In this document: positions 1 through 64,000 of the stretch, in pieces
Position numbering within the stretch: position 1 is the stretch's first letter
How the letters are laid out: every line of letters starts with the position of its first letter
IMG/VR virus record: IMGVR_UViG_3300001041_000009
Location: 1-64,000 of that record
Strand: one strand, 5' to 3'
Source of the DNA: a virus
Length of the DNA stretch: 64,000 nucleotides
Notes under the pieces: generated by a model
What the model was told of the DNA's origin: nothing
The model's database searches: none
Seen by the model: only the letters and a program-made list of their open reading frames with translations
Program-made: the position numbers and the translations under genes

Positions 1-24
1 ATTAATACCCCCCCCCCCATCATA

Positions 25-270
25 TTAAACTTCAACAAAACAAAATAATCTTAATTTGTATTCACTAAGGCCGAGGAGATTAAGAACCTTCTTTATCCTA
101 GAGGTCCTATGCTCCAGATTGCTTATACCACTATCACCAAGTATAACCTTGTTACCACGTTCGGCAACGGTAATAAAATTTGGTAGATTAATTGTATCAA
201 GTTTAAGTAATACATTTCGTGGAATTGCAAACCCAATAAACGTAGTTAACTTCATAGGATTAATTGGCAT
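25..270 (-). CDS. Small protein, possibly AbrB-like
   Basis: An 81-aa ORF with a strong ribosome site (AGGAGGAG) about 7 nt before its ATG, so it is very likely a real gene. Residues 7-45 run TTFIGFAIPRNVLLKL followed by FITVAERGNKVIL. This loosely resembles the SpoVT/AbrB swapped-hairpin DNA-binding fold (an IP+ELR-like motif, then V...GN.+.L). That would make it a small transcriptional regulator, but the match is weak and by eye only. It is the last gene of the minus-strand cassette block at the left edge, 26 nt downstream of a repeat-protein gene. An 11-C run lies just beyond its stop codon. Confidence 0.6.
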   Translation of the reverse strand: MPINPMKLTTFIGFAIPRNVLLKLDTINLPNFITVAERGNKVILGDSGISNLEHRTSRIKKVLNLLGLSEYKLRLFCFVEV

Positions 271-295
271 TTTAATCTCCTCCTAATTAATAGAG

Positions 296-1054
296 TTAAT
301 CAATTTTAAAATTAATCGATTCTAAATATTCTAAAACTTCTGGGTGTGGTTCTTTAATGCATGTAATACACCCCGGATCAATTTTAACTGCGAATAATTG
401 TACCATACAACTTGGATTTTTAAGAACTCTAATAATATCAGTATCATTTACCAGGGCGGCTAATTGAACTTCTTCAGACGGATTGGTTATTAATTGAATA
501 TTGAATGGATCTAAACCAATTGATAATGCCTGGATGAATAAACCAGGGTCTTTGATATATTGAATAGATGAACTATAACTTCCAATGGCAGTTATTTGAA
601 CCAATATATTAGGATTCTCTATATATTGAATACTATGACCGTTTCTCTTTACAGCAAGCAACTGAATTTCAACACTCGGATTCTTAATGTATTTAATAGT
701 ATTACCACAGCCTGTCACAGCATGTATTTGAACGTTTATATCGGGATTTCTAATATACTGAATATTATCCCAGTTCTGAGATACAGACTCCATCTGGGCT
801 TCAATACATGGCTTTCTAATATGGCTAATAGCCCAATCATCTTTAGTGACAGCAGCTAATTGCACCTCAACACTTGGATCGTTAATGAATGTAATGAATA
901 ATGGATCGATTTGTACCGCCTCCATATCATCCATGGATTCATTATATTCACAATCAGTGACAATATTATCTTCTTCATGGTGTAAAAAGGTTGTTGTTTT
1001 CACAACCTTTTTACACTCATTTGAATCTACAACATTAGTAACGATATTTTTCAT
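296..1054 (-). CDS. 24-residue-repeat solenoid protein, paralogue 1
   Basis: This 252-aa protein starts after AAGGAGG. About 55 N-terminal residues are unique, hydrophilic and Cys/His-containing (DSNECKKVV, TTFLHHEED). About eight units of the 24-residue repeat follow, e.g. YIKNPSVEIQLLAVKRNGHS, and it ends with the shared cap EPHPEVLEYL. Each unit predicts two short helices (EVQLAAV and xxIxYI), so an alpha-solenoid is likely. It resembles Pfam DUF4116 (D..VV.AAV.QNG.AL.Y), whose function is unknown. Compared with its relatives it has an added N-terminal extension and more diverged units. A perfect 15-bp inverted repeat lies inside the extension. A binding or scaffold role is inference only. 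Confidence 0.85.
   Translation of the reverse strand: MKNIVTNVVDSNECKKVVKTTTFLHHEEDNIVTDCEYNESMDDMEAVQIDPLFITFINDPSVEVQLAAVTKDDWAISHIRKPCIEAQMESVSQNWDNIQYIRNPDINVQIHAVTGCGNTIKYIKNPSVEIQLLAVKRNGHSIQYIENPNILVQITAIGSYSSSIQYIKDPGLFIQALSIGLDPFNIQLITNPSEEVQLAALVNDTDIIRVLKNPSCMVQLFAVKIDPGCITCIKEPHPEVLEYLESINFKID
980..1016 (-). repeat. Perfect hairpin inside a coding region
   Basis: A 15-bp perfect inverted repeat (GTGTAAAAAGGTTGT and its complement) with a 7-nt loop. It begins about 38 nt into the repeat-protein gene at 296-1054. It encodes KKVVKTTTFLHH, so it is both coding and able to fold in the mRNA. It could act as an early attenuator or translation block. Confidence 0.6.
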
Positions 1055-1074
1055 TTTATTATCCTCCTTAATTA

Positions 1075-1478
1075 TTAAAACTCAGTAATAACAACTTTCC
1101 CAGCTTCCATTAGTTGTACTAATTCTTTTGTGGGTGGTAACGTATCACCGTATGGTGATTTTTTAATAACACTAATAGTTATTGGATGTGGGGTTATTAA
1201 AAAATCAGATGGTTTAAACTGATCTTCATAATGTTGTGTACCATCATTTTCCGTTACAACACTTGGATATCTTACTGGTAATCCAAGTGTTGTCAATTCA
1301 TCAATAATAACATCGGTAACTTCTCCGATACCCCCATATCCCATTCCATATCCGGCTGTTCAGTCAATGTACGGATACAATCAAATACACTGTTATAGAT
1401 ATCATCATTCCGTTCAGCCATTCCATCTGTTAATTCAAGTTCTTCTTTAGGACTTTCAATGTTTATATTGATTAACAT
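1075..1478 (-). pseudogene. Small gene split by a frameshift at a G5 run
   Basis: Two overlapping frames lie on the minus strand. The first (1293-1478, 61 aa) has a good ribosome site (AGGAGG) before MLININIESPKEEL. The second (1075-1344, 89 aa, starting MGYGGIGEVTDVII) has none. Coding character passes from one to the other near the G5 run at 1331-1335, where a shift joins TEQPD to YGGIGEVTDVIIDEL and gives about 135 aa. It may be a broken gene, a phase-variable run, a programmed shift or a sequence error. The product is unrecognised; the C-terminal half contains KPSDFLITPHPITISVI. It lies between the XRE gene and a repeat-protein gene. Confidence 0.55.
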
Positions 1479-1503
1479 AAAATCCTCCTATTATAATCAT
1501 TAA

Positions 1504-1797
1504 TTACGTTTTTGATACAAATATTAGTTTCAAGTCAAGGACATCTGCAATTCTAAGAATAGTACTTAAACTTGGAGAAACATGTTGATTTTCAATCATT
1601 GAAATATTTTGTTGTCTAAATCCAAGTATTTCAGCCAAATTTCTTTGGGTAAGACTCTTTTCTTTTCGGCTCTTAACTAATTCACATATCAATTCATATT
1701 CGAATTTAATTAATTCGGGACTTTTTAAAGACCCATTGCGATATTTTTGATCGGTAATGTCAACATTACCGATCGTTATGAGTTGAATTCCACTCAA
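1504..1797 (-). CDS. XRE-family helix-turn-helix regulator (HigA-like)
   Basis: A 97-aa protein with a clear Cro/C1-type HTH at about residues 36-90. It runs ELVKSRKEKSLTQRNLAEIL, then GFRQQNISMIENQHVSPSLS and TILRIADVLDLKLIFV: helix 2 and recognition helix 3, the conserved S.IE, then P.L.TL..IA..L. Its length and N-terminal extension resemble HigA-type antitoxins. The start is TTG, chosen because AAGGAGTGATG lies at good spacing. No obvious toxin lies beside it; the small frameshifted gene downstream is the only candidate partner. The likely role is local transcription control of the accessory block. Confidence 0.85.
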   Translation of the reverse strand: MSGIQLITIGNVDITDQKYRNGSLKSPELIKFEYELICELVKSRKEKSLTQRNLAEILGFRQQNISMIENQHVSPSLSTILRIADVLDLKLIFVSKT

Positions 1798-1806
1798 TTT
1801 TAATCA

Positions 1807-2145
1807 TCACTCCTTTATCTCAATATGTATTTTACCTATTGCCATTGCTTCCTCTTTCATTCGTTTACGGACAACACCCTTATTAACCCCTTTATTCTCA
1901 CAGTACATTTTAATGTACATCAGAACTTTAGGATCTGGGTTTTGAATATGGACAATATTCTTAGCACTATGCCGTACAGCGATCATCTGTAATTTCCTAC
2001 CTGGATTCTTGACATATCTGATATTACTACCATTATGTCTTACTGCAGCTACCATTAGTTCATGACTAGGTTTGTTTGCCAATGCAATAGATAAGTCACC
2101 TGCGGCTGCTAATATAGCAGCAATTTTCTTTTGTAATTTAGTCAT
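1807..2145 (-). CDS. Short repeat-family protein, paralogue 2
   Basis: A 112-aa protein. The ATG at 2145 is preferred over the upstream in-frame GTG-type start because GGGGAGG, which is part of the upstream gene's last codons, sits before it. It holds only about two and a half repeat units (VAAVRHNGSNIRYVKNPG, IAVRHSAKNIVHIQNPDP) and the cap KVLMYIKMYC. A basic tail of about 30 residues (NKGVVRKRMKEEAMAIGK) follows. Its stop-start junction with the upstream gene (TAA-C-ATG) indicates translational coupling. It looks like a truncated family member fused to a charged tail. Function unknown. Confidence 0.75.
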   Translation of the reverse strand: MTKLQKKIAAILAAAGDLSIALANKPSHELMVAAVRHNGSNIRYVKNPGRKLQMIAVRHSAKNIVHIQNPDPKVLMYIKMYCENKGVNKGVVRKRMKEEAMAIGKIHIEIKE

Positions 2146-2146
2146 G

Positions 2147-2887
2147 TTAGTTAGCCTCCCCATTCATTAATTTTACCGTATCGATTATATATCGTAATTC
2201 ATTATTAATTGAAACAAGAATATCTCCTTTAATATATAGAACAGCATACGGATTCTGACAAATGGCAGCAAGTTGTATTTCTTTTGAGGGATTATCGATA
2301 TACTGAATAGCAAGTCCATCTTGTCGCACCGCAGCTAATTGAACCTCAGTATCTGGATTTTGAATATGCCTAATATTACAACCATCTTGACCCATACTGT
2401 ATAATTGAACATCTTTGTGTGGATTTATAATATGGGCTATAGTATTTTTATCTTTAGTGATAGCAAGTAACTGAATAGCCATACTAGGATTTTTAATATA
2501 TTTGATTATAAATCCATGCGAATTTATCGCAATCATCTGTAAAATTAAATCTGGATTTTTAATATGCTGAATTGCATAAGCATCTTCTTGAACTGCAAGT
2601 ATCTGTACAGCATATTGTGGGTCATTTATATACCGAATAGAATACCCATTCTGTCTAACTGCAACTATTTGAACATCTTCATCAGGATCTTCGATATACT
2701 GAATAGCAGGCCCACTTTTTCTTACAGCCTCTATTTGCACATCTTTATCGGGGTTTTTAATATACTGAATAATATCACCCGATTGTTTAACGGCAGCTAA
2801 TTGTATTTCTTTACAGGGGTCTTGAATTAACTTAATAGTTAAAGGCTCCTTTGTCACCATCTCTAATTGATGTTTTAATAAGTTCAT
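2147..2887 (-). CDS. 24-residue-repeat solenoid protein, paralogue 3
   Basis: A 246-aa protein. The start at 2887 (MNLLKHQLEMV) is chosen because AGAGGAGGAA precedes it; an in-frame extension upstream has no ribosome site. After the N-cap (EMVTKEPLTIKLIQDPCKE) come about eight very regular units such as AAVKQSGDIIQYIKNPDKDV and AVRQDGLAIQYIDNPSKE. The C-cap is unusual (YIKGDILVSINNELRYIID). It is the middle gene of a three-gene operon of repeat proteins, coupled on both sides by TAA-C-ATG junctions. Alpha-solenoid fold inferred; function unknown. Confidence 0.85.
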   Translation of the reverse strand: MNLLKHQLEMVTKEPLTIKLIQDPCKEIQLAAVKQSGDIIQYIKNPDKDVQIEAVRKSGPAIQYIEDPDEDVQIVAVRQNGYSIRYINDPQYAVQILAVQEDAYAIQHIKNPDLILQMIAINSHGFIIKYIKNPSMAIQLLAITKDKNTIAHIINPHKDVQLYSMGQDGCNIRHIQNPDTEVQLAAVRQDGLAIQYIDNPSKEIQLAAICQNPYAVLYIKGDILVSINNELRYIIDTVKLMNGEAN

Positions 2888-2888
2888 G

Positions 2889-3194
2889 TTAAATTCCTCC
2901 TCTTTCTCGTACATAATCTAATACTTTCACACAAGGATTTTCGATATATTTGATATACTTAATATTTTGCTTTACAGCAAGCATCTGAGCCTTTTTACAA
3001 GGGTTGTCAAACTGTCTAATATATTTACCACCCTTTAACTTAATGAGAGCCACCTGAGCTTTTTTACATGGATTTTCAATACGTTTAATATACTCATCAT
3101 TATTTGATTTAATAATTTCCATTTGTTTCTTCTTAGTGAAATGACCAAATAAAGCATTAAACATTTCCGATGCTATATCTACTTGTTTTTTCAT
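2889..3194 (-). CDS. Short repeat-family protein, paralogue 4
   Basis: A 101-aa protein with ribosome site GGGAGAAG. It has about 30 leading residues (IASEMFNALFGHFTKKKQME). Three variant units follow in which the usual NPxxEVQLAAV becomes NPCKKAQVALIKLKGGKYI, so the acidic and Gln positions are replaced by CKKAQ. The cap is NPCVKVLDYVRERGGI. The basic, Cys-bearing repeat surface differs sharply from the acidic surface of its neighbours and may bind a different partner (inference). It is the first gene of the three-gene operon downstream of the promoter at 3237-3249. Confidence 0.75.
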   Translation of the reverse strand: MKKQVDIASEMFNALFGHFTKKKQMEIIKSNNDEYIKRIENPCKKAQVALIKLKGGKYIRQFDNPCKKAQMLAVKQNIKYIKYIENPCVKVLDYVRERGGI

Positions 3195-3236
3195 TAATCA
3201 ATCTTCTCCCTTCTGTTTTATATGTAGTATACTATA

Positions 3237-3249
3237 ATAATATATAATT
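3237..3249 (-). promoter_or_regulatory. Phage promoter motif AATTATATATTAT
   Basis: A minus-strand copy of the recurring AAnTATATATTAT box, 43 nt before the ATG of the first gene of the repeat-protein operon (3194-1807). At least eleven such boxes sit at similar distances in this window. Confidence 0.6.
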
Positions 3250-3480
3250 TAAAATTATTATGACCTTTTACTTAACTGTTACCATCTTAATTAAATTATA
3301 AATTATTTGAATGGAACATAATAGTAATGAAATAATTTAATTACTTCATAAGGTTATAGATGACAAAAGCTGGACTTCTGCTCTATGATATCACTTTAAT
3401 GAATCCCGACATATTTGGGGGCTTGGTTCTTAAATTGAGGGTTGTTTACATACACTCGTATGAGAAATAGTACAAAAAAA
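3250..3480. other. Intergenic region, no gene seen
   Basis: The gap between the operon start and the terminator of the next cassette holds no ORF with a ribosome site, no tRNA and no long repeat. Part of it (3360-3450) is less AT-rich than its surroundings but shows no recognisable coding or RNA structure. Confidence 0.5.
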
Positions 3481-3512
3481 ATAAAGGAGTACCTTAATTG
3501 GTACTCCTTTAT
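3481..3512 (-). terminator. Hairpin terminator
   Basis: A 13-bp perfect stem (ATAAAGGAGTACC) with a 6-nt loop, immediately after the stop of the gene at 3514-3786. A T-rich run follows in the minus-strand direction. Confidence 0.8.
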
Positions 3513-3513
3513 T

Positions 3514-3786
3514 TTAACGTCTAAAATCCTTTAATATTTCAGACTCTATCTTATGCCAAATAATAGCGTTTGAGTTAATAGATGTTAACCAAGGCTCATC
3601 ATCACCAATAAGTGAATGCACCTCAAAGATCTCAATATCGCATTTGATCGAATTCTCACTATTTGATATTAAGATATACGAGTATTGAATTTCATTCACT
3701 TTGATTACACCCGAATAAATGACAAATCCCATTCCTCTGGAAACTAATCTAGTTGTATGATCTTTATTTGTTAAGTCTTTATCCAT
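3514..3786 (-). CDS. Hypothetical protein (90 aa)
   Basis: This begins 1 nt after the stop of the upstream gene (TAG-A-ATG), so translation is probably coupled. It is mainly beta-strand-like (GMGFVIYSGVIKVNEIQYSY, ILISNSENSIKCDIEIFEVH) and ends in a basic FRR. No family recognised. It is the last gene of a small-protein operon (4953 to 3514) that includes three Cys-rich proteins. Confidence 0.7.
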   Translation of the reverse strand: MDKDLTNKDHTTRLVSRGMGFVIYSGVIKVNEIQYSYILISNSENSIKCDIEIFEVHSLIGDDEPWLTSINSNAIIWHKIESEILKDFRR

Positions 3787-3787
3787 T

Positions 3788-4186
3788 CTAATAAAATCTC
3801 CTTTTCAAAACTCTCACATCTAACATTGATAAATCAACATTTTGGTGTGGGGTTGTAAAACCTTCTTCTTTACGAGTCGACATCCCTTGTTTAATTGAAA
3901 AACATAGAGCATATTCTCCGGCCTTTTCTAACCCTTTAAAGAGATTAGTTGGGGCCTTTACTGCCCCAAAAGACTCAACGATTTCCTTTGTGGTTGGATG
4001 CCCAATATAATGGGAAATTCCAGTTAGATCAGGAATTTCTGAGATGTTAATAGAATTGATTTCATAACAACCATCCAGTGGAATAATAGTTGTTGATAAG
4101 ATTGCAATAGGCATTCCATAAGCATCTTTACATGAACAAAATCCCGTGACATTCTTTTTTCCACAAAACATACAAGTGTTTTCCAT
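3788..4186 (-). CDS. Hypothetical protein with N-terminal zinc knuckle
   Basis: A 132-aa protein. The N-terminus has two Cys pairs (CMFCGKKNVTGFCSCKDAYG), a likely treble-clef or zinc-ribbon-like knuckle. A beta-rich domain of about 100 residues follows (AILSTTIIPLDGCYEINSIN) and it ends with LDVRVLKRRFY. No catalytic motif is visible. It has a good ribosome site (AAAGAGGTAAT) and lies upstream of and coupled to the 90-aa gene. Role unknown; nucleic-acid or protein binding is inference. Confidence 0.75.
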   Translation of the reverse strand: MENTCMFCGKKNVTGFCSCKDAYGMPIAILSTTIIPLDGCYEINSINISEIPDLTGISHYIGHPTTKEIVESFGAVKAPTNLFKGLEKAGEYALCFSIKQGMSTRKEEGFTTPHQNVDLSMLDVRVLKRRFY

Positions 4187-4213
4187 TTTACATTACCTCT
4201 TTCTTTTTAATAC

Positions 4214-4393
4214 TTAACCACATTCACTCCAACCATTTGGGGCGGGACACGTGGCCCAATGTTCGCCTGAACCACATGTACACTTACGTGTAAAATTAGA
4301 TGTGTCTTCACATGTTGGACATTGGGATTTCTCACTCGCACAGTTCCAACACTCGTGATATGAGGAAATCATTGCAAATATTACCTCTTCCAT
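4214..4393 (-). CDS. Small Cys-rich zinc-ribbon protein (59 aa)
   Basis: A short gene with ribosome site AAAGGAGTGAT 8 nt before the ATG. The 59-aa product has nine Cys in CxxC or related pairs (CWNC, CPTC, CTC, then CP and C near the end) plus two His. This suits one or two zinc-binding ribbons; a SEC-C-like element may be present (TRKCTCGSGEHWATC resembles the CxCGSGxKxxxCC pattern). It lies in the run of small Cys-rich genes. Function unknown. Confidence 0.65.
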   Translation of the reverse strand: MEEVIFAMISSYHECWNCASEKSQCPTCEDTSNFTRKCTCGSGEHWATCPAPNGWSECG

Positions 4394-4431
4394 TCTATAT
4401 CACTCCTTTCTTTATTTTAAATTTACCACAT

Positions 4432-4620
4432 TCACTCAGAAATTTCCCCCTCCTCATTATTCCACCATTTCCCAGGTAAGATTTCCTCGAATTCAATTTC
4501 TGTAGGTTTTCCAGCTCTAGACGATTGGCAAAGTAAACGACAGAGGGGGCACTCATTATCTCCAATTAAACTTTTTGTAATATGATTAAATTTACATTTA
4601 AAGAAAATTCTTTTGGGCAT
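4432..4620 (-). CDS. Small zinc-ribbon protein (62 aa)
   Basis: It starts with MPKRIFFKCKFNH after GGAGG. One CxxC pair (CPLCRLLC) and earlier Cys/His (KCKFNH) could bind zinc. The C-terminus is acidic (NNEEGEISE). It is one of three adjacent Cys-rich small proteins. No family recognised. Confidence 0.65.
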   Translation of the reverse strand: MPKRIFFKCKFNHITKSLIGDNECPLCRLLCQSSRAGKPTEIEFEEILPGKWWNNEEGEISE

Positions 4621-4650
4621 TTTTCAAACCTCCTGTCATAATTTTATGTT

Positions 4651-4953
4651 TTATACAGTATGCTTAAACTTACTGTGATAATACTCGCCAGCAGGGGAAA
4701 TTATAGTTAATTGGCAACCAATATTCCCCCATGAACCACTCCCCACTTCCCAACCTTTAGATTTGATGAACTTAATTGCATCTTGAATAAGATCGAAACA
4801 TGGATGTAATTTAATAGTTTCTGGACTTGGATTAAACGTATCATATGCGGCACATAGATAATCCTTTACTCTTTCACAATCTCCGGCGTATAAATGCTTT
4901 CTTAATTTAGAAATAAAACTCATACTGTTACCGAGTAAATTAAAATCATACAT
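4651..4953 (-). CDS. Hypothetical protein (100 aa)
   Basis: First gene of the small-protein operon, with ribosome site AAAGGGAGATG. The sequence suggests an alpha/beta domain: helical first half (SKLRKHLYAGDCERVKDYLC), then LIQDAIKFIKSKGWEVGSGS and a final hairpin (CQLTIISPAGEYYHSKFKHT). No known family recognised. A promoter box lies 44 nt upstream at 4997-5009. Confidence 0.7.
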   Translation of the reverse strand: MYDFNLLGNSMSFISKLRKHLYAGDCERVKDYLCAAYDTFNPSPETIKLHPCFDLIQDAIKFIKSKGWEVGSGSWGNIGCQLTIISPAGEYYHSKFKHTV

Positions 4954-4996
4954 TTTATCAACATCTCCCTTTATATAATTTAGGTATCGTATACGT

Positions 4997-5009
4997 ATAA
5001 TATATACTT
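4997..5009 (-). promoter_or_regulatory. Phage promoter motif AAGTATATATTAT
   Basis: A minus-strand copy of the recurring box, 44 nt before the ATG at 4953 and just after the stop of the upstream repeat-protein gene. Confidence 0.6.
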
Positions 5010-5012
5010 GAA

Positions 5013-5645
5013 TTATCTAGCACATAATTTTTGTTGACAATATTCTATTACATCTGGATGAGGATCATAAATATATTTAATTACTCTTTTATCTTTATAT
5101 ACACACAATAACTGTATATCTCTATCAGGATTTTTAATATATTTAATATCAAATATATTATTTTGTATAGCTGCAAATTGCATATTTATATCTGGATTTG
5201 TAATATGTTGTATATTTGAACTATCTCTTTGTACTGCTAATAGTTGAATGTATTTATCCGGTTTATTGATAAATCGTATTGATGCACTATTCTTATTTAT
5301 AGATGCCAATTGGATATCTGTATCAGGATTATCAATATATCTAATAGAGCTACCATCGTTAACAGCAAATAATTGCATTTCTTTAGTTGGTTTATCAATA
5401 TAATATATAGCCCTACCATCATCCTTAACAGCAGTTAATTGAACATCTAAGCTTGGATTATCGATATACTTGATATTAATACCATTGTTAATTACTGCAG
5501 CCATTTGAATTTCATTATCTGGATTTCTAATATAATGAATAGCATACCCATTTTGTTTTACAGCAATTAGTTGCAACTCTTTACTTGGATTATCAATAAA
5601 TAAAATGTTTAAAGGATCTTTTAACACCATCTCTAAATCGGTCAT
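5013..5645 (-). CDS. 24-residue-repeat solenoid protein, paralogue 5
   Basis: A 210-aa protein. The ATG at 5645 (MTDLEMVLKDPLNILFIDNP) is chosen because AGAGGAGAG precedes it and because MTDLEMV is the family's standard N-cap; an open upstream extension has neither. About seven units follow, e.g. AVKQNGYAIHYIRNPDNEI and AVINNGINIKYIDNPSLDV. The C-cap is DPHPDVIEYCQQKL. It is a monocistronic cassette with its own promoter box at 5685-5697. Solenoid fold likely, function unknown. Confidence 0.85.
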   Translation of the reverse strand: MTDLEMVLKDPLNILFIDNPSKELQLIAVKQNGYAIHYIRNPDNEIQMAAVINNGINIKYIDNPSLDVQLTAVKDDGRAIYYIDKPTKEMQLFAVNDGSSIRYIDNPDTDIQLASINKNSASIRFINKPDKYIQLLAVQRDSSNIQHITNPDINMQFAAIQNNIFDIKYIKNPDRDIQLLCVYKDKRVIKYIYDPHPDVIEYCQQKLCAR

Positions 5646-5684
5646 TTTAATCTCTCCTCTATTAGTTTTTAATATTATACTATT

Positions 5685-5697
5685 ATAATATATACTT
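5685..5697 (-). promoter_or_regulatory. Phage promoter motif AAGTATATATTAT
   Basis: The recurring box, 40 nt before the ATG at 5645. Confidence 0.6.
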
Positions 5698-5730
5698 GAT
5701 AGAGGAGAATATACTAATTGATTAAAAATA

Positions 5731-5770
5731 AATAATACCAAATAGAATTTAAATTCTATTTGGTATTATT
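5731..5770 (-). terminator. Terminator, 40-bp perfect palindrome
   Basis: A perfect 20+20 inverted repeat downstream of the tail-fibre gene at 5822, followed by a T-rich run on the minus strand. It separates the tail genes from the next repeat-protein cassette. Confidence 0.8.
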
Positions 5771-5821
5771 TTAATTAATATATTGAGTATCAACTATGAC
5801 GTATAATGCGTCAACTACGAC

Positions 5822-7846
5822 CTACTGAATATCAAATAAACTTACCATTCTATTTGATATATCAAGATTTGCGTAAGGCAACAAGTCAAATTTTCTAAGA
5901 TATACACTAGTCGAACTATTTCCAGTTCCAAGCAAGTAATAATATCCATTGTATGCTTCAATGTTTGGATAGACAGATTGCATCGTTCCTTGAACAACGA
6001 TACTGCTATTACCAAGATTGGAAGGGTCTATTTTTAATATTTCAGTTCTTTGTCTTGCACATGTGCTATGAACCAAATAAATATTAGTACCATCTGTGAA
6101 AAAATATCCTTTTGACCCAGCATCTTGAATCTTAATTTGTTCCACTATCGCCTTAGACGTAAGATTGATTTTAGATAAGAGTATTTTAGTATTGAATGGT
6201 TCTGTGCTATTTGAAATTTGCCTTAATGCGTAATACAGATAACCATCTTTGCAGAAGCAAGAACCCTCCCAGTTAGCTTGCGAATCAACGAATTGAGGTT
6301 CAAGCCAATATTCAAAGGTTAAGAAATCTAGTGTCCTGATCAAAATACTGTTTGGAATCAAACTATTGAACAGTAAGCCACAATAATAATAACCATCAGT
6401 GTGTTTACTCGCCTGTGCCCCAACATTAGGAAAGTGGTCTACACTTGGAAGCGTGAATACATTTAAGCTAATATTATCAGTTGTAAAATCAAAGGTCGCC
6501 GCCTCGTAAGTAAACTGACAAATACCTGCGGCTCCGAAAGTGCTAGTTGCTACATCAAACACTTTACGCAACATATACCATTTGTTGTCACTAAGTTTCG
6601 CGCAAAACGTAACTGTTATATCCCCATCAATGATAATTGGTGTAGCGCCGCCAACACCTGAGATAATTGTAAAACCGCCAACCGCATCCCCATACTTACC
6701 AACATCATACCTACCAAGTAATGTCCAACTATCCAAATCAATTATTTCCAAAATAGAATATGCGTCTGTATACGTTGGGCTATCTCCTGTTCCAACATCA
6801 TTAGTAAGCATACAGCAATAGGCTAAACCATTTACTGCATCAATCGCAAGTTTGGAATCATGGGAAAAATTAGTCGTCATTTTATAGCGGACATCAAATG
6901 TATCCTTATCAAATTTCACACTGTTTAGATAAGTTGTCATTTCATCGACAACCGATTGTGTACCTACATTCCATCTATTAGCAGGGTCTTGGTATGTTAA
7001 AGACTTGTCTGAAAATGTAACGCAATTTGTTTCAACATACTTTTCGGTTGCAAGTCTGTCATAAATGTACTTATACACAGACAAATTTGCTAATATATTG
7101 AATTCTAAGTATTTACAGTTTTCTGGTATAGTAATTTCAACATCCCATACACCGTCACCATAACATTCCCCCCCAATGAAGATAGAATCTTCATCCAAGT
7201 AAATGACATGGTACAAATCAGCCCTGCTACCTGTAACCTGAATATGGAATTTATCTCCCGCCTTAACTTCGATAGGTTCTGTGTAATAGTAGTATAATAG
7301 GCTGGTTAAAAGAATTAATGTATGTCCAAGGTCGCTATTCATAGCAGACCATCTTGCACCGCTTATTGCCGGTACAGTTTGTAATACATAATCACCCGTT
7401 AAGTGTGTCCAATCTTTTTCACCACCAATATTTGTCTTTAATTTACCAATTTGCCCTCTGACTGCTTCCCCTGCACTTCCATAGGTTATACCATCGGCCC
7501 CAATTTTCAGATCTATTAATTCTGCACTACCACTCGCTACACCATAAACAAGTAATACATAATCACCCGCTACTGCTGTATATCCTGTCGCTACTGGTGT
7601 AACGCTTGCAAGATTAATTTGTCCTGTAGTTGCTCCACTCTCTACTATTAATAATACTCCAGTTATCCCTGCTGTAGATTTTTCGTAAAAAGAAGCATTG
7701 GTGACCGCGACTAAATTATTAATCCTTGCCTTCTCAATATCTAATGCTATTTGCGGTGCTTTATCAGCTAACTGTGCCGTAGTTTCTGCCTTATACGCAG
7801 CAAGATCTGCTTTTACAGTACCCGGTAATTTAAAATAACCTTCCAT
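5822..7846 (-). CDS. Tail-fibre or receptor-binding-type protein
   Basis: A 674-aa, Gly/Thr/Ser-rich beta protein. Residues 1-60 look like a helical attachment or trimerisation segment (YFKLPGTVKADLAAYKAETT). Beta-sandwich-like sequence follows (IVESGATTGQINLASVTPVA). The C-terminal two thirds has regular YYYCGLL, LYYALRQI and YYLLGTG blades separated by aromatic strands, which suits a beta-propeller such as those of phage adsorption proteins. It starts directly after the stop of the preceding gene (TAA then ATG), so the two are co-translated. Its position inside the accessory block, away from the other virion genes, suggests a separately exchanged host-range module. Assignment rests on composition and context. 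Confidence 0.65.
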   Translation of the reverse strand: MEGYFKLPGTVKADLAAYKAETTAQLADKAPQIALDIEKARINNLVAVTNASFYEKSTAGITGVLLIVESGATTGQINLASVTPVATGYTAVAGDYVLLVYGVASGSAELIDLKIGADGITYGSAGEAVRGQIGKLKTNIGGEKDWTHLTGDYVLQTVPAISGARWSAMNSDLGHTLILLTSLLYYYYTEPIEVKAGDKFHIQVTGSRADLYHVIYLDEDSIFIGGECYGDGVWDVEITIPENCKYLEFNILANLSVYKYIYDRLATEKYVETNCVTFSDKSLTYQDPANRWNVGTQSVVDEMTTYLNSVKFDKDTFDVRYKMTTNFSHDSKLAIDAVNGLAYCCMLTNDVGTGDSPTYTDAYSILEIIDLDSWTLLGRYDVGKYGDAVGGFTIISGVGGATPIIIDGDITVTFCAKLSDNKWYMLRKVFDVATSTFGAAGICQFTYEAATFDFTTDNISLNVFTLPSVDHFPNVGAQASKHTDGYYYCGLLFNSLIPNSILIRTLDFLTFEYWLEPQFVDSQANWEGSCFCKDGYLYYALRQISNSTEPFNTKILLSKINLTSKAIVEQIKIQDAGSKGYFFTDGTNIYLVHSTCARQRTEILKIDPSNLGNSSIVVQGTMQSVYPNIEAYNGYYYLLGTGNSSTSVYLRKFDLLPYANLDISNRMVSLFDIQ

Positions 7847-8317
7847 TTATCTCACCCCCACAATTTGAACAATTGGGGTTCCTGTAGAAATAACATGGAT
7901 TGTCGTTCCCTGCATAGATATACCATATCCTGTTTCAGCAGGTAATAAAGTACTTGTTGTACCATTAACAGATGCAACCCCATCGACCTCATAATAAGCA
8001 TCACCTGGTCCAACATTAAGAATATCAAATCTTTTACATACACCTGAAAATGTAAATAATGTATCAGTATTAGCTACTAATGTATATCGTTTAACTTCAT
8101 TAACAGTATTGCCTGCAATAAATGCATTAATAGTAGTTTGTATACCTTTCATAACATTATAAATACTAGATAACCAACCTCTTGAACCAGTACCACCAGA
8201 TTCCTGAGTTACTCCAGTAGCATCAGTTCCATCTAATACAGCTTGTGCTGACCAAGTACCATCACCATTATCTTTTACCTTAAGGTTAACACCACCATAA
8301 TTAACGAATTTATCCAT
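7847..8317 (-). CDS. Small tail or fibre-associated structural protein
   Basis: A 156-aa beta-rich protein with KDNGDGTWSAQAVLDGTDAT near the start. Its C-terminal half ends in an adhesin-like sandwich (YTLVANTDTLFTFSGVCKRF, HVISTGTPIVQIVGV). The ribosome site is AAAGGAGTTG. It is translationally coupled to the large fibre gene, and the pair looks like a fibre and its base or connector. No enzymatic motif. Assignment is by composition and coupling. Confidence 0.6.
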   Translation of the reverse strand: MDKFVNYGGVNLKVKDNGDGTWSAQAVLDGTDATGVTQESGGTGSRGWLSSIYNVMKGIQTTINAFIAGNTVNEVKRYTLVANTDTLFTFSGVCKRFDILNVGPGDAYYEVDGVASVNGTTSTLLPAETGYGISMQGTTIHVISTGTPIVQIVGVR

Positions 8318-8377
8318 AGCTATTCAACTCCTTTATATTTGTTTTTATTACTATGTTTAATTGTATTAATACAAAAA

Positions 8378-8405
8378 AATAAAGGATACCTCAATACCCT
8401 TTATT
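8378..8405 (-). terminator. Hairpin terminator
   Basis: Imperfect stem (AATAAAGG with CCTTTATT) followed by a T-rich or A-rich run, downstream of the repeat-protein gene whose stop is at 8414. Confidence 0.55.
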
Positions 8406-8413
8406 ATTTTTAA

Positions 8414-9361
8414 TTAATCCGCGTCATATTCAATTTTAGCTATATTGAATTTCTCTCTAAGTTCACTAACATATTGATCAGCTTCAGCATTTGTTAGTAT
8501 ATCATTTTTGGATAACAGAGAATTAACTTTACCATTACCATTGAAGACAATCACATAAATAGTTTTATTTCTACAGTTAACTAGTACACTAAGTTTTTCT
8601 TTAATATATATACCCGAGGAATCAATTTGTTTAGCTAGAAGCCTCTTAGTATAATCTATAACCTTTCTACTAGGATCATAGATATATCGAATTGCATCAG
8701 GGCATATATCAACAGCAGCTAATTGAATTTCCTCACTAGGATTAGCAATGCACCTAATGAGACTATAATCTAGATTTAATGCTTTAAGAATCACTGTTTT
8801 AAAAGGTTTCTTAATATGCATTATAACTATAGGATTTTTTTCAATAGCTGCTAGTTGGACTCGCTCCGATGGATTGAATAAATATTTAATTACTGTACCA
8901 TTTTCCCTTACTGCTGTTAATTGTACATCTTCAGATGGATTATTGATAAACTGTATCATCTTCCCATCTTGTTTAAGAGCAGTTATCTGTACTACCTCTA
9001 GCGGATTGTGAATATATTGTAACGCTTTAGCCTTAATAGAGTTCTTAACTGCTGTCATTTGTAATAATTCGGACGGATGCTCAATAAAGCATATCGCCTG
9101 TCCATTTTGTTTGATAGCAGTCAGTTGAACTTTTTCAGACGGATCTTTAATAAACTGCAATAACATTCCATCTTGTTTTACGGCAGCCAATTGGACTTTT
9201 TCTGTGGTATTATGCATAAATTTAATGTCCCAGGCACAGTTTAAAACTGATTCTAGTTGTGCTTGTTCACTTTGTTTCTCCAATGTAATCGTTTGATTAA
9301 TAATGGAGTTGATCATATTTAATTTTTCTAAAGGAATATCTTTCCGGGTATAGCCTTCCAT
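8414..9361 (-). CDS. 24-residue-repeat solenoid protein, paralogue 6
   Basis: A 315-aa protein. The start at 9361 (MEGYTRKDIPLEKLNMINSI) is preferred because AAGGAG lies 12 nt upstream; the earlier in-frame ATG at 9382 has none. It carries about nine units, e.g. AAVKQDGMLLQFIKDPSEKV and AVRENGTVIKYLFNPSERV, then the cap DPSRKVIDYTKRLL. Uniquely it adds a C-terminal domain of about 80 residues (SGIYIKEKLSVLVNCRNKTI, YVIVFNGNGKVNSLLS, VSELREKFNIAKIEYDAD) that looks alpha/beta. This is the only family member with a clear extra C-terminal domain, so it is a good entry point for function. Confidence 0.85.
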   Translation of the reverse strand: MEGYTRKDIPLEKLNMINSIINQTITLEKQSEQAQLESVLNCAWDIKFMHNTTEKVQLAAVKQDGMLLQFIKDPSEKVQLTAIKQNGQAICFIEHPSELLQMTAVKNSIKAKALQYIHNPLEVVQITALKQDGKMIQFINNPSEDVQLTAVRENGTVIKYLFNPSERVQLAAIEKNPIVIMHIKKPFKTVILKALNLDYSLIRCIANPSEEIQLAAVDICPDAIRYIYDPSRKVIDYTKRLLAKQIDSSGIYIKEKLSVLVNCRNKTIYVIVFNGNGKVNSLLSKNDILTNAEADQYVSELREKFNIAKIEYDAD

Positions 9362-9402
9362 TTTGTTTGTTAGCTCCTTCATTTTTTATGTATTACATTA
9401 TT

Positions 9403-9415
9403 ATAATATATAAAC
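9403..9415 (-). promoter_or_regulatory. Phage promoter motif variant TTTATATATTAT
   Basis: The recurring box with GTT in place of the leading AAn, about 42 nt before the chosen ATG at 9361. Confidence 0.5.
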
Positions 9416-9420
9416 AAAAA

Positions 9421-9452
9421 AAGTAAGAATACGAATTATCGTATTCTTACTT
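9421..9452 (-). terminator. Hairpin terminator
   Basis: Perfect 12-bp stem (AAGTAAGAATAC) with an 8-nt loop, ending the cassette whose stop is at 9466. Confidence 0.75.
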
Positions 9453-9465
9453 TTAGTTAATTAAG

Positions 9466-10179
9466 TTATCTGAAAACTATAGAGTGTTTTAACTGTTGTT
9501 TTACATATTCCATTACCTCAGCATCAGGATTGATAATATATCTAATACAATGTATATCAGTCTTAACAGCAGCCATTTGCACTTCTTTACTAGGATGGGC
9601 AAATCTTTTAATAGTAGAACAATCCTTTTGTACAGCTAATATGGCTACCTCCATACTGAATACTTTAATGAACTCCATAGCTCGTGCATCCTGTTTTACG
9701 GCAGCCATTTGGATATTTTTAGCAGGTTGTCTAATATACTTAATAGCACAACCACTTTGCTCTACAGCAGTAAGTTGAAGTTCTTTACTTGGATCTGAAA
9801 TATATCGAATGGCGTAACCATTCTGTTGAACAGCAATAGTTTGTAACTGAATAGAAGGATTTTTAATGAACTTAATAGAAGTCCCTTCTTCAAGTACAGC
9901 CGCCAATTGAACCTCTTCACATGGGTCTGGTATGTAACGAATAGCTACTCCATTCTGCTCAACTGCAGCTATCTGAACTTCTTTACATGGATTATTGATA
10001 TAACGAATAAGTCTTCCATCTGTCCGTACGACTTTTAATTGGAGATTAACACTTGGATTTTCAATGAACTGGATAACATAACCTGCTGTGGTTACGGCAG
10101 CTAGTTTAACCTCTTCACTCGGATCTTTAATGGTTAAGATGTTTAAAGGATCTTTGATTACTAATAATGTATTATTCAT
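9466..10179 (-). CDS. 24-residue-repeat solenoid protein, paralogue 7
   Basis: A 237-aa protein starting after AGGAGGAA. N-cap LLVIKDPLNILTIKDPSEEV, about eight units (e.g. AAVEQNGVAIRYIPDPCEEV, AVEQSGCAIKYIRQPAKNI) and C-cap NPDAEVMEYVKQQLK. One unit is strongly diverged (AMEFIKVFSMEVAILAVQKD). It is the last gene of a three-gene run of paralogues (11299 to 9466) separated by only 14-32 nt. Function unknown. Confidence 0.85.
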   Translation of the reverse strand: MNNTLLVIKDPLNILTIKDPSEEVKLAAVTTAGYVIQFIENPSVNLQLKVVRTDGRLIRYINNPCKEVQIAAVEQNGVAIRYIPDPCEEVQLAAVLEEGTSIKFIKNPSIQLQTIAVQQNGYAIRYISDPSKELQLTAVEQSGCAIKYIRQPAKNIQMAAVKQDARAMEFIKVFSMEVAILAVQKDCSTIKRFAHPSKEVQMAAVKTDIHCIRYIINPDAEVMEYVKQQLKHSIVFR

Positions 10180-10211
10180 CTTTAAATTCCTCCTAAATAT
10201 TTATTTTGAAT

Positions 10212-10733
10212 TTAATATCCCCTCTTTTTTAATTCACTTCTAGCGTATTCTACTACACTAGGATCAGGTTTATCAATAACACATAACGCGAAAGGACAAT
10301 TTTTAATTGCCGCTAATTGTACATCAATACTAGGTGTTTTAATAAATCTGATTACCATACCGAAACTTTCCACAGCAGTTAATTGAACCTCTTCACTTGG
10401 ATTTCCAATACTTCTAATGATATCTGGATTTAATCGCACCATTTGTAAATCTATTGATTCTTCCATAATACCATCATAAATATCTATTTCCATATCTAAA
10501 TCAATGTATTCATCACTTAATATAATAGGACATTTTGCTGTGGATAAAAGCTCTTCAAATTCTTGCTTGGTAATAATAGTAGATGGTCTATATGATTTAT
10601 GTATAGAACTAGGTCTACTTTTATGAATATAGTAAGACTCACTCCTTTCAATTTTCGTGGCGACCAAATCTGCCAGTTCTACAACCCTATATGTTTTGAA
10701 AAATGTTATGAAACGAAATTTATTTCTATCCAT
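10212..10733 (-). CDS. Repeat-family protein with a novel N-terminal domain, paralogue 8
   Basis: A 173-aa protein starting after AAGGGGTG. The first 85 residues are not repeats: FRFITFFKTYRVVELADLVA, a Ser/Tyr/His-rich stretch (SESYYIHKSRPSSIHKSYRP), TKQEFEELLSTAKCPIILSD and an acidic linker. Only three repeat units and the cap KPDPSVVEYARSELKKRGY follow. It appears to be an unrelated domain fused to a short solenoid. No known family recognised for the N-terminal part. Confidence 0.75.
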   Translation of the reverse strand: MDRNKFRFITFFKTYRVVELADLVATKIERSESYYIHKSRPSSIHKSYRPSTIITKQEFEELLSTAKCPIILSDEYIDLDMEIDIYDGIMEESIDLQMVRLNPDIIRSIGNPSEEVQLTAVESFGMVIRFIKTPSIDVQLAAIKNCPFALCVIDKPDPSVVEYARSELKKRGY

Positions 10734-10747
10734 TTATAAACACCCCT

Positions 10748-11299
10748 TTAATTTATTTCAGAATGATAATCCAATTTCTTTAATTCATGCCTAACATATT
10801 CTGATATGGCAGGATCTGGATTATCAATCATATTAATAGTTGAAATCTGACTCTTTACAGCAATCAACTGAATACTTTTATCAGGATCTTTGATGTACTG
10901 TATGGCTTCGGGATTTTGTCTTACAGCAAGTAATTGAACTGATCTGATTGGATCTTTGATATACTTAATAACAAGGCCATTTTCCTTAACTGCAATAAGT
11001 TGAACTTTTATGTGTGGATTGGTAATAAATTGGATAGCACATTCGTTTTGTCGTACAGCTACAATTTGAACATCCTTATCCGGGTTTTGGATATACTTAA
11101 TTACATTTCCATCTCTTCGGACCACAGTAAGTTGAACTTCTTTATCTGGATTCTTAATATACTGGATAATATAACCAGACTCCCGTGTTGCGGCTAATTG
11201 CAAATTCCTACTTGGATTTTTAACAAGTTTAATGTATAAAGGATTCTCCTTTATTAAAGATAATGTTGATCGTATCAATTGATTAGTCTCAGATGTCAT
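10748..11299 (-). CDS. 24-residue-repeat solenoid protein, paralogue 9
   Basis: A 183-aa protein after AGGGGGAA. Short leader (MTSETNQLIRSTLSLIKENP), then about six near-consensus units (AAVRQNPEAIQYIKDPDK, VVRRDGNVIKYIQNPDKDV) and the cap NPDPAISEYVRHELKKLDY. First gene of its operon, with a promoter box 39 nt upstream at 11338-11350. Of all the paralogues its units are closest to the family consensus. Confidence 0.85.
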   Translation of the reverse strand: MTSETNQLIRSTLSLIKENPLYIKLVKNPSRNLQLAATRESGYIIQYIKNPDKEVQLTVVRRDGNVIKYIQNPDKDVQIVAVRQNECAIQFITNPHIKVQLIAVKENGLVIKYIKDPIRSVQLLAVRQNPEAIQYIKDPDKSIQLIAVKSQISTINMIDNPDPAISEYVRHELKKLDYHSEIN

Positions 11300-11337
11300 C
11301 TCAATTCCCCCTAAATAATTTATGTATTTACTGATCT

Positions 11338-11350
11338 ATAATATATAGTT
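11338..11350 (-). promoter_or_regulatory. Phage promoter motif AACTATATATTAT
   Basis: The recurring box. The surrounding CTATTCAACTATATATTATA also precedes paralogue 11, so the promoter has been copied together with its gene. Confidence 0.65.
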
Positions 11351-11376
11351 GAATAGAATATTAAATATTACAAAAA

Positions 11377-11410
11377 AAATAAAGAATACGAATTAATGTA
11401 TTCTTTATTT
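11377..11410 (-). terminator. Hairpin terminator
   Basis: Stem of 13 bp (AAATAAAGAATAC) just after the stop at 11422. Confidence 0.75.
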
Positions 11411-11421
11411 AATGATACTAA

Positions 11422-11895
11422 TTATTTATAGTTAAACGTCCCATCAAATAGCCAACTATTTTGTTGTATAATTACCATCTGAACATCATCGTCTGGGTCT
11501 TCAATAATTTGGATAGACAATTCTTTGTTTTTCACAAACCCTAGTAATATATCCCTATTGGGATTTTTAACATGATTCATACTATATCCATTAGAGCTCA
11601 TATGTATTAAATCCAAATCTTTATGTGGATCTATAATATGATAAAAATTTGTATCGACATCCATTTCAAATATGAAGAGCTGAGTCTTATTGCTACCATC
11701 CTTAATAAACCCCACAAAGAATTTAGATCTATGGTCATACCATAGTGCTGCTAATTTTATATCACTATCAATATTGTCAGTAAATTGAATACTGACAGCA
11801 TATTTTTGAATAGCCGCCTTTTGTAAAGTAATATCCGGCTTATCAACTAATAGGATATTTATTGGGTGTATTTTTATAAGCTCCAGATCAGTCAT
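11422..11895 (-). CDS. Divergent repeat-family protein, paralogue 10
   Basis: A 157-aa protein with the family N-cap (MTDLELIKIHPINILLVDKP) and about five strongly diverged units (e.g. VKNPNRDILLGFVKNKELSI, IIEDPDDDVQMVIIQQNSW). It ends without the usual cap (LFDGTFNYK). It may be a decaying or truncated copy. Its ATG overlaps the stop of the small upstream gene by 4 nt (ATGA), so it is co-translated with it. Confidence 0.75.
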   Translation of the reverse strand: MTDLELIKIHPINILLVDKPDITLQKAAIQKYAVSIQFTDNIDSDIKLAALWYDHRSKFFVGFIKDGSNKTQLFIFEMDVDTNFYHIIDPHKDLDLIHMSSNGYSMNHVKNPNRDILLGFVKNKELSIQIIEDPDDDVQMVIIQQNSWLFDGTFNYK

Positions 11896-12074
11896 TTAAC
11901 ATCACCCCATTGTTGCATAAATGTATAATCTCGTGGATCTAATTCATCACCGACCTGGACACTAAAATGGCCACATTCAATATTAATATCTTTTAGATAT
12001 ATGAATATTCCTGGGTTTTTAATACGTAGCTGGCACAAACAATCGTCAATTATTAATTTCACATCATCGTCCAC
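11892..12074 (-). CDS. Hypothetical acidic protein (60 aa)
   Basis: This starts after AAAGGGGATG (MDDDVKLIIDDCLCQLRIKN) and ends overlapping the next gene. It contains CGHFSVQVGDELDPRDYTF and has no repeats. Its overlap with a diverged repeat protein suggests a paired function. No family recognised. A promoter box lies at 12104-12116. Confidence 0.65.
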   Translation of the reverse strand: MDDDVKLIIDDCLCQLRIKNPGIFIYLKDINIECGHFSVQVGDELDPRDYTFMQQWGDVK

Positions 12075-12103
12075 TATATTACATCCCCTTTCTATATACT
12101 AAT

Positions 12104-12116
12104 ATAATATATACTT
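12104..12116 (-). promoter_or_regulatory. Phage promoter motif AAGTATATATTAT
   Basis: The recurring box 30 nt before the ATG at 12074, directly downstream of the terminator of the next cassette. Confidence 0.6.
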
Positions 12117-12120
12117 AAAA

Positions 12121-12154
12121 AAATAAAGAATACGAATTATCATATTCTTTATTT
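12121..12154 (-). terminator. Hairpin terminator
   Basis: AAATAAAGAATA paired with TATTCTTTATTT after the stop at 12161. Near-identical to the terminator at 12827-12860. Confidence 0.75.
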
Positions 12155-12160
12155 CATAGA

Positions 12161-12751
12161 TTACAAATTCTTTAATAGTTCTTGTTTCACGTACTCTAAT
12201 ACATCAGGATGGGGATTATTGATATATCTGATTGAGTTGATATCATGCTCAACGGAATACAATTGAACTTTTGGATGTGGATCTTTGATATTTTTAATGG
12301 TATTTGTAAAATATTCTCGTCGAAATTTCATAATCTCTTTATATTCGTCTTCAAAAGGGGATTTGAATTGATAGCTATCTTGTTTGAATGCCATTATTTG
12401 TATATGGGGTTCTGGATTTTCAATACACTGAATAGCCCGGCCCCCTCCACCATGTATAATAGCCGCTCTTTGAACAGGCATATTTGGATCTTTAATGAAG
12501 CGAATACTCATAGAATTACTATATACAGCAATTAATTGCATTTCAAAATCAGGATCTGCAATAAACTGAATTGCATCACCGTTATTTCTAACAGCACACT
12601 CTTGGACTTCACGGTTAGGGTTGATGATAAATTGTAACAATAACCCGTCTTTATTTACTGTAGCTAACTGCACATCAACATCTGGATTCTCAATAAGTAT
12701 AATGTTTAAAGGATTCTTCTGCACCATTTCTAAATCTGTTAATTTTTCCAT
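12161..12751 (-). CDS. 24-residue-repeat solenoid protein, paralogue 11
   Basis: A 196-aa protein with N-cap MEKLTDLEMVQKNPLNIILI, about six units and C-cap NPHPDVLEYVKQELLKNL. Between units lies an insertion of about 25 residues without the repeat pattern (SYQFKSPFEDEYKEIMKFRR). The last 18 residues and the downstream terminator are almost identical to those of paralogue 12, showing recent duplication or gene conversion of the 3' end. Ribosome site AGGAGGAA. Confidence 0.85.
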   Translation of the reverse strand: MEKLTDLEMVQKNPLNIILIENPDVDVQLATVNKDGLLLQFIINPNREVQECAVRNNGDAIQFIADPDFEMQLIAVYSNSMSIRFIKDPNMPVQRAAIIHGGGGRAIQCIENPEPHIQIMAFKQDSYQFKSPFEDEYKEIMKFRREYFTNTIKNIKDPHPKVQLYSVEHDINSIRYINNPHPDVLEYVKQELLKNL

Positions 12752-12789
12752 TAATAAATTCCTCCTAAATTTTATTTCTTTACTAATAT

Positions 12790-12802
12790 ATAATATATAG
12801 TT
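12790..12802 (-). promoter_or_regulatory. Phage promoter motif AACTATATATTAT
   Basis: The recurring box 39 nt before the ATG at 12751. The flanking TTCAACTATATATTATAT and the leader are shared with paralogues 9 and 14. Confidence 0.65.
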
Positions 12803-12826
12803 GAATAGATTATTAGATTTAATAAA

Positions 12827-12860
12827 AAATAAAGAGTATGAATTATCATATTCTTTATTT
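12827..12860 (-). terminator. Hairpin terminator
   Basis: Imperfect stem (AAATAAAGAGTATGA with TCATATTCTTTATTT) after the stop at 12867. Confidence 0.75.
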
Positions 12861-12866
12861 CATAGA

Positions 12867-13583
12867 TTACAAATTCTTTAATAGTTCTTGTTTTACATAC
12901 TCTAATACATCAGGATGGGGATTGAATAAATGTGTAATAAAATTAATACTCTGTTTTACAGCGATCATTTGAATCTCAACTGATGGATTTTCAATACATC
13001 GAATGACATTGCCATCTTGTTGAACTGCAATAAGTTTTAATGCATCTGAAGGTTCCCCAAAGCAACTGATGGCAAATCCATTTTGTTGTAGAGCCATAAC
13101 GCAAATGTCATCATCAGGATGAACGATCCATCGAATGGCATAACCTGATTCTTGTACTGCGGCTATTTGTACATCCTTATCTGGGTTTTTGATATATTCA
13201 ATAACATCCCCATCATTACTCACCGCAGCCAACTGGACCTTTTTACTTGGATCTTTAATGAATTGAAGGGCGTATGCATTTTCTTTGACCGCAAGTAATT
13301 GTAATTCTTCACTCGGGTCTTTAATATATTGGATAGCAAATCCGTCAATACTTACTGCTGTTGATTTCACGTCCATGTCTGGATTTTTAATATATTTGAT
13401 TATATCGTCACTATCAAATTTACTACTAGATAATGCTTTTATTTGCACATCTTTATCAGGACTCTCAATAAACTGAATATTACTACCCTCATTTGTAACG
13501 ACTACCATTTGAATCTCCTTAGTTGGGTTTTTAATAAGTAAAATGTTTAAAGGATTCTTCTGCACCATTTCTAAATCAGTCAT
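12867..13583 (-). CDS. 24-residue-repeat solenoid protein, paralogue 12
   Basis: A 238-aa protein. The ATG at 13583 follows AAAGGAAGTG and overlaps the TGA of the upstream gene (ATGA). N-cap MTDLEMVQKNPLNILLIKNP, about eight units (AAVQESGYAIRWIVHPDD, AVQQDGNVIRCIENPSVEI) and C-cap identical to paralogue 11. One unit has a short Asp/Ser insertion (SSKFDSDDIIKYIKNPDMDV). Co-translated with paralogue 13. Confidence 0.85.
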   Translation of the reverse strand: MTDLEMVQKNPLNILLIKNPTKEIQMVVVTNEGSNIQFIESPDKDVQIKALSSSKFDSDDIIKYIKNPDMDVKSTAVSIDGFAIQYIKDPSEELQLLAVKENAYALQFIKDPSKKVQLAAVSNDGDVIEYIKNPDKDVQIAAVQESGYAIRWIVHPDDDICVMALQQNGFAISCFGEPSDALKLIAVQQDGNVIRCIENPSVEIQMIAVKQSINFITHLFNPHPDVLEYVKQELLKNL

Positions 13584-14458
13584 CAATTAACACTTCCTTT
13601 ATCGTCATTTAATTTATCACGAAGTTTTTGTTTTACATATTCTAATACTTCTGAGTGCGGAGTATTAATATATTTAATATTATCAATATCAATTTCAACA
13701 GCCTTCAGTTGAATACACATATCTGGATTTTCAATATATCTAATAAAACTAACATTCATGGAAATTACAACTTCTTGTATCTCTATACTTGGATCTTTAA
13801 TAAATTGAATAGTTGGCGCATCTGATATAACTGCAGCTTCCTGGATATCCTCATCGGGGTTTTTGATATATTGAATGTTACGCCCATAATATACCACAGC
13901 GATTAATTGGACCTCTTTAGTCGGTTCTTTAATAAATTTAATAGAAATTGGCCTCTTTGTAACAGCAACTAACTGAACCTCCTCACTGGGATTGTCTATA
14001 TATTTGATATTGCGACTTTTTCGTTTAACTGCCTCTAGTTGAATTGTTACATCGGGATTATTGATATATTTAAAATACTTCCCGTTAGGGGAATGATTCA
14101 ATACTTGATATTGTGCAGATAATGCTGGATTTTTTATTAAACTGATATAGGTAGGATTAATTTTGACTAGGATTTGTTGAATTTCCTCATGTGGATCTGA
14201 TATAAATTTAATATAAGCCCAAGATTGATTTATAGCGATTAACTGGACTTCAATATCTGGGTTCATAATAAATTTAATATTACGACCAGTTTCAATAACA
14301 GCAGCGCGTTGAACATCCTTATCTGGGTTTTTAATAAACCGGATATATTTTCCATTATGATTGACTGCAATTAATTGAACCTCTTTACTAGGATTCTCAA
14401 TAAACATGATATTTAAAGGATTTTTCTGCATCATTTCTAAATCTGTTAATTTTTCCAT
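13583..14458 (-). CDS. 24-residue-repeat solenoid protein, paralogue 13
   Basis: At 291 aa this is among the longest of the family. The N-cap (MEKLTDLEMMQKNPLNIMFI) and its leader match paralogue 11 almost exactly. About ten units follow, many with QLIAV or QEAAV, and one breaks the pattern (NPALSAQYQVLNHSPNGKYF). C-cap TPHSEVLEYVKQKLRDK, then DDKGSVN. The ATG follows AGGAGGAA. It overlaps paralogue 12 by 1-4 nt, giving a two-gene operon. Confidence 0.85.
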   Translation of the reverse strand: MEKLTDLEMMQKNPLNIMFIENPSKEVQLIAVNHNGKYIRFIKNPDKDVQRAAVIETGRNIKFIMNPDIEVQLIAINQSWAYIKFISDPHEEIQQILVKINPTYISLIKNPALSAQYQVLNHSPNGKYFKYINNPDVTIQLEAVKRKSRNIKYIDNPSEEVQLVAVTKRPISIKFIKEPTKEVQLIAVVYYGRNIQYIKNPDEDIQEAAVISDAPTIQFIKDPSIEIQEVVISMNVSFIRYIENPDMCIQLKAVEIDIDNIKYINTPHSEVLEYVKQKLRDKLNDDKGSVN

Positions 14459-14491
14459 TAATAAATTCCTCCTAATATTTTATTCTTTTAT

Positions 14492-15229
14492 TTAATGTTT
14501 CTTTAGATCAGTCACTGTAGATACGTCTAATATGAGATTGCAACTAATATGTTTATTATGATTCACATTATTAGCATTTGTAATTCTTTCCCTTTCTTTC
14601 ATTAATTCTAATAATACATATTCTGTAACTTCAGAGTCTGGATTATCAATTAATGTAAGCGATCTAAGATTTTGTTTTACAGCTATTAACTGTAAATCTT
14701 TCGATGGGTTTTTAATAAATTGGATAGCATCACCATCTTTTTCCAATGCTAATATTTGTACATCAATATCAGGGTTATTGATATATTTAATAGCACATCC
14801 ACTTTCATTAACAGCTATTAATTGCAGACCTTTATCCGGACTAGCTATAAACTTAATAGCATATCCATTTTGTTTAAGCGCTACACTTTGTATAATTCTA
14901 GTTGGTTCTTTAATATACTGAAGTGCAAGACCATGGGCTGAAACTGCAGCGCATTGGATCGGTTTACTTGGATCTATAATTTGTTCAATAGCAGTAGGAT
15001 CATACTTTACTGCTAATAACTGCACTTCAGTATCGGGATTTTTAATATACTTAAGAGCTTCACAATTTTGTCTTACAGCAGCTAATTTGATTTCATTATC
15101 TGGATCATCAATGTATCTGATCATAAGGCCATTTTTTTTGACAGTTGCTAATTGAACTTCTTTACTGGGAGGATTCTGGAGAATTAAAATATTTAGGTGA
15201 TTCATCTTCACTATTTCTAAATCTGTCAT
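14492..15229 (-). CDS. 24-residue-repeat solenoid protein, paralogue 14
   Basis: A 245-aa protein with N-cap MTDLEIVKMNHLNILILQNP, about eight regular units (AAVRQNCEALKYIKNPDTEV, AVNESGCAIKYINNPDIDV) and cap NPDSEVTEYVLLELMK. A unique tail of about 35 residues follows (RITNANNVNHNKHISCNLIL). Ribosome site AGGAGGAA. Closest family member to the polymerase gene, which is transcribed divergently from it. Confidence 0.85.
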   Translation of the reverse strand: MTDLEIVKMNHLNILILQNPPSKEVQLATVKKNGLMIRYIDDPDNEIKLAAVRQNCEALKYIKNPDTEVQLLAVKYDPTAIEQIIDPSKPIQCAAVSAHGLALQYIKEPTRIIQSVALKQNGYAIKFIASPDKGLQLIAVNESGCAIKYINNPDIDVQILALEKDGDAIQFIKNPSKDLQLIAVKQNLRSLTLIDNPDSEVTEYVLLELMKERERITNANNVNHNKHISCNLILDVSTVTDLKKH

Positions 15230-15267
15230 TAATAAATTCCTCCTAATTTTTATTTCTTTACTAGTAT

Positions 15268-15280
15268 ATAATATATAGTT
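15268..15280 (-). promoter_or_regulatory. Phage promoter motif AACTATATATTAT
   Basis: The recurring box 39 nt before the ATG at 15229, in the divergent gap between the repeat-protein block and the polymerase gene. Confidence 0.65.
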
Positions 15281-15374
15281 GTAAACATTATTACTTTCTA
15301 CTCTACAATCATTATTTTACGATTTATCAACAATCACATAAGAGTATTAAATCTAGGGATAGGAGTGATATAAT

Positions 15375-18300
15375 TTGAATAGTGTTTCTAGTACACCGCA
15401 TCTAAAATTATATAAACAGAAAACGGTTTTAGATGTAAATCCCAAAACACCCACATTACACAGCCTAGTTCTTATCAATAACAATACTTTACAATCATCT
15501 ATTAACCTTATTAATAATCCTCTAATATATCATAACAATAAATTCCATTATTATTTTATCGATCAATCATATAAAGGTAAATTATTCAATAAAACATATA
15601 GATCATTAGTTAATAAGGAGAGACAGTTAATCTATTCTGAAGTAAATTCTAAATTATCATTTATTAATACACCGACTCAGTTAGATAGTATTGATGGTAA
15701 GAATGTTTATGTGGATTTATCTAAATATAATGAGATCTTTTTTAAATATGGAGTAAAGATAAAATTTAATGTTAAGATATTAGCTTATATGGATTTAATA
15801 AAGTCTATATTGGTGGATTCTAAATATGATGAGTATAATCTTAAAACTATATGTATCGATGCCGATAGTTGGGTAAAGAATGTTAGAGCGTCAATGAAAC
15901 AAAAGATGGTATTAAATAATCCTGTATTTATTATCTATTATGCTATGCATAAGTTCTTTAAGAAGTTTCAAGAACTTGGAGATATCAATATATTAATTTA
16001 TGGTGGAAATACTATGATACGAGTCAATCCATCATTATGTGATGATAAATCTTATACGGTATTAAGAAGAGAATTAATTAAGATTGCACCTGATATGAAT
16101 ATTACCGATAACGATAAAGACCTAGATAGACAAATTGAAGTTCAAGAAATTAGAGATGATCTTCTGGGTAAATTCTTATATACATTCGGTTTTACTGGGA
16201 ATCATCCAGATGATCCTCAAGATGAAGATGAAGAAGTTTCTGAAGGAGATAACGATGAAGAATTTCAGGAAGCTATTACTTCTAGAATAGATGAGTTAGT
16301 TAATTCACCTGAAGCCAAAACCCAAACTACAAAGGAATTAAAAGATAAATTGGAGAATGTATTAGTTAATGACGAGAAGTTATTAAAGGAAATCTATACA
16401 CTTAATCAGGAAAAGAAAGTTGGTAGAACTCCTCAGTCATTAAAAAGAGATATTGAGTTAAGAGAAAATCAAAAGAATATTATGTTGGGTAAAATGACTT
16501 TAGATGAAGCCAGAAATATTAAATTAAAAGAATCTTTTATTCCGTCAATTGATGTGACGAGTAATGTTAATACTATTAACAAAAATATGACTGGAATTAA
16601 ATATCCTTTCTTTGAAAAGTCGTATAATGAAAATCTGTATCATGCTGATGTTGCCAATACATTAACATGTTTAAATGATAAGGGCCTTCCTGTATTTGTT
16701 AGAAAGATAGACGTTGAAGATAGCTCTGATGAATTAAATTACAGAGAGACTTTTTCGGTTGAACTTGAAGATTCAAATAGAGTCCGACATAAATTAAAGT
16801 TTGATATGCCTAAGTTTATTGATGATAAATTCTTATATCTAAATGGTAATAAGAAGATTATCAATAAGCAATTGTTCTCTAAACCTGTAATAAAGATTGG
16901 GCCCGATAAGGTTCAGGTTTGTAGTAACTATAAAAAAATCTTTATTATGAGATATGGCAACAAAGTTTCATCCAAAATAGAAAGATTTAAGAAAGTCATA
17001 TCTATACCCAGATCTGGTGTAATTATCAAATATGGTAATAATGCCAATAATAACTCTAAGTACAAATCTCTATTGGAATATGATGAATTATCGAAATATA
17101 TCTCATATATTAAAATATCAAATTGTGAGTTCTATTTTGATCAAAACGAAGTTCATGATTTATTAGTTAAATATAAAACTAAACTTAAAGAAGATGAGTT
17201 CTGTATTGGATTTTTCATAAATCCTCGTAGTCCTATCATTATGAACTATAGTACTCAACGTATGGGTAATTTCGATATTGTTGATTTTATAATGTCAGTA
17301 TCTTCAGGTGAAGCATTCAAAGAATTTGAAGATACTAAAGCTGGCAAAAAGTTTTCTTACACAAGAGCGTATATTATGAAAAAAAATGTACCATTAGTAT
17401 TATTATTAGGGTATGTAGAGGGTTTAACCTCAGTGCTGAAGAAAGCCAATATCAAACATCAATTTGTTGATAAACGACCAAAACTTGCTGATAATGAAAA
17501 TTCAATTCAATTTTCAGATGGGTATCTTGTATATGATGTGAATCCCTTTGAGAATTCTTTATTAATGAATGCCTTTGTCGATGTACCTACTAAAGCATTC
17601 GAATATACAGATTTTGATGATAAGGAAACGTATCTAACAATATTTGATACCATGTTTAATACTAAGATAATCGGTAACGCTTTTGATAACTTTTATGAGT
17701 TTTTAATAGATCCAATCACCAAAGAAGTTCTAGAAGACTTAAATTATCCTACAGATTTTGTAAGTTTAATGTTATTTGCCAATGCTTTATTATCTGATAA
17801 TTCATATATTAATGAAAAGGATATGAGTCTTTATAGGATTCGTTCCAATGAGGTAGTAAGTGCAATTTTATATCAAGGTATTGCTCAGCAGTATAGTAGG
17901 TATAAAGCAACTGCTAACAACAATAATCCAGTCCGTATTTCACTTCCCAGGGATTACGTAACTAAAGAATTATTAATGGGTCAGACGATTGAAGATTATT
18001 CTACACTAAATCCCATAGTTGAATTTTTCGTAGTTCCATTATGTAGTGATATATAATGCAAACTTCTTTAATTGCAGGAAACCCCTTAGTGCTTTATAAT
18101 ATAAAGATTGGACAATCTGCATCCAATATTCTATATGATAGAATAAGGTTCAACGACTAACTTATAGGGCTCAAGTGAGTGGAAGTTAATTCCTTAAACT
18201 GAAACGGGAAGCATCTCAATGGAGATGATGATATAGTCTGAACATCTATTGAAAAATAGAGAAAGATAACATCTTTACATTATCTAACAAATAATGTTAA

Positions 18301-21300
18301 CTATTTGTGGAAAAAGGTCGTGTGATATCCCAAAAGGGATTTAGTGGGATGAACGAAGATAACGCTTATACCCAAGATAAGAGAGCGTATGATGAAACTA
18401 TGTTAGGTATTATAGCAATATCAACGTCACCCGACGCAAACTGTGGTATCGTTAGACAGTTAACATTAGAACCTAATATAGTTAGTCCGAGGGGTTATAT
18501 TGACATAAAGAATGATCAATTGGATAAATTAAAAGATTCAAATTTATTTTCTCCTGCTGAATTATTATCACCATTGGGTGTAACACGGGATAAATTACTA
18601 TTGTCCCTTTATGTAGAAATACATAATAAGAATCCTTTTAATTGTCGGGGAACCCCTTAGAGCTTTATAATATAAAGATTGGGCAATCCGCAGCCAAGTC
18701 TCTATAAAAAAATTAAAGAAGTTGAACCTCTTTAATTTCAAATGGTTTATCATTAGATATATAGAATGATTTGTTATTATTATACTCATAGTCGATAAAT
18801 GTATTTTCATTACCTGTAACTACATACATATAGACATATCGATACTTTTTAAAATGTGGCTCTAATGATTCGATGTCTGTAGTAAAATATATTCTATTTT
18901 CAGAGTATAAAAATTCATCTCTACTTTTAAATGATGATTTTAAAAAATCATATTTAGTTTCGGATACATGATATAAAAGAGTACCGAGTTTAAGTTTATG
19001 TGATTTAATTGGTAGATGGTCAATACTGATATTTCCACGCCTTTCAAATATTTTGGAGATATAATGATTTAGTTTACCATATGTATTAGTTAATTGAGTA
19101 TAGAATTCTATATACTGATCGAAGTCTGTTATATTATGGATATCATTTATTATCATATCATATCAATTCAACTCCATTATTTTATTATATTCAAGTATAT
19201 GATATATAAATTCAGAGTATGATATTACTATTTTTTATAGAGAAAGGTTCAACGACTAGAGTGTAAACTCGTAGGTTTATTTATAAGCCGAAATGGAGGA
19301 CATCTAAACATGTAACTATGTAGATGAAGATATAGTCTGTCATTTATGGAAACATGAATGGTTACGGATAGTACAAGAACTGCGATGAATAATACTGTCG
19401 CATAAGTATAGTAATATATTTAAAGTCATTTCTTTAATTGACGGGAAACTCCTTAGAGCTTTATAAGATAAAGATTGGACAATCCGCAGCCAAGTCTCTT
19501 TATAAGAGGAAGGTTCAACGACTAGAGTGTGAACTCGTAGATACTTTATGTATCGAAATAAGAAACTCCTTTATATAAAAAAAATAAAGGACGAAGATAT
19601 AGTCTATTATCCTAATGAAAGTTAGGGAAGTTCGTAAGAGAACTGCATGTGCTAATAACTCATGTGCATGAAAGGGCCAGTAAACAATCGAAGCATATCA
19701 TACCTATTGTAAAATCATCACCTGTTTTAATATCTAATGGTGCGGAACAAGTTATTCAATATCATTTATCAAATGACTTCGTTATTGTGGCGAAACAAGA
19801 TGGTATTGTAGAAGAAGTTAATGATGCTAATGGTTTAACTATTATTAGATATAAAGACAATTCTATACAAGCTATTGATACTTCAACTAAAGTAGTTAAA
19901 AATGGTAAACTAAAATGCCCTTTATATGTGTGAATGTATAAAGAATATCCTTTAATTGTCGGGAAACTCCTTAGAGCTTTATATAATAAAGATTGGACAA
20001 TCCGCAGCCAAGTCTTATAGTAAAAAAAGAGAGGTGATATAAAATCACCCATATAGTATTAATAGATTATCCGTGATATGATGGCATGTCAAGTATTCTT
20101 GGGTCGGCACATAGATAATGATGAATCTGTCTGAGTTCTTTACGTAAAACCATATTATATGGATTCTCAGTCCATTGTGATGGATACATAGATTGATAAG
20201 TGGAACGCTGTAAATCAATGAACTCCTCAATATATAAATTGAAGAGATATAGATTCTTTTTTACGATGAAGGCGTCATATGCCTTAGCCTCATCACCGTT
20301 ATATTGTTTTAAGACACTAAGAAATCGATTATAGAAAAATCTGTTGGTTAACTCAATGGCATTTTCTTGAAATAATTCATCGTCTTGTGCAGTTTGAATT
20401 AAGTTCATTAAAATATCCTTTGGTGTAATCATAGTAAAACACTCCCTAATTATTTTTTACCTAAACGACTGAGAATACGAAGCAACATAAAGAATATAAT
20501 AACGTGGAACATAGTAATTATTTGGCTCCTTTATTTTATTATCTATTAATATAATATATACTTATAATCTTCTATATTACTATAAGACAGGTTCAACGAC
20601 TAGAGTGAGAACTCGTAGATATATTTATATATCGAAATAGGGATCATCTTTATAAGATGAAGATATAGTCTAGTATCCTAATTAACATTAGGGAAGTTCA
20701 TTTGAGAACTGTATAGGTTTATAATCTATATGAATATAATGGCTGGGGGTTTCTATCTATCAAATAAATTAACATGTAATCTAGTTAAAGGTCAAAAATT
20801 TAAACAAAAAGATATACTTGCATCGGATAGTAAATTCTTTACTGATAGTAAAATAACTGGTAATAGATTTAATATTGGATCATTACAAAAAGTTGCATGT
20901 TTATCAACATATTCTACCTTTGAAGATTCTGCTTTTATAACAAAGAAATTGGGTAGAGAAATGGCGGCAGACATTGTTATGGAAAAAACTGTTGCTCTAG
21001 GTTTAAATGCGAATGTTGACTATATGGTTGAGATAGGGCAGAAAGTTCAAGTTTCAGATGAACTTATCCGGTTCGAAGTTTCTTTTGATGACAACTCATT
21101 AAATAAATTTTTAGATTCTATTGGTAAGGAATTACGAGAAGATATTAAATCATTAGGGAAAACGCCTATTAAAACTAAGTATTCTGGTGAGATTGTAGAT
21201 ATCAAGATCTACACTACGGTTGAACTAGAAGAGTTAAGTCCCTCATTGAGAAAAATTGTATCTGATTATTATACTAGAATAAATAAGAAGAAAAATGTTC

Positions 21301-23483
21301 TCAATAAATATGATAAAGGGGATTCTATATATAAATGTGGCATTATGATGAACGAACCCACTAAAAAAATCGAATCTAAGGATGGTAAAGTTAAAGGTAC
21401 TGTAGTGGACCAAGGAGTTTTATTTGAATTTTATATTAAGTATAATGACGTGCTCGGGATTGGAGATTACATACAGTTTGTCTCCCTAGTATAGTGATAT
21501 ATTAGTAAAAAACTTCTTTAATTGCGGGGATATCCTTATTGCTCTATCTACTAATTAATTTTATATTAATGACTGGGAGTAATTAACCTAGTATAAGTAA
21601 TAATGATAAAGATTGGATGATCCGCAGCGAATGTGTTGTAAGAAAAATAACTAATAATATATGGCTAAACGTATATCTAATATAAAAATTAAAGAGGTGT
21701 TTCTATGAAATTATTTATAAATATTGTAACTGACCATGAGCAATGGAAAGATATAGTGTATAAAAATATCAAACCTAAGTATATGATTAGTGATCATGGT
21801 AGGGTAAAGAACATTGAACGAAATAAAATATTAGGATTTAATAACCCCGGTAATGAAAAAGGATATTGTCGTGTTGCTTTAGAGGTAGATAATAAGAAGT
21901 ACAAAAAATTTTCAGTTCAACGTTTGGTATTGATCCATTTTAATCCATTACCCAATAATATTATAGAAGAGTTAGAGGCTAATCATATAGATGGTAATAA
22001 ATTAAATAATAGGGTTGATAATTTAGAATGGGTGACTGCTAATGAAAATAAGGCACACGCCGCTAAGAATAACCTTTATGAGAATTGTGACAGACACTTT
22101 AAAGCATTCTTTACAAACGATGAAGTACATCAAATATGTAAATACTTTGTATTGGGATATAGTTTAACAAAAATAATTAATATATTTCATTGGGAAGATA
22201 GACCGAATATATTATCTATGTTATCTGAAATTAAACATAGAAAAAGTTGGAGAGCTATAAGTGATTTGTATGTATGGGATAATGATAAAATATATTATAA
22301 AACTTATAGTAAAGAAGATATTATTGAGATGAGTAATATGTTGATTCAAGGTATACGTATAAAAGATATATTACCTAAATTTGATTATGATTCAAAAAAA
22401 TTAAAAAATATGTTAAAAAAATTAAACCAGGGTAAATTATATAAAGGTATATATAAAGAATGTCTTACAACATATCGTTCAACGACTATCCTTTAGTGTT
22501 GAAATACACAATAGGAGTAGGGCCTAAATGGGTGGGTGAAATCCCCTTAAATCGAAATAAGAAGCATCTCTATCTAAGAAGTAATTACCTTATTAAGAGA
22601 TGAAGATATAGTCTAGTATCCTAAGGAAACTTAGGGAAGTTCCATATGTGAACTTATACATGCTTATGGACATGTATGAATATAAAGAAGATTGTCTATT
22701 TCACCGCTCTCAAGTCTATCATAGGGGAGGTGGTCGAGGAAGGTTTTGAACCATACGCCTTATCTCGGCCTAATGAAGAAATAAGTTCCACCATAGCACC
22801 GGGCTCAATTTTAGCGAGGATGGAATTCGTCCCATTGTATAGTGATATATAATGCAAACTTCTTTAATTGCGGGAAACTTCTTAGGGCTTTACTAATATA
22901 GATTGGACAATCCGCAGCCAATATTCTTACAAAAGAATAAGGTTCAACGACTAGAACGGTAGAGTTCTTAGATTTACAAGTGTGAATCAAAATAAGAAGC
23001 ATCTCTAATGAGATGATGAAATAGTCTGAACTTCTATTGAAAGATAGAGAAAGGATTTTATCCTTTATAATATTTAACGAATATTATTAACATTATTGGA
23101 CTCCTAGTATTCTATTAACCATGTTTGGCAATAAAGTCTTAATTGAATTAAAAAGAAAATTGCAAGAAATTTATACTAATAAACCATGGGAACCTATCAA
23201 AGAAGGTGTTGGTGTAGAATCACTTCCGAATTCAATATATAGTAAATGGGATGAAGATGGGAAAATGACATTCTATACTAGTAAAAAAATAAATTCTGGT
23301 GAAATAGTAAGTCCCTTATATGTAAATCATTGGGTAAATTATTTAGGTTTGCATATTCAATATGATCAAAATCCAAATTGTCAATTAGTCGGTGATGATT
23401 TAATAGCTGTTACTGATATTATGCCTGATGAAATATTGACAATTCCAGGTGATGTTTATGACGATATTCATCATGGTGGATAA
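15375..23483 (+). CDS. Phage RNA polymerase beta subunit, seven exons joined by six group I introns
   Basis: Exons: 15375-18024, 18308-18591, 19367-19386, 19675-19906, 20742-21467, 22688-22821 and 23099-23483. Joined they give one open frame of 1,476 aa. Junctions were placed by pairing the 5' exon (ending in U) with an internal guide (e.g. GGAGAU with GUCUCC), by the 3' terminal G, and by frame. They restore beta-family motifs: NPIVELEKGRVISQKGFSG, TRDDSTRTAMASKQSKHIIP, GIGDKIVYFTALKSIIGEV and ILARMTPSILLTMFGNKV. These parallel RpoB regions (DDANRALMGANMQRQAVP; GDK...GNK) and the beta subunits of jumbo-phage polymerases. The start is TTG after AGGAGTG. The last ~100 residues resemble a SET domain. 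It should transcribe phage genes together with a beta-prime-like partner outside this window. Confidence 0.9.
18025..18307 (+). ncRNA. Group I intron 1 of the polymerase gene
   Basis: 283 nt, no ORF. Core elements are visible: AATTGCAGGAAACCCC (P), AAGATTGGACAATCTGC (Q side), GTTCAACGACTA (R) at 18148-18159 and GATGATATAGTCTG (S) at 18227-18240. A GTGA-capped hairpin (P2) follows the guide. Splicing joins GAA-T to TG-GAA and restores VELEKGR. Closely similar in sequence and size to intron 6. Confidence 0.85.
18713..19156 (-). CDS. Antisense gene nested in intron 2 (ART-like?)
   Basis: A 147-aa protein with its own ribosome site (TGGAG) and, about 45 nt upstream, a one-mismatch copy of the phage promoter box. 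The C-terminal half reads GTLLYHVSETKYDFLKSS, then ENRIYFTTDIESLEPHFKKY and YVYMYVVTGNENTFIDYEY. The YH(V/G)S...F...YFT.....A/E pattern faintly recalls ADP-ribosyltransferase-like phage proteins, but no confident family match is possible by eye. It is not a homing endonuclease of any type recognised here. Its orientation is opposite to the host gene, so it must be expressed from its own promoter. Confidence 0.65.
   Translation of the reverse strand: MIINDIHNITDFDQYIEFYTQLTNTYGKLNHYISKIFERRGNISIDHLPIKSHKLKLGTLLYHVSETKYDFLKSSFKSRDEFLYSENRIYFTTDIESLEPHFKKYRYVYMYVVTGNENTFIDYEYNNNKSFYISNDKPFEIKEVQLL
19199..19211 (-). promoter_or_regulatory. Phage promoter motif inside intron 2
   Basis: Plus-strand ATGATATATAAAT, one mismatch from the recurring ATAATATATAnTT. 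It lies 43 nt before the ATG of the antisense gene at 19156. Confidence 0.45.
19367..19386 (+). other. 20-nt microexon of the polymerase gene
   Basis: Exon 3 is GATAGTACAAGAACTGCGAT. It is bounded by the terminal G of intron 2 and by a perfect P1 for intron 3 (exon GCGAU with guide GUCGC). It encodes DSTRTA plus two bases of Met, joining TRD to M-ASKQSKHIIP. The spacing from R to P in the joined product equals that in bacterial RpoB (RALMGANMQRQAVP). Confidence 0.8.
19387..19674 (+). ncRNA. Group I intron 3 of the polymerase gene
   Basis: 288 nt, no ORF. AATTGACGGGAAACTCC (P), GATTGGACAATCCGCAGCC, GTTCAACGACTAG (R, about 19512-19525), CGAAATAAGAAACTCC and GAAGATATAGTCT (S, 19592-19604) are present. 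The guide GTCGC pairs with exon GCGAU. Confidence 0.85.
20067..20432 (-). CDS. Antisense gene nested in intron 4
   Basis: A 121-aa, mostly helical protein (KDILMNLIQTAQDDELFQEN, ELTNRFFYNRFLSVLKQYNG, LRQIHHYLCADPRILDMPS). It starts after AGGGAGTG. An exact promoter box (20551-20563) lies about 120 nt upstream, still inside the intron. Not a recognised homing endonuclease; no family identified. Its orientation is opposite to the polymerase gene, as for the intron 2 gene. Confidence 0.65.
   Translation of the reverse strand: MITPKDILMNLIQTAQDDELFQENAIELTNRFFYNRFLSVLKQYNGDEAKAYDAFIVKKNLYLFNLYIEEFIDLQRSTYQSMYPSQWTENPYNMVLRKELRQIHHYLCADPRILDMPSYHG
20551..20563 (-). promoter_or_regulatory. Phage promoter motif inside intron 4
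   Basis: A minus-strand AAGTATATATTAT identical to boxes of the accessory block, positioned to drive the antisense gene at 20067-20432. Confidence 0.55.
21468..22687 (+). ncRNA. Group I intron 5 carrying an HNH endonuclease
   Basis: 1,220 nt. P1 is perfect (exon GGAGAU, guide GUCUCC at 21480-21485). P is AATTGCGGGGATATCC with a long insertion before the Q-side GATTGGATGATCCGC. R (GTTCAACGACTA, 22477-22488) overlaps the endonuclease 3' end. S is GAAGATATAGTC near 22602. The joined exons read GIGD-KIVYFTALKS, the expected beta motif. Confidence 0.85.
21705..22496 (+). CDS. HNH homing endonuclease (NUMOD4-HNH type)
   Basis: A 263-aa protein after AAAGAGGTG. An N-terminal NUMOD4-like motif (EQWKDIVYKNIKPKYMISDH, GRVKN) is followed by an HNH core (QRLVLIHFNPLP, EANHIDGNKLNNRVDNLEWV, TANENKAHA) with the NH..G....NR..NL.W signature. 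C-terminal helical DNA-binding-like segments follow (HQICKYFVLGYSLTKIINIF, KEDIIEMSNMLIQGIRIKDI). It is in the sense orientation. Its last six codons are the intron's R element, so gene and ribozyme are interlocked. Expected to cut intronless alleles and spread intron 5. Confidence 0.9.
   Translation: MKLFINIVTDHEQWKDIVYKNIKPKYMISDHGRVKNIERNKILGFNNPGNEKGYCRVALEVDNKKYKKFSVQRLVLIHFNPLPNNIIEELEANHIDGNKLNNRVDNLEWVTANENKAHAAKNNLYENCDRHFKAFFTNDEVHQICKYFVLGYSLTKIINIFHWEDRPNILSMLSEIKHRKSWRAISDLYVWDNDKIYYKTYSKEDIIEMSNMLIQGIRIKDILPKFDYDSKKLKNMLKKLNQGKLYKGIYKECLTTYRSTTIL
22822..23098 (+). ncRNA. Group I intron 6 of the polymerase gene
   Basis: 277 nt, no ORF. It shares with intron 1 the stretch TAGTGATATATAATGCAAAC plus TTCTTTAATTGC, the same P9 region (CTATTGAAAGATAGAGAAAG) and the same 3' tail form, so the two are recent copies in one gene. 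R (GTTCAACGACTAG) near 22942 and S (GATGAAATAGTCTG) near 23019. Confidence 0.85.
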
Positions 23484-23491
23484 ACTTTAAA

Positions 23492-23531
23492 AAAAATAAT
23501 AGACTAGCAATTAAGCTAGTCTATTATTTTT
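23492..23531. terminator. Bidirectional terminator
   Basis: A 17-bp perfect stem (AAAAATAATAGACTAGC) with a 6-nt loop, between the convergent polymerase gene and the gene at 23536-24060. A/T runs flank both sides. Confidence 0.85.
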
Positions 23532-23535
23532 AAGG

Positions 23536-24060
23536 TTATGTTACCTTTTTATAGTTACGTTCAAATGATACATGTGTAATTATTTCATGATCTGGGCATG
23601 ACGGAATGAATTCATGCATTCTGAGTTCAAAGAAAGATCTAAAATGACTTATACACTGTAGATATATTACTTCAAAGTTATTTTTCATAAAATTGAGTTT
23701 AGTAATTATATCCGGTTGTATAGATGATCGATACCAATAGTCCCCATCGACAATAATGTTACTATTATTAGATGGTCCGTTAATATCCAATTTATAGTAA
23801 ATTCTCCCATTAAGATATGAACCATCATTACAAATTTGAATCTTATCTAGTATTTTAGTATCCCCAAGAATTTTATTAAATATTTCTCTGTCAATATCGG
23901 TTATGACATTACGTTCTAGAAATGATAGAATTATCTTCACGGTATCTCTCCTAGAGAATTTACGGGTATTTTTCCGTTGAATATCAATTTGTTCTTCAAC
24001 TGAAAATGGCCGTTTGAATAAGTTAGTTTCACAAACGGCTGGTATTAATTTCTTTTTCAT
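23536..24060 (-). CDS. Hypothetical protein, intact member of a paralogous pair
   Basis: A 174-aa protein after AAAGGGGTG. Opening MKKKLIPAVCETNLFKRPFS, then SRRDTVKIILSFLERNVITD, KIQICNDGSYLNGRIYYKLD and the C-terminal FEVIYLQCISHFRSFFELRM. The same landmarks (MKLIPA, KTQIVNDGSY, EVIFLNLTMERW) occur in the adjacent frameshifted gene, so the two arose by tandem duplication. No known family recognised; no catalytic motif is obvious. Confidence 0.75.
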   Translation of the reverse strand: MKKKLIPAVCETNLFKRPFSVEEQIDIQRKNTRKFSRRDTVKIILSFLERNVITDIDREIFNKILGDTKILDKIQICNDGSYLNGRIYYKLDINGPSNNSNIIVDGDYWYRSSIQPDIITKLNFMKNNFEVIYLQCISHFRSFFELRMHEFIPSCPDHEIITHVSFERNYKKVT

Positions 24061-24082
24061 ATGGTATCCAACACCCCTTTCT

Positions 24083-24566
24083 TTATCGAGAATTAATTAT
24101 GGCTGCAATCTTATCCTCTGGAAGCATAAATAGATAAGCCTTATTACAACCCCTACCTTTATCTCGTAAGATATCACTCCACCGTTCCATCGTTAAATTT
24201 AGAAATATCACTTCAGCACTAGCAAGATATCTAGGTTAATACTTCTTGATAGTTATACATAGGAAATCCTGATTTAATGCAACCAGTTTCTTGAATTCTA
24301 TCGGGCCGCACACCCAATACGAAATTCCTGTAACTTCCATCATTAACAATTTGGGTTTTAGATAATAACGACATATTATCTAAATAGAGGTCTATAAATC
24401 CTCTAGTATGCATTGAGATATTATTTCTTGAATAATTCTTTAAGACTTTTCTAACTTCTTTTAAACTAGTTGCAACCGTAGTGTTCTTTATATAATTAGT
24501 TCGGGCATCTTCTTCGAGTAATACATTTTCAACAATAGTCCAATCATAAGCTGGGATTAGTTTCAT
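24083..24566 (-). pseudogene. Frameshifted paralogue of the 174-aa gene
   Basis: The start at 24566 (MKLIPAYDWTIVENVLLEED) follows GGAGGAT. The first frame ends after YNYQEVLT at a TAG at 24231. Homology to the neighbour resumes at once in another frame (PRYLASAEVIFLNLTMERWS ... EDKIAAIINSR) and stops at 24083. A single one-base event near 24230-24240 would restore a protein of about 160 aa. It is either a recently broken duplicate or a sequence error. Confidence 0.65.
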
Positions 24567-24567
24567 T

Positions 24568-24999
24568 TTAAATATCCTCCTCATTTTTCATTTCTTTTGG
24601 ATGACATGGTATAGAGTTTTTCTCCAACGTTTTTGAAGGTAAAGTTAAATGAATAACCGGTGTATATTTCTTTTTCACAGAAGATATAAGCACCTCAGGA
24701 AGGAAATATTCTGGTTTCATATTAATATGAGGGACATTACATAGTCCAAGTAACATCGACGCATCACCAGTCATATTAGCTGATATAATTTCAGTATAAC
24801 CTCGGTTTAAAAGCCCGTGTCTTATTTCGATACCAACACTAGACTGGCTTAATCCTTCAGCAAGATATTTACTTTTCTTTACAACTCCTTCTTTGGATAC
24901 ATTACATTTAATATAGTCAAATTTACCATCGTTTCGTTCCACGAAGTATTTGACTACATCCTCTTGAGTACATTCTTTAACAAATTTAATTAATTTCAT
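24568..24999 (-). CDS. Hypothetical protein (143 aa)
   Basis: MKLIKFVKECTQEDVVKYFV, then EGLSQSSVGIEIRHGLLNRG, a beta stretch and a charged tail (HPKEMKNEEDI). Its last codons supply the ribosome site (GAGGAT) of the next gene, and the two are coupled. Ribosome site AAGGAGAAGTG. No family recognised. Confidence 0.7.
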   Translation of the reverse strand: MKLIKFVKECTQEDVVKYFVERNDGKFDYIKCNVSKEGVVKKSKYLAEGLSQSSVGIEIRHGLLNRGYTEIISANMTGDASMLLGLCNVPHINMKPEYFLPEVLISSVKKKYTPVIHLTLPSKTLEKNSIPCHPKEMKNEEDI

Positions 25000-25006
25000 T
25001 TCATTA

Positions 25007-25798
25007 TCACTTCTCCTTTAATTCTTGAATTCCAGAGAGTATTTTTAACCGGTTTAGTATGTCAGAAAATATACGCATATTTTTATTACATATATCGAAA
25101 CCATACTTTTTCCAGGTATTCAGGATCATAGTATTATGAATTTTGATTTCTTTTAAAATTTCAGATAAATTAGTCAATGCTAAGATATTAACTTTGTTTG
25201 AATCGATACAAACAGGAAACATCCATTTTCCAATACTATAATGCAGTCCCCCATATATATTACAGGGGATAAGTATCGAATAGTCGGAATGAATAATACT
25301 GGGCGCAAGTTTAGATAGTGTAAACTTAAAGTCATCAATATCAACCGATTGATAGTAGTAGTTATTCAGATACGGAACTATTGAATCATAGATGATTTCG
25401 TATTGATCTGTTATGTCGCCGATTACTTTATATTGAGTAGATTCATCAGTATAATCGAGGGTTAACATTTCATTATTAACGAATCCAATAACTTCGGATT
25501 TCCCTGTAAATCGTATAGCCTCAGTTATTCCATCAGCCAGAAGAATCTTATTTACAATATGCCCCTGAGAATGGAACTTAAAAGTCTCTATGATAAATTT
25601 CTCGTCAATAACAGGTAATGGATCGAAAACTAAACTATTTCCGGATGCAAAAATAGTCCTTTCCTTCTCATCTAGTTTATCTACTAAGGCATAGCCAGGT
25701 TTAGTTATACCTGAATTAGTTGCCGGTTTAACGATTTTACCCCGATTGTTGATTTTAGAAAATAGACCTCGTTCACTCTCTTTAAATAATAATAACAT
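25007..25798 (-). CDS. Hypothetical protein (263 aa)
   Basis: The start at 25798 (MLLLFKESERGLFSKINNRG) is chosen because GAGGAG precedes it; the in-frame extension upstream crosses the promoter box. The product is alpha/beta (GYALVDKLDEKERTIFASGN, GKSEVIGFVNNEMLTLDYTD, FDICNKNMRIFSDILNRLKI). Ends in TGA. First gene of the four-gene minus-strand operon. No family recognised. Confidence 0.7.
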   Translation of the reverse strand: MLLLFKESERGLFSKINNRGKIVKPATNSGITKPGYALVDKLDEKERTIFASGNSLVFDPLPVIDEKFIIETFKFHSQGHIVNKILLADGITEAIRFTGKSEVIGFVNNEMLTLDYTDESTQYKVIGDITDQYEIIYDSIVPYLNNYYYQSVDIDDFKFTLSKLAPSIIHSDYSILIPCNIYGGLHYSIGKWMFPVCIDSNKVNILALTNLSEILKEIKIHNTMILNTWKKYGFDICNKNMRIFSDILNRLKILSGIQELKEK

Positions 25799-25847
25799 TA
25801 TTACCACACTCCTCTTTCTCTTTATAATATGTACTCTAACTAATAAG

Positions 25848-25860
25848 ATAATATATAATT
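25848..25860 (-). promoter_or_regulatory. Phage promoter motif AATTATATATTAT
   Basis: The recurring box, 50 nt before the ATG at 25798. A second, weaker copy lies at 25948-25960. Confidence 0.6.
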
Positions 25861-25892
25861 CAAAATCATTATGATCCAAAAAGCGAATAGGG

Positions 25893-25910
25893 CTGGCGGA
25901 TATCCGCCAG
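25893..25910. promoter_or_regulatory. GC-rich 18-bp perfect palindrome
   Basis: CTGGCGGATATCCGCCAG lies in the AT-rich divergent gap between the promoters at 25848 and 26028. It has no T-run, so it is more likely an operator or protein-binding site than a terminator. It could control both directions. Confidence 0.5.
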
Positions 25911-26027
25911 AATCTCCCTCTTTTATATTCGCATAGTCTTCACTTTTATAATATATAAATATATAGTTTTAAATTACTATTTATTCATATTTAAATTTAG
26001 GATCATATAAAATTAATATACTATTAT

Positions 26028-26040
26028 AAATATATATTAT
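26028..26040 (+). promoter_or_regulatory. Phage promoter motif AAATATATATTAT (plus strand)
   Basis: Plus-strand copy of the recurring box, 43 nt before the ATG at 26083 at the head of the virion-gene block. Confidence 0.55.
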
Positions 26041-26082
26041 TCTACTAACTACATAACAAATGTTTAAGAGGAGGTGAGGCAT

Positions 26083-26250
26083 ATGGGTAGTAAAATAAAT
26101 ATTGATGAATTTGTTATAGATGATGTATTTGATACCCTTAAGAATTTAGGTCATAAAGTGGCCATGAAGAAGGGTAAAAAGAAACATGGTAAGAATAAAG
26201 ACAAAGATGAACAAACTGATGGTAAAATGGTGATTAATATTAACGTGTAA
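26083..26250 (+). CDS. Small acidic-then-basic protein (55 aa)
   Basis: The start has a strong ribosome site (GAGGAGGTGAGG). The acidic helical N-terminus MGSKINIDEFVIDDVFDTLK is followed by a very Lys-rich centre (KKGKKKHGKNKDKD) and a beta end (KMVININV). The lysine tract suggests nucleic-acid contact. First gene of the plus-strand virion region. No family recognised. Confidence 0.65.
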   Translation: MGSKINIDEFVIDDVFDTLKNLGHKVAMKKGKKKHGKNKDKDEQTDGKMVININV

Positions 26251-26265
26251 AAACTTACACGTTAA
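26240..26265 (+). terminator. Hairpin at gene end (possible attenuator)
   Basis: TTAACGTGTAA with its perfect complement and an AAAC loop, overlapping the stop codon. There is no T-run, so it may be a processing or attenuation site between the 55-aa gene and the next. Confidence 0.45.
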
Positions 26266-26303
26266 ACTTATTATTAATTAAATTAGTAGGAGGTAATGTT
26301 ATC

Positions 26304-26846
26304 ATGAGTACAGTCAAAACATTTCAGGAAGTCTTTGATGAGATCAAAGCAAACGTATCGATGTCAAAAAAGAACAAGCCGGTAAAATCATTCAGTCGGG
26401 CCGATTTCAATAAGTTGGCTACAGCGTTTTTGAACGAGGAAGCTTACGTTATTAACAGTGTCGGCACCAAAGATGGCGCTATGGTTACTAAGGAAGTTCT
26501 ACCTATCAAAGAATTCCGGAATATGCTCCGGGTTATCCTTGTTGACTTCGGTGTTGACAAGCAAGAAGCTCAGCGTGTTGTTGATGGATATGATATCCAT
26601 AATGTTGACGGCCTTTACGAAGTATGTTCCGAGCTGGTATTCCAGTATATTGCGGCTGGCAAGAAGTTCGATTTCATTCCGAAAGAAGATTTCATCGGCT
26701 CTCTCTCATTGAAAGATCTCGGCCCTTCGGTTGGAGAATTCCGTGATATCAAAACTAAGGATCTCATTAAGGTCAGTAAGAAAGCCCATAGCCTGCTTGA
26801 AAAACGCAGCAAGTGCCCGAAGTGGCTTAAAGAACGCGTCGTTTAA
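26304..26846 (+). CDS. Probable abundant virion protein (180 aa)
   Basis: Ribosome site AGGAGG. A largely helical protein (TFQEVFDEIKANVSMSKKNK, LPIKEFRNMLRVILVDFGVD, DLIKVSKKAHSLLEKRSKCP). Its third-position G/C content is visibly higher than its neighbours' (e.g. CTC, GCC, CGC, TTC). That trait is shared with the genes at 52535, 53630 and 60962 and is usual for strongly expressed genes. The strand switch and following virion genes suggest a structural role. No family recognised. Confidence 0.65.
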   Translation: MSTVKTFQEVFDEIKANVSMSKKNKPVKSFSRADFNKLATAFLNEEAYVINSVGTKDGAMVTKEVLPIKEFRNMLRVILVDFGVDKQEAQRVVDGYDIHNVDGLYEVCSELVFQYIAAGKKFDFIPKEDFIGSLSLKDLGPSVGEFRDIKTKDLIKVSKKAHSLLEKRSKCPKWLKERVV

Positions 26847-26849
26847 TTA

Positions 26850-27016
26850 GTTATCTTTGCCGCCGAGGAGAGCACGAATTAATCCTGGGAATTAGTCCTC
26901 CGTCGGGATTATCGAATCATACCAGCATACATTTTTTGGTTACTTATAATGACCTGCCGTCATTTCAACCAAAAGCTTAATTATGGTTCATTGCCACTCG
27001 GCGACATTTATTAAAA
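26850..27016 (+). ncRNA. Structured intergenic region, possible RNA
   Basis: About 165 nt with no ORF. It has a near-direct repeat (GAATTAATCC / GAATTAGTCC), GC-rich arms (CCGCCGAGGA and TCCTCCGTCGG) and a nested hairpin (TTTGGTT, AATGAC, GTCATT, AACCAAA) at about 26932-26974. It ends at a strong terminator. A stable leader or trailer RNA is possible; no known RNA family recognised. Confidence 0.35.
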
Positions 27017-27061
27017 CTAAACCCCACAGAGTATCAATAAAAGATACTCTGTGGGGTTTAG
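27017..27061 (+). terminator. Strong hairpin terminator
   Basis: Perfect 19-bp stem (CTAAACCCCACAGAGTATC) with a 7-nt loop, ending the 26083-26846 transcription unit and the structured region after it. Confidence 0.75.
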
Positions 27062-27152
27062 ACGTTTTCAATACTTGGTCTTAACTATGTATTTCACCTA
27101 GTATGTATTATCTGATATTTATCAGATATATTAAATAAAGGGGGTAATTGTT

Positions 27153-27320
27153 ATGACAGGTGGATTAATTGCCTTGGGAGTTGCTGGGGTAATTTTGGTA
27201 AAACGAAATATCATTAAAGAGGAAATCCGTAGAAGTACAACTTCAGCATTGGCTTTCTCAATTGGTGGTAGTCTTATCGTGATATTATGTGGACTGATAT
27301 ATTTAAAAGCTGGTATGTAG
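27153..27320 (+). CDS. Small two-helix membrane protein (55 aa)
   Basis: Starts after AAAGGGGGT. Two hydrophobic segments, LIALGVAGVILV and ALAFSIGGSLIVILCGLIYL, flank a short basic loop (KRNIIKEEIRRS), so it is a likely membrane hairpin. The size suits a small phage membrane protein such as a holin-like or inhibitory peptide, but no lysis gene is adjacent. Its stop lies 3 nt before the next ATG, so the two are coupled. Confidence 0.6.
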   Translation: MTGGLIALGVAGVILVKRNIIKEEIRRSTTSALAFSIGGSLIVILCGLIYLKAGM

Positions 27321-27323
27321 TAT

Positions 27324-27728
27324 ATGACATATTATCAGTTTCCAACATATGAAGATAGACTAAATGCTCATAATTTAATTATTCGTCATGCTAATGCTAA
27401 AGGTGAATTTAGTCGGGTCGTCATGATGATTGAACTGGCTAAAATCATTACTAAATATAACCTAACTACTATACCGATATTCAATTATTCAATTCACATA
27501 CTTGGATATTCTAATCTTATACCTATTATTTCTATCATAAATACCAGGTTAAGTGATGATTGTCCAGATTGTAAAGCAGGTTCAGAATCTGCAAGTTATT
27601 TCAGAACTGAAAGAGAAAATCATAATGAAATTTTTGACGTTATTAGTATAGTCTGTCTTAATTGTGGATGTGTTTACAGTGCTAAGGCATCTAATGGGCG
27701 GACTAATATTAATAAGTTAATGAAGTAA
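27324..27728 (+). CDS. Zinc-ribbon protein (134 aa)
   Basis: A helical N-terminus is followed by two CxxC pairs 40 residues apart (DDCPDCKAGS and VCLNCGCVYS), forming a likely zinc ribbon at about residues 75-125. Coupled to the small membrane protein upstream. It could bind DNA or RNA or be a transcription-associated ribbon; nothing specific can be read. The order suggests an operon reaching to 29370. Confidence 0.65.
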   Translation: MTYYQFPTYEDRLNAHNLIIRHANAKGEFSRVVMMIELAKIITKYNLTTIPIFNYSIHILGYSNLIPIISIINTRLSDDCPDCKAGSESASYFRTERENHNEIFDVISIVCLNCGCVYSAKASNGRTNINKLMK

Positions 27729-27755
27729 ATAGAGAAAGAGGAGAGTGTGTTTAAC

Positions 27756-29060
27756 ATGGCTAATTTTGAAGTGGGTAAATGTTATCAACATGAAAGCGGA
27801 ATTGAGACTAAAGCAGTTGAGGTAGTTCAGAGTACAGCATTTGGTGCAAAACTTCTTTGTAGAGCTGGCACTGGAGCTTTGATTATGATTGGTAAAGACG
27901 ACCCGGCATATACCGAAGGTTGGGTTGAAATAACCGAGACAGAACACAATAAGCATAAAAAGATCTATGAAGCTATGGCTATTATGTCCGATAAGTATCT
28001 TGAGTGGGATCTTGATCAAATTTTGGAGGTCGGGGAATTTTTAACCAATGTTATCTCCGACGATGACGATGATGATCCGTGTGATGAATTGGGATGTATT
28101 GGTTCAGATTGTGAACACTATGGTGTTGATGATATGGAGGAGTGTCAAACCCCAGATAATCTTAATGGGAAAATACAGATGGGTAGACCATCTATGGTCA
28201 TAGAACTTTTTAATGTTAATTCTCTCCAACGATTAAAAGTTGAGAATGAGTTAATACCTCTTATAGATAAGAAGTTTTGTGAATTCATGGAAGGTTTATG
28301 CGATAAGACTAATGCCGGTGTCCTGGATTTAAAACATCGAGAATATCATTGTATTAGTACTTCAATTCCTAAATCCCAGAAAGATCCTCTAGAAAAGGAT
28401 CTGAGTAAACTTCTAGAAATGGACATTACCTCGGTATTTCCAGATTTTGAATTATCGGATAGTAGTATTGATAAATTGAAGATCACTGGGAAGTTCAACG
28501 AACTTAAATACGCTTTTGAGTGTTTGAGTAAAGCAATGGATGTATTTATTCAAACCCCAAATTATGCCGTAACTGAGTTAAGTGATGGGGTTAATAACAT
28601 TCCCGTAATGGACCGAGTTACTGATACCGATATTGATGCAAGTTGTCTGAGCGACGTGGTTAGATCTAGGCCTGGATCTGTTATCACGGATAATGATTTC
28701 AAACGGAGAGACGAAGCATTTGTAGAAAGATGCTTTCCTGGTGAAATGGGTATAATTGATTCTATTAGTATTGATAAAGGCAGTATGAAGCCCTCAACTC
28801 CAGAGAATGAATTACCTAATATCAAACAACCGGAACGCTTTGAGATAGGTAAATATTATCGTCATACTTCAGGTGTAGATATTCATATTATAAAACTTGC
28901 GGATATATCAACACATGGACTTGGGGTTCTTGAAGTGGCAAGTTATAACCCAAACGATTCTAATCATATAGGTGTGGGTCGTGTACTTGTTAATTCTACT
29001 GGTAATTATACTGAGATAACCCAAGACGAATGGACAAAAAACTTACAAGGGAGTAGATAA
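27756..29060 (+). CDS. Two-domain protein with duplicated ends and a baseplate-like patch
   Basis: The start at 27756 (MANFEVGKCYQHESG) is chosen for the ribosome site AGAGGAGAG; 434 aa. The N-terminal module (FEVGKCYQHESGIETKAVEV) recurs at the C-terminus (FEIGKYYRHTSGVDIHIIKL), both ending in an EIT..E element, so a small beta-barrel-like domain has been duplicated. An acidic Cys-containing segment (SDDDDDDPCDELGCIGSDCE) and a central helical region lie between. Residues GEMGIIDSISIDKG match a segment of the baseplate protein at 39406-41133. Function unknown. Confidence 0.65.
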   Translation: MANFEVGKCYQHESGIETKAVEVVQSTAFGAKLLCRAGTGALIMIGKDDPAYTEGWVEITETEHNKHKKIYEAMAIMSDKYLEWDLDQILEVGEFLTNVISDDDDDDPCDELGCIGSDCEHYGVDDMEECQTPDNLNGKIQMGRPSMVIELFNVNSLQRLKVENELIPLIDKKFCEFMEGLCDKTNAGVLDLKHREYHCISTSIPKSQKDPLEKDLSKLLEMDITSVFPDFELSDSSIDKLKITGKFNELKYAFECLSKAMDVFIQTPNYAVTELSDGVNNIPVMDRVTDTDIDASCLSDVVRSRPGSVITDNDFKRRDEAFVERCFPGEMGIIDSISIDKGSMKPSTPENELPNIKQPERFEIGKYYRHTSGVDIHIIKLADISTHGLGVLEVASYNPNDSNHIGVGRVLVNSTGNYTEITQDEWTKNLQGSR

Positions 29061-29064
29061 CAGA

Positions 29065-29370
29065 ATGTATATGTTGGTTGAAGAAAAAAATACGCAGAGA
29101 CATATTAGGAAAATTGATGAGGTTATTACTAAGACATTAAACGTGAGAGCTGTGTTATCTGAAGATTTACATGTTGAATTAGTTACCACATGGATACAAA
29201 CTCATGGTAAACAACATCGGGTTAAAGTTAAATCTGGCCAGATGCGAGTAGATGATACTTATACATTTCAAATTGAATGTACCGGTACTGTTACACACAT
29301 CAGAAGTTATAAAATGATGATAGCTAGTCTAGTTGCCAGTTATTCAAAACAATTTGAATTTAGTGAATAG
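29065..29370 (+). CDS. Hypothetical protein (101 aa)
   Basis: MYMLVEEKNTQRHIRKIDEV opens a small alpha/beta domain ending SYKMMIASLVASYSKQFEF. It starts 5 nt after the previous stop and is the last gene before a strong terminator and the tape-measure gene. No family recognised. Confidence 0.6.
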   Translation: MYMLVEEKNTQRHIRKIDEVITKTLNVRAVLSEDLHVELVTTWIQTHGKQHRVKVKSGQMRVDDTYTFQIECTGTVTHIRSYKMMIASLVASYSKQFEFSE

Positions 29371-29382
29371 TGTAATCTATTT

Positions 29383-29419
29383 AAATATACAGAGCATCTT
29401 TTTGATGCTCTGTATATTT
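29383..29419 (+). terminator. Rho-independent terminator
   Basis: 16-bp stem (AAATATACAGAGCATC) with a T5 loop, followed by a T-rich tract. Confidence 0.85.
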
Positions 29420-29500
29420 TTTTGTCTTTTTAACAAACCTTATTTTTTTATAGTAAAACATTTATCTAAGACTATATGTATTATGAAAGGAGATGAAAGT

Positions 29501-32500
29501 ATGATTGATAAAAGTAAGAAAGGATCAGTTAAAGTTAAAACTCCAAGTGCAATGTCTTGGTTTAAAAATGTTGGTAAATCATTAGGCTATACATCTATGG
29601 ATCTTGTAAATGAAATGATGCCAGCAACTATTGATTTCACTACATCTAATGTAGAAACTGTAAAGGAATTATATACAGATTTACGCAGAATGAAATCTCA
29701 AGGTAAACGTGTCGTTGATGAAATTATCGGTAGTGAATATGCTGATATAGCAAGATCATCAATACAAAATGCTATGAAGGATATTAAATCAGGTAAGATA
29801 TATAATAAGGATCGTCAAGATAAGGTATTCCAAGATGGTGACGATGAATTTGGAATGAGTGATTTTAACTTTGATGAATCCGATGATACATCATCTAAGC
29901 AACAACCAATTCATATTAATAATATAGAAGGTAATATAAATAAGAATAATCCCATGGTTAAAGCTGTAGATAGACAAACTCAAGCTATGTTGTCAACAGC
30001 TCAGGTAACAAATGATTTAGGTGTATCATTAGCTACCACCACATTATTATCTAATAAAAAAATAGGTACTGGTATAATGCAGGGATTGAATGGGATTAAT
30101 AATAACTTAGCTTTATTAGTTAACTTCCAGAGTGAATCTATGACAAAATATATATCAGCATCTTTAGTCTATTACGAACAAAATCTAAAAGTATTAGGAG
30201 ATACTTTACTTGAGATTCAAAAGTCTTCACCTAAACCTACTGAACCAGGTAAGAGGAAAGACGATCCTTTAGATATGGCTTTATTATCTAAAGGAGGTTT
30301 GAATCTTAAAGGTTATGGTAATATGGTATGGAAACAAGTTGGAAATGCTATTGATTCTAATATGTTTTTATCACCAATAAAAAGTATGTTGCAGGATAAA
30401 GATACTTTAAAATTCCTTGCGGCCTCACCCTTAAGTTTTATTTCAACTAAAATAGTTACAGCTTTAATACCAAATATGCTTAAGTCAGCGATGACAGATA
30501 TGGATAAGTCCTTTCAGGGATTTTTCCCAGCCATGCTAATGAAAATTAACAGACTAGCTTATAAATCTGATAATCCTATAATGCAATTATTTGGTCAGGT
30601 GTTTGGAGCTAATGTTAAAACAAAATCATCTGTAGATATGTCTAAGTTTAATAAAGGGCCAGTTCCTTTTGATGGGTATGTTAAGAAATCAATAACTGAT
30701 GTTATACCAACATATTTAAGAAAAATACTCTCTGCTTTAACAGGTAAAGAAGAGATGGGTTTCGATTATGATAAGGGAACATTTGGATCAGTTTATCAAA
30801 TGAAAAAAGATTTTGATGATCAGAAAGAAAGAACTGTTCTAAATCAATTTAGTGATGCTATTAGTGAAATAAAAGATAGAGCTAATTCATTTTATATTGA
30901 AGATGGTGTGGAACGTAATAAATTTTATAAAGATATAGATAGTTTCTTTATAAACCTTGCAAAATCTAATTATCTTGTAAATCCAACTAGTACTAAAGAT
31001 AAAAATGGTAATGCCGTTGATGAACTAGCTGATGTATTTAAATTTAAAGGGGATCAGCAGAAATTCTTTAGACAATTGATTCTATCTCTACCTAAGAATA
31101 TGCAATCACAGATGTTTGGTATGGGCGTAATTAATGCCCGTAGAGAACAAAACAGATTCATGATGGATGCCGAGGAGAATCCTTTAAAGAATAATGCTAA
31201 TAATATATTTAATGAAGCTGGAATAGATGGTCATCTTACTCGCGATACTAAAGATCCAAGTAAGTTTAAACTAAAAAAAGGCGGAGGGTTATTGCCATCC
31301 GATGCATATGATCTTAACAGTTTAGATTATTTACGTGATATTAAAAAAATATTACTTAAAGGCATAATAGTATTTCCAAATCAGTCAACTAATACAGATC
31401 CTCTTTCACCATTCGTTCCACCGACTCATAGTAGTAGTGGATTAAAGAGAATGAAACAAAGAGAAGATATTATAAAAGAAAGAAATCGAAAGAATAATAC
31501 AATCACACCATCAACTGAAACTCAAATTGGTCAGAGAATGAATCATGGTCAAAGAACAATAGATTCACTTTCAGATTCGGGTCTAGGAGAAGGAGATTTT
31601 CAAGCTCAAATTGGAACATATGTGAGTGAAAGAGATAAAGTTCCTGGACCAAATCAAGGTAATAATATATTCAAATGGGCAGGTAAATTCTTTAAAGGTG
31701 ACGCTCAAGAAAGATATAATATGATTAGAGAGAAAGTCAATGATTTATTTCAGGCACCAGTTAAATTATTATCAGGTGTATTTAAGAAGATAGATTTAAC
31801 CATGTATGAAATGGTGTTTGGTAAACAAGGAACTGATGAGAACACTTCATTTTTTTCTAAGACTTTATCATTAATGAAAACTAAATTTGAAACATTTTCT
31901 ACATGGATGAAGACAGAGATATTTCTCCCGATTAAAGATGCTCTCTTTGGAAAAGATGGATTTATAACTAAATTGAAAAATAGTGAAATGGTTAATACAG
32001 CTAAAGGTAAACTCTCTAAATTAGCCAATTATCTATTTGGAGATCCGGGTGGAGCTAATGGGGCAAGAGAAAATGGTGTATTCTCCCAAACTGCAAATTC
32101 ATTAATGGATATCTGGGATGGGGCTAAATATTATTTCACTGGTAAAGGTTATACTAATAGAGCTGGTGATAAATTCTCAGATAATAATTCTAGTGTTTTC
32201 GGTGAATTGAAATCGATGTTTAAAGACTTTAAAGGAAATTTAAAAGAATATTTATTTGGCAAGAAAGATACTAATGATCCTACTAATAATACTAAAGGTG
32301 TTTTTTCTGGAATTGTTAGTAGTATTGGTAAAGGTTTCCAAAACTTTAGTGATGCTATGTTTGGACCAAAACGAATTGGTGGTAAAGATAATCAGAATCA
32401 TATTGTCATGGATGAACTATTTAAAAATATTAAAAAGAAGGCACCAAAGTCATTAGCTTATGGTTTATTAGGTGGAACTGCTGGTTTATTATTTGGAGGT

Positions 32501-35500
32501 AAATTAGGTTTACTAGGCTCGTTATTATTACCAGGTGGCCCTATTGGTGGGGCTGTAGTCGCGACTACTATGGGATTCTTATCCCAATCAGATAGATTTA
32601 ATAATTGGTTGTTTGGTCCTAAGGATATTAATGGAACTCGAATTGGTGGTTTTGTTAGTAAAAAAACAACTGATTTTTTAAAGAAGAATAAGGTTGGTAT
32701 AATTGGTGGAGCTAGTATGGGAGCCGCTAAATCATTATTAACTAGCTTCGGCTTATTACCATCATTTTTCTTACCTGGAGGAATTGTCGGTGGGGCTATA
32801 TTAGGGGTTGGCACATCTTTATTAGTACGATCCGAACGTTTTCAAAAGGCGATGTTTGGTGAGAAAGATGCTGATGGAAAAAGACAAGGTGGAGTTGTAG
32901 ACAAATTATTTGGTCAATTTAGAAAAGGAAAGAATAAAAATTTATTTGGTAATATGGGAGCTGGTGCGGCTGGTGGAGCCGCACTTGGTATGATTACAAG
33001 TAAATTTGGTTTAATGGGTGCGATGCTATTACCTGGTGGTCCTATTGGTGGAGCATTATTAGGTGCCGCCGCAGGTATTGCATTATCTTCAGATAAATGG
33101 AGAAAGGCTTTGTTTGGTGAATTCGATGCTGATACACAATTAAGAAAAGGAGGACTTTTCGGGAAATTTATTAACTGGACAAAGTTAGAAGTATTAGCTC
33201 CTTTAAAATTAAAATTCGGAGAGATAAACCTTAATATACAAAAATGGTTTGGGGAGAGTATTGCTAATCCATTCTTAAATGCAATAGATCCTTTAAAACA
33301 TGAAATGACTCTTATGATTAGGAGCTTAAAAGATACTTTTGTTCAGGGTTGGAAAAACTTTCAAACATTCTTAGGGACTTCCTTTGAGAAATTTGTTGGT
33401 AAACCTTTTGGACAATTTATGAATGATAATGTTATGAAACCTTTGAAAAGTTTCTTATCAACACTTCTTAATGGTATTGGTAGAATATTTGGGCCATTAT
33501 TGTCAGCACCACTTAGAGCTATGGAAGGTTTATCTGAAGGATTAATGGCTCGACATAAAGAGCAAGGTGTTGCGGCTTATCGTAAGAAAAGAGGTTTCTG
33601 GGGTTCAGTTAAAGACAGTATATTCAATAGACAAGCTATTGAAGATGCTAGGAATAGTTCTGAAGGAGCACCTTATGCTAAGGAATTAGAGATTGCTAAA
33701 GCTAAACGAGCATCCGATACTGCAGCTAAATATAATGAGAAGAAAGCTATATTGGATGCTAAGTGGGATAAACTTAATAGAAGACGTGGTGTTGGTTCTG
33801 ATAACGATTATGATAATTTTGATAGAAATGGTAACGTAATAGTTGATGTATATAGAACTCATGGTAGTGAAGGAAATCCTATTGAATCGGCTAATACTAG
33901 AATAGCTGAAGCTAACAATATGTCAAATCCAAATCAATCAAATAAGTCTACATTTCCCGTTGTTAGTTTAGATGATTATAGGCAATCGAAAAGTTCTAAT
34001 ATACCAACAACTCAAAGTGGACCAACTCAATCAAGACCCACTCTTCAATTAGTTCCACCAATTAATAACTCTCAACAGGATAATGGACCAACTCCTATAA
34101 TGGATAATTCTTCAAATAAAACAAATACAACTACTTTAGCACCTCAAGTTAGTAAATCTGGTAAGACGTCTACATTAGAATTTAAACCTCAAATTATGAA
34201 TGATATGGCCAGCGATATTAAGATTATTGCTCAAGAAGTAAAAGGTCAATTAGATGGTGTTGGTAGTAATGTATTTAAAATAAGAAAATTATTACAACAA
34301 CAAAGTGGTATAGGAGATGAAGATCTATCCGGTAGTTCTAATAGGGATAGAATTGGTTTCTTAGGTAAAATAAAAAGAGCTTTATATAAACCTTTTGACA
34401 CAGCTAAAGAATTATTGATGAAACCAATTAGATATGTTGGAGATAAATTATCAACTCTTGGTACTACAATTGTAAGTGTAGGTAAAGCAATTGTAAAAAT
34501 TCCTGTCGATATAGCTAAGGGGATGTGGAATTTTAGTAAAGAAGTATTAAATATTGGTAAAGAAACATTATTGGCTTTAGTTAAATTACCATTAGCTATA
34601 GTAAAAACTGTTGGATTTGCATTACAAACGGTCGCTGAATCATTAAAGATTGTGGGACCTGCCATTGGTGAATCATTAAAAGGTGTCGCTAAATTATTCA
34701 GTGGTACATTAGGTTTAGTATCACATTCACTAATCGGTTTCGGTAAAGGCCTTGGAGAAATACTTCTCGGTGTTGGACAAGGTTTAGGTATGATAACAAA
34801 AGGTATTGGTGAAGCTGTTGGTAAAGCTATATCTGGTACTGTAGGTGCACTATTCAAAATGGTTCCTATGGTAACTGACTTTATGTTTAAATCGGCAAGT
34901 GCTATAACAGATTTCACATTTAATGTAGTCACATCAGTAGGTCAGAAATTACTTTCTATTGGTGATAGTTTATTTGAAATTGTAACATCACCTATTAAGT
35001 TCTTAGCTGGTTCTATTGGTAAAATGGCTGGGTGGAAAAGTGAGGTTATTATAGCCGGGGGTTCTTTAGATTTAGTTAAAGAAGTTAGGGTAATGCAGAT
35101 TAATGGAAGTGCAAGAACTTTAGCTCCTACAGGAACTGATGGAGTAACCCATTCAGGGAATTTAACTCCAATGCCAGTACGAATAGTTTCATCGGATACA
35201 TTACCAGTTAGATTAGTATCAACCACTCCATCTCCAAACTCAGGTTCATCAACAAGAGGAAAAGTACTTCCCTTCCGTTCTATATCTAATGGGATGGATC
35301 AAATTACAAACTCAATGCTCGGTGCAATGAATATTTTTGATACTAAAGAAGATAAAGAGGATGCTGCCAGAGCTGAAGAAGCTGCACAAGAAGCTGAGTT
35401 GAATGCTGACCAGAAACAAGTATCCAGAAGAACCGCTTCTTTTACTATAGCTCAAAATCAAGCCAGAGAGGATAGAGAATTTACTCAGAATAGTCAGATT

Positions 35501-38500
35501 CAAGAGGTATCTTTATTAAGCAATATTGCTGGCCTTATTAAAGGCCAACGAGCAGATTGGTTAGGAATATTTGGTAAGGCTGGTTTAATCACAACAGCCG
35601 CATTAATGGCATTACCATATTTAAAGAAGTTATTTAATTGGTTTATAGGTAAAACTGATTCCCCAACCGATGGTGATCACAGTGATACCTATGGTAATCC
35701 GATAACAGATATGGATACTGCCGAGCATGTTGGTAAAGGACTCGTATATGGCACCAGACTTTTAAATAAGAAACTTGTGGAACCTATGGTAGCTGGTGGG
35801 CGTAAAATGATTAAAACTGGCACCAAAGTAGTAAATCCAATAGTTAATACAGGTAAAAAAGTATTGACTAAAATATTAGGGAAACCCTCTTCTGTTGTAA
35901 AAGAATCCGGTCTAGCTGTTATAGAGGATTCGACTAAAATGGCCAATGATGTTAAAGGGTCACAGATAGCTAAAATTCAAAAAACTATTCAAGAAATGAT
36001 GTCAAAATTATTTGCATATCTTGGGGAGAAATGCCCACAAGCTAAAAAAGGTTTTGGGGCAATAAGCGCAACTGTAACTAAGGTATTCACGAAAGAGGTT
36101 CTTGGAAAGACACTTCCTAAATGGTTAGCTGGTACTGCTCGTTTAGCAGGATCTGCAGCAACATTAGGCTTACTTGATGCTACTTGGGTAACATATGGTC
36201 TTGTAACTGGGTGGTTTGAGGCGTCTCATTTGTTCAGAGTACACCCAGAGCAGACTGATTATATGATGAAGAGTATTTCATCTGCTATGAAGGGGATGTT
36301 AAATTTTAGTTGGTTCTTCTTGATCAATATAGCAAACGATGTATTTGTCAGTGCTACCCAAGGAAATACGATAGCCTCATCAATAACTGGAGGAACAGGC
36401 TTTCTGGAAATGATTGCTAATTATTTATATGCAGCATGGGCTGGTGACGATAAAGGAATTAAATTAGAAAATAATCAAGGTGCCTTTAAAAAGGAATTGG
36501 AAGAATATAATATCGAAAATAATAAAAATTTAACTCCAGATGAATATAATGCCTTAACAAATCCAACTATTGCCGATAAAGTTGTCGGTGGAATTAAAAA
36601 TGGAGCTAGTTACGTTGGTGGGAAGATTTCTCAGGGAGCTAGTTATGTAGGCAATGGTATTGTTAACAATACTAAATGGGTCGCCAATAATATGCCAATA
36701 GTTGGTGATTTTATAAATAACGATACCGTTAAAAAGAATCTCAATGTTACGGGTAATGGAACTATATCTACTGGAATGAGAATAGCCTCAGGAATATCGG
36801 GTGGGCTGGAAAGTGCATCATTGGGTATACTAGATTCTGAAAAGACTGCAAAAACTATATATGGGATTGGAGTTACGGCAAATAACTTTATAGATACATT
36901 AGGTATTAATTTAGGTAAGACCAGTGAAAAGATTAGTACTGAAACGAGCACAAAACTAGATTCGATAACTGGATCATTTAGAGATACTTGGGCTGTTATG
37001 ACGTCAATTGTTGATGAAAAAGTGGCTGAGATTAAAAAAGATGTTGGTGAAAAAGTCGATTTGATTTCAGGGTCATTTAGAGATACTTGGTCCGTTATGA
37101 CGTCAATTGTTGATGAAAAAGTGGCCGGAATTAAAAAGGATATTAATGAGAAAACAGAACCTATAGTTAAGGCTTTTAGAGATACTTGGGTTGTTATCTC
37201 AGGATATGTGGATGATGCTATTACACCAATAAAATCATTCTTTAAAAATATTGCTGATGGTATGAAAAATACTTTTGGTAAAATTGGAGATAAAGTAAAG
37301 AATGGTTGGAATTCGGTTGTAAACCTCTTCAATGGAAATGCCGATCTTGAGCTTAAAGATGCGAACTTCAGTACCAATACTACATCTAATGTTCGTCGAG
37401 GTGGTATGGGTGGATTTAATGGTGGTTTTGGAGAAGCCCCATCGACTGTTAATAACTTCTCATATTATTCCCAAGCCGATGATCGTTGGGCTAATGTTCC
37501 TTATGATTATAGTCCAGGAAAAGGACACTCACCTAATCCAGCAATGGAAAAACGTGGTTGTGGGCCAACATCAGCCGCGATGGTTGTATCTCAATTAACT
37601 GGTAAGCAATATACTCCAGTTCAAATGGCTAAGATCGCACAAGAAGATGGGTATAGTACGAATCAAGGAACTAGTTGGGGATATTTTAATGATATAGCAA
37701 AGAAGTTTAGTATGCAAACAACACAGATCGATCCATCTTCAAATAAAGGAACTGTTAGAAATTGGTTAGATAATGGTGTGCCTATAGTATTATCTGGAAT
37801 TCGACCCGGATCGTCAGCTTCAGAAAATTCACCATTTACTTCAGCCGGACATTTTGTAGTAGCTGTTGGTAATGATGGTCCTAATAAGGTTATGATTAAC
37901 GACCCAAGAGGAGAAAAATATTCACATTCATATAATATGAACACTGTAATGAATGAGGCTAAACAAGCATGGGGCTTTAAATATGGTGGTGGACCTATCC
38001 CTACACCAAGTACAGATACACCGAGTTCTAGCCCATCTGTTGCAAAAAAAGAAGGACCATTTTCAGGTGAAGATTTATTTAGTAAATTGAGTGAGTTAAT
38101 GGGTATATATACTGAGAATGCCTTCTTTGGAAGAAATGATCAATTATCTTGGGGAACTGATGATACGGGTTCACCTATACAAGCACCATCTAGTACAGCA
38201 GGTATTGATTTTATACCAAAGAATTTACAAGATGCTATATTGAAGAAAACTGCTGAAGAAACTATTAAGCATGAATCTAATGGAAACTATACTTTTGCTA
38301 AGAATGACATAAATGGAAGTACAGGACAATCTATATCACCATCCATTGGAGCTTTACAATGGAGAGGTGGATACGCTAAACAACTTATGCAAAATATGGC
38401 GGCAAAATTACCTGGTAACAGTGAAGCTAATTATTTTGCTAATAAAGTTAATTGGAATAGTAATTCTCCTTGGTCTAATTCGGAACAAACTAGATTGCAA

Positions 38501-39331
38501 AATTTCTTAACTAGCAATTATGGTATTACTAAACAAGTTGAAGACGACATGATTATGAATCATGTTAGAGATACAAATTTATCTCAAGTATATAAATATG
38601 GAGTAGTTCCTAAGAAAATAGCAGATCCTAGATCAATAGTATTCTTAGGAGATTTTGCAAATACTGGACCTGCTAATATAAGTCCATTTATGTCAGCATA
38701 TTCAAAAACATCTCAAACTGGTAAATCTGAATTTGATCATTTATATAATGAATTTAAAGCAAAGAGTTATTGGGGTAAACATTCTGGCATATATTCAGGC
38801 AGGATGTCTGGATTATACTCAGACTTATCTGATTGGGACCCAGAACAAGGTGGATATGGGGCACAACATGTACCTGGTGGTTTCGGAGAATTAACTGACT
38901 CTATAACAAGCAAACTCACATCTAATCCAGATAACGGCACAGTTATGAATAATTTGTCATTCCCAAGTTTCTCATCAGGAAGTTCTCCTGCAGTAAGATC
39001 ATATATGAGTAATAATCAACAAGCATCAAATACAGGTAGCTTTAGTGATGAGTTATTATCTGAAGCTATACATGTCTTACAATCAATAGCATCGAATACT
39101 GGTAATACAACTGATGGTATACGTAGTCTTTCAAATATGAAAATTCAAGTTGATGTATCAAATAATCAACCTCCAACATCTGGAAATACTTCACAAAATA
39201 ATATTATTATTGCTCCAGGACAAACTAGTACTAGTATAAATCCTTTTATGGGAATGGGGACTAAGAAAGAGGATAAAGAATCTAGAAACTATGAAGTGGC
39301 CAAAACTATTGCTAGAGGTAGAATAACTTAA
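29501..39331 (+). CDS. Giant tail tape-measure protein with two wall-hydrolase-like domains
   Basis: The ATG at 29501 (MIDKSKKGSVKVKTPSAMSW) follows AAAGGAGATG; 3,276 aa. Amphipathic helical stretches alternate with hydrophobic Gly-rich blocks. About residues 985-1210 hold a threefold repeat of GLL..PGGPIGGA..G..LS followed by a .FG.KD.dG element. Three SFRDTW.VMTSIVDEKV.. repeats lie near 2490-2575. Residues about 2650-2825 are C39-peptidase-like (RGCGPTSAAM, Cys2687; GHFVVAVG, His2784; INDPRG, Asp2801). Residues about 2900-3085 look lysozyme or transglycosylase-like (TIKHESNGNYTF, SPSIGALQWRGG). Sets tail length and probably digests peptidoglycan during DNA entry. Confidence 0.9.
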   Translation: MIDKSKKGSVKVKTPSAMSWFKNVGKSLGYTSMDLVNEMMPATIDFTTSNVETVKELYTDLRRMKSQGKRVVDEIIGSEYADIARSSIQNAMKDIKSGKIYNKDRQDKVFQDGDDEFGMSDFNFDESDDTSSKQQPIHINNIEGNINKNNPMVKAVDRQTQAMLSTAQVTNDLGVSLATTTLLSNKKIGTGIMQGLNGINNNLALLVNFQSESMTKYISASLVYYEQNLKVLGDTLLEIQKSSPKPTEPGKRKDDPLDMALLSKGGLNLKGYGNMVWKQVGNAIDSNMFLSPIKSMLQDKDTLKFLAASPLSFISTKIVTALIPNMLKSAMTDMDKSFQGFFPAMLMKINRLAYKSDNPIMQLFGQVFGANVKTKSSVDMSKFNKGPVPFDGYVKKSITDVIPTYLRKILSALTGKEEMGFDYDKGTFGSVYQMKKDFDDQKERTVLNQFSDAISEIKDRANSFYIEDGVERNKFYKDIDSFFINLAKSNYLVNPTSTKDKNGNAVDELADVFKFKGDQQKFFRQLILSLPKNMQSQMFGMGVINARREQNRFMMDAEENPLKNNANNIFNEAGIDGHLTRDTKDPSKFKLKKGGGLLPSDAYDLNSLDYLRDIKKILLKGIIVFPNQSTNTDPLSPFVPPTHSSSGLKRMKQREDIIKERNRKNNTITPSTETQIGQRMNHGQRTIDSLSDSGLGEGDFQAQIGTYVSERDKVPGPNQGNNIFKWAGKFFKGDAQERYNMIREKVNDLFQAPVKLLSGVFKKIDLTMYEMVFGKQGTDENTSFFSKTLSLMKTKFETFSTWMKTEIFLPIKDALFGKDGFITKLKNSEMVNTAKGKLSKLANYLFGDPGGANGARENGVFSQTANSLMDIWDGAKYYFTGKGYTNRAGDKFSDNNSSVFGELKSMFKDFKGNLKEYLFGKKDTNDPTNNTKGVFSGIVSSIGKGFQNFSDAMFGPKRIGGKDNQNHIVMDELFKNIKKKAPKSLAYGLLGGTAGLLFGGKLGLLGSLLLPGGPIGGAVVATTMGFLSQSDRFNNWLFGPKDINGTRIGGFVSKKTTDFLKKNKVGIIGGASMGAAKSLLTSFGLLPSFFLPGGIVGGAILGVGTSLLVRSERFQKAMFGEKDADGKRQGGVVDKLFGQFRKGKNKNLFGNMGAGAAGGAALGMITSKFGLMGAMLLPGGPIGGALLGAAAGIALSSDKWRKALFGEFDADTQLRKGGLFGKFINWTKLEVLAPLKLKFGEINLNIQKWFGESIANPFLNAIDPLKHEMTLMIRSLKDTFVQGWKNFQTFLGTSFEKFVGKPFGQFMNDNVMKPLKSFLSTLLNGIGRIFGPLLSAPLRAMEGLSEGLMARHKEQGVAAYRKKRGFWGSVKDSIFNRQAIEDARNSSEGAPYAKELEIAKAKRASDTAAKYNEKKAILDAKWDKLNRRRGVGSDNDYDNFDRNGNVIVDVYRTHGSEGNPIESANTRIAEANNMSNPNQSNKSTFPVVSLDDYRQSKSSNIPTTQSGPTQSRPTLQLVPPINNSQQDNGPTPIMDNSSNKTNTTTLAPQVSKSGKTSTLEFKPQIMNDMASDIKIIAQEVKGQLDGVGSNVFKIRKLLQQQSGIGDEDLSGSSNRDRIGFLGKIKRALYKPFDTAKELLMKPIRYVGDKLSTLGTTIVSVGKAIVKIPVDIAKGMWNFSKEVLNIGKETLLALVKLPLAIVKTVGFALQTVAESLKIVGPAIGESLKGVAKLFSGTLGLVSHSLIGFGKGLGEILLGVGQGLGMITKGIGEAVGKAISGTVGALFKMVPMVTDFMFKSASAITDFTFNVVTSVGQKLLSIGDSLFEIVTSPIKFLAGSIGKMAGWKSEVIIAGGSLDLVKEVRVMQINGSARTLAPTGTDGVTHSGNLTPMPVRIVSSDTLPVRLVSTTPSPNSGSSTRGKVLPFRSISNGMDQITNSMLGAMNIFDTKEDKEDAARAEEAAQEAELNADQKQVSRRTASFTIAQNQAREDREFTQNSQIQEVSLLSNIAGLIKGQRADWLGIFGKAGLITTAALMALPYLKKLFNWFIGKTDSPTDGDHSDTYGNPITDMDTAEHVGKGLVYGTRLLNKKLVEPMVAGGRKMIKTGTKVVNPIVNTGKKVLTKILGKPSSVVKESGLAVIEDSTKMANDVKGSQIAKIQKTIQEMMSKLFAYLGEKCPQAKKGFGAISATVTKVFTKEVLGKTLPKWLAGTARLAGSAATLGLLDATWVTYGLVTGWFEASHLFRVHPEQTDYMMKSISSAMKGMLNFSWFFLINIANDVFVSATQGNTIASSITGGTGFLEMIANYLYAAWAGDDKGIKLENNQGAFKKELEEYNIENNKNLTPDEYNALTNPTIADKVVGGIKNGASYVGGKISQGASYVGNGIVNNTKWVANNMPIVGDFINNDTVKKNLNVTGNGTISTGMRIASGISGGLESASLGILDSEKTAKTIYGIGVTANNFIDTLGINLGKTSEKISTETSTKLDSITGSFRDTWAVMTSIVDEKVAEIKKDVGEKVDLISGSFRDTWSVMTSIVDEKVAGIKKDINEKTEPIVKAFRDTWVVISGYVDDAITPIKSFFKNIADGMKNTFGKIGDKVKNGWNSVVNLFNGNADLELKDANFSTNTTSNVRRGGMGGFNGGFGEAPSTVNNFSYYSQADDRWANVPYDYSPGKGHSPNPAMEKRGCGPTSAAMVVSQLTGKQYTPVQMAKIAQEDGYSTNQGTSWGYFNDIAKKFSMQTTQIDPSSNKGTVRNWLDNGVPIVLSGIRPGSSASENSPFTSAGHFVVAVGNDGPNKVMINDPRGEKYSHSYNMNTVMNEAKQAWGFKYGGGPIPTPSTDTPSSSPSVAKKEGPFSGEDLFSKLSELMGIYTENAFFGRNDQLSWGTDDTGSPIQAPSSTAGIDFIPKNLQDAILKKTAEETIKHESNGNYTFAKNDINGSTGQSISPSIGALQWRGGYAKQLMQNMAAKLPGNSEANYFANKVNWNSNSPWSNSEQTRLQNFLTSNYGITKQVEDDMIMNHVRDTNLSQVYKYGVVPKKIADPRSIVFLGDFANTGPANISPFMSAYSKTSQTGKSEFDHLYNEFKAKSYWGKHSGIYSGRMSGLYSDLSDWDPEQGGYGAQHVPGGFGELTDSITSKLTSNPDNGTVMNNLSFPSFSSGSSPAVRSYMSNNQQASNTGSFSDELLSEAIHVLQSIASNTGNTTDGIRSLSNMKIQVDVSNNQPPTSGNTSQNNIIIAPGQTSTSINPFMGMGTKKEDKESRNYEVAKTIARGRIT

Positions 39332-39345
39332 TAATTAATATAAAA

Positions 39346-39377
39346 CATAGAGATAAGATTAATATCTTATCTCTATG
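39346..39377 (+). terminator. Rho-independent terminator
   Basis: Perfect 14-bp stem (CATAGAGATAAGAT) with a 4-nt loop and a following T-run, between the tape measure and the baseplate gene. Confidence 0.85.
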
Positions 39378-39405
39378 GTTTTTATATTTAAAGGAGGTTT
39401 TCATT

Positions 39406-41133
39406 ATGTCATATGATGTAACTATAACAACGAATTCTTCAGATTTAAATTTCAGAGAAGGTGCTGGAACTAACTATCCAATCAGTGGTTCAATACCAAA
39501 AGGAACTGTTGTAAACGTTGATAAATTAGTTATTGTCGGTGGAGTTGTTTGGTATGGTTTAACAGATGGTAGGGGGTGGATATGTGGAACATATGCAACA
39601 AAAGTTCCTGGTACAGATGTACCACCATTAACTTCACCCACAACATCACCACCATCTACAGGTTCAACTGATACACCTCCAGCGACTGGAACTAGCCCAG
39701 GACTTGATGCTAAAATAATAGAGATGTTATATGCAGCAACAAAAAAGTATGAAGTTAAGATCGACGCTTCAACCAGACTATTCGGATGCCCATTTCAATT
39801 TACAAAAGAAACTGATTTCAGAATAAACGATTCTTTAGATCTAGGGCGAAAATATCTTGAGAACATAGTGGCTGAATCCCCTATAATATATTTTGTTCCA
39901 GGTCGTCCTAATTATCTACCAGATGTATCTGCTGATGACCGTTCAGCAATAACATCCTTTTTTACAGGTAAAACTACGGATGAACCTGAAGCACAAGATT
40001 CATTACTAAAGATAATTGGGAATACATCAGAAATAAGATATTTTGATTTTCTGACAGATTACGCAGAATACATGAAATATGTCAATCTCATGTGTAGGGT
40101 TTGTGCATTATATCTACAGATTGGAGATTTAAAAGGTCCTGGTGATGGAGCACCATATAAATACTACGACTGGAGTGATTACAAGTATAAAAGCGATTAT
40201 GTGCCTAAAGATACTCCGAAGAAATCACTATTTGATGTATCTACAGTTGAAACTGACATATATGATCTCATGTTCGGTAGATATAAATACGTGCAATTTT
40301 ATGTAGAACCCAGTACATCATTCTCGGAATCATCAAATAATAATACACATCAATCAAAAATGGAAGGAATGTTTGATAGTACTGAGGGAATAATTAAAGA
40401 ATTATCTTTCTTAACTAATACAGCCAATCTTAAAAATATTGATGTTGCTAAACAATCATTCGCTAATAATTTAGAAGAAATATCTCAAAAAATGGTTAAT
40501 AGTTCAGGAGATGGATTCTGGTCTAGATTACTTGGTATGTCAGATAAAGTTTTAACTGGATCTAATATACTATTCCCTGAATTATGGGGCGATTCCGCAT
40601 ATAATAAATCATATAGTGTGAGTATGAATTTAGTATCTCCATATGGTGATAAAGAAAGTATTTATCTAAATATATTAGTTCCATTAATGCATATATTAGG
40701 ATTAGCTATGCCGAGACAAACTGGGGCAAATAGTTATTCCGCACCATTCTTAGTAAAAGCATTTGCCAAAGGATGGTTTTCCTGCGAATTGGGAATAATA
40801 GATTCTATAAGTATTGATAAAGGTGGTAATGGTGAATCTTGGACAGTAGATGGTTTACCAACTGAAATGAAAGTTCAAATAGGTATAAAGGACTTGTATA
40901 GTAATTTGATGATTAGCTCTACTAGTAAACCAGAATTATTCTTTCAGAATCAGGGATTGATAGAATTCTTAGCAGTATCATGTGGTATCGACATAACCAA
41001 ACCTAATTTTATGGTCAGATTAGAAACTATGTTTTCAGTATTCTTTGGTTCAACTATTGATCTACCTGGTAATATATATAAAGAATTTGTACAAAATATT
41101 CGGAATAAAATTGAACCGTTATTTAGAATATAG
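39406..41133 (+). CDS. SH3-domain baseplate protein
   Basis: A 575-aa protein after AAAGGAGG. Residues 1-70 are a bacterial SH3 domain (SSDLNFREGAGTNYPISGSI, GRGWICGTYATKV), followed by a Pro/Thr linker (TSPTTSPPSTGSTDTPPATG). The rest is a structural domain with a C-terminal part rich in membrane- or tube-like segments (YLNILVPLMHILGLAMPRQT, CELGIIDSISIDKG). The same N-terminal design is seen in the protein at 47822-49279. SH3 modules commonly bind cell-wall peptides, so this may contact the wall during infection (inference). Confidence 0.75.
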   Translation: MSYDVTITTNSSDLNFREGAGTNYPISGSIPKGTVVNVDKLVIVGGVVWYGLTDGRGWICGTYATKVPGTDVPPLTSPTTSPPSTGSTDTPPATGTSPGLDAKIIEMLYAATKKYEVKIDASTRLFGCPFQFTKETDFRINDSLDLGRKYLENIVAESPIIYFVPGRPNYLPDVSADDRSAITSFFTGKTTDEPEAQDSLLKIIGNTSEIRYFDFLTDYAEYMKYVNLMCRVCALYLQIGDLKGPGDGAPYKYYDWSDYKYKSDYVPKDTPKKSLFDVSTVETDIYDLMFGRYKYVQFYVEPSTSFSESSNNNTHQSKMEGMFDSTEGIIKELSFLTNTANLKNIDVAKQSFANNLEEISQKMVNSSGDGFWSRLLGMSDKVLTGSNILFPELWGDSAYNKSYSVSMNLVSPYGDKESIYLNILVPLMHILGLAMPRQTGANSYSAPFLVKAFAKGWFSCELGIIDSISIDKGGNGESWTVDGLPTEMKVQIGIKDLYSNLMISSTSKPELFFQNQGLIEFLAVSCGIDITKPNFMVRLETMFSVFFGSTIDLPGNIYKEFVQNIRNKIEPLFRI

Positions 41134-41142
41134 AGGTGTAAT

Positions 41143-41799
41143 ATGAAGAGAAGGATTAAAGAATATCAAGAAAAATATGATCACATACCAAATGATTTTT
41201 CAGAACGATTCAAATATATATTAAATTTATTAAAGCCATCGACTAAAGACATCGACAATCTTAAAAAAGCTTTAATGAAATTAAAAAGAGTAAAATGGGA
41301 ATCATTAGACTTTGTTTTCTACTTCTTTCCACAGGCAACGGCTCGCCCAAGAATAGGTAGAAGAAGGGTTTTTTATGTGAAGGATGCCAAGAATTATAAT
41401 GATATATTTAAGGATTTTATGGATAGTTCAAAGGACTTACATCATTTAATAACCACACCATGTAAATTTTATTGTGACCTGTATATGAAAATGCCCGATA
41501 ATATGTCTAAGGTTGAAAAGATATTAGCTGAACTAAAAACATTATGCGCTCTCCCAAGACCCGACTGGGATAACGCCGGTAAGACTTATTCAGATATGAT
41601 TCAGAAACATTTATTGATTGAAGATTGTCTCATAATAGATGGAAGGGTAAGAAAATTTTATTCATTTAAACCACGAATAGAAATTCATATTGAATATATG
41701 GACAAGTATGATTGCAAGTTCAATAAGAAGAAAGTTGAATCGTGGAAAGTATATAATGAGGGTATTGATAACATAATAGAAAGGGATTCTATTATATAA
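41143..41799 (+). CDS. RusA-like Holliday junction resolvase
   Basis: A 218-aa protein starting 9 nt after the baseplate stop. The central region matches the RusA family: FYFFPQATARPRIGR, then a helix-strand section and PRPDWDNAGKTYSDMIQKHL followed by IEDCLIIDGRVRKFYSFKPR. The Asp-rich D.DN..K...D.........D pattern supplies the metal ligands. RusA enzymes resolve four-way junctions, which here would suit recombination or DNA packaging. It is somewhat longer than typical RusA (about 120 aa) because of an N-terminal helical extension. A replication or recombination gene inside the tail cluster is notable. Confidence 0.75.
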   Translation: MKRRIKEYQEKYDHIPNDFSERFKYILNLLKPSTKDIDNLKKALMKLKRVKWESLDFVFYFFPQATARPRIGRRRVFYVKDAKNYNDIFKDFMDSSKDLHHLITTPCKFYCDLYMKMPDNMSKVEKILAELKTLCALPRPDWDNAGKTYSDMIQKHLLIEDCLIIDGRVRKFYSFKPRIEIHIEYMDKYDCKFNKKKVESWKVYNEGIDNIIERDSII

Positions 41800-41868
41800 T
41801 AAAATAGTTATTTTATATTTACCTATATACAATATATTAATTATATAAAAGAATAGAGGTGTTCCACT

Positions 41869-42192
41869 ATGTCGGAAATTGCAGAAATAGTTGAGAATAG
41901 ATTGGTCAATAATTATATCTATGATCAATTGAAAAAAATTAAGAAGAATAAAATTAATGCGACTTCAATTTTAATTAGGTTGGGAAGTCAGATAACTGGT
42001 GAATATAACTTTAGTTTTACTTCTGAAGAGATGATTATCAAGATAGATCGTAAAAAAGATATTACTGAGATTAGAAATAAAATTACACAATTATTAAAGA
42101 ATTTAATACCACCCACTATTGATATTAACTTTATTTTTAAAATATTATCTGGTAATGGAGAACTTACCATAAGACCTAAACGAAACGTATAA
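41869..42192 (+). CDS. Hypothetical protein (107 aa)
   Basis: MSEIAEIVENRLVNNYIYDQ opens an N-terminal helix, followed by beta-hairpins (ATSILIRLGSQITGEYNFSF) and a C-terminal basic tail (ELTIRPKRNV). Ribosome site AGAGGTG. Its stop codon lies inside the arm of the following terminator. No family recognised. Confidence 0.65.
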   Translation: MSEIAEIVENRLVNNYIYDQLKKIKKNKINATSILIRLGSQITGEYNFSFTSEEMIIKIDRKKDITEIRNKITQLLKNLIPPTIDINFIFKILSGNGELTIRPKRNV

Positions 42193-42230
42193 TATGGAGG
42201 TAGCTTTAAAAGCTACCTCCATATTATACG
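42186..42230. terminator. Bidirectional terminator between convergent genes
   Basis: A 22-bp perfect stem (arm CGTATAATATGGAGGTAGCT plus TT) with a 1-nt centre. It is followed by T7 on the plus side and ends both the tail operon and the minus-strand gene at 42236. Confidence 0.85.
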
Positions 42231-42235
42231 TTTTT

Positions 42236-43429
42236 TTATTGTAGTAATTTCTGAGAAAGTTTTTTAACAGATTTGGCATCGTATTTTTCAAGTTGTAAGG
42301 TATGACATAATTCAATTAGTGTATACTTAGTTAATGCCTCAGCAAGGACCATATCCATATCGATCTCAAATTCATCCCTGTCGATGAATGAAGTATTTTT
42401 ATCAGGTTGATATTCACCGATCTCACCAGATAAATCATACTCATTAGAATGTCTATTTTGATGATCTAAATGATCAAGGTCACTACTACCATTAATATCA
42501 TCCACATCAACATTAACCTTATAATTTCTATCTTCCCTATCATCTGCATTATTGGTATCAGAATCTTGAGTGGCGGTATTCTCTAACAACTCTTTATAAG
42601 AGTGGTGCATTAAAGCACTAAACAATGTAACCTCTTCAACGGGATTTTGTTTAATCCTAATTTTAGAAAATGCTTCTTGGGCAGATGTAGGATCAGTTAC
42701 AGTATCATCATCCCTCAATTGATTTTCAATATCTGTAATGAGATCATCTTCTTTACTCTGCCGACTTTTTTCATCTTGAATAACAGTTAGTACTTTTTGT
42801 TTGACTAGACCTGCCAACTCATCCATACCAAGTTTATCTTTCTCATAATCAAATTCATTCTTCTCATCTTCACTAAGTTCAAATGTTAATTGATTTGCTG
42901 TGCTAACTTGTGGTGCCAATTTCATCTTCTTCTTACTAACTTCCTTGGCAACACTTTCGCATAGAGACTGTATATTTTTCAATAATGGGAATTTACTCTC
43001 CATACTGGCAGTTTCAAGAAGTTTAAAACCACCATTCTTATCGATATAAGAATCTGAAACTTGTTTTAAATTCTCAAGATGTTCAAGAACGAACTCTTCA
43101 TCAAGATTCAAGGATTTTCTAAACAGTTCAAATACAATTTCTTTGAATAAAATCTCTTTGCCACTTCTGTAAATATCATTACTCTTATAGAATAATTGGG
43201 ATTCTAGTATTTGTCGACTGGCGATATTTCCCCCAGCCTGTCTATTTTCATATTCTTTCTCAGATTGAATAGCACTTGCATCTATGTCTTCATAGTGTTC
43301 AACTAGCACTCTCTTCATATAAGCTTCTTTACATGCCGCACCAATACTCATATTATTAATGGCATTAAGAGTTTTAACTCCTGTATTATGCTTAACAACA
43401 ACATTATTAGTTTTAGGAAAATTTGTCAT
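42236..43429 (-). CDS. Hypothetical virion-region protein (397 aa)
   Basis: Helical, strongly acidic protein. N-terminal NVVVKHNTGVKTLNAINNMS, a middle coiled-coil-like part (KQKVLTVIQDEKSRQSKEDD), an Asp-rich disordered linker (QDSDTNNADDREDRNYKVNV) and a helical end (EALTKYTLIELCHTLQLEKY). No enzymatic motif. Last gene of the minus-strand structural block. A scaffold or chaperone-like role would suit the composition, but this is inference. Confidence 0.65.
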   Translation of the reverse strand: MTNFPKTNNVVVKHNTGVKTLNAINNMSIGAACKEAYMKRVLVEHYEDIDASAIQSEKEYENRQAGGNIASRQILESQLFYKSNDIYRSGKEILFKEIVFELFRKSLNLDEEFVLEHLENLKQVSDSYIDKNGGFKLLETASMESKFPLLKNIQSLCESVAKEVSKKKMKLAPQVSTANQLTFELSEDEKNEFDYEKDKLGMDELAGLVKQKVLTVIQDEKSRQSKEDDLITDIENQLRDDDTVTDPTSAQEAFSKIRIKQNPVEEVTLFSALMHHSYKELLENTATQDSDTNNADDREDRNYKVNVDVDDINGSSDLDHLDHQNRHSNEYDLSGEIGEYQPDKNTSFIDRDEFEIDMDMVLAEALTKYTLIELCHTLQLEKYDAKSVKKLSQKLLQ

Positions 43430-43481
43430 TTTATTATCGCCTCTTTCACTCGTTATCGTTTAATTAGTATAATGTTTGATT

Positions 43482-46400
43482 CTACAATAGATCAATAATA
43501 ATATCGTCTAAACTAATTGTTAGATATTCAGGCACATAATTTTGTCTATCAATCTTAGACAATGATGTTATATCGGGAGTTCGGTTCTCTATTATTTGAA
43601 CCGAAGAATCGTAATCATTAAGATTACCAAACCTCATATATTCAACGGTGGAAAAATTTGTTTCTACACTAGTAATTAAATTGGATATATAAATCCCATT
43701 TGAACCTAAAGCATTTATACTTTCAATAAATTTCTTGATGAATACTTTTAATGATAGAATTAAATCATCGACATCTGAACCAACGCTAGGTTTAACTCTA
43801 ATATATATTCTAGTATTGACATTATCTAGTTGAACCCCTAGATCACCTGCAATAAAATTATTTGATCTCCCATAAGTATTATAAAATTTCATATCTATAC
43901 CATAATTATTAGTGACTTTAGATAATGCATTTTGCATATATTCATACTGAATCAATATAGTTTTCATAAAAGAATTATACTTAATTGGATCTTTCATCAT
44001 AGGTGCTGATACAAATGGAACTGCACTGATGGTAACATCATACCCATCAACATTATTAGCGGATGTGAAGTTTACCATACTTCTTAAGATATTAAGAGGA
44101 CTTATGAAATTAACTTTTTTATCTACTGTTGAATATTTATTTGTTAAAGTATAAGGTTGTAATTCAGCAATATGATCATATATATGGGGTATTTTATATA
44201 GATTTCCCTCTTCGTCAAGTTCACTATACTTATAGAAAGCATAAACATTTAATTTACAATTATACATAGGTATTAAAGTATTGACTAAAATAATCCCATC
44301 GATAGTATTATTAATATTCATAACTTGCATATATTGGTCGAAAGTCATGTAATCAGTAGTACTCAAAGTTGCTTCAAATGTATATATATTCGTTAATTCA
44401 TCGAAATCTGTCATTATTGTATCTAAATAGCAAATCTCCACTCCATTATCTTCCACCATTATTTTTATCTTTAATATTCCTAAGTCTGTAATAATATTGG
44501 CAACTTTAGTTGCCATTACTTCACCGTCATCTAAGGTTGGAGTTAATGCGACTGTAATCTTGTATACATCCTCACCTGCAATTGCATTCCTATATATATT
44601 GATGTTATTACATATGAATTGTACTATGGAATCTGAATTCACATACTCGTAATCTAGAGACAATTTATCATCAATTGAATTAATATAGTAACCAATAATC
44701 CCTGGAGATTTACTAACTGTAACTAGAAATAAATTTGTGAATATATAGTCATCAGTTAATACACCAATATCATCCTTAATAGTCAGGATAGGAATTAACT
44801 CAACGGCATTGGTATCTACCTTATCTGTCGTGTTAGTAGTATTCGTTAGATACCACAATAACTTAACCGTTTAAGGTTCTTTAAACCGTCCGACCAACGG
44901 CGAAATCTTTATTTACGTTAGTTAATAAAGATCCTTTAAACGACTTATAAATATTAATAGCCGCATTATTATCTCTGTCATCTATATGCCCGCATATTGG
45001 ACAATTAAAGATTCTTTGAGATAACTTTAACTTAGTTTTAAGTTTATGGTTACATTCAGAGCATGTGTTAGTAGTATTAGGTAACGCTAAAATATATTCG
45101 CTACCGTAAAAGTAGCATTTATATTTTAACACTTGTGTAAACGTAAAGGCACCAACTCTATGAATACCCCTATTAATACGCTTAATACCATCAGATTCTG
45201 TAAGTAATTCTTTAAAACTAAACTCATCGACTACTACGTTTCTATAAGTCTTAGCTAAGAAGGTTGAAACCTTCTGAATATAATCCATTCTGATATTCAC
45301 TATTTTAATATAAATATCATTAAGCTTGGTTCTCGCTTTTATATAGTTTTTCGATGGATCGTACTTATCATACTTCTTTTTAGAAACTATCGTTGAAAGT
45401 TTATCGGTTTTCTTCTCTAGTTTCTTAATAATTCCCTTTGGGAATTTAGGATTTATGATATCTTTTCCATCAAAACAAACTACCGGATTAAGTATTCCTA
45501 GATCTACACCCACTATGTTTTTCGTATGAGTATGCTTTGGGACATCTAACTCATATGTAAATGATACATAATATTTAAAATTCTTCATACTAATAGTCAT
45601 TGTTTTTATTTCATATTGATATAAGAAACTTATATCTTCAAAAGTTTTCAATGACATATGACCATATTCTCTATTAATAATAAAAGAGAATTTGTTTTTG
45701 TCAATAATTTTAACGTTACCTTTATTCTTATTGTATATTCGGAATGATCCATTACCATGGATCTTTCTTTTAAAATGAAGTTTACACCGTTTCTTATTTT
45801 TAATATCTTTAAAGAACTTGTTGACAGTTATATTAAAATCACTAGCCACTTCATTCTTTACAGTTTTATTATATTCTTTAGTCCATTCAAATCCCGGTTC
45901 TTTTTCTTTCTTAGAATATATATGAGTAATAAAATCAAATTTATCGAAGAACTTCTTTAAATCCTTATCAATAATATTACCATTGAATTCTAGGATCTTA
46001 TTAAAATACTCTAAGGTATTATTATATATAAATCGTCTATATCCAAAGCATTTATTTAAATATACTTCTTGTTCTTTAGTCGGTCGTATTCTTGTTTTAA
46101 AAGTCTTAATCATTTTTTTTATTCACCTCCTTTCTTATATTATTTGTTATACCCATAATAATATTTTATTAGGAATGAATTAGTAAGACTTACGGTTAAG
46201 TTATTTCTCTAAGTTTCCTTAAAGCACAGACTATATCTTCACCCATTATAACGTTGTTATACTGGGGCTACCCATTTCGATTTAAGGGATTCTCACCCAC
46301 TCACTTGAGCCCTACGAACTTTACGTTCTAGTCGTTGAACCTAAATCTATAAATAGATCTTTGGCTGCAGATTGTCCAATCTTAAACTTTGTTTATATTT

Positions 46401-47806
46401 ATATCAGTTTAAGCTATAAGGAGTTTCCCGCAATTAAAGTAGTTGCAATTGCATATTACTATGCAACGAGACTCATATTAGAATCTAAAAAGATGTCCTG
46501 GTTTTAAAACTAGTAACTTATTTTGAATATATATGGTATCGAATTCACTTGGTATAATAATTGCATGTAATGTGTTAGTGTGATAAATATCATTATTCTC
46601 ATCTTTCAGTAACGCAAATGATGAAAATAATCTTTCAAATGCGTCATCTCTTTTTTTTATAAATAATATCTCATTACCATATCTATATTTAAAATTAGTG
46701 AAATATACTTGTAAATCATTCTCATTAGTATATGAATCAACAGTAGAGAATTTTTCAACTACAATCGATCTTAATTCTTCAATGTCTAAATAATCAGACC
46801 CACCTACACTATCAGACTGTGGTATAGCAAATATGACAATACCATTATTATACGTATATATTTCAGATTTAGGAATAACATTTACTTCAGTACCTGTATA
46901 TGCAGGAAAATTACCAGCACTTCCAGTCGTTGTATACAGGTCTATTTTAAATTCCGAATTAAATTTTGGTTGAAAGTATTTACTGAGTGTTGAGAAACTG
47001 ATAACAATTTCATTTTGATTTTTAACGGTATAATAACAGAATGGAGTATCTATAGCCGGTGTATTGACAACTCTTTTTTTCAGTTGAATAAAATCAGATG
47101 AATCTGGTGACTTATAATATATTTCAAAATTTGCTAATTGATCTACAAAATTAAGTGAGAATGTAGGAAAGTTAATTTTATCATTAGTGAATACTTGTTC
47201 ACTTATAGATGTTTTACTTAATTGTCTAACCTTAACAAATAAACCTAAATATTTATTCCCAGTATAATTTATTCTTTTAGCTTTTAATATATACGGACCA
47301 TTTTCATCACTCAATGAATTTGTAAAATCTAATTTATATTGAGCTGTAAAAATATAATCTGTCTTATATGGTTTGGCTGTTATAACTATATTATAATCCA
47401 ACATAAATCGTTTATCTTCAATGTCTATTACTAGATCGGAATCTAATATAAACTCATAGAAAGAACCTTTATTTATCCCCAAATTAACTATATCTTTCTC
47501 ATTGATAAATAACATCATATACGTACTTGCAGGCGTTGCAAATAAATTATCTAATTGAAATAATGATGCATAATTATAAATTGATTCTGGTAATATAGCT
47601 TTATTAGGAAACATTTCTTTCAAGAATATTGAAACTGCATTAAATGTATCTTCAGTCGTATTGGATATCATTTCTGTACTATAACCAAACATTCCAATAT
47701 TTAATTGATTAATATCAACCATATCAAAATATTTAGGAGCTATGTCATTTATAGCTAATTCTTTTATTGAATAATTACTACTGTAATCTTTTTGTAGTAT
47801 AGTCAT
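43482..47806 (-). CDS. Baseplate-type structural protein interrupted by an IStron
   Basis: Exon 1 is 47806-46483 and exon 2 begins near 44866 and ends at 43482; together they give about 902 aa. Exon 1 encodes MTILQKDYSSNYSIKELAIN through LVLKPGHLFR, then meets an in-frame stop 4 nt inside the intron. Exon 2 continues WYLTNTTNTTDKVDTNAVEL to DDIIIDLL. The 5' site is set by P1 (exon UUAGAU with guide GUCUCG). The 3' site is less sure: G44867 (giving FRF-KLLWYL) or a G near 44829 (giving FRY-KVDTNAV) both keep frame. The protein is beta-rich and sits between an SH3 baseplate gene and a second structural gene. Confidence 0.7.
44867..44990 (-). ncRNA. Candidate omega (guide) RNA at the tnpB 3' end
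   Basis: In IS605 and IStron elements the TnpB guide RNA overlaps the tnpB 3' end and runs through the right end into the flank. Here the last ~100 nt of tnpB plus the terminal hairpin are in that position. The guide would be read from the exon 2 flank. Boundaries are inferred from the family, not seen directly. Confidence 0.35.
44881..46113 (-). CDS. tnpB: TnpB RNA-guided nuclease of the IStron
   Basis: A 410-aa protein with ribosome site GAAAGGAGGTG. All RuvC-like catalytic positions appear intact: Asp204 in IVGVDLGILNP, Glu297 in VVVDEFSFKEL and Asp381 in DDRDNNAAINI. Between the last two sits a four-Cys zinc ribbon (CSECNHK, CPICGH; Cys351, 354, 371, 374). The N-terminus IRPTKEQEVYLNKCFGYRRF is the usual OrfB_IS605 start. 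TnpB cuts DNA matching its guide next to a short TAM, which retains the element at its site. The length matches the family (about 370-410 aa). Confidence 0.92.
   Translation of the reverse strand: MIKTFKTRIRPTKEQEVYLNKCFGYRRFIYNNTLEYFNKILEFNGNIIDKDLKKFFDKFDFITHIYSKKEKEPGFEWTKEYNKTVKNEVASDFNITVNKFFKDIKNKKRCKLHFKRKIHGNGSFRIYNKNKGNVKIIDKNKFSFIINREYGHMSLKTFEDISFLYQYEIKTMTISMKNFKYYVSFTYELDVPKHTHTKNIVGVDLGILNPVVCFDGKDIINPKFPKGIIKKLEKKTDKLSTIVSKKKYDKYDPSKNYIKARTKLNDIYIKIVNIRMDYIQKVSTFLAKTYRNVVVDEFSFKELLTESDGIKRINRGIHRVGAFTFTQVLKYKCYFYGSEYILALPNTTNTCSECNHKLKTKLKLSQRIFNCPICGHIDDRDNNAAINIYKSFKGSLLTNVNKDFAVGRTV
46193..46205. repeat. 13-nt inverted repeat bracketing the tnpB part (outer copy at 44857-44869)
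   Basis: CGGTTAAGTTATT at 46193-46205 is the exact reverse complement of AATAACTTAACCG at 44857-44869. In RNA the two can pair, folding tnpB out as a loop and bringing the 3' splice site next to the end of the ribozyme core. Confidence 0.7.
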
Positions 47807-47821
47807 AATTACTAATCACCT

Positions 47822-49279
47822 CTAATTCCTAAATTTAAGTTTAAATTCATATGCCTTAGATCCTCTAGATATATTTGTTTCAATAAATGGTGCACCCATG
47901 AATGTTTTCCCAGTACCCACTAATGTTGGCTCATATACTTTTCTATATAAGTATGATCCTGTATTATTCATATTAAATTCAGCTAATGTTAAAGGACTGA
48001 AGTCTTCTTTAAACGCGTATGCGAATGTTGTTGAATACTCTGGTATTTTCATCAGATTACCTTTGGTCCAACTAGTTACGCTAGATGGTGCATTCGTTGG
48101 AAACACTCCGAAGTATTTAGACCAAAACAATATACTTTCACCATCAGGACCACAAAGTATATAGTATGCTGAACACGCATAATCTAATATTTTTTTATGA
48201 ATGTATTCATCACTAGCTTTCAATTCCCCTCTGTAAACTTTAGATATATAATCAATCCATGCTTTATGTGTTTTATATACAGAAAATTCTTGATCATCTA
48301 TGAAGTTAACATTAAATGTTCCAGCCGTTTTTGATTCAATATTATTCTTACCGTACATCACTTTATAACCAGTAAAAGTTTCACCATGTTCCATTGTCTT
48401 TATATACTCATCGGCTATTTCAAAAGAAGTTGCCGTATTAGATAAAAATGGGTGGAACGGATGATCTGCTGATAAGTATCTGGTTAATGATAATAATATA
48501 TTAGAATTATTTTTAGATAAGTAATAATACGTAGGATCTTTTTCAACATCAGGTAATAATGTATAAATACCATCACCCTGATATTCGATCAAATTTAGAT
48601 CAGGTCGAGTAAAGAATACATAAGCAAATGTCTTTGATAAATGATAATCTGGAAATGCAATTTTATACTTATTAAATTCAGTGAATAATTTTTGATTCAT
48701 ATCACTAAACCCTTTATCTCCAATTAGATTTAGATTATTCCTTACCTTCTTTAGATTATTCTCTATAAATGAATGATCCATGAAGTAGTTATAAATATTA
48801 ACCCCTTTATTAACTGATACTAAAGGTGGAAAATTTGAGCTATTGGTTATAGCTGATAATTGTTCAGCATTATTTTTACCTATAGATGTAACATCAAGAT
48901 TACTACCAAATACATTATCTGGAGGCAAAGTTCCACTTGCAATTAAAGCGGCCTGAATTGCAGCGTAGTCTTTAGGTGGAGTTACTGCGGTATCTATAGG
49001 TGGTGTTGTCGACGGTGGGGTTGCTGGAGGAGTTGGCGGTGTTTGTGTCGGCACTTGATTCGGGTCTAGATTTTCAACAATTACTACATAATCTCCACAA
49101 ATCCACCAACCCCCATTATTATCATCAAGTCTGTACCATTTTCTACTCCCATCACTCGCCTGATCATTTACAACCACTTCAGTCCCTTGAGATAAAGCTG
49201 ATACTTTATTGAATGACGTACTAGGACCTTCACGCACATTTAAACCAATAGCAGGGGTAATTCTTACTCTAAGTAACAT
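47822..49279 (-). CDS. SH3-domain structural or baseplate protein (485 aa)
   Basis: Residues 1-70 form an SH3 domain (GLNVREGPSTSFNKVSALSQ, NNGGWWICGDYVVIV), then a Pro/Thr linker (PTQTPPTPPATPPSTTPPID) as in the protein at 39406. The large remainder is structural (SKTFAYVFFTRPDLNLIEYQ, AFKEDFSPLTLAEFNMNNTG). Ribosome site AAGAAGAAGGTG. Its stop lies 16 nt before the split baseplate gene, so the two are one operon with the gene at 42236. The variant box ACAAATATATAATAA precedes it. Confidence 0.75.
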   Translation of the reverse strand: MLLRVRITPAIGLNVREGPSTSFNKVSALSQGTEVVVNDQASDGSRKWYRLDDNNGGWWICGDYVVIVENLDPNQVPTQTPPTPPATPPSTTPPIDTAVTPPKDYAAIQAALIASGTLPPDNVFGSNLDVTSIGKNNAEQLSAITNSSNFPPLVSVNKGVNIYNYFMDHSFIENNLKKVRNNLNLIGDKGFSDMNQKLFTEFNKYKIAFPDYHLSKTFAYVFFTRPDLNLIEYQGDGIYTLLPDVEKDPTYYYLSKNNSNILLSLTRYLSADHPFHPFLSNTATSFEIADEYIKTMEHGETFTGYKVMYGKNNIESKTAGTFNVNFIDDQEFSVYKTHKAWIDYISKVYRGELKASDEYIHKKILDYACSAYYILCGPDGESILFWSKYFGVFPTNAPSSVTSWTKGNLMKIPEYSTTFAYAFKEDFSPLTLAEFNMNNTGSYLYRKVYEPTLVGTGKTFMGAPFIETNISRGSKAYEFKLKFRN

Positions 49280-49305
49280 ATGTATTTCACCTTCTTCTTT
49301 AAGGA

Positions 49306-49320
49306 TTATTATATATTTGT
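49306..49320 (-). promoter_or_regulatory. Variant promoter box upstream of virion genes
   Basis: TTATTATATATTTGT (plus reading) occurs identically here and at 58338-58352. Each copy lies 27-41 nt before the first gene of a minus-strand virion operon (49279 and 58311). This may be a second promoter class. Confidence 0.45.
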
Positions 49321-49352
49321 TGTATTAACGGAGAATTAATGGAAAGTATGTA

Positions 49353-49362
49353 TATATATTAT
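49353..49362 (+). promoter_or_regulatory. Phage promoter core TATATATTAT (plus strand)
   Basis: Core of the recurring box, upstream of the plus-strand virion genes that begin at 49509. Confidence 0.35.
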
Positions 49363-49508
49363 ATATGCATAATAGCAAAATAATATTCATCCAACTACGA
49401 TTATGGTATTTATATTTATTATTAAAACTTCTCCCTCACAAGTTGTTGTTGTCGATTGTAATTAAATTACAAAGACGTAAAAAGAAATTTGGAGGGGATG
49501 TTTTAGTT

Positions 49509-49679
49509 ATGAGTATATTACAAACTATCGCATTTATAATAAGTGCCGGAAGTACAATAACGGATCGAGATGGATTCAATAAAAGAAAGGAGGATAATAA
49601 TCTACGATTAAGCAAACTATCCGCACAAGAAAGATATGACGAAAAACATAGAAAGTATTTAAAAAACTTATCTAGATAA
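49509..49679 (+). CDS. Small protein (56 aa)
   Basis: The ATG at 49509 follows TTTGGAGGGGATG. A short hydrophobic start (MSILQTIAFIISAGSTITDR) precedes a highly charged helical tail (KRKEDNNLRLSKLSAQERYD, EKHRKYLKNLSR). Possibly membrane-anchored. Longer in-frame starts upstream have no ribosome site. No family recognised. Confidence 0.55.
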   Translation: MSILQTIAFIISAGSTITDRDGFNKRKEDNNLRLSKLSAQERYDEKHRKYLKNLSR

Positions 49680-49764
49680 TCGTATATTGTTGGATGAATA
49701 TTTTTTTTGTTTTCAAAACATATCCATAAGATATAATATAGTTTAGAAAGGGATGATAACTTAA

Positions 49765-51081
49765 ATGGGATTATTAAGAGATGTCCTCGATACAATTAAA
49801 GCAATAAATGTTGTTGGTACTGCTGAAGAGTACTTTAAAAGTAAAAAGTATTCATCTATATCAAAACGTAGTGCCGAAGGGACTTTACAATTTCCAGTAT
49901 TGGTATCTAGATCTATGGATATAGATACTTTACAAACTATATCTAAAGCACTTGAACGTGAATATTCATCTTTCACACAGATTGTTCTTACAATGAGTCC
50001 TATGCTTAATCTCGATTCAGATATAGATGCTGCTGGGTATTTAAAGAAATTTCACCAGAACCTTGATATTAAAACTGATAGAAATGATCTTACTAATAGT
50101 GCCGTTGATGCTCATATTATTGAGAACTATAATTGTTTTGTTAGTGAAACTGGAAATATGCATATATTAGCCATTACTTGTGAAGGATCAACTACTAAAG
50201 TACTAAAATGTAATAATGAACAACTTATGAGTATTTTAGATTATGTTGTCATGGAAAGTGTCAATAGTAAATTTAATCCTAGAAATAATTTATATGTCTT
50301 TAAAGATCCAGAAGTGTCAGCTCGTCATAATCAAATTATAACTGAAAATCTGGATAAAGATACCCCATCAAAATACCAAAGTATAGCTAAACCAAAAGAT
50401 AATGATGTTAAGATGAATGAAAAAGTATTGTTGGATAATGATGTAAAAAAATCCAATGAGTTAGTCCCTACAACTTTGCATATTCGAGTTAATGTAATAG
50501 ACAATGACGGATTAAACCACGGTTATCAAGATTTTATCATTGGGGTTAAAACAACTATGCATCCGATAAATTCTGATGAAATGATAACTAATCTTATCAA
50601 TGGTTGTAACAATGATAACAAGTTCTTTAACTTTATTAAATGGACTACTGGTGAAACAGAATTCTTTAAAGACTTCTTATTTAATATTAAAGAAATAAAA
50701 GATGATGTTGTTAGTAGAAGTCAAGGTGCATCTCCTTGGTGGATAACATTAAAACGTAAGAAGCTTATGGCCAAGATGAAGGACAGATTATTTCTACCAA
50801 ATAAAATCTTACCTAATACGACTATTGTAGTTTCAGCACAAGAAGTGGAATTTATTAAAACTCATTATGGTTTTGATCTAATGAATCCAATGTTTGTAGA
50901 TAAGATCATGGAAACATATTTCTTATTAGGTTTTGTTGTCGTGGATAGTTCCACACAAATAGCCCATTTCTTATTTGATGGACAAAAGAGTTATCAATCA
51001 GTAACCTTCAATGGATTAGAAAGAGAGAATTCTGCTAAGACAGATACTAAAGAAATTCTTAAACTAATGAATAAGATGTAA
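49765..51081 (+). CDS. Virion-region protein (438 aa)
   Basis: Ribosome site AAAGGGATG. MGLLRDVLDTIKAINVVGTA opens a mixed alpha/beta protein with two similar halves by eye (FPVLVSRSMDIDTLQTISKA; LHIRVNVIDNDGLNHGYQDF). It ends near LDFVVVDSSTQ-like strands (GFVVVDSSTQIAHFLFDGQK). First of seven consecutive plus-strand genes with virion character. No known family recognised; no enzymatic motif. Confidence 0.65.
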   Translation: MGLLRDVLDTIKAINVVGTAEEYFKSKKYSSISKRSAEGTLQFPVLVSRSMDIDTLQTISKALEREYSSFTQIVLTMSPMLNLDSDIDAAGYLKKFHQNLDIKTDRNDLTNSAVDAHIIENYNCFVSETGNMHILAITCEGSTTKVLKCNNEQLMSILDYVVMESVNSKFNPRNNLYVFKDPEVSARHNQIITENLDKDTPSKYQSIAKPKDNDVKMNEKVLLDNDVKKSNELVPTTLHIRVNVIDNDGLNHGYQDFIIGVKTTMHPINSDEMITNLINGCNNDNKFFNFIKWTTGETEFFKDFLFNIKEIKDDVVSRSQGASPWWITLKRKKLMAKMKDRLFLPNKILPNTTIVVSAQEVEFIKTHYGFDLMNPMFVDKIMETYFLLGFVVVDSSTQIAHFLFDGQKSYQSVTFNGLERENSAKTDTKEILKLMNKM

Positions 51082-51111
51082 TTTATGTTATAAAATAATG
51101 GAGGGTATAAT

Positions 51112-51441
51112 ATGGTATTAAAAATTATTAATGATCCAATACCTTTTGTATTAAAAGCGTTTGAAGAATTATTTCCTGAAATTTTGGCAGATATTCAATA
51201 TATAGATGGTTTAGAAGGAGCAGGAAGAACAACTTTTCCGGACGACGGTAGCACACCGTTAATTGATATATCAACCGATATTCCACTTTCAGCGTTACCT
51301 GAGATTTTAGCGCATGAATTAGCACATACTGCTAGACCAAATGATGAGCATGGGGTTGAATGGGAAGGAGCATTTAATCTGTTATTCGATAGAGCAATAG
51401 AATTGTATGAATATAATTTTACAATTAATAAAGAAAATTAA
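51112..51441 (+). CDS. Small zincin-type metalloprotease-like protein
   Basis: A 109-aa protein after GGAGGG. It contains HELAH in ALPEILAHELAHTARPNDEH, with downstream GVEWEGAFNLLFDRAIELYE. HExxH binds catalytic zinc; the next His or Glu (DEH or WEGAF) could be the third ligand. It is short for a full enzyme (SprT and related minigluzincins are about 100-150 aa), so activity is plausible. It lies between two virion-type genes with near-identical 3' flanks (ATTTATGTTATAAAATAATG), suggesting a prohead-type or entry-linked protease (inference). Confidence 0.7.
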   Translation: MVLKIINDPIPFVLKAFEELFPEILADIQYIDGLEGAGRTTFPDDGSTPLIDISTDIPLSALPEILAHELAHTARPNDEHGVEWEGAFNLLFDRAIELYEYNFTINKEN

Positions 51442-51473
51442 TTTATGTTATAAAATAATGGAGGTGTATTAAT

Positions 51474-52460
51474 ATGATTAATAATCCAATGATGGTTATA
51501 TTACTTGAAAATGCTATGACATTTGCTGATAGAAATAAAGTTTATGGATTAATGGAATCCGAACAGGCTCAAGTTAATAATACTATGATATCCAATCTAT
51601 ATAAATCTGCATTAGAAAAATCCCATATTAATTTTGAAGATATCCCTATTAGTGCTGGTGATATCACCAGATATAGTGGTTACAAATCTATGATGAGTAG
51701 TATTGCTCTTTTAAGGGATATTGCAACTAAATCCAATATAACTATATCCGAATTGGATATAGTTGATAAATCCATATCTAATATTACTGCTTATAGAGAT
51801 GCATTTGAAAAAGGATTTAAACTTGAGAAAGAATTCATTATTCTCCAATATAACCTTTTAGTTTGTGCATGTGTTGAGGCAATATCTTCTATTATCTCTT
51901 CATATGTAGATTACATTAAACGACCAGATAGAATTGAATTTACTATTATTAAGAATACTAAACAAACTGGTTGGATATGTATTCAAAATCTTGATAAGTT
52001 TAATGGTTGTGTTAAATCGGGTGATTTCTCAAAAGCCATTAACGGTGTTATTAATAGTGGTAAAGAAAGTGTTATAGGTATTGATGATATCATTGTGCCT
52101 ACATTAATAATCGGTGGCGTATTAGTATTAGTGCCCATCATAAGAGAATTAATCTTTTATTTCTATCATTCGAGAATGAGAATGTCCGATTACTTAAAAC
52201 AACAGGCGGCCTTTATTGAATTGAATAAGAATAGTATTGGTATTGCTGCTTTACCAGCAAATAAGAAATCTGCTGTTATTAAGAAGCAAAGTGAAGTTAT
52301 TCGTCAACTTCAATCTATATCAGATAAAATACGAGTTAATCATACTACAAGTGAATCAAAATCTATGGATGAACTCAATAAAGAAAATCGTGGTTGGACA
52401 ATTAATGATGTGGCAACCCAATCTGAATCTTCAGATGGTAATGGATTCAAATTACTGTAA
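51474..52460 (+). CDS. Virion-region protein with one membrane segment
   Basis: A 328-aa protein after AATGGAGGTG. It opens helical (MVILLENAMTFADRNKVYGL), has a central cysteine and aromatic region and one clear transmembrane helix (VPTLIIGGVLVLVPIIRELI), then a helical tail. In jumbo phages, proteins ejected with DNA often carry single membrane segments, but no family is recognised here. The leader is a duplicate of that before the metalloprotease gene. Confidence 0.65.
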   Translation: MINNPMMVILLENAMTFADRNKVYGLMESEQAQVNNTMISNLYKSALEKSHINFEDIPISAGDITRYSGYKSMMSSIALLRDIATKSNITISELDIVDKSISNITAYRDAFEKGFKLEKEFIILQYNLLVCACVEAISSIISSYVDYIKRPDRIEFTIIKNTKQTGWICIQNLDKFNGCVKSGDFSKAINGVINSGKESVIGIDDIIVPTLIIGGVLVLVPIIRELIFYFYHSRMRMSDYLKQQAAFIELNKNSIGIAALPANKKSAVIKKQSEVIRQLQSISDKIRVNHTTSESKSMDELNKENRGWTINDVATQSESSDGNGFKLL

Positions 52461-52534
52461 AAATGTAGACTATTTTATTATCACAACATTAAACATTAAT
52501 ATAAAAAAATAATGTAGAAAGGTGGATTAAAAAT

Positions 52535-53590
52535 ATGAGTATTTTCGCTAGAAAATCATCCACAAATACTGATGTGAGTATACCTGTTTATGAAGGTTAT
52601 CATACCGAATTCAACGGCGAGCTTTTAGCCGTACAAGAAGGATATGAGGATCTACTTGGAGTTATTGAATCTATCCATGCGCTTGACATGGAGGATTTGG
52701 AAATGCGGAAGGATGTTAAAATCCTCCAAGAATCTGGAGCCGATGCTTTGGAAATCGATGCCCGTATGGAGAAGTTTAATTCCGTCACCGAGGGTATGGC
52801 TGGTAATGTATGGGAGCGTATTAAAGCTTTCTTTACCAATATGCTTGGTAAACTCAGGGCGTTTTTTAATTCAGTCATTCGGGCTTTTGACAACATGTTT
52901 AAATCAGGCAAAGATTTTGCCACTAAGCATGAACAAGATCTGAGAGGTTTAACTCTTGGTGGATTCAAATATAAGATGTTTGAATACACAAACATTGACG
53001 GTAGTGACAAGGCAAACACATTCTTAACTACTGCCAGCTCAGCCATTGTTGTTTTAAATTATACCAGTGGGGAGAAAATAGAATCTCAAATTGAGAAATT
53101 TGATGAGACTAAAGATGAAATTTTCAACAAGTTAAGAGGAACTTATTGTGGTGTAAATGATCTTGATAAAGATGAGTACACTGAGGCCTTATATCGGCAT
53201 TTCCGCAATGGGGCCAAAGATGAAACTGATAAAGAAGAGAAACCTATCAATATTGGGGACATTATCAATACACTTAAATCTGAAACGGCAGCAAAGAAAG
53301 CAAAAGATGCTGAAGCAGATTGTGAAAAAATATTTAAGGATGAAATTTCAAAAATTGATAAAATGGGACGGGAGCATCAGACTAATGCTGGTAAAAAAGA
53401 TATTGCTGATACAACTCGTACCGCGCATTATAACATGGTCGCTGTAGCACAAAAACGTTCGTCCGCCTTTAGTGAAGCAAAGACTATCGCGCTTCAATAT
53501 TTTGGGGCTTGGAAATCTGCAGTTCTTGCTCGTAATAATGATTATAAAGCTGTATGTATGGCCGCGTTTCGTTATAAAAAAGAAGCGTAA
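52535..53590 (+). CDS. Abundant virion-type protein, tandem paralogue A
   Basis: A 351-aa protein after GAAAGGTGG. Landmarks shared by the four paralogues: EG(M/F)...W.RIK..F (EGMAGNVWERIKAFFTNMLG), then (F/I)(K/S)SGK(D/E)F..K.E..(L/I)RG and GGFKYKMFEYT. The rest is helical (RAFDNMFKSGKDFATKHEQD, REHQTNAGKKDIADTTRTAH). Third-position G/C is higher than in surrounding genes, suggesting strong expression. Probably an internal capsid or tail component; no enzymatic motif. Confidence 0.7.
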   Translation: MSIFARKSSTNTDVSIPVYEGYHTEFNGELLAVQEGYEDLLGVIESIHALDMEDLEMRKDVKILQESGADALEIDARMEKFNSVTEGMAGNVWERIKAFFTNMLGKLRAFFNSVIRAFDNMFKSGKDFATKHEQDLRGLTLGGFKYKMFEYTNIDGSDKANTFLTTASSAIVVLNYTSGEKIESQIEKFDETKDEIFNKLRGTYCGVNDLDKDEYTEALYRHFRNGAKDETDKEEKPINIGDIINTLKSETAAKKAKDAEADCEKIFKDEISKIDKMGREHQTNAGKKDIADTTRTAHYNMVAVAQKRSSAFSEAKTIALQYFGAWKSAVLARNNDYKAVCMAAFRYKKEA

Positions 53591-53629
53591 TTAAATAAAT
53601 ATAACTAGAGTGAAGGAGGAAATAAAGTT

Positions 53630-54703
53630 ATGTCTATTTTCAGTAAACGGGAAAATATTCAATCCAGTCAAGATAGTATAATTTATCCTAATACTATTCC
53701 AACATCCGAAGGTCATGATCTAATTATTACAGAATCGGCGAAAGAATCTTATCAAATACGGGCGGGTATGTACATTTCGGATGTTATGATGGAGGAATCC
53801 GTATTTGAAGGGACCTCGACGGTAGATATTCTATTAGAAGGATTTGCCACTGACATGTGGACGCGGATAAAGAGTATGTTTAAAACGTTAATGGATAAAC
53901 TCAAATCTTGGTATGAGGTTGTTCGCCGGGCTCTAAGTCTCATATTTTCTTCAGGTAAAGAGTTTGTTACCAAATTTGAAACTGAAATTCGTGGCAAAAA
54001 CCCCAAGGGGTTTAAATATAAAGGATTTAAATACACTATTGAAAGTGCACAGAGTGCAGTATCTGATAAGCTTGGGAAGATTGCAAAGGCGCATGAGGAT
54101 TATGCTAAAGATATTGAGGGAAACGCTGTCTCATCTTCAGCACATCAAGATGCGTTAACCAAACATAAAGATACACTTCAGTCAGAGTATAACGCCGAAA
54201 ATTCGAAAGAAGAGCTTCTCAAGGTTCTAGGTGCTGAATCTTTGAGTGAGTTCCAGGATAATCTCAAAAAGGCATGTCGGAATAATGAAACTGAAAAACA
54301 AGAATTTGAATCATTTAATGGACCTACCAGAGAAGAGATGATGACTTCTTTGAAAAATAAAGATAAGACTATTAATGTTATAACTGAAAAGGAAAAAAAG
54401 GCGACTACTCTTATCAACCGCTCAATCACAGCAATTAATCAAGCTGCAAATAAATTTAAAGGTGACGATTACTCAAAAATTGCACCATTTGTTGGGCATT
54501 CGAGTGAGATGATGCGATTTACTATAACTTTAGTATCGACTATCGCCCGTGTTGAAATTGATGCATATAAAGAAGAGGCGAGAGATTATCAATCGATTCT
54601 AAAAACATTCTTAAGATTTAAGGTTGTTAAGGATTCTTTCAACAGTATTGACGGTTATACCCCGTCCAATTCCATCCTCGAAGCGGCTATACGAAGTCTC
54701 TAA
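53630..54703 (+). CDS. Abundant virion-type protein, tandem paralogue B
   Basis: A 357-aa protein after AAGGAGGAAA. Closest to paralogue A: MSIFSKREN start, LLEGFATDMWTRIKSMFKTL, LIFSSGKEFVTKFETEIRGK and NPKGFKYKGFKYTI. It carries the same raised G/C codon preference (CGG, CTC, GCC). Ends before a strong terminator. A and B look like a recent duplication; C and D are more diverged. Confidence 0.7.
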   Translation: MSIFSKRENIQSSQDSIIYPNTIPTSEGHDLIITESAKESYQIRAGMYISDVMMEESVFEGTSTVDILLEGFATDMWTRIKSMFKTLMDKLKSWYEVVRRALSLIFSSGKEFVTKFETEIRGKNPKGFKYKGFKYTIESAQSAVSDKLGKIAKAHEDYAKDIEGNAVSSSAHQDALTKHKDTLQSEYNAENSKEELLKVLGAESLSEFQDNLKKACRNNETEKQEFESFNGPTREEMMTSLKNKDKTINVITEKEKKATTLINRSITAINQAANKFKGDDYSKIAPFVGHSSEMMRFTITLVSTIARVEIDAYKEEARDYQSILKTFLRFKVVKDSFNSIDGYTPSNSILEAAIRSL

Positions 54704-54707
54704 TACC

Positions 54708-54749
54708 AAAAGTTATACTAGATGAATTAATTCATCTAGTATAACTTTT
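54708..54749 (+). terminator. Rho-independent terminator
   Basis: 19-bp perfect stem (AAAAGTTATACTAGATGAA), TTAA loop and T-run, separating paralogues A/B from C/D. Confidence 0.85.
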
Positions 54750-54791
54750 TTATTTATTGAAACAAATTAATAATGATTATGTATAAAAGGA

Positions 54792-55883
54792 GTGGTATAT
54801 ATGTTAGAAAATATATTTTCTAAAAAAGTAACAACTAATAGACCAAAAGCTTATATTGAAGATTTTGATGTAACTCAATCACATTTAGAAACTCTCTTAA
54901 TATTAGAAGAAAATTATTTTGATATTAATAGAAATCATATTCAGGTAACTCATTTAGCATTAAAAGATCAGAATGTTGATATTCTTACTGAAGGAATGGG
55001 TGATTTCATTCATTCTGTTATTGAATTCTTTAAGAATTTATTAAATCGTTTTATTGAATTCATGAAAAACGTATTTATGATTATCTATGCTTATATAGGA
55101 GATTTTGATTCATTCTTAACTAAATATAAAGATAAGTTTAGTGATCTTAAACCTGACTTTACAGTTAAAGGATATGAGTATACATTTAGTTCAAGTATTC
55201 CTAAATTGGATGAGGTAACTAACGTTATTAATGATTACAATAGTGAATTAGATAAAGTTCATACTATGAAGAAAGCTGATATTATTAAAGAAAGAGAAGA
55301 ATTTACTTCAGAAACTTTTATGAATAAAGTAAGAGCTAAAGTAATTGGAGCTAATGGTGAGATTACATCTGAAGAATTCTTAGATCATACTAAGAGAACT
55401 TATCGTAATAATGTAGATAAAGATGAGATTGATATAACTGTTAATAAATCATATCTTGATAAAGTTATTAATGATTATCCAAATTTAAAAAGGACATTCA
55501 ACGATGCTAATAAAGAAAAAGATAGAGTTATATCTCTCATTGAAAGTATGAAAAACTTCTTTGAAAAGAGTGCATCAACTTATTATCGAAATACAACTAA
55601 AGTTACAGGTATGCACCATATAAGTATGAATTCCAATTCATCTGGAATAACAAAAGATGATACCGTTGAACATAATTATGATTTACAGAAGATGGATGTT
55701 ATTAATACATTCTTTAATTTTAAATATACTCAATCTAAAGAAATTGGTAGTATATGTATAACGGTTATGACTGAAAAGGTTAATGCTATTAAAGAATGTA
55801 TGAAGTTATATAAAGTGATTATTCGTAAATCTCTATTTAGTGGACCTGAAAAGAAAATAGAAACGATTAGAGGTGATTCATAA
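54792..55883 (+). CDS. Virion-type protein, tandem paralogue C
   Basis: A 363-aa protein after AAAAGGAGTGG. MLENIFSKKVTTNRPKAYIE, then LTEGMGDFIHSVIEFFKNLL and FDSFLTKYKDKFSDLKPDFT before VKGYEYTF. This aligns with the W.RIK / SGKEF / GFKYKGFKYT landmarks of A and B. Codon use is AT-rich, unlike A and B. It overlaps the next gene (TAATGG), so they are co-translated. Confidence 0.7.
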   Translation: MVYMLENIFSKKVTTNRPKAYIEDFDVTQSHLETLLILEENYFDINRNHIQVTHLALKDQNVDILTEGMGDFIHSVIEFFKNLLNRFIEFMKNVFMIIYAYIGDFDSFLTKYKDKFSDLKPDFTVKGYEYTFSSSIPKLDEVTNVINDYNSELDKVHTMKKADIIKEREEFTSETFMNKVRAKVIGANGEITSEEFLDHTKRTYRNNVDKDEIDITVNKSYLDKVINDYPNLKRTFNDANKEKDRVISLIESMKNFFEKSASTYYRNTTKVTGMHHISMNSNSSGITKDDTVEHNYDLQKMDVINTFFNFKYTQSKEIGSICITVMTEKVNAIKECMKLYKVIIRKSLFSGPEKKIETIRGDS

Positions 55884-57025
55884 TGGATTATTGTGCATTA
55901 GTATTAAGGAATAATTTAACTGTAACTAAAGAGTTTAATGAAACTATCTTTAATAGAATGGAAGATGAATCAAATTTTATTATTACTACATTAGAGAATT
56001 ATCAAGTATTATTTGAAGAAGCCCAAGTCGCTACTAATAATGCTAGTAATCAAACTACTGGTGTATTTGCAAAATTGGCTGAATTCTTTAAGAGAATCTT
56101 TGGTATATTTTCGGAGAAAACAAAATCTATGTTTGAATCAAATAAAGCTTGGATGGATGCAAATTTTAATAAGTTTGATAAAATTGATTATAGTAAGCTT
56201 AAAATACAAATGATACCCTTTTGGAATATGCCAATAAATAGATTGAAAACTGATTTATACACCATTCAGAAACAAACGGATAAGATTATGTCTAATAAAC
56301 AAACACTAGAAAAATATAAGAATTTAGATGAAATCAAAAAGGATATTTATAGTGAATATCTAGATGCTAATGACGATTTGACTAATGGATTGAAAAACTA
56401 TTATCGTGGTGGTAATGCTAAAGGCGTTGAAGCTATCGCCTTAGAAGGAGATAAATTAAAAACCCAAGTTATAGAATTTAAAAATTATTGTTTTAATTAT
56501 GGGAAAGACATCGAGCCCATGGTTAAAGCTTTAATGGATGCTTCAGAAAAGGAATTTCAGCGTGTGGAAAAGGTGTTGAAGACACGTCCAGTATCAGAGA
56601 ATTTCTGTTTAGTTGAAAATACGTTTTATAGTTCAACTGATATTGCTCAGTTGGATAGTTTTATCCTTCTTGAAGCCGATCAACCTAAACAGCCCGAAAA
56701 GACTACTGATGAACCAAAGAAACTTGCCGATACGACAAAAAAAACTAATCATACTGAAGTCACTATTGTAAATAAATCTGATGCTGAACAAAAGAAAACA
56801 GATGAAGTTAATCAAAAATATGATGGGTTATCTACTATTGAATTAATATTTCTTAAAAATAATATGCAGATTAAGCAATTAGTTATATCTGCATTAATGA
56901 CAGTTTTAGAAGAGCGATTTAAAGCTTATATGAATGCATTAAAAGCTATAATTAAAGAAGCTGGTTCAACTGTAGATAATGATCCTGATGAAAAAGGCAC
57001 TAAGAAAGCAATGGGTACTAAATAA
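55883..57025 (+). CDS. Virion-type protein, tandem paralogue D
   Basis: A 380-aa protein whose ATG overlaps the stop of C. The most diverged of the four: TTGVFAKLAEFFKRIFGIFS, EKTKSMFESNKAWMDANFNK, YSKLKIQMIPFW. It adds an acidic Pro/Lys linker (EADQPKQPEKTTDEPKKLAD) and a helical C-terminus. No enzymatic motif. The tandem set of four suggests dosage or a hetero-oligomeric virion component. Confidence 0.65.
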   Translation: MDYCALVLRNNLTVTKEFNETIFNRMEDESNFIITTLENYQVLFEEAQVATNNASNQTTGVFAKLAEFFKRIFGIFSEKTKSMFESNKAWMDANFNKFDKIDYSKLKIQMIPFWNMPINRLKTDLYTIQKQTDKIMSNKQTLEKYKNLDEIKKDIYSEYLDANDDLTNGLKNYYRGGNAKGVEAIALEGDKLKTQVIEFKNYCFNYGKDIEPMVKALMDASEKEFQRVEKVLKTRPVSENFCLVENTFYSSTDIAQLDSFILLEADQPKQPEKTTDEPKKLADTTKKTNHTEVTIVNKSDAEQKKTDEVNQKYDGLSTIELIFLKNNMQIKQLVISALMTVLEERFKAYMNALKAIIKEAGSTVDNDPDEKGTKKAMGTK

Positions 57026-57036
57026 AAACTAAAAAG

Positions 57037-57067
57037 AGAATAGATGAGAGTTAATCTCATCTATTCT
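57037..57067. terminator. Bidirectional terminator
   Basis: 13-bp perfect stem (AGAATAGATGAGA) between the convergent genes ending at 57025 and 57061. Confidence 0.8.
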
Positions 57068-58311
57068 GTATATTTTCTAAATTCACATGTAGCATTTATA
57101 GTAAAGTCTTCACCTTGTTTATTAAAGACAATATGATTTTTACTAATACGATAATTACCACCATATTCGGTATTAATCTTTTGATTTTCAAATACAAATA
57201 AGAACTCTTTATTTGGTGTAATTACATCGGTATCAAAATCTCCTATACTGAGAGTTATAATTTTACTATTTTCACTTCTTTGTAATTTAGCCATAGAATT
57301 ACAATATTCATTATTGTTCTTATTGACCATGACTTTGTATGTCCCATCTTTACGTTCAGTTGAATTTGTTCTTAGGTCAGTTGTAATACCAGTTTCTGGA
57401 TTAATAATTAATAGATTATTACCTTCAGTCTGATCTGTAACAATTGAATGACTATGCATTTGTATAGTATTAGGAAGTACATTTATAATAAATTTCTTAT
57501 TAATATCATCCACATAACTTCCTGGAGTAAATACATCACTACTGATAGAATCTCGTATATTAAATACAGTTTGTGTATATTCAGCTAATCTAAATGCTGT
57601 ACACTTAACATTTAAATCAATAAAATACGTACATTCAACATCAAAGAATAATAATAATCCATTCTTATAAAATCCATATGCTTGTTCTAAAGCCAATAAT
57701 CCTCCTAAGAATGGTAGAGGAGGAAATATAACTTCTTCATATACAGTAGTATTGTCTAATGGAGTCATAAGAACTTCGATGAAATGATTAATACCGAGCA
57801 TATGCGTTAAAACATCAGTCATATTACAATTAGAAAATATCTTATTGTTTATACGCCTTGTATTAATAAGGTCCCATTCATTAAATAAATAAAATGTAAA
57901 TTCATTACTTAAATCTTTAGGAGTAGTCTCAGATTTCTCTACCTTCTTAGTTTCGTCATAAGTTGATTGACTCATAAATGGTGTATCTTCATTTAAGTAA
58001 ACTGAAAATATTCTATTGAACACATCGGTTTTAAATTGAAATTGATTACTTTTATCATATATAAACTTCTGTATTCTTAGTTTAAACCTAACACCTAATT
58101 TATTTTTTAATATATTAAAATATACTGTAGGTGTCAATATAGTAGATAATCGTATAATAGGATAGTAATCATCATCATAATCACGTTCAATTGCAATATC
58201 AGTTATATGTTTAGGTTCTATAACTATTGGTACTGGATCATCGGGTAATAATATAACAAAAGATTCTACTATGTATTTATAAAACTTCATATCAGTAGGC
58301 ATATTATTCAT
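57061..58311 (-). CDS. Tail or baseplate hub-like protein (416 aa)
   Basis: MNNMPTDMKFYKYIVESFVI opens a beta-rich protein. It contains IEPKHITDIAIERDYDDDYY, PIIRLSTILTPTVYFNILKN and RFKLRIQKFIYDKSNQFQFK, and ends DFTINATCEFRKYTE. Strand-rich sequence with conserved ITDI...+D...(L)P...L resembles hub or tube-initiator proteins of contractile tails (gp27/VgrG N-terminal fold). Assignment is by pattern and context only. First gene of a minus-strand unit with the variant promoter box at 58338-58352. Confidence 0.55.
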   Translation of the reverse strand: MNNMPTDMKFYKYIVESFVILLPDDPVPIVIEPKHITDIAIERDYDDDYYPIIRLSTILTPTVYFNILKNKLGVRFKLRIQKFIYDKSNQFQFKTDVFNRIFSVYLNEDTPFMSQSTYDETKKVEKSETTPKDLSNEFTFYLFNEWDLINTRRINNKIFSNCNMTDVLTHMLGINHFIEVLMTPLDNTTVYEEVIFPPLPFLGGLLALEQAYGFYKNGLLLFFDVECTYFIDLNVKCTAFRLAEYTQTVFNIRDSISSDVFTPGSYVDDINKKFIINVLPNTIQMHSHSIVTDQTEGNNLLIINPETGITTDLRTNSTERKDGTYKVMVNKNNNEYCNSMAKLQRSENSKIITLSIGDFDTDVITPNKEFLFVFENQKINTEYGGNYRISKNHIVFNKQGEDFTINATCEFRKYTE

Positions 58312-58337
58312 TTATAAATCATCCACCTTTATATTTA

Positions 58338-58352
58338 TTATTATATATTTGT
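58338..58352 (-). promoter_or_regulatory. Variant promoter box
   Basis: Second exact copy of TTATTATATATTTGT (see 49306-49320), 27 nt upstream of the start at 58311. Confidence 0.45.
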
Positions 58353-58367
58353 ATACTAAGACAAAAA

Positions 58368-58403
58368 AAATAAAGACTAAGCATGTAAGCTTAGTCTTTA
58401 TTT
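58368..58403 (-). terminator. Hairpin terminator
   Basis: 15-bp stem (AAATAAAGACTAAGC) after the stop at 58407. Confidence 0.8.
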
Positions 58404-58406
58404 ATA

Positions 58407-58772
58407 TTAATATGCATTAAAGTGAGTTATTAAAAATTGTTCCGTATTAAATACACCATTCATTTTAAATTGTACTTTACTGATACAAGCTTCAAGAATC
58501 TTTCCCTTAGGAGTATCTAAAATTTCAATAGACCCGCCAAGTATATTGTCTATCCAATAATACTGGATGATCTTAAATGCAATATTACTGAAATTACATA
58601 AGAATGGATCGGCTTTCACATCCCCTATAGAAATCAATTCACCGAACCAAGAATTACGCTGTATCGCTTCTACAATAAGCATATTACTTTTCAATTCTCT
58701 ATCAACTTCTTCTTTGGTAAATTGATGATCTTTGTTTAAATAAAGTAATATAACTTCATAAATTTTAGCCAT
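58407..58772 (-). CDS. Hypothetical protein, intact member of a duplicated pair
   Basis: A 121-aa protein after AAAGAGG. MAKIYEVILLYLNKDHQFTK, NSWFGELISIGDVKADPFLC, AFKIIQYYWIDNILGGSIEI and LDTPKGKILEACISKVQFKM. The same sequence landmarks occur in the next gene (SWFGELGIGNDPL, AFKILKYYWIGNM). No known family recognised. The intact copy lies at the distal end of the operon. Confidence 0.7.
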   Translation of the reverse strand: MAKIYEVILLYLNKDHQFTKEEVDRELKSNMLIVEAIQRNSWFGELISIGDVKADPFLCNFSNIAFKIIQYYWIDNILGGSIEILDTPKGKILEACISKVQFKMNGVFNTEQFLITHFNAY

Positions 58773-58796
58773 TAAAATAAACCTCTTTCATTCAAA

Positions 58797-59155
58797 TTAA
58801 CATGCAACAAATTTAGTTATATGAATCTTTCTCGGGGATCTTTTATCATCAAATCCTTGTGGTTTAAATTTTACCGTATTAAAGAGATCACTCAGGATTT
58901 TACCACTAGGGGTATTTAGAATAGTAATAGTGCCCATAGCATATTTCCAATCCAATAATATTTGAGAATCTTAAAAGCAATTCTCTTATTATCAATAATC
59001 AACGGGTCGTTTCCAATTCCGAGTTCACCAAACCATGATCCACAGCGCATTAATTCAGATATATGGTCGGCACCCAATGCAATATCAATTAATTCTTTAG
59101 TAAACCTAATGTCTGTATTTAGATCAAGTAAAACCACATCATGTAATTCATTCAT
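58797..59155 (-). pseudogene. Frameshifted copy of the 121-aa gene
   Basis: The first frame (79 aa, from 59155, MNELHDVVLLDLNTDIRFTK) matches the intact copy up to AFKILKYYWIGNM and then runs out of register (LWALLLF, stop at 58916). Homology resumes in another frame as GTITILNTPSGKILSDLFNT ... HITKFVAC, with a stop at 58797. One base change near 58930 would restore about 118 aa. Either a broken duplicate or a sequence error. Confidence 0.65.
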
Positions 59156-59180
59156 TATAATCCACTTCCATTCAAATATA

Positions 59181-59414
59181 TTATTTTCTTGGTGGGCAAT
59201 TGACTACCTCATCAGCTCTGAGCATAGTTGGTTTACTATAAGGTCTATTCGCAAATTGCTTACGACCCTCTTGATAATCAATTTCATCACTTATCAGTGC
59301 CAACTCTTTACGTATTCGTCTGCAATTAAACCAACCTGTATCGAAAAGTAAATCATCATGTAATTTAAGAGAACGTTCCTTTAGTTTAGGTAGACTTACC
59401 TTACTCAATAGCAA
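59181..59414 (-). CDS. Small basic protein (77 aa)
   Basis: MLLSKVSLPKLKERSLKLHD, then WFNCRRIRKELALISDEIDY and a basic end (YSKPTMLRADEVVNCPPRK). Helical and positively charged. Ribosome site AAGGAGTG. No family recognised. Confidence 0.6.
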   Translation of the reverse strand: MLLSKVSLPKLKERSLKLHDDLLFDTGWFNCRRIRKELALISDEIDYQEGRKQFANRPYSKPTMLRADEVVNCPPRK

Positions 59415-59426
59415 TTAAATCACTCC

Positions 59427-60527
59427 TTATATAAATATATTTGTTTTACTTCGTTTAGTAATAAGTTTAGTAGCGGCTGTTAATTCCATCAGAGATAATG
59501 GGTTGTTAATAAAGTACTCATCATTTATCCTTTTTAATGATACATTATCAAATTTATCAATCACTTGTGATGTAATAGTATATAAATCCTTTATATTTAA
59601 TAATTGAAATTGGGTATCTAGATCTATACATTGGTAATTATTGAGTAGTAATTGTTTATACTCTTCCTTTATTATATTTGAAAGAATATTAATGTTATAA
59701 ACATCTTTACCAATTATATTAATACTAATAGCTTTATTAACCATCTTAATGATAGTAGATAAACCTATACGTTTTAATTTCTCAATCGATCGATATTTAT
59801 CTCCTAGTATAGATAATATAAATGGATAATATTGAGCATTGATATTCTTATCATTAACAATTTTACTTTCAAGTTTTAGTTCAGTAATAAGATTTTCTTT
59901 ACTGATAACATAACTATCATCTCTTTTTGGTCTAATAATATAGAAGTTTTTACATGCATATTGATAATCGTACTTATCTGTAGTTACAATGAAATTAATA
60001 TATTCCTCATCTGAACCTTTCGTTATTATGTGAGGTATGAGAGATGATTCTATACCATCACCTTGAATGAGATATACACCCTCCACGTACTCTAATATGA
60101 TTTTAGTGAAGGGTATGGATTCGTTTAATACTGAATTTAATACAAAATTATTTGGATCGCCTGAATACTTATGTTGATAATAAGATCTATACTCAGGTAA
60201 TACTATATGATTTTTATAATGCTTAGTAGATGGATTTCCTGTATAAATATAAACCTTTGAATATACCTTATTCTTTGTGAAGAAGAGTCTATAATGTGCA
60301 GCTAGATTAATTATATTGCTTATTAACTCAAACGATCTGTCTTCTTTAACTTTTAAATATTGATCTATACTAGAACTAGATAACTTATTAATAACTGATT
60401 CTAGATTAATAAATATATTAAACTTAGATGTATTACCAATATGAGAACAATGTTTATCCATTAATTCGTCCAGCTTTTTAAATTTGACTTTAAACATATT
60501 AAAGATAATATCCAAGGGAATCACCAA
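59427..60527 (-). CDS. FEN/PIN-fold protein with a decayed active site
   Basis: A 366-aa protein whose landmarks follow the 5'-3' exonuclease (FEN) order. FNIFINLESVINKL stands where FIDG..L is usual, followed by YIYTGNPSTKHYKN and LPEYRSYYQHKYSGDP (usually PEYKxxR). Then come IQGDGIESSLIPHI (usually GxEADDxI) and FIVTTDKYDYQYA (usually SGDKDxxQL). A helix-three-turn-helix follows: LSILGDKYRSIEKLKRIGLS, TIIKMV. Several acidic metal ligands are replaced (N for D; GIES for EADD) while DKYD is kept. It may bind flap or branched DNA without cutting. Exact start uncertain; ATG at 60527 is used. Confidence 0.55.
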   Translation of the reverse strand: MVIPLDIIFNMFKVKFKKLDELMDKHCSHIGNTSKFNIFINLESVINKLSSSSIDQYLKVKEDRSFELISNIINLAAHYRLFFTKNKVYSKVYIYTGNPSTKHYKNHIVLPEYRSYYQHKYSGDPNNFVLNSVLNESIPFTKIILEYVEGVYLIQGDGIESSLIPHIITKGSDEEYINFIVTTDKYDYQYACKNFYIIRPKRDDSYVISKENLITELKLESKIVNDKNINAQYYPFILSILGDKYRSIEKLKRIGLSTIIKMVNKAISINIIGKDVYNINILSNIIKEEYKQLLLNNYQCIDLDTQFQLLNIKDLYTITSQVIDKFDNVSLKRINDEYFINNPLSLMELTAATKLITKRSKTNIFI

Positions 60528-60533
60528 CCGCCC

Positions 60534-60893
60534 CTATTGTTTTATTTCGATCACGTAATTCTCATCTGTATTAAGATATGTATTATTATTTGTAGTTATA
60601 GTAAACCGATTCCTCTTTTTAGCTACAGCTTTCTCAAGTAATTCCAATGATCCATAATCATTTTCTAATAATAAATCAATCAATTTGTCGACTTCTTCAT
60701 CAGTTAAACTAATACCTTTACCTGCTCTATGATCAGATAAATTCATACTACGTATATCTAAGGATGGTGGTTTATCATTCCAGGCAATACGCGCAACCAG
60801 TTTACACCAGTCGTGCTGATCACTCTCTTTTAAAGATCCAATAAATTCAACTATTTCAAATTTAATTTTTTCAGGTTTTTCTTTCTTTGCCAT
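60534..60893 (-). CDS. PC4/YdbC-like single-strand DNA-binding protein
   Basis: A 119-aa protein after AGGGGATT. Residues 10-85 follow the YdbC/PC4 pattern: KFEIVEFIGSLKESDQHDWC, KLVARIAWNDKPPSLDIRSM, then GKGISLTDEEVDKLIDLLLE (W.K+...SWN..+P.YDIR......GKGI.L..EE...L). Bacterial YdbC proteins bind single-stranded DNA like the eukaryotic coactivator PC4. A C-terminal extension of about 30 residues (RFTITTNNNTYLNTDENYVI) is added. It may help the phage polymerase or replication. Ends 6 nt before the FEN-like gene. Confidence 0.7.
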   Translation of the reverse strand: MAKKEKPEKIKFEIVEFIGSLKESDQHDWCKLVARIAWNDKPPSLDIRSMNLSDHRAGKGISLTDEEVDKLIDLLLENDYGSLELLEKAVAKKRNRFTITTNNNTYLNTDENYVIEIKQ

Positions 60894-60918
60894 ACATAAT
60901 CCCCTCTACAAAAAAATT

Positions 60919-60948
60919 AAAAAGATATGTGTTACCACATATCTTTTT
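60919..60948 (-). terminator. Rho-independent terminator
   Basis: 13-bp perfect stem (AAAAAGATATGTG), TTAC loop and flanking A/T runs, after the stop at 60962. Confidence 0.85.
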
Positions 60949-60961
60949 ATTCAGTATCCGA

Positions 60962-61552
60962 TTAATCTTCGATACGGGAAATAATATTTTGAAGTTTATC
61001 AAGGCCGCCAGAATCTTCCCGATCTAAGAACTTGTTTGTTTTGATCACAGTTAAGATACTATCCCGTTTCTTAATCCGGGCGATTTCAGAAATTGTAATC
61101 GCTTGGCTTCTTGGATCGACGGCAAACATTATGCCGATAACTTTGAAGATACTACATTTGAAGTAAATGACATGTTCTCTTGGATTCGAGTTGATCTTGA
61201 AATCTCTGCAAATAGGCTGCATTGCCTCTTTTAACTCAGGGGAAATTTGATAATTTCCCTCTTCCATTCGACTGGCAAGGGCCGAGGAAATTTTATGCAT
61301 TCCGGTATTAACATCCCTGGACTTATCATCAATAAATACGTATAATGACATTTCTGGACGAGCTGATCCGTCGCGGACAACATTAGTCCGTACACCTGAA
61401 ACACGATCAATTTTACATGTATCTACCAGATAGCTGTATAGGAATTCCTCTACTGCGGACCCGGTTATGTTATAGACAACACCAACTGGATCGATCTCGA
61501 CATTTGTTTCGAGTAAATTGTTTGATTTCTTTAAAGTTTGATTTACACTCAT
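60962..61552 (-). CDS. Probable abundant protein (196 aa)
   Basis: Ribosome site AGGAGG and an own promoter box at 61619-61631, with its own terminator, so it is monocistronic. An alpha/beta protein (VVYNITGSAVEEFLYSYLVD, PEMSLYVFIDDKSRDVNTGM, KCSIFKVIGIMFAVDPRSQA). Codon use is clearly richer in G/C than its neighbours, like the other presumed abundant proteins. A virion or major DNA-associated role is likely. No family recognised. Confidence 0.65.
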   Translation of the reverse strand: MSVNQTLKKSNNLLETNVEIDPVGVVYNITGSAVEEFLYSYLVDTCKIDRVSGVRTNVVRDGSARPEMSLYVFIDDKSRDVNTGMHKISSALASRMEEGNYQISPELKEAMQPICRDFKINSNPREHVIYFKCSIFKVIGIMFAVDPRSQAITISEIARIKKRDSILTVIKTNKFLDREDSGGLDKLQNIISRIED

Positions 61553-61618
61553 TACAACAACCTCCTACTTTTATTAATCTTTTGTTATGGGAAATATAAC
61601 TTTATATTATCTGTCTTA

Positions 61619-61631
61619 ATAATATATAATT
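61619..61631 (-). promoter_or_regulatory. Phage promoter motif AATTATATATTAT
   Basis: The recurring box, 67 nt before the ATG at 61552. Confidence 0.55.
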
Positions 61632-61641
61632 GAAATTAACG

Positions 61642-62520
61642 TTATCTTTTTACACGTTCGTAATCCTCCTTTATAAGTTTAATTATTATAATTCCCCAGT
61701 CGGAATTACTACAGTATATAGGATTTATTTCAGATATACATATAGTCCCATTATCAATATAACGTGTCTTTATGGTTTTACCAAAAGAATGTACTGAATC
61801 CGATTTTGATTTATAACTATATGCAGAAGCATATGCGTCACCATCCAAGGCATTCATACCGAATAAATTATTCTTATCTCTAGCAATAGGTGAAGTGCCA
61901 TTACCACTTTCTAAACGAGCAACTGCTAATGTAAAGAAACCATTAATCTTATATTTATCTTCAACATCAAGTATTGATTTCTCAATTCCTTCTAATTCAG
62001 TATCTTTAAGTAATAACCTTAAATCGTTAATAGTTAGATTTGATCGGGTCCGTATGTCTAAAGTTGTGGAACGTATAAAATCTAAAGGTAACGATCCTCT
62101 AGATATCACGTACTTCTTAATGTTTTCATTATATTTATTTATAGTTATTAAGTAGTCAGAATGAATAAATCCATCCTTAGTCTGATACCATGTTTCCGAC
62201 TTATTAATAACTTCAAGTTTTTGATCTCTAACATATTGAGTAATCTTTTCGGATTCAATAGACGGTGCACTACGTACATTGAGGATATCAGTATCAACAT
62301 AATAAAACTCACTAATTAGTACGGGTTCGGTAATTTTAGGTTCATCCACTTGTGCTATAGTTTGGATTTCAGTAGGTGCATTGTTTTGAGTAGTGGACGG
62401 GGACGATATATTATTTGTATTATACCTAAATGATAAAAATATTAAAGATGTGAGAATAATATATGTTATAGTCATTAAAGTTATTTCAATAGATTTATTT
62501 GTTTTAATCCTTTTTAACAT
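61642..62520 (-). CDS. Membrane-anchored SH3 / glucosaminidase wall hydrolase
   Basis: A 292-aa protein. Residues 12-32 are a transmembrane or signal-anchor helix (IEITLMTITYIILTSLIFLS). An SH3 domain follows at about 75-130 (ILNVRSAPSIESEKITQYVR, TKDGFIHSDYLITI). A glucosaminidase/lysozyme-like domain is at about 190-290 (FFTLAVARLESGNGTSPIAR, KNNLFGMNALDGDAY, Glu in LESG as candidate catalytic acid). It resembles LytG/Mnd-type N-acetylglucosaminidases. Anchoring plus SH3 suggests lysis or wall remodelling from the membrane. Ribosome site AAAGGAGCTG. Confidence 0.8.
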   Translation of the reverse strand: MLKRIKTNKSIEITLMTITYIILTSLIFLSFRYNTNNISSPSTTQNNAPTEIQTIAQVDEPKITEPVLISEFYYVDTDILNVRSAPSIESEKITQYVRDQKLEVINKSETWYQTKDGFIHSDYLITINKYNENIKKYVISRGSLPLDFIRSTTLDIRTRSNLTINDLRLLLKDTELEGIEKSILDVEDKYKINGFFTLAVARLESGNGTSPIARDKNNLFGMNALDGDAYASAYSYKSKSDSVHSFGKTIKTRYIDNGTICISEINPIYCSNSDWGIIIIKLIKEDYERVKR

Positions 62521-62582
62521 TATTATAACAGCTCCTTTTAATTTCTTTCTTTATAGATATGTTTTAGATGTAGTAAGTAATA

Positions 62583-62623
62583 AAAATTGTGTACATTCAG
62601 ATTTACTGAATGTACACAATTTT
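62583..62623 (-). terminator. Rho-independent terminator
   Basis: 18-bp perfect stem (AAAATTGTGTACATTCAG) with a 5-nt loop, directly after the stop at 62626. Confidence 0.85.
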
Positions 62624-62625
62624 AC

Positions 62626-64000
62626 TTATGCAAGCATAATTGTTTTGAATAATTTCTTAATTCCTAATATTGAATCATGTGATATATTTATTACTAATGA
62701 GCCATAACCTCCATCCTCATAGAATTTAGTAAAATCAAATTTAGGATCAACTTTCTGTATTTCTTTCAAATATGTTTTAAAATCATTGATTGCAAAAGTA
62801 CGAGCTTTTTCTGCATCTATACGTTGATCATCAGTGATTCTTGTTTTTTTATTGTAAATTACATCACGTTCAATAATACTAATTAGAGCGAATAAGAATG
62901 CTAAGTTCTTTTTAGCAGCATCATAGTTTTTAGTTTTTAGATTAACTAATAATAATCGATGATTATCTGCGTACTCATCCATATATGATTTCTTCGGTTT
63001 CATTTCATATCTAATATTACCTTCTTTATCGATGTCTAACCCTTCAGTTAATATATTACTTAATAACAGAGTATTCTCCTTTTCATTCATCAGAATATTT
63101 ATTTTACTTATAGTCATAGGAGTTAATTTACTGGGATCAGTAGTTGTAAAGTTATTCTCAACATTCAGATTCTTACAATCATATAATTTGATCATTATAA
63201 CCTCTCCTGCAATATTAGTTTTACCTAGTATATACAATTTATCTTTATTGATACCAAAATATATATCACTACCATATTTATCATGGGTCATATATATATT
63301 ATCAAGTAAATTTCTTAGGCCTGTAAAGGTTAATAAATCTTTACTATCAAGATACAAACTATAATCTTTATTGTAATATTTAATGTTTCTACTAAGTATC
63401 ATTTCTGGTAAATATTCAATTATATTGAATATATCAATATTATCTCTAGGTACATCTTTTAATAGAAATGTTTTATCGTCATTAAACTGATCTCTAACAC
63501 AACTTATTTGGTTGGTCATCATTATAATATTTATTTGATTTTTAAGTTGATCTTTCAGATTGTTTAAATAATTCTTAGTATTAAGTAGATTCATATCGGA
63601 GGATTTAAGAACAGAATCCATTATCTCTTTTGGAAAACTTAATATCGATAACATAGAAGACTCCTTATCTTTAATAGAACTGAGGAAATCATTTAGATGA
63701 TCTTCCATAGATTTAAGAGTATCGAATGAAATAATTTCTTCACTATTTATACTTAACTCACGCCGATGAATGTAGCAATCAAAGAGAACTTCTTGAACTT
63801 TTCTTTCAATATGAAATATGTTACAGCTAAAATGATCTATTAAGTTTTGCAATATACTAATCTGCGCTTTAATATTTTTATCAGTTCCTGATATTTTAGC
63901 ATACATAGTATAACAGATATCTGATATAATATTGTAGAATATCTCATTATCCTCCTGAGTACTTGGACCTACAATAAAATGTCCATATAGAAAAACCGTT
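62626..64000 (-). CDS. Virion-region protein, 5' end outside the window
   Basis: The frame stays open to the right edge (TVFLYGHFIVGPSTQEDNEI, FYNIISDICYTMYAKISGTD). The ATG at 63906 has no ribosome site, so the true start is probably beyond 64000. The visible part is at least 458 aa, helical and coiled-coil-like in the N-terminal half (DHFSCNIFHIERKVQEVLFD), with an alpha/beta middle (SDIYFGINKDKLYILGKTNI). It ends KFDFTKFYEDGGYGSLVINI. No known family recognised. Confidence 0.65.
   Translation of the reverse strand, partial: TVFLYGHFIVGPSTQEDNEIFYNIISDICYTMYAKISGTDKNIKAQISILQNLIDHFSCNIFHIERKVQEVLFDCYIHRRELSINSEEIISFDTLKSMEDHLNDFLSSIKDKESSMLSILSFPKEIMDSVLKSSDMNLLNTKNYLNNLKDQLKNQINIIMMTNQISCVRDQFNDDKTFLLKDVPRDNIDIFNIIEYLPEMILSRNIKYYNKDYSLYLDSKDLLTFTGLRNLLDNIYMTHDKYGSDIYFGINKDKLYILGKTNIAGEVIMIKLYDCKNLNVENNFTTTDPSKLTPMTISKINILMNEKENTLLLSNILTEGLDIDKEGNIRYEMKPKKSYMDEYADNHRLLLVNLKTKNYDAAKKNLAFLFALISIIERDVIYNKKTRITDDQRIDAEKARTFAINDFKTYLKEIQKVDPKFDFTKFYEDGGYGSLVINISHDSILGIKKLFKTIMLA

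What the first reader, a model, noticed from the sequence alone, without database searches (positions are those of the whole stretch)
296..15229. Fourteen paralogous 24-residue-repeat solenoids in 15 kb
Fourteen genes share an N-cap (MTDLEMVQKNPLNI...), 2-10 units of NPxxEVQLAAVxQNGxxIxYI and a C-cap (NPHPDVLEYVKQ). Units differ mostly at a few surface positions, some genes carry extra domains (paralogues 1, 6, 8) and some have altered charge (paralogue 4). A phage spending about 10 kb on this suggests a diversified recognition or decoy system, for example against host defences. The function is unknown; the repeat resembles DUF4116.
Basis: partly seen in the sequence, partly recalled or inferred. 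Interest (0 to 1): 0.88.

Follow-up and report, generated by a model that had tools for sequence, protein, structure and literature searches.

The report
Phage array of early solenoid-protein cassettes
A large phage distantly related to Bacillus phage AR9 carries fourteen tandem genes for modular, rod-like binding proteins made of 22-residue repeats; promoter signals place them among the first genes switched on in infection, so they probably grip host (or other infection-time) proteins, but no target is known.

Summary
Fourteen intact minus-strand ORFs at 296-15229 (a fifteenth lies at 98963 of the same 118-kb record) belong to Pfam DUF4116. The repeat period is 22 residues, not 24. AlphaFold2 gives a regular alpha-solenoid (pLDDT 97). 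The phage is a distant relative of AR9/PBS1.

New evidence: almost every DUF4116 transcription unit starts with the core of the AR9 early (virion-RNA-polymerase) promoter, TATATATTAT-6N-R. Virion genes, including a fibre-like gene pair lying inside the cluster, carry the AR9 late motif AACA-6N-TR instead. A virion-component role is therefore unlikely. Cassette ends (promoter, N-cap, C-cap, 3' flank) are 91-96% identical between some copies whose bodies are only about 55-60% identical, which suggests body exchange or end homogenisation. The repeat scaffold is under purifying selection, and residue 16 is the most variable position here and in most other viral DUF4116 arrays. Tandem 22-residue arrays recur in unrelated phages.

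Best reading: early, intracellular, diversified protein-binding adaptors or decoys aimed mainly at host proteins. Targets and anti-defence action are inferred, not shown. The early assignment is weaker in one relative: only 1 of 4 genes in G001 has a perfect early core.

The parts
296..1054 (-). DUF4116 paralogue 1, about 8 units, with an N-terminal extension of about 37 aa
1807..2163 (-). DUF4116 paralogue 2, 2 units, very basic (pI 10.3)
2147..2914 (-). DUF4116 paralogue 3, 9 units, closest to consensus
2889..3194 (-). DUF4116 paralogue 4, 1-2 units, basic (pI 9.8)
5013..5645 (-). DUF4116 paralogue 5, 7-8 units (start refined to 5645)
8414..9382 (-). DUF4116 paralogue 6, 7-8 units plus a C-terminal extension of about 87 aa with no known relative
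9466..10179 (-). DUF4116 paralogue 7, 8-9 units; AlphaFold2 model pLDDT 97
10212..10733 (-). DUF4116 paralogue 8, 2-3 units with an N-terminal extension of about 88 aa
10748..11299 (-). DUF4116 paralogue 9, 6 units
11422..11895 (-). DUF4116 paralogue 10, strongly diverged, C-cap lost, frame intact
12161..12751 (-). DUF4116 paralogue 11; some ends 91-97% identical in DNA to those of paralogues 12-14, body about 55%
12867..13583 (-). DUF4116 paralogue 12, 8 units
13583..14458 (-). DUF4116 paralogue 13, 10 units
14492..15229 (-). DUF4116 paralogue 14, 8 units
15268..15277 (-). AR9-like early promoter core TATATATTAT-6N-G, 48 nt before paralogue 14 (unit 14-13-12)
   Evidence: consensus from PMC5312081
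12790..12799 (-). early promoter core, 48 nt before paralogue 11
12104..12113 (-). early promoter core before ORF 11892-12074 and paralogue 10
11338..11347 (-). early promoter core before paralogues 9-8-7
9403..9412 (-). early promoter core before paralogue 6
5685..5694 (-). early promoter core before paralogue 5
4997..5006 (-). early promoter core before ORF 4651-4953 (non-DUF4116 unit in the cluster)
3237..3246 (-). early promoter core before paralogues 4-3-2 (and possibly on to 1)
9419..9454 (-). terminator-like hairpin between paralogues 7 and 6
5730..5771 (-). terminator-like hairpin after the fibre-like gene
3478..3515 (-). terminator-like hairpin at the end of ORF 3514-3786 (downstream of the unit that starts at 5006)
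1504..1797 (-). XRE/HTH_3-type regulator in the same gene run as paralogues 4-3-2-1
   Evidence: HTH_3, E 1.6e-11
5822..8317 (-). two fibre-like genes (no family hit; similar pair at record 77213-79802) inside the cluster, with late motif AACATAGTAATA at -40 and no early core: internal control

Best explanation
The locus is a multigene array of early-expressed cassettes. Each cassette is laid out as early promoter (one per unit of one to three genes), ribosome-binding site, N-cap, n x 22-residue units, C-cap and 3' flank or terminator, and encodes an intracellular alpha-solenoid of variable length. Each solenoid most likely works as a protein-binding adaptor or decoy. The buried scaffold is fixed; specificity would come from the second short helix and its junction (positions 12, 13, 16, 19, 22, above all 16), repeated along the rod. 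The array diversifies by gene duplication, unit gain and loss, and exchange of bodies between conserved cassette ends. Because transcription is predicted to start with the polymerase injected from the virion, the targets are most likely host proteins met at the start of infection (takeover or defence components). Shown: the repeats, the copies, intact frames, the promoter motifs and the end/body contrast. Predicted: the fold and early timing. Inferred: binding, host targets, any anti-defence effect.
For: Fold: AlphaFold2 pLDDT 97, two helices per 22 aa. Early timing: AR9 early consensus AAATATATATTAT-6N-G (PMC5312081); the core TATATATTAT occurs 26 times in the record against about 7 expected (Markov), and 8 times upstream of cluster units on the minus strand where about 0.45 are expected (Poisson P about 3e-8). 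7/15 DUF4116 ORFs have it directly upstream against 8/99 ORFs outside the cluster (Fisher P 6e-4); most others sit in a run behind one. The AR9 late motif precedes 32/98 other ORFs against 13/113 opposite-strand controls, including genes hitting PHROG virion structural families, but only 2/15 DUF4116 ORFs. Selection: pN/pS about 0.02-0.3 at scaffold positions (2, 7, 10, 11, 18, 21) and about 1.05-1.1 at position 16; position 16 is the most variable in 99.95% of gene-level bootstraps and in the pooled units of other genomes. Exchange: ends 91-96% identical over 100 bp against bodies of about 55-60%. Recurrence: several to many copies, often in tandem, in G001, G003, G004, G005 and SCTP-2. Binding-module precedent: structural matches to giant-virus DUF4116 proteins, some annotated F-box or kinase.
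Against: No target, no expression data and no defence-family match. In the related phage G001 only one of four DUF4116 genes has a perfect early core. The early motif is transferred from AR9 across RNA polymerase subunits that are only about 30% identical. No position shows pN/pS clearly above 1 and synonymous sites are near saturation, so positive selection is not proven. End homogenisation could be ordinary gene conversion. The F-box and kinase labels are database annotations of structural neighbours, not tested here.
Confidence: 0.5

Rival explanations
1. The solenoids bind other phage proteins (for example they scaffold the RNA polymerases, a phage nucleus or a replication compartment) rather than host proteins.
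For: The array abuts an RNA polymerase beta gene in the window and in G001. Early timing fits an organising role as well.
Against: The arrays also occur in viruses without a detectable match to this polymerase subunit (G003-G005, SCTP-2, Atu_ph07), and G006 lacks the array on the upstream side of its polymerase gene. Diversification across 14 copies is not expected for one fixed internal partner.
Confidence: 0.17
2. Non-adaptive or weakly adaptive expansion: a recombination-prone repeat gene that multiplies and decays with little function for most copies.
For: Some copies look eroded (11422-11895 lost its C-cap; G006 has an apparently frameshifted copy at about 91.1-91.4 kb). Repeats recombine easily.
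Against: All 14 window frames are intact, scaffold codons are strongly conserved, and promoters and ribosome-binding sites are kept for the units.
Confidence: 0.15
3. They are virion or fibre-associated structural proteins or chaperones of the fibre genes in the cluster.
For: A fibre-like gene pair lies inside the cluster (5822-8317).
Against: The fibre pair carries a late motif and no early core, the opposite of the DUF4116 units. The similar pair at 77213-79802 has no DUF4116 neighbour. Fourteen divergent copies do not look like one component.
Confidence: 0.08
4. Modular nucleic-acid readers (one residue per repeat, as in TALE or PUF proteins) that act as regulators.
For: One hypervariable residue per short helical repeat; two small copies are very basic.
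Against: Most copies are acidic or near neutral; residue 16 takes all chemical classes, not a small code set.
Confidence: 0.1

Closest known systems
DUF4116 (Pfam PF13475)
   Same: Profile matches above the gathering score; alpha-solenoid prediction agrees with the published trRosetta model (PMC8078820).
   Different: 22-residue period in the viral members measured against 24/25 in the bacterial proteins sampled; tandem multigene cassettes with early-type promoters are not described for the family (only two papers in the library mention it, neither with a function).
DUF4116 proteins of giant eukaryotic viruses (Klosneuvirus, Hokovirus, Marseillevirus LCMAC201) and of jumbo phages Atu_ph07 and SCTP-2
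   Same: Same fold (Foldseek E down to 1e-9) and several copies per genome.
   Different: Giant-virus copies can be labelled F-box or protein kinase; no such domain in the window. The phage copies are scattered in SCTP-2 and Atu_ph07 but tightly clustered here.
Poxvirus/giant-virus ankyrin-repeat multigene families (from general knowledge)
   Same: Works like: many diversified repeat proteins used as host-protein adaptors.
   Different: Unrelated repeat, no F-box or PRANC domain found, and the function is not tested here.
Leucine-rich repeat variant (LRV, 1lrv)
   Same: Weak profile similarity (E 0.024); short helical repeats.
   Different: 24-residue repeat (general knowledge); no significant Foldseek match in the PDB.

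Membership tests
DUF4116 (PF13475) | Match above the Pfam gathering score | tested here: met
   Nine paralogues, 31.7-69.8 bits against 24.9
DUF4116 (PF13475) | Repeat period of 24-25 residues (two per 49-position model); typical of sampled bacterial members rather than a curated definition | tested here: not met
   22 residues in 121/132 spacings; sampled bacterial proteins are 24/25; the profile aligns with a gap of about 3 residues. Filed as a 22-residue variant of the family because the curated score is met
DUF4116 (PF13475) | Alpha-solenoid fold | tested here: met
   AlphaFold2 pLDDT 97, regular helix pairs
AR9-type early (virion RNAP) genes | Promoter TATATATTAT-6N-G/A before the transcription unit | tested here: met
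   8 sites before cluster units; A instead of G at +1 in about half
AR9-type early (virion RNAP) genes | Transcripts present at 5 min and independent of protein synthesis | not testable with these tools
   no RNA data
Anti-defence proteins | Shown inhibition of, or binding to, a defence component | not testable with these tools
   no experiment; PADLOC models cover defence, not counter-defence
ANK/F-box-type viral adaptor families | Ubiquitin-ligase recruiting domain | tested here: not met
   no F-box or PRANC match in the window proteins scanned
HEAT/ARM repeats | Match above the curated score | tested here: inconclusive
   HEAT below cut-off in all; Arm marginally above in one protein (21.7 against 20.6)
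Diversity-generating retroelement targets | Reverse transcriptase and template/variable repeat pair | not tested
   no dedicated search made

The most novel reading that the evidence does not exclude
A phage-encoded, recombinable repertoire of repeat receptors with one hypervariable specificity residue per 22-residue unit, deployed from the injected polymerase at the start of infection to neutralise a changing set of host defence proteins.
Probability: 0.15. Interest if true: 0.9.

Novelty: new variant of a known kind. Interest (0 to 1): 0.6.

Why it matters
DUF4116 is widespread in giant viruses and jumbo phages, yet the open library holds no functional study. This array gives timing evidence (early, not structural), points to a likely specificity residue and shows a cassette layout. 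That makes the function directly testable, and it could reveal a new class of infection-time binding repertoire.

Tried and rejected
The search for related loci with the 14-member alignment failed (no conserved 7-10 column stretch); single-protein scans found only G001 in the viral contigs, so a degenerate DNA pattern was used. Foldseek against the PDB gave nothing at E<=0.001. The C-terminal extension of paralogue 6 has no phage relative and its single-sequence model is poor (pLDDT 53), so no fold claim is made. NCBIfam matches are far below cut-offs. Sigma-70-type promoter scans found fewer sites than shuffles, so host-type promoters were dropped in favour of the AR9 motif. No close relative of this phage was found, so within-species selection on single copies could not be tested.
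Full report
Observation. The window is part of a 118,479-bp IMG/VR virus record. Fourteen minus-strand ORFs between 296 and 15229 encode DUF4116 repeat proteins, and a fifteenth lies at 98963-99601 (+). The unit consensus is NPSKEVQLAAVKQNGYAIQYIK, 22 residues long: 121 of 132 neighbouring unit spacings, over this record and the related phage G001, are exactly 22. Nine paralogues were scanned with Pfam and all exceed the DUF4116 cut-off. The frames are intact.

Host genome. The neighbour at 15375 is an RNA polymerase beta subunit of the AR9/PBS1 type (about 30% identity; PHROG RNA polymerase beta). IMG/VR holds two further relatives with both features: G001 (IMGVR_UViG_3300017565_000002; polymerase 39% identical) and G006 (IMGVR_UViG_3300000169_000002; 32%). 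The search for the last and first bases of G001 in its other end shows that its first and last 123 bp are shared, so it is probably circular (about 215.7 kb); its contig ends break inside one long DUF4116 gene. G001 carries four such genes, two of them beside the polymerase gene. G006 carries two intact copies and an apparently frameshifted one, not on the upstream side of its polymerase gene.

Fold. AlphaFold2 with the 14-member alignment gives a regular helix-pair solenoid (unit positions 4-13 and 15-20), pLDDT 97, pTM 0.85. Foldseek finds no PDB match at E<=0.001 but finds giant-virus and jumbo-phage DUF4116 proteins, including proteins labelled F-box (Marseillevirus LCMAC201, E 1e-8, TM 0.87) and protein kinase (Sylvanvirus). 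A published contact-based model also makes DUF4116 an alpha-solenoid (PMC8078820). Only two papers in the library name DUF4116 and neither gives a function.

Timing. In AR9, early genes transcribed by the injected virion polymerase have AAATATATATTAT-6N-G, and late genes have AACA-6N-TA/G (PMC5312081). In this record the core TATATATTAT occurs 26 times against about 7 expected from a Markov model. Eight sites lie 30-53 nt upstream of transcription units in the cluster: 15277, 12799, 12113, 11347, 9412, 5694, 5006 and 3246, all on the minus strand. Chance would give 0.45 there. A further site precedes the 15th paralogue (98916). Directly upstream cores are found for 7 of 15 DUF4116 ORFs and 8 of 99 ORFs outside the cluster (P 6e-4). 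The late motif precedes 32 of 98 other ORFs, against 13 of 113 on the opposite strand; these include 39406 and 47822 (PHROG virion structural families) and both fibre-like gene pairs, but only 2 of 15 DUF4116 ORFs, near the background rate. The fibre-like pair inside the cluster therefore acts as an internal control: late motif at -40 and no early core. Limits: G001 has a perfect early core before only one of its four genes, and the +1 base is A in about half of the window sites.

Cassette structure and evolution. Between some paralogues the ends are nearly identical in DNA while the bodies are not. Bodies in their best register are about 55-60% identical, with synonymous differences near saturation. 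This points to exchange of bodies or homogenisation of ends by recombination. A second virus (G005, no match to this polymerase) has five tandem genes with its own repeated N-cap (MTDLQKVQQ) and C-cap (KMSxHLS).

Selection. Nonsynonymous change relative to synonymous change is very low at scaffold positions (2, 7, 10, 11, 18, 21: mostly 0.02-0.3) and reaches about 1.05-1.1 only at position 16. Position 16 has the highest entropy in the window (4.0 bits; top in 99.95% of bootstraps, whether units or genes are resampled) and in 135 units pooled from other genomes; G005 and G001 are exceptions in which other surface positions are as variable or more so. This marks a probable specificity site but does not prove positive selection.

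Distribution. Only 7 of 50,697 phage records match, yet they and the IMG/VR hits are diverse: Atu_ph07, SCTP-2, Pseudoalteromonas podovirus Slicky01, podovirus ctwe8250, Lactobacillus phage Lbab1, and G003-G006. The viral repeats that could be measured have period 22; the bacterial proteins from the Campylobacterales-order sample have 24 or 25, except two exported-looking 22-residue proteins (L033, L034).

Mechanism. The best-supported reading is a set of early, intracellular binding rods that differ in length and surface and act as adaptors or decoys. Host proteins are the likeliest targets because of timing, copy number and variability, but partner identity and any anti-defence effect are inference. 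Rivals are weighed in their own section.

Verdict. A real, ordered and little-studied system: a 22-residue variant of DUF4116 organised as early recombining cassettes. New variant of a known kind; interest 0.6.

Noticed in passing
window 15375-21467: The RNA polymerase beta gene is split: matches to the G001 protein lie at 16410-18017, 18328-18654 and 20745-21467, with Rfam group I introns at 18015-18261 and 19377-19627, and a third intron further on at 22796-23049.
   Followed up: partly
window 44881-46113 and record 80805-82037: Two IS605 OrfB/TnpB-like genes (the first matches OrfB_IS605 and Cas12f1-like TNB; the second shares its start by sequence).
   Followed up: partly
window 5822-8317 and record 77213-79802: Duplicated two-gene fibre-like module (75% DNA identity over about 210 bp); no phage relative found for the 674-aa protein.
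   Followed up: partly
window 5711-5790: An 80-bp imperfect palindrome (85% self-complementary) between the fibre-like gene and paralogue 5, overlapping a terminator-like hairpin.
   Followed up: no
window 3788-4186: ORF with a cysteine-rich start and a weak, below cut-off match to STIV B116-like.
   Followed up: no
L033 7950-8477 and L034 7971-8513: Two Campylobacterales MAGs encode a 22-residue-type DUF4116 protein with an apparent signal peptide, suggesting an exported cellular version.
   Followed up: no
L019/L020 (G001 ends): The first and last 123 bp of IMG/VR record G001 appear shared, so it is probably a complete circular or permuted genome of about 215.7 kb.
   Followed up: partly
L054 7833-8342: In Lactobacillus phage Lbab1 the DUF4116 gene is the last gene before the genome end, after a run of small hypothetical genes.
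   Followed up: no
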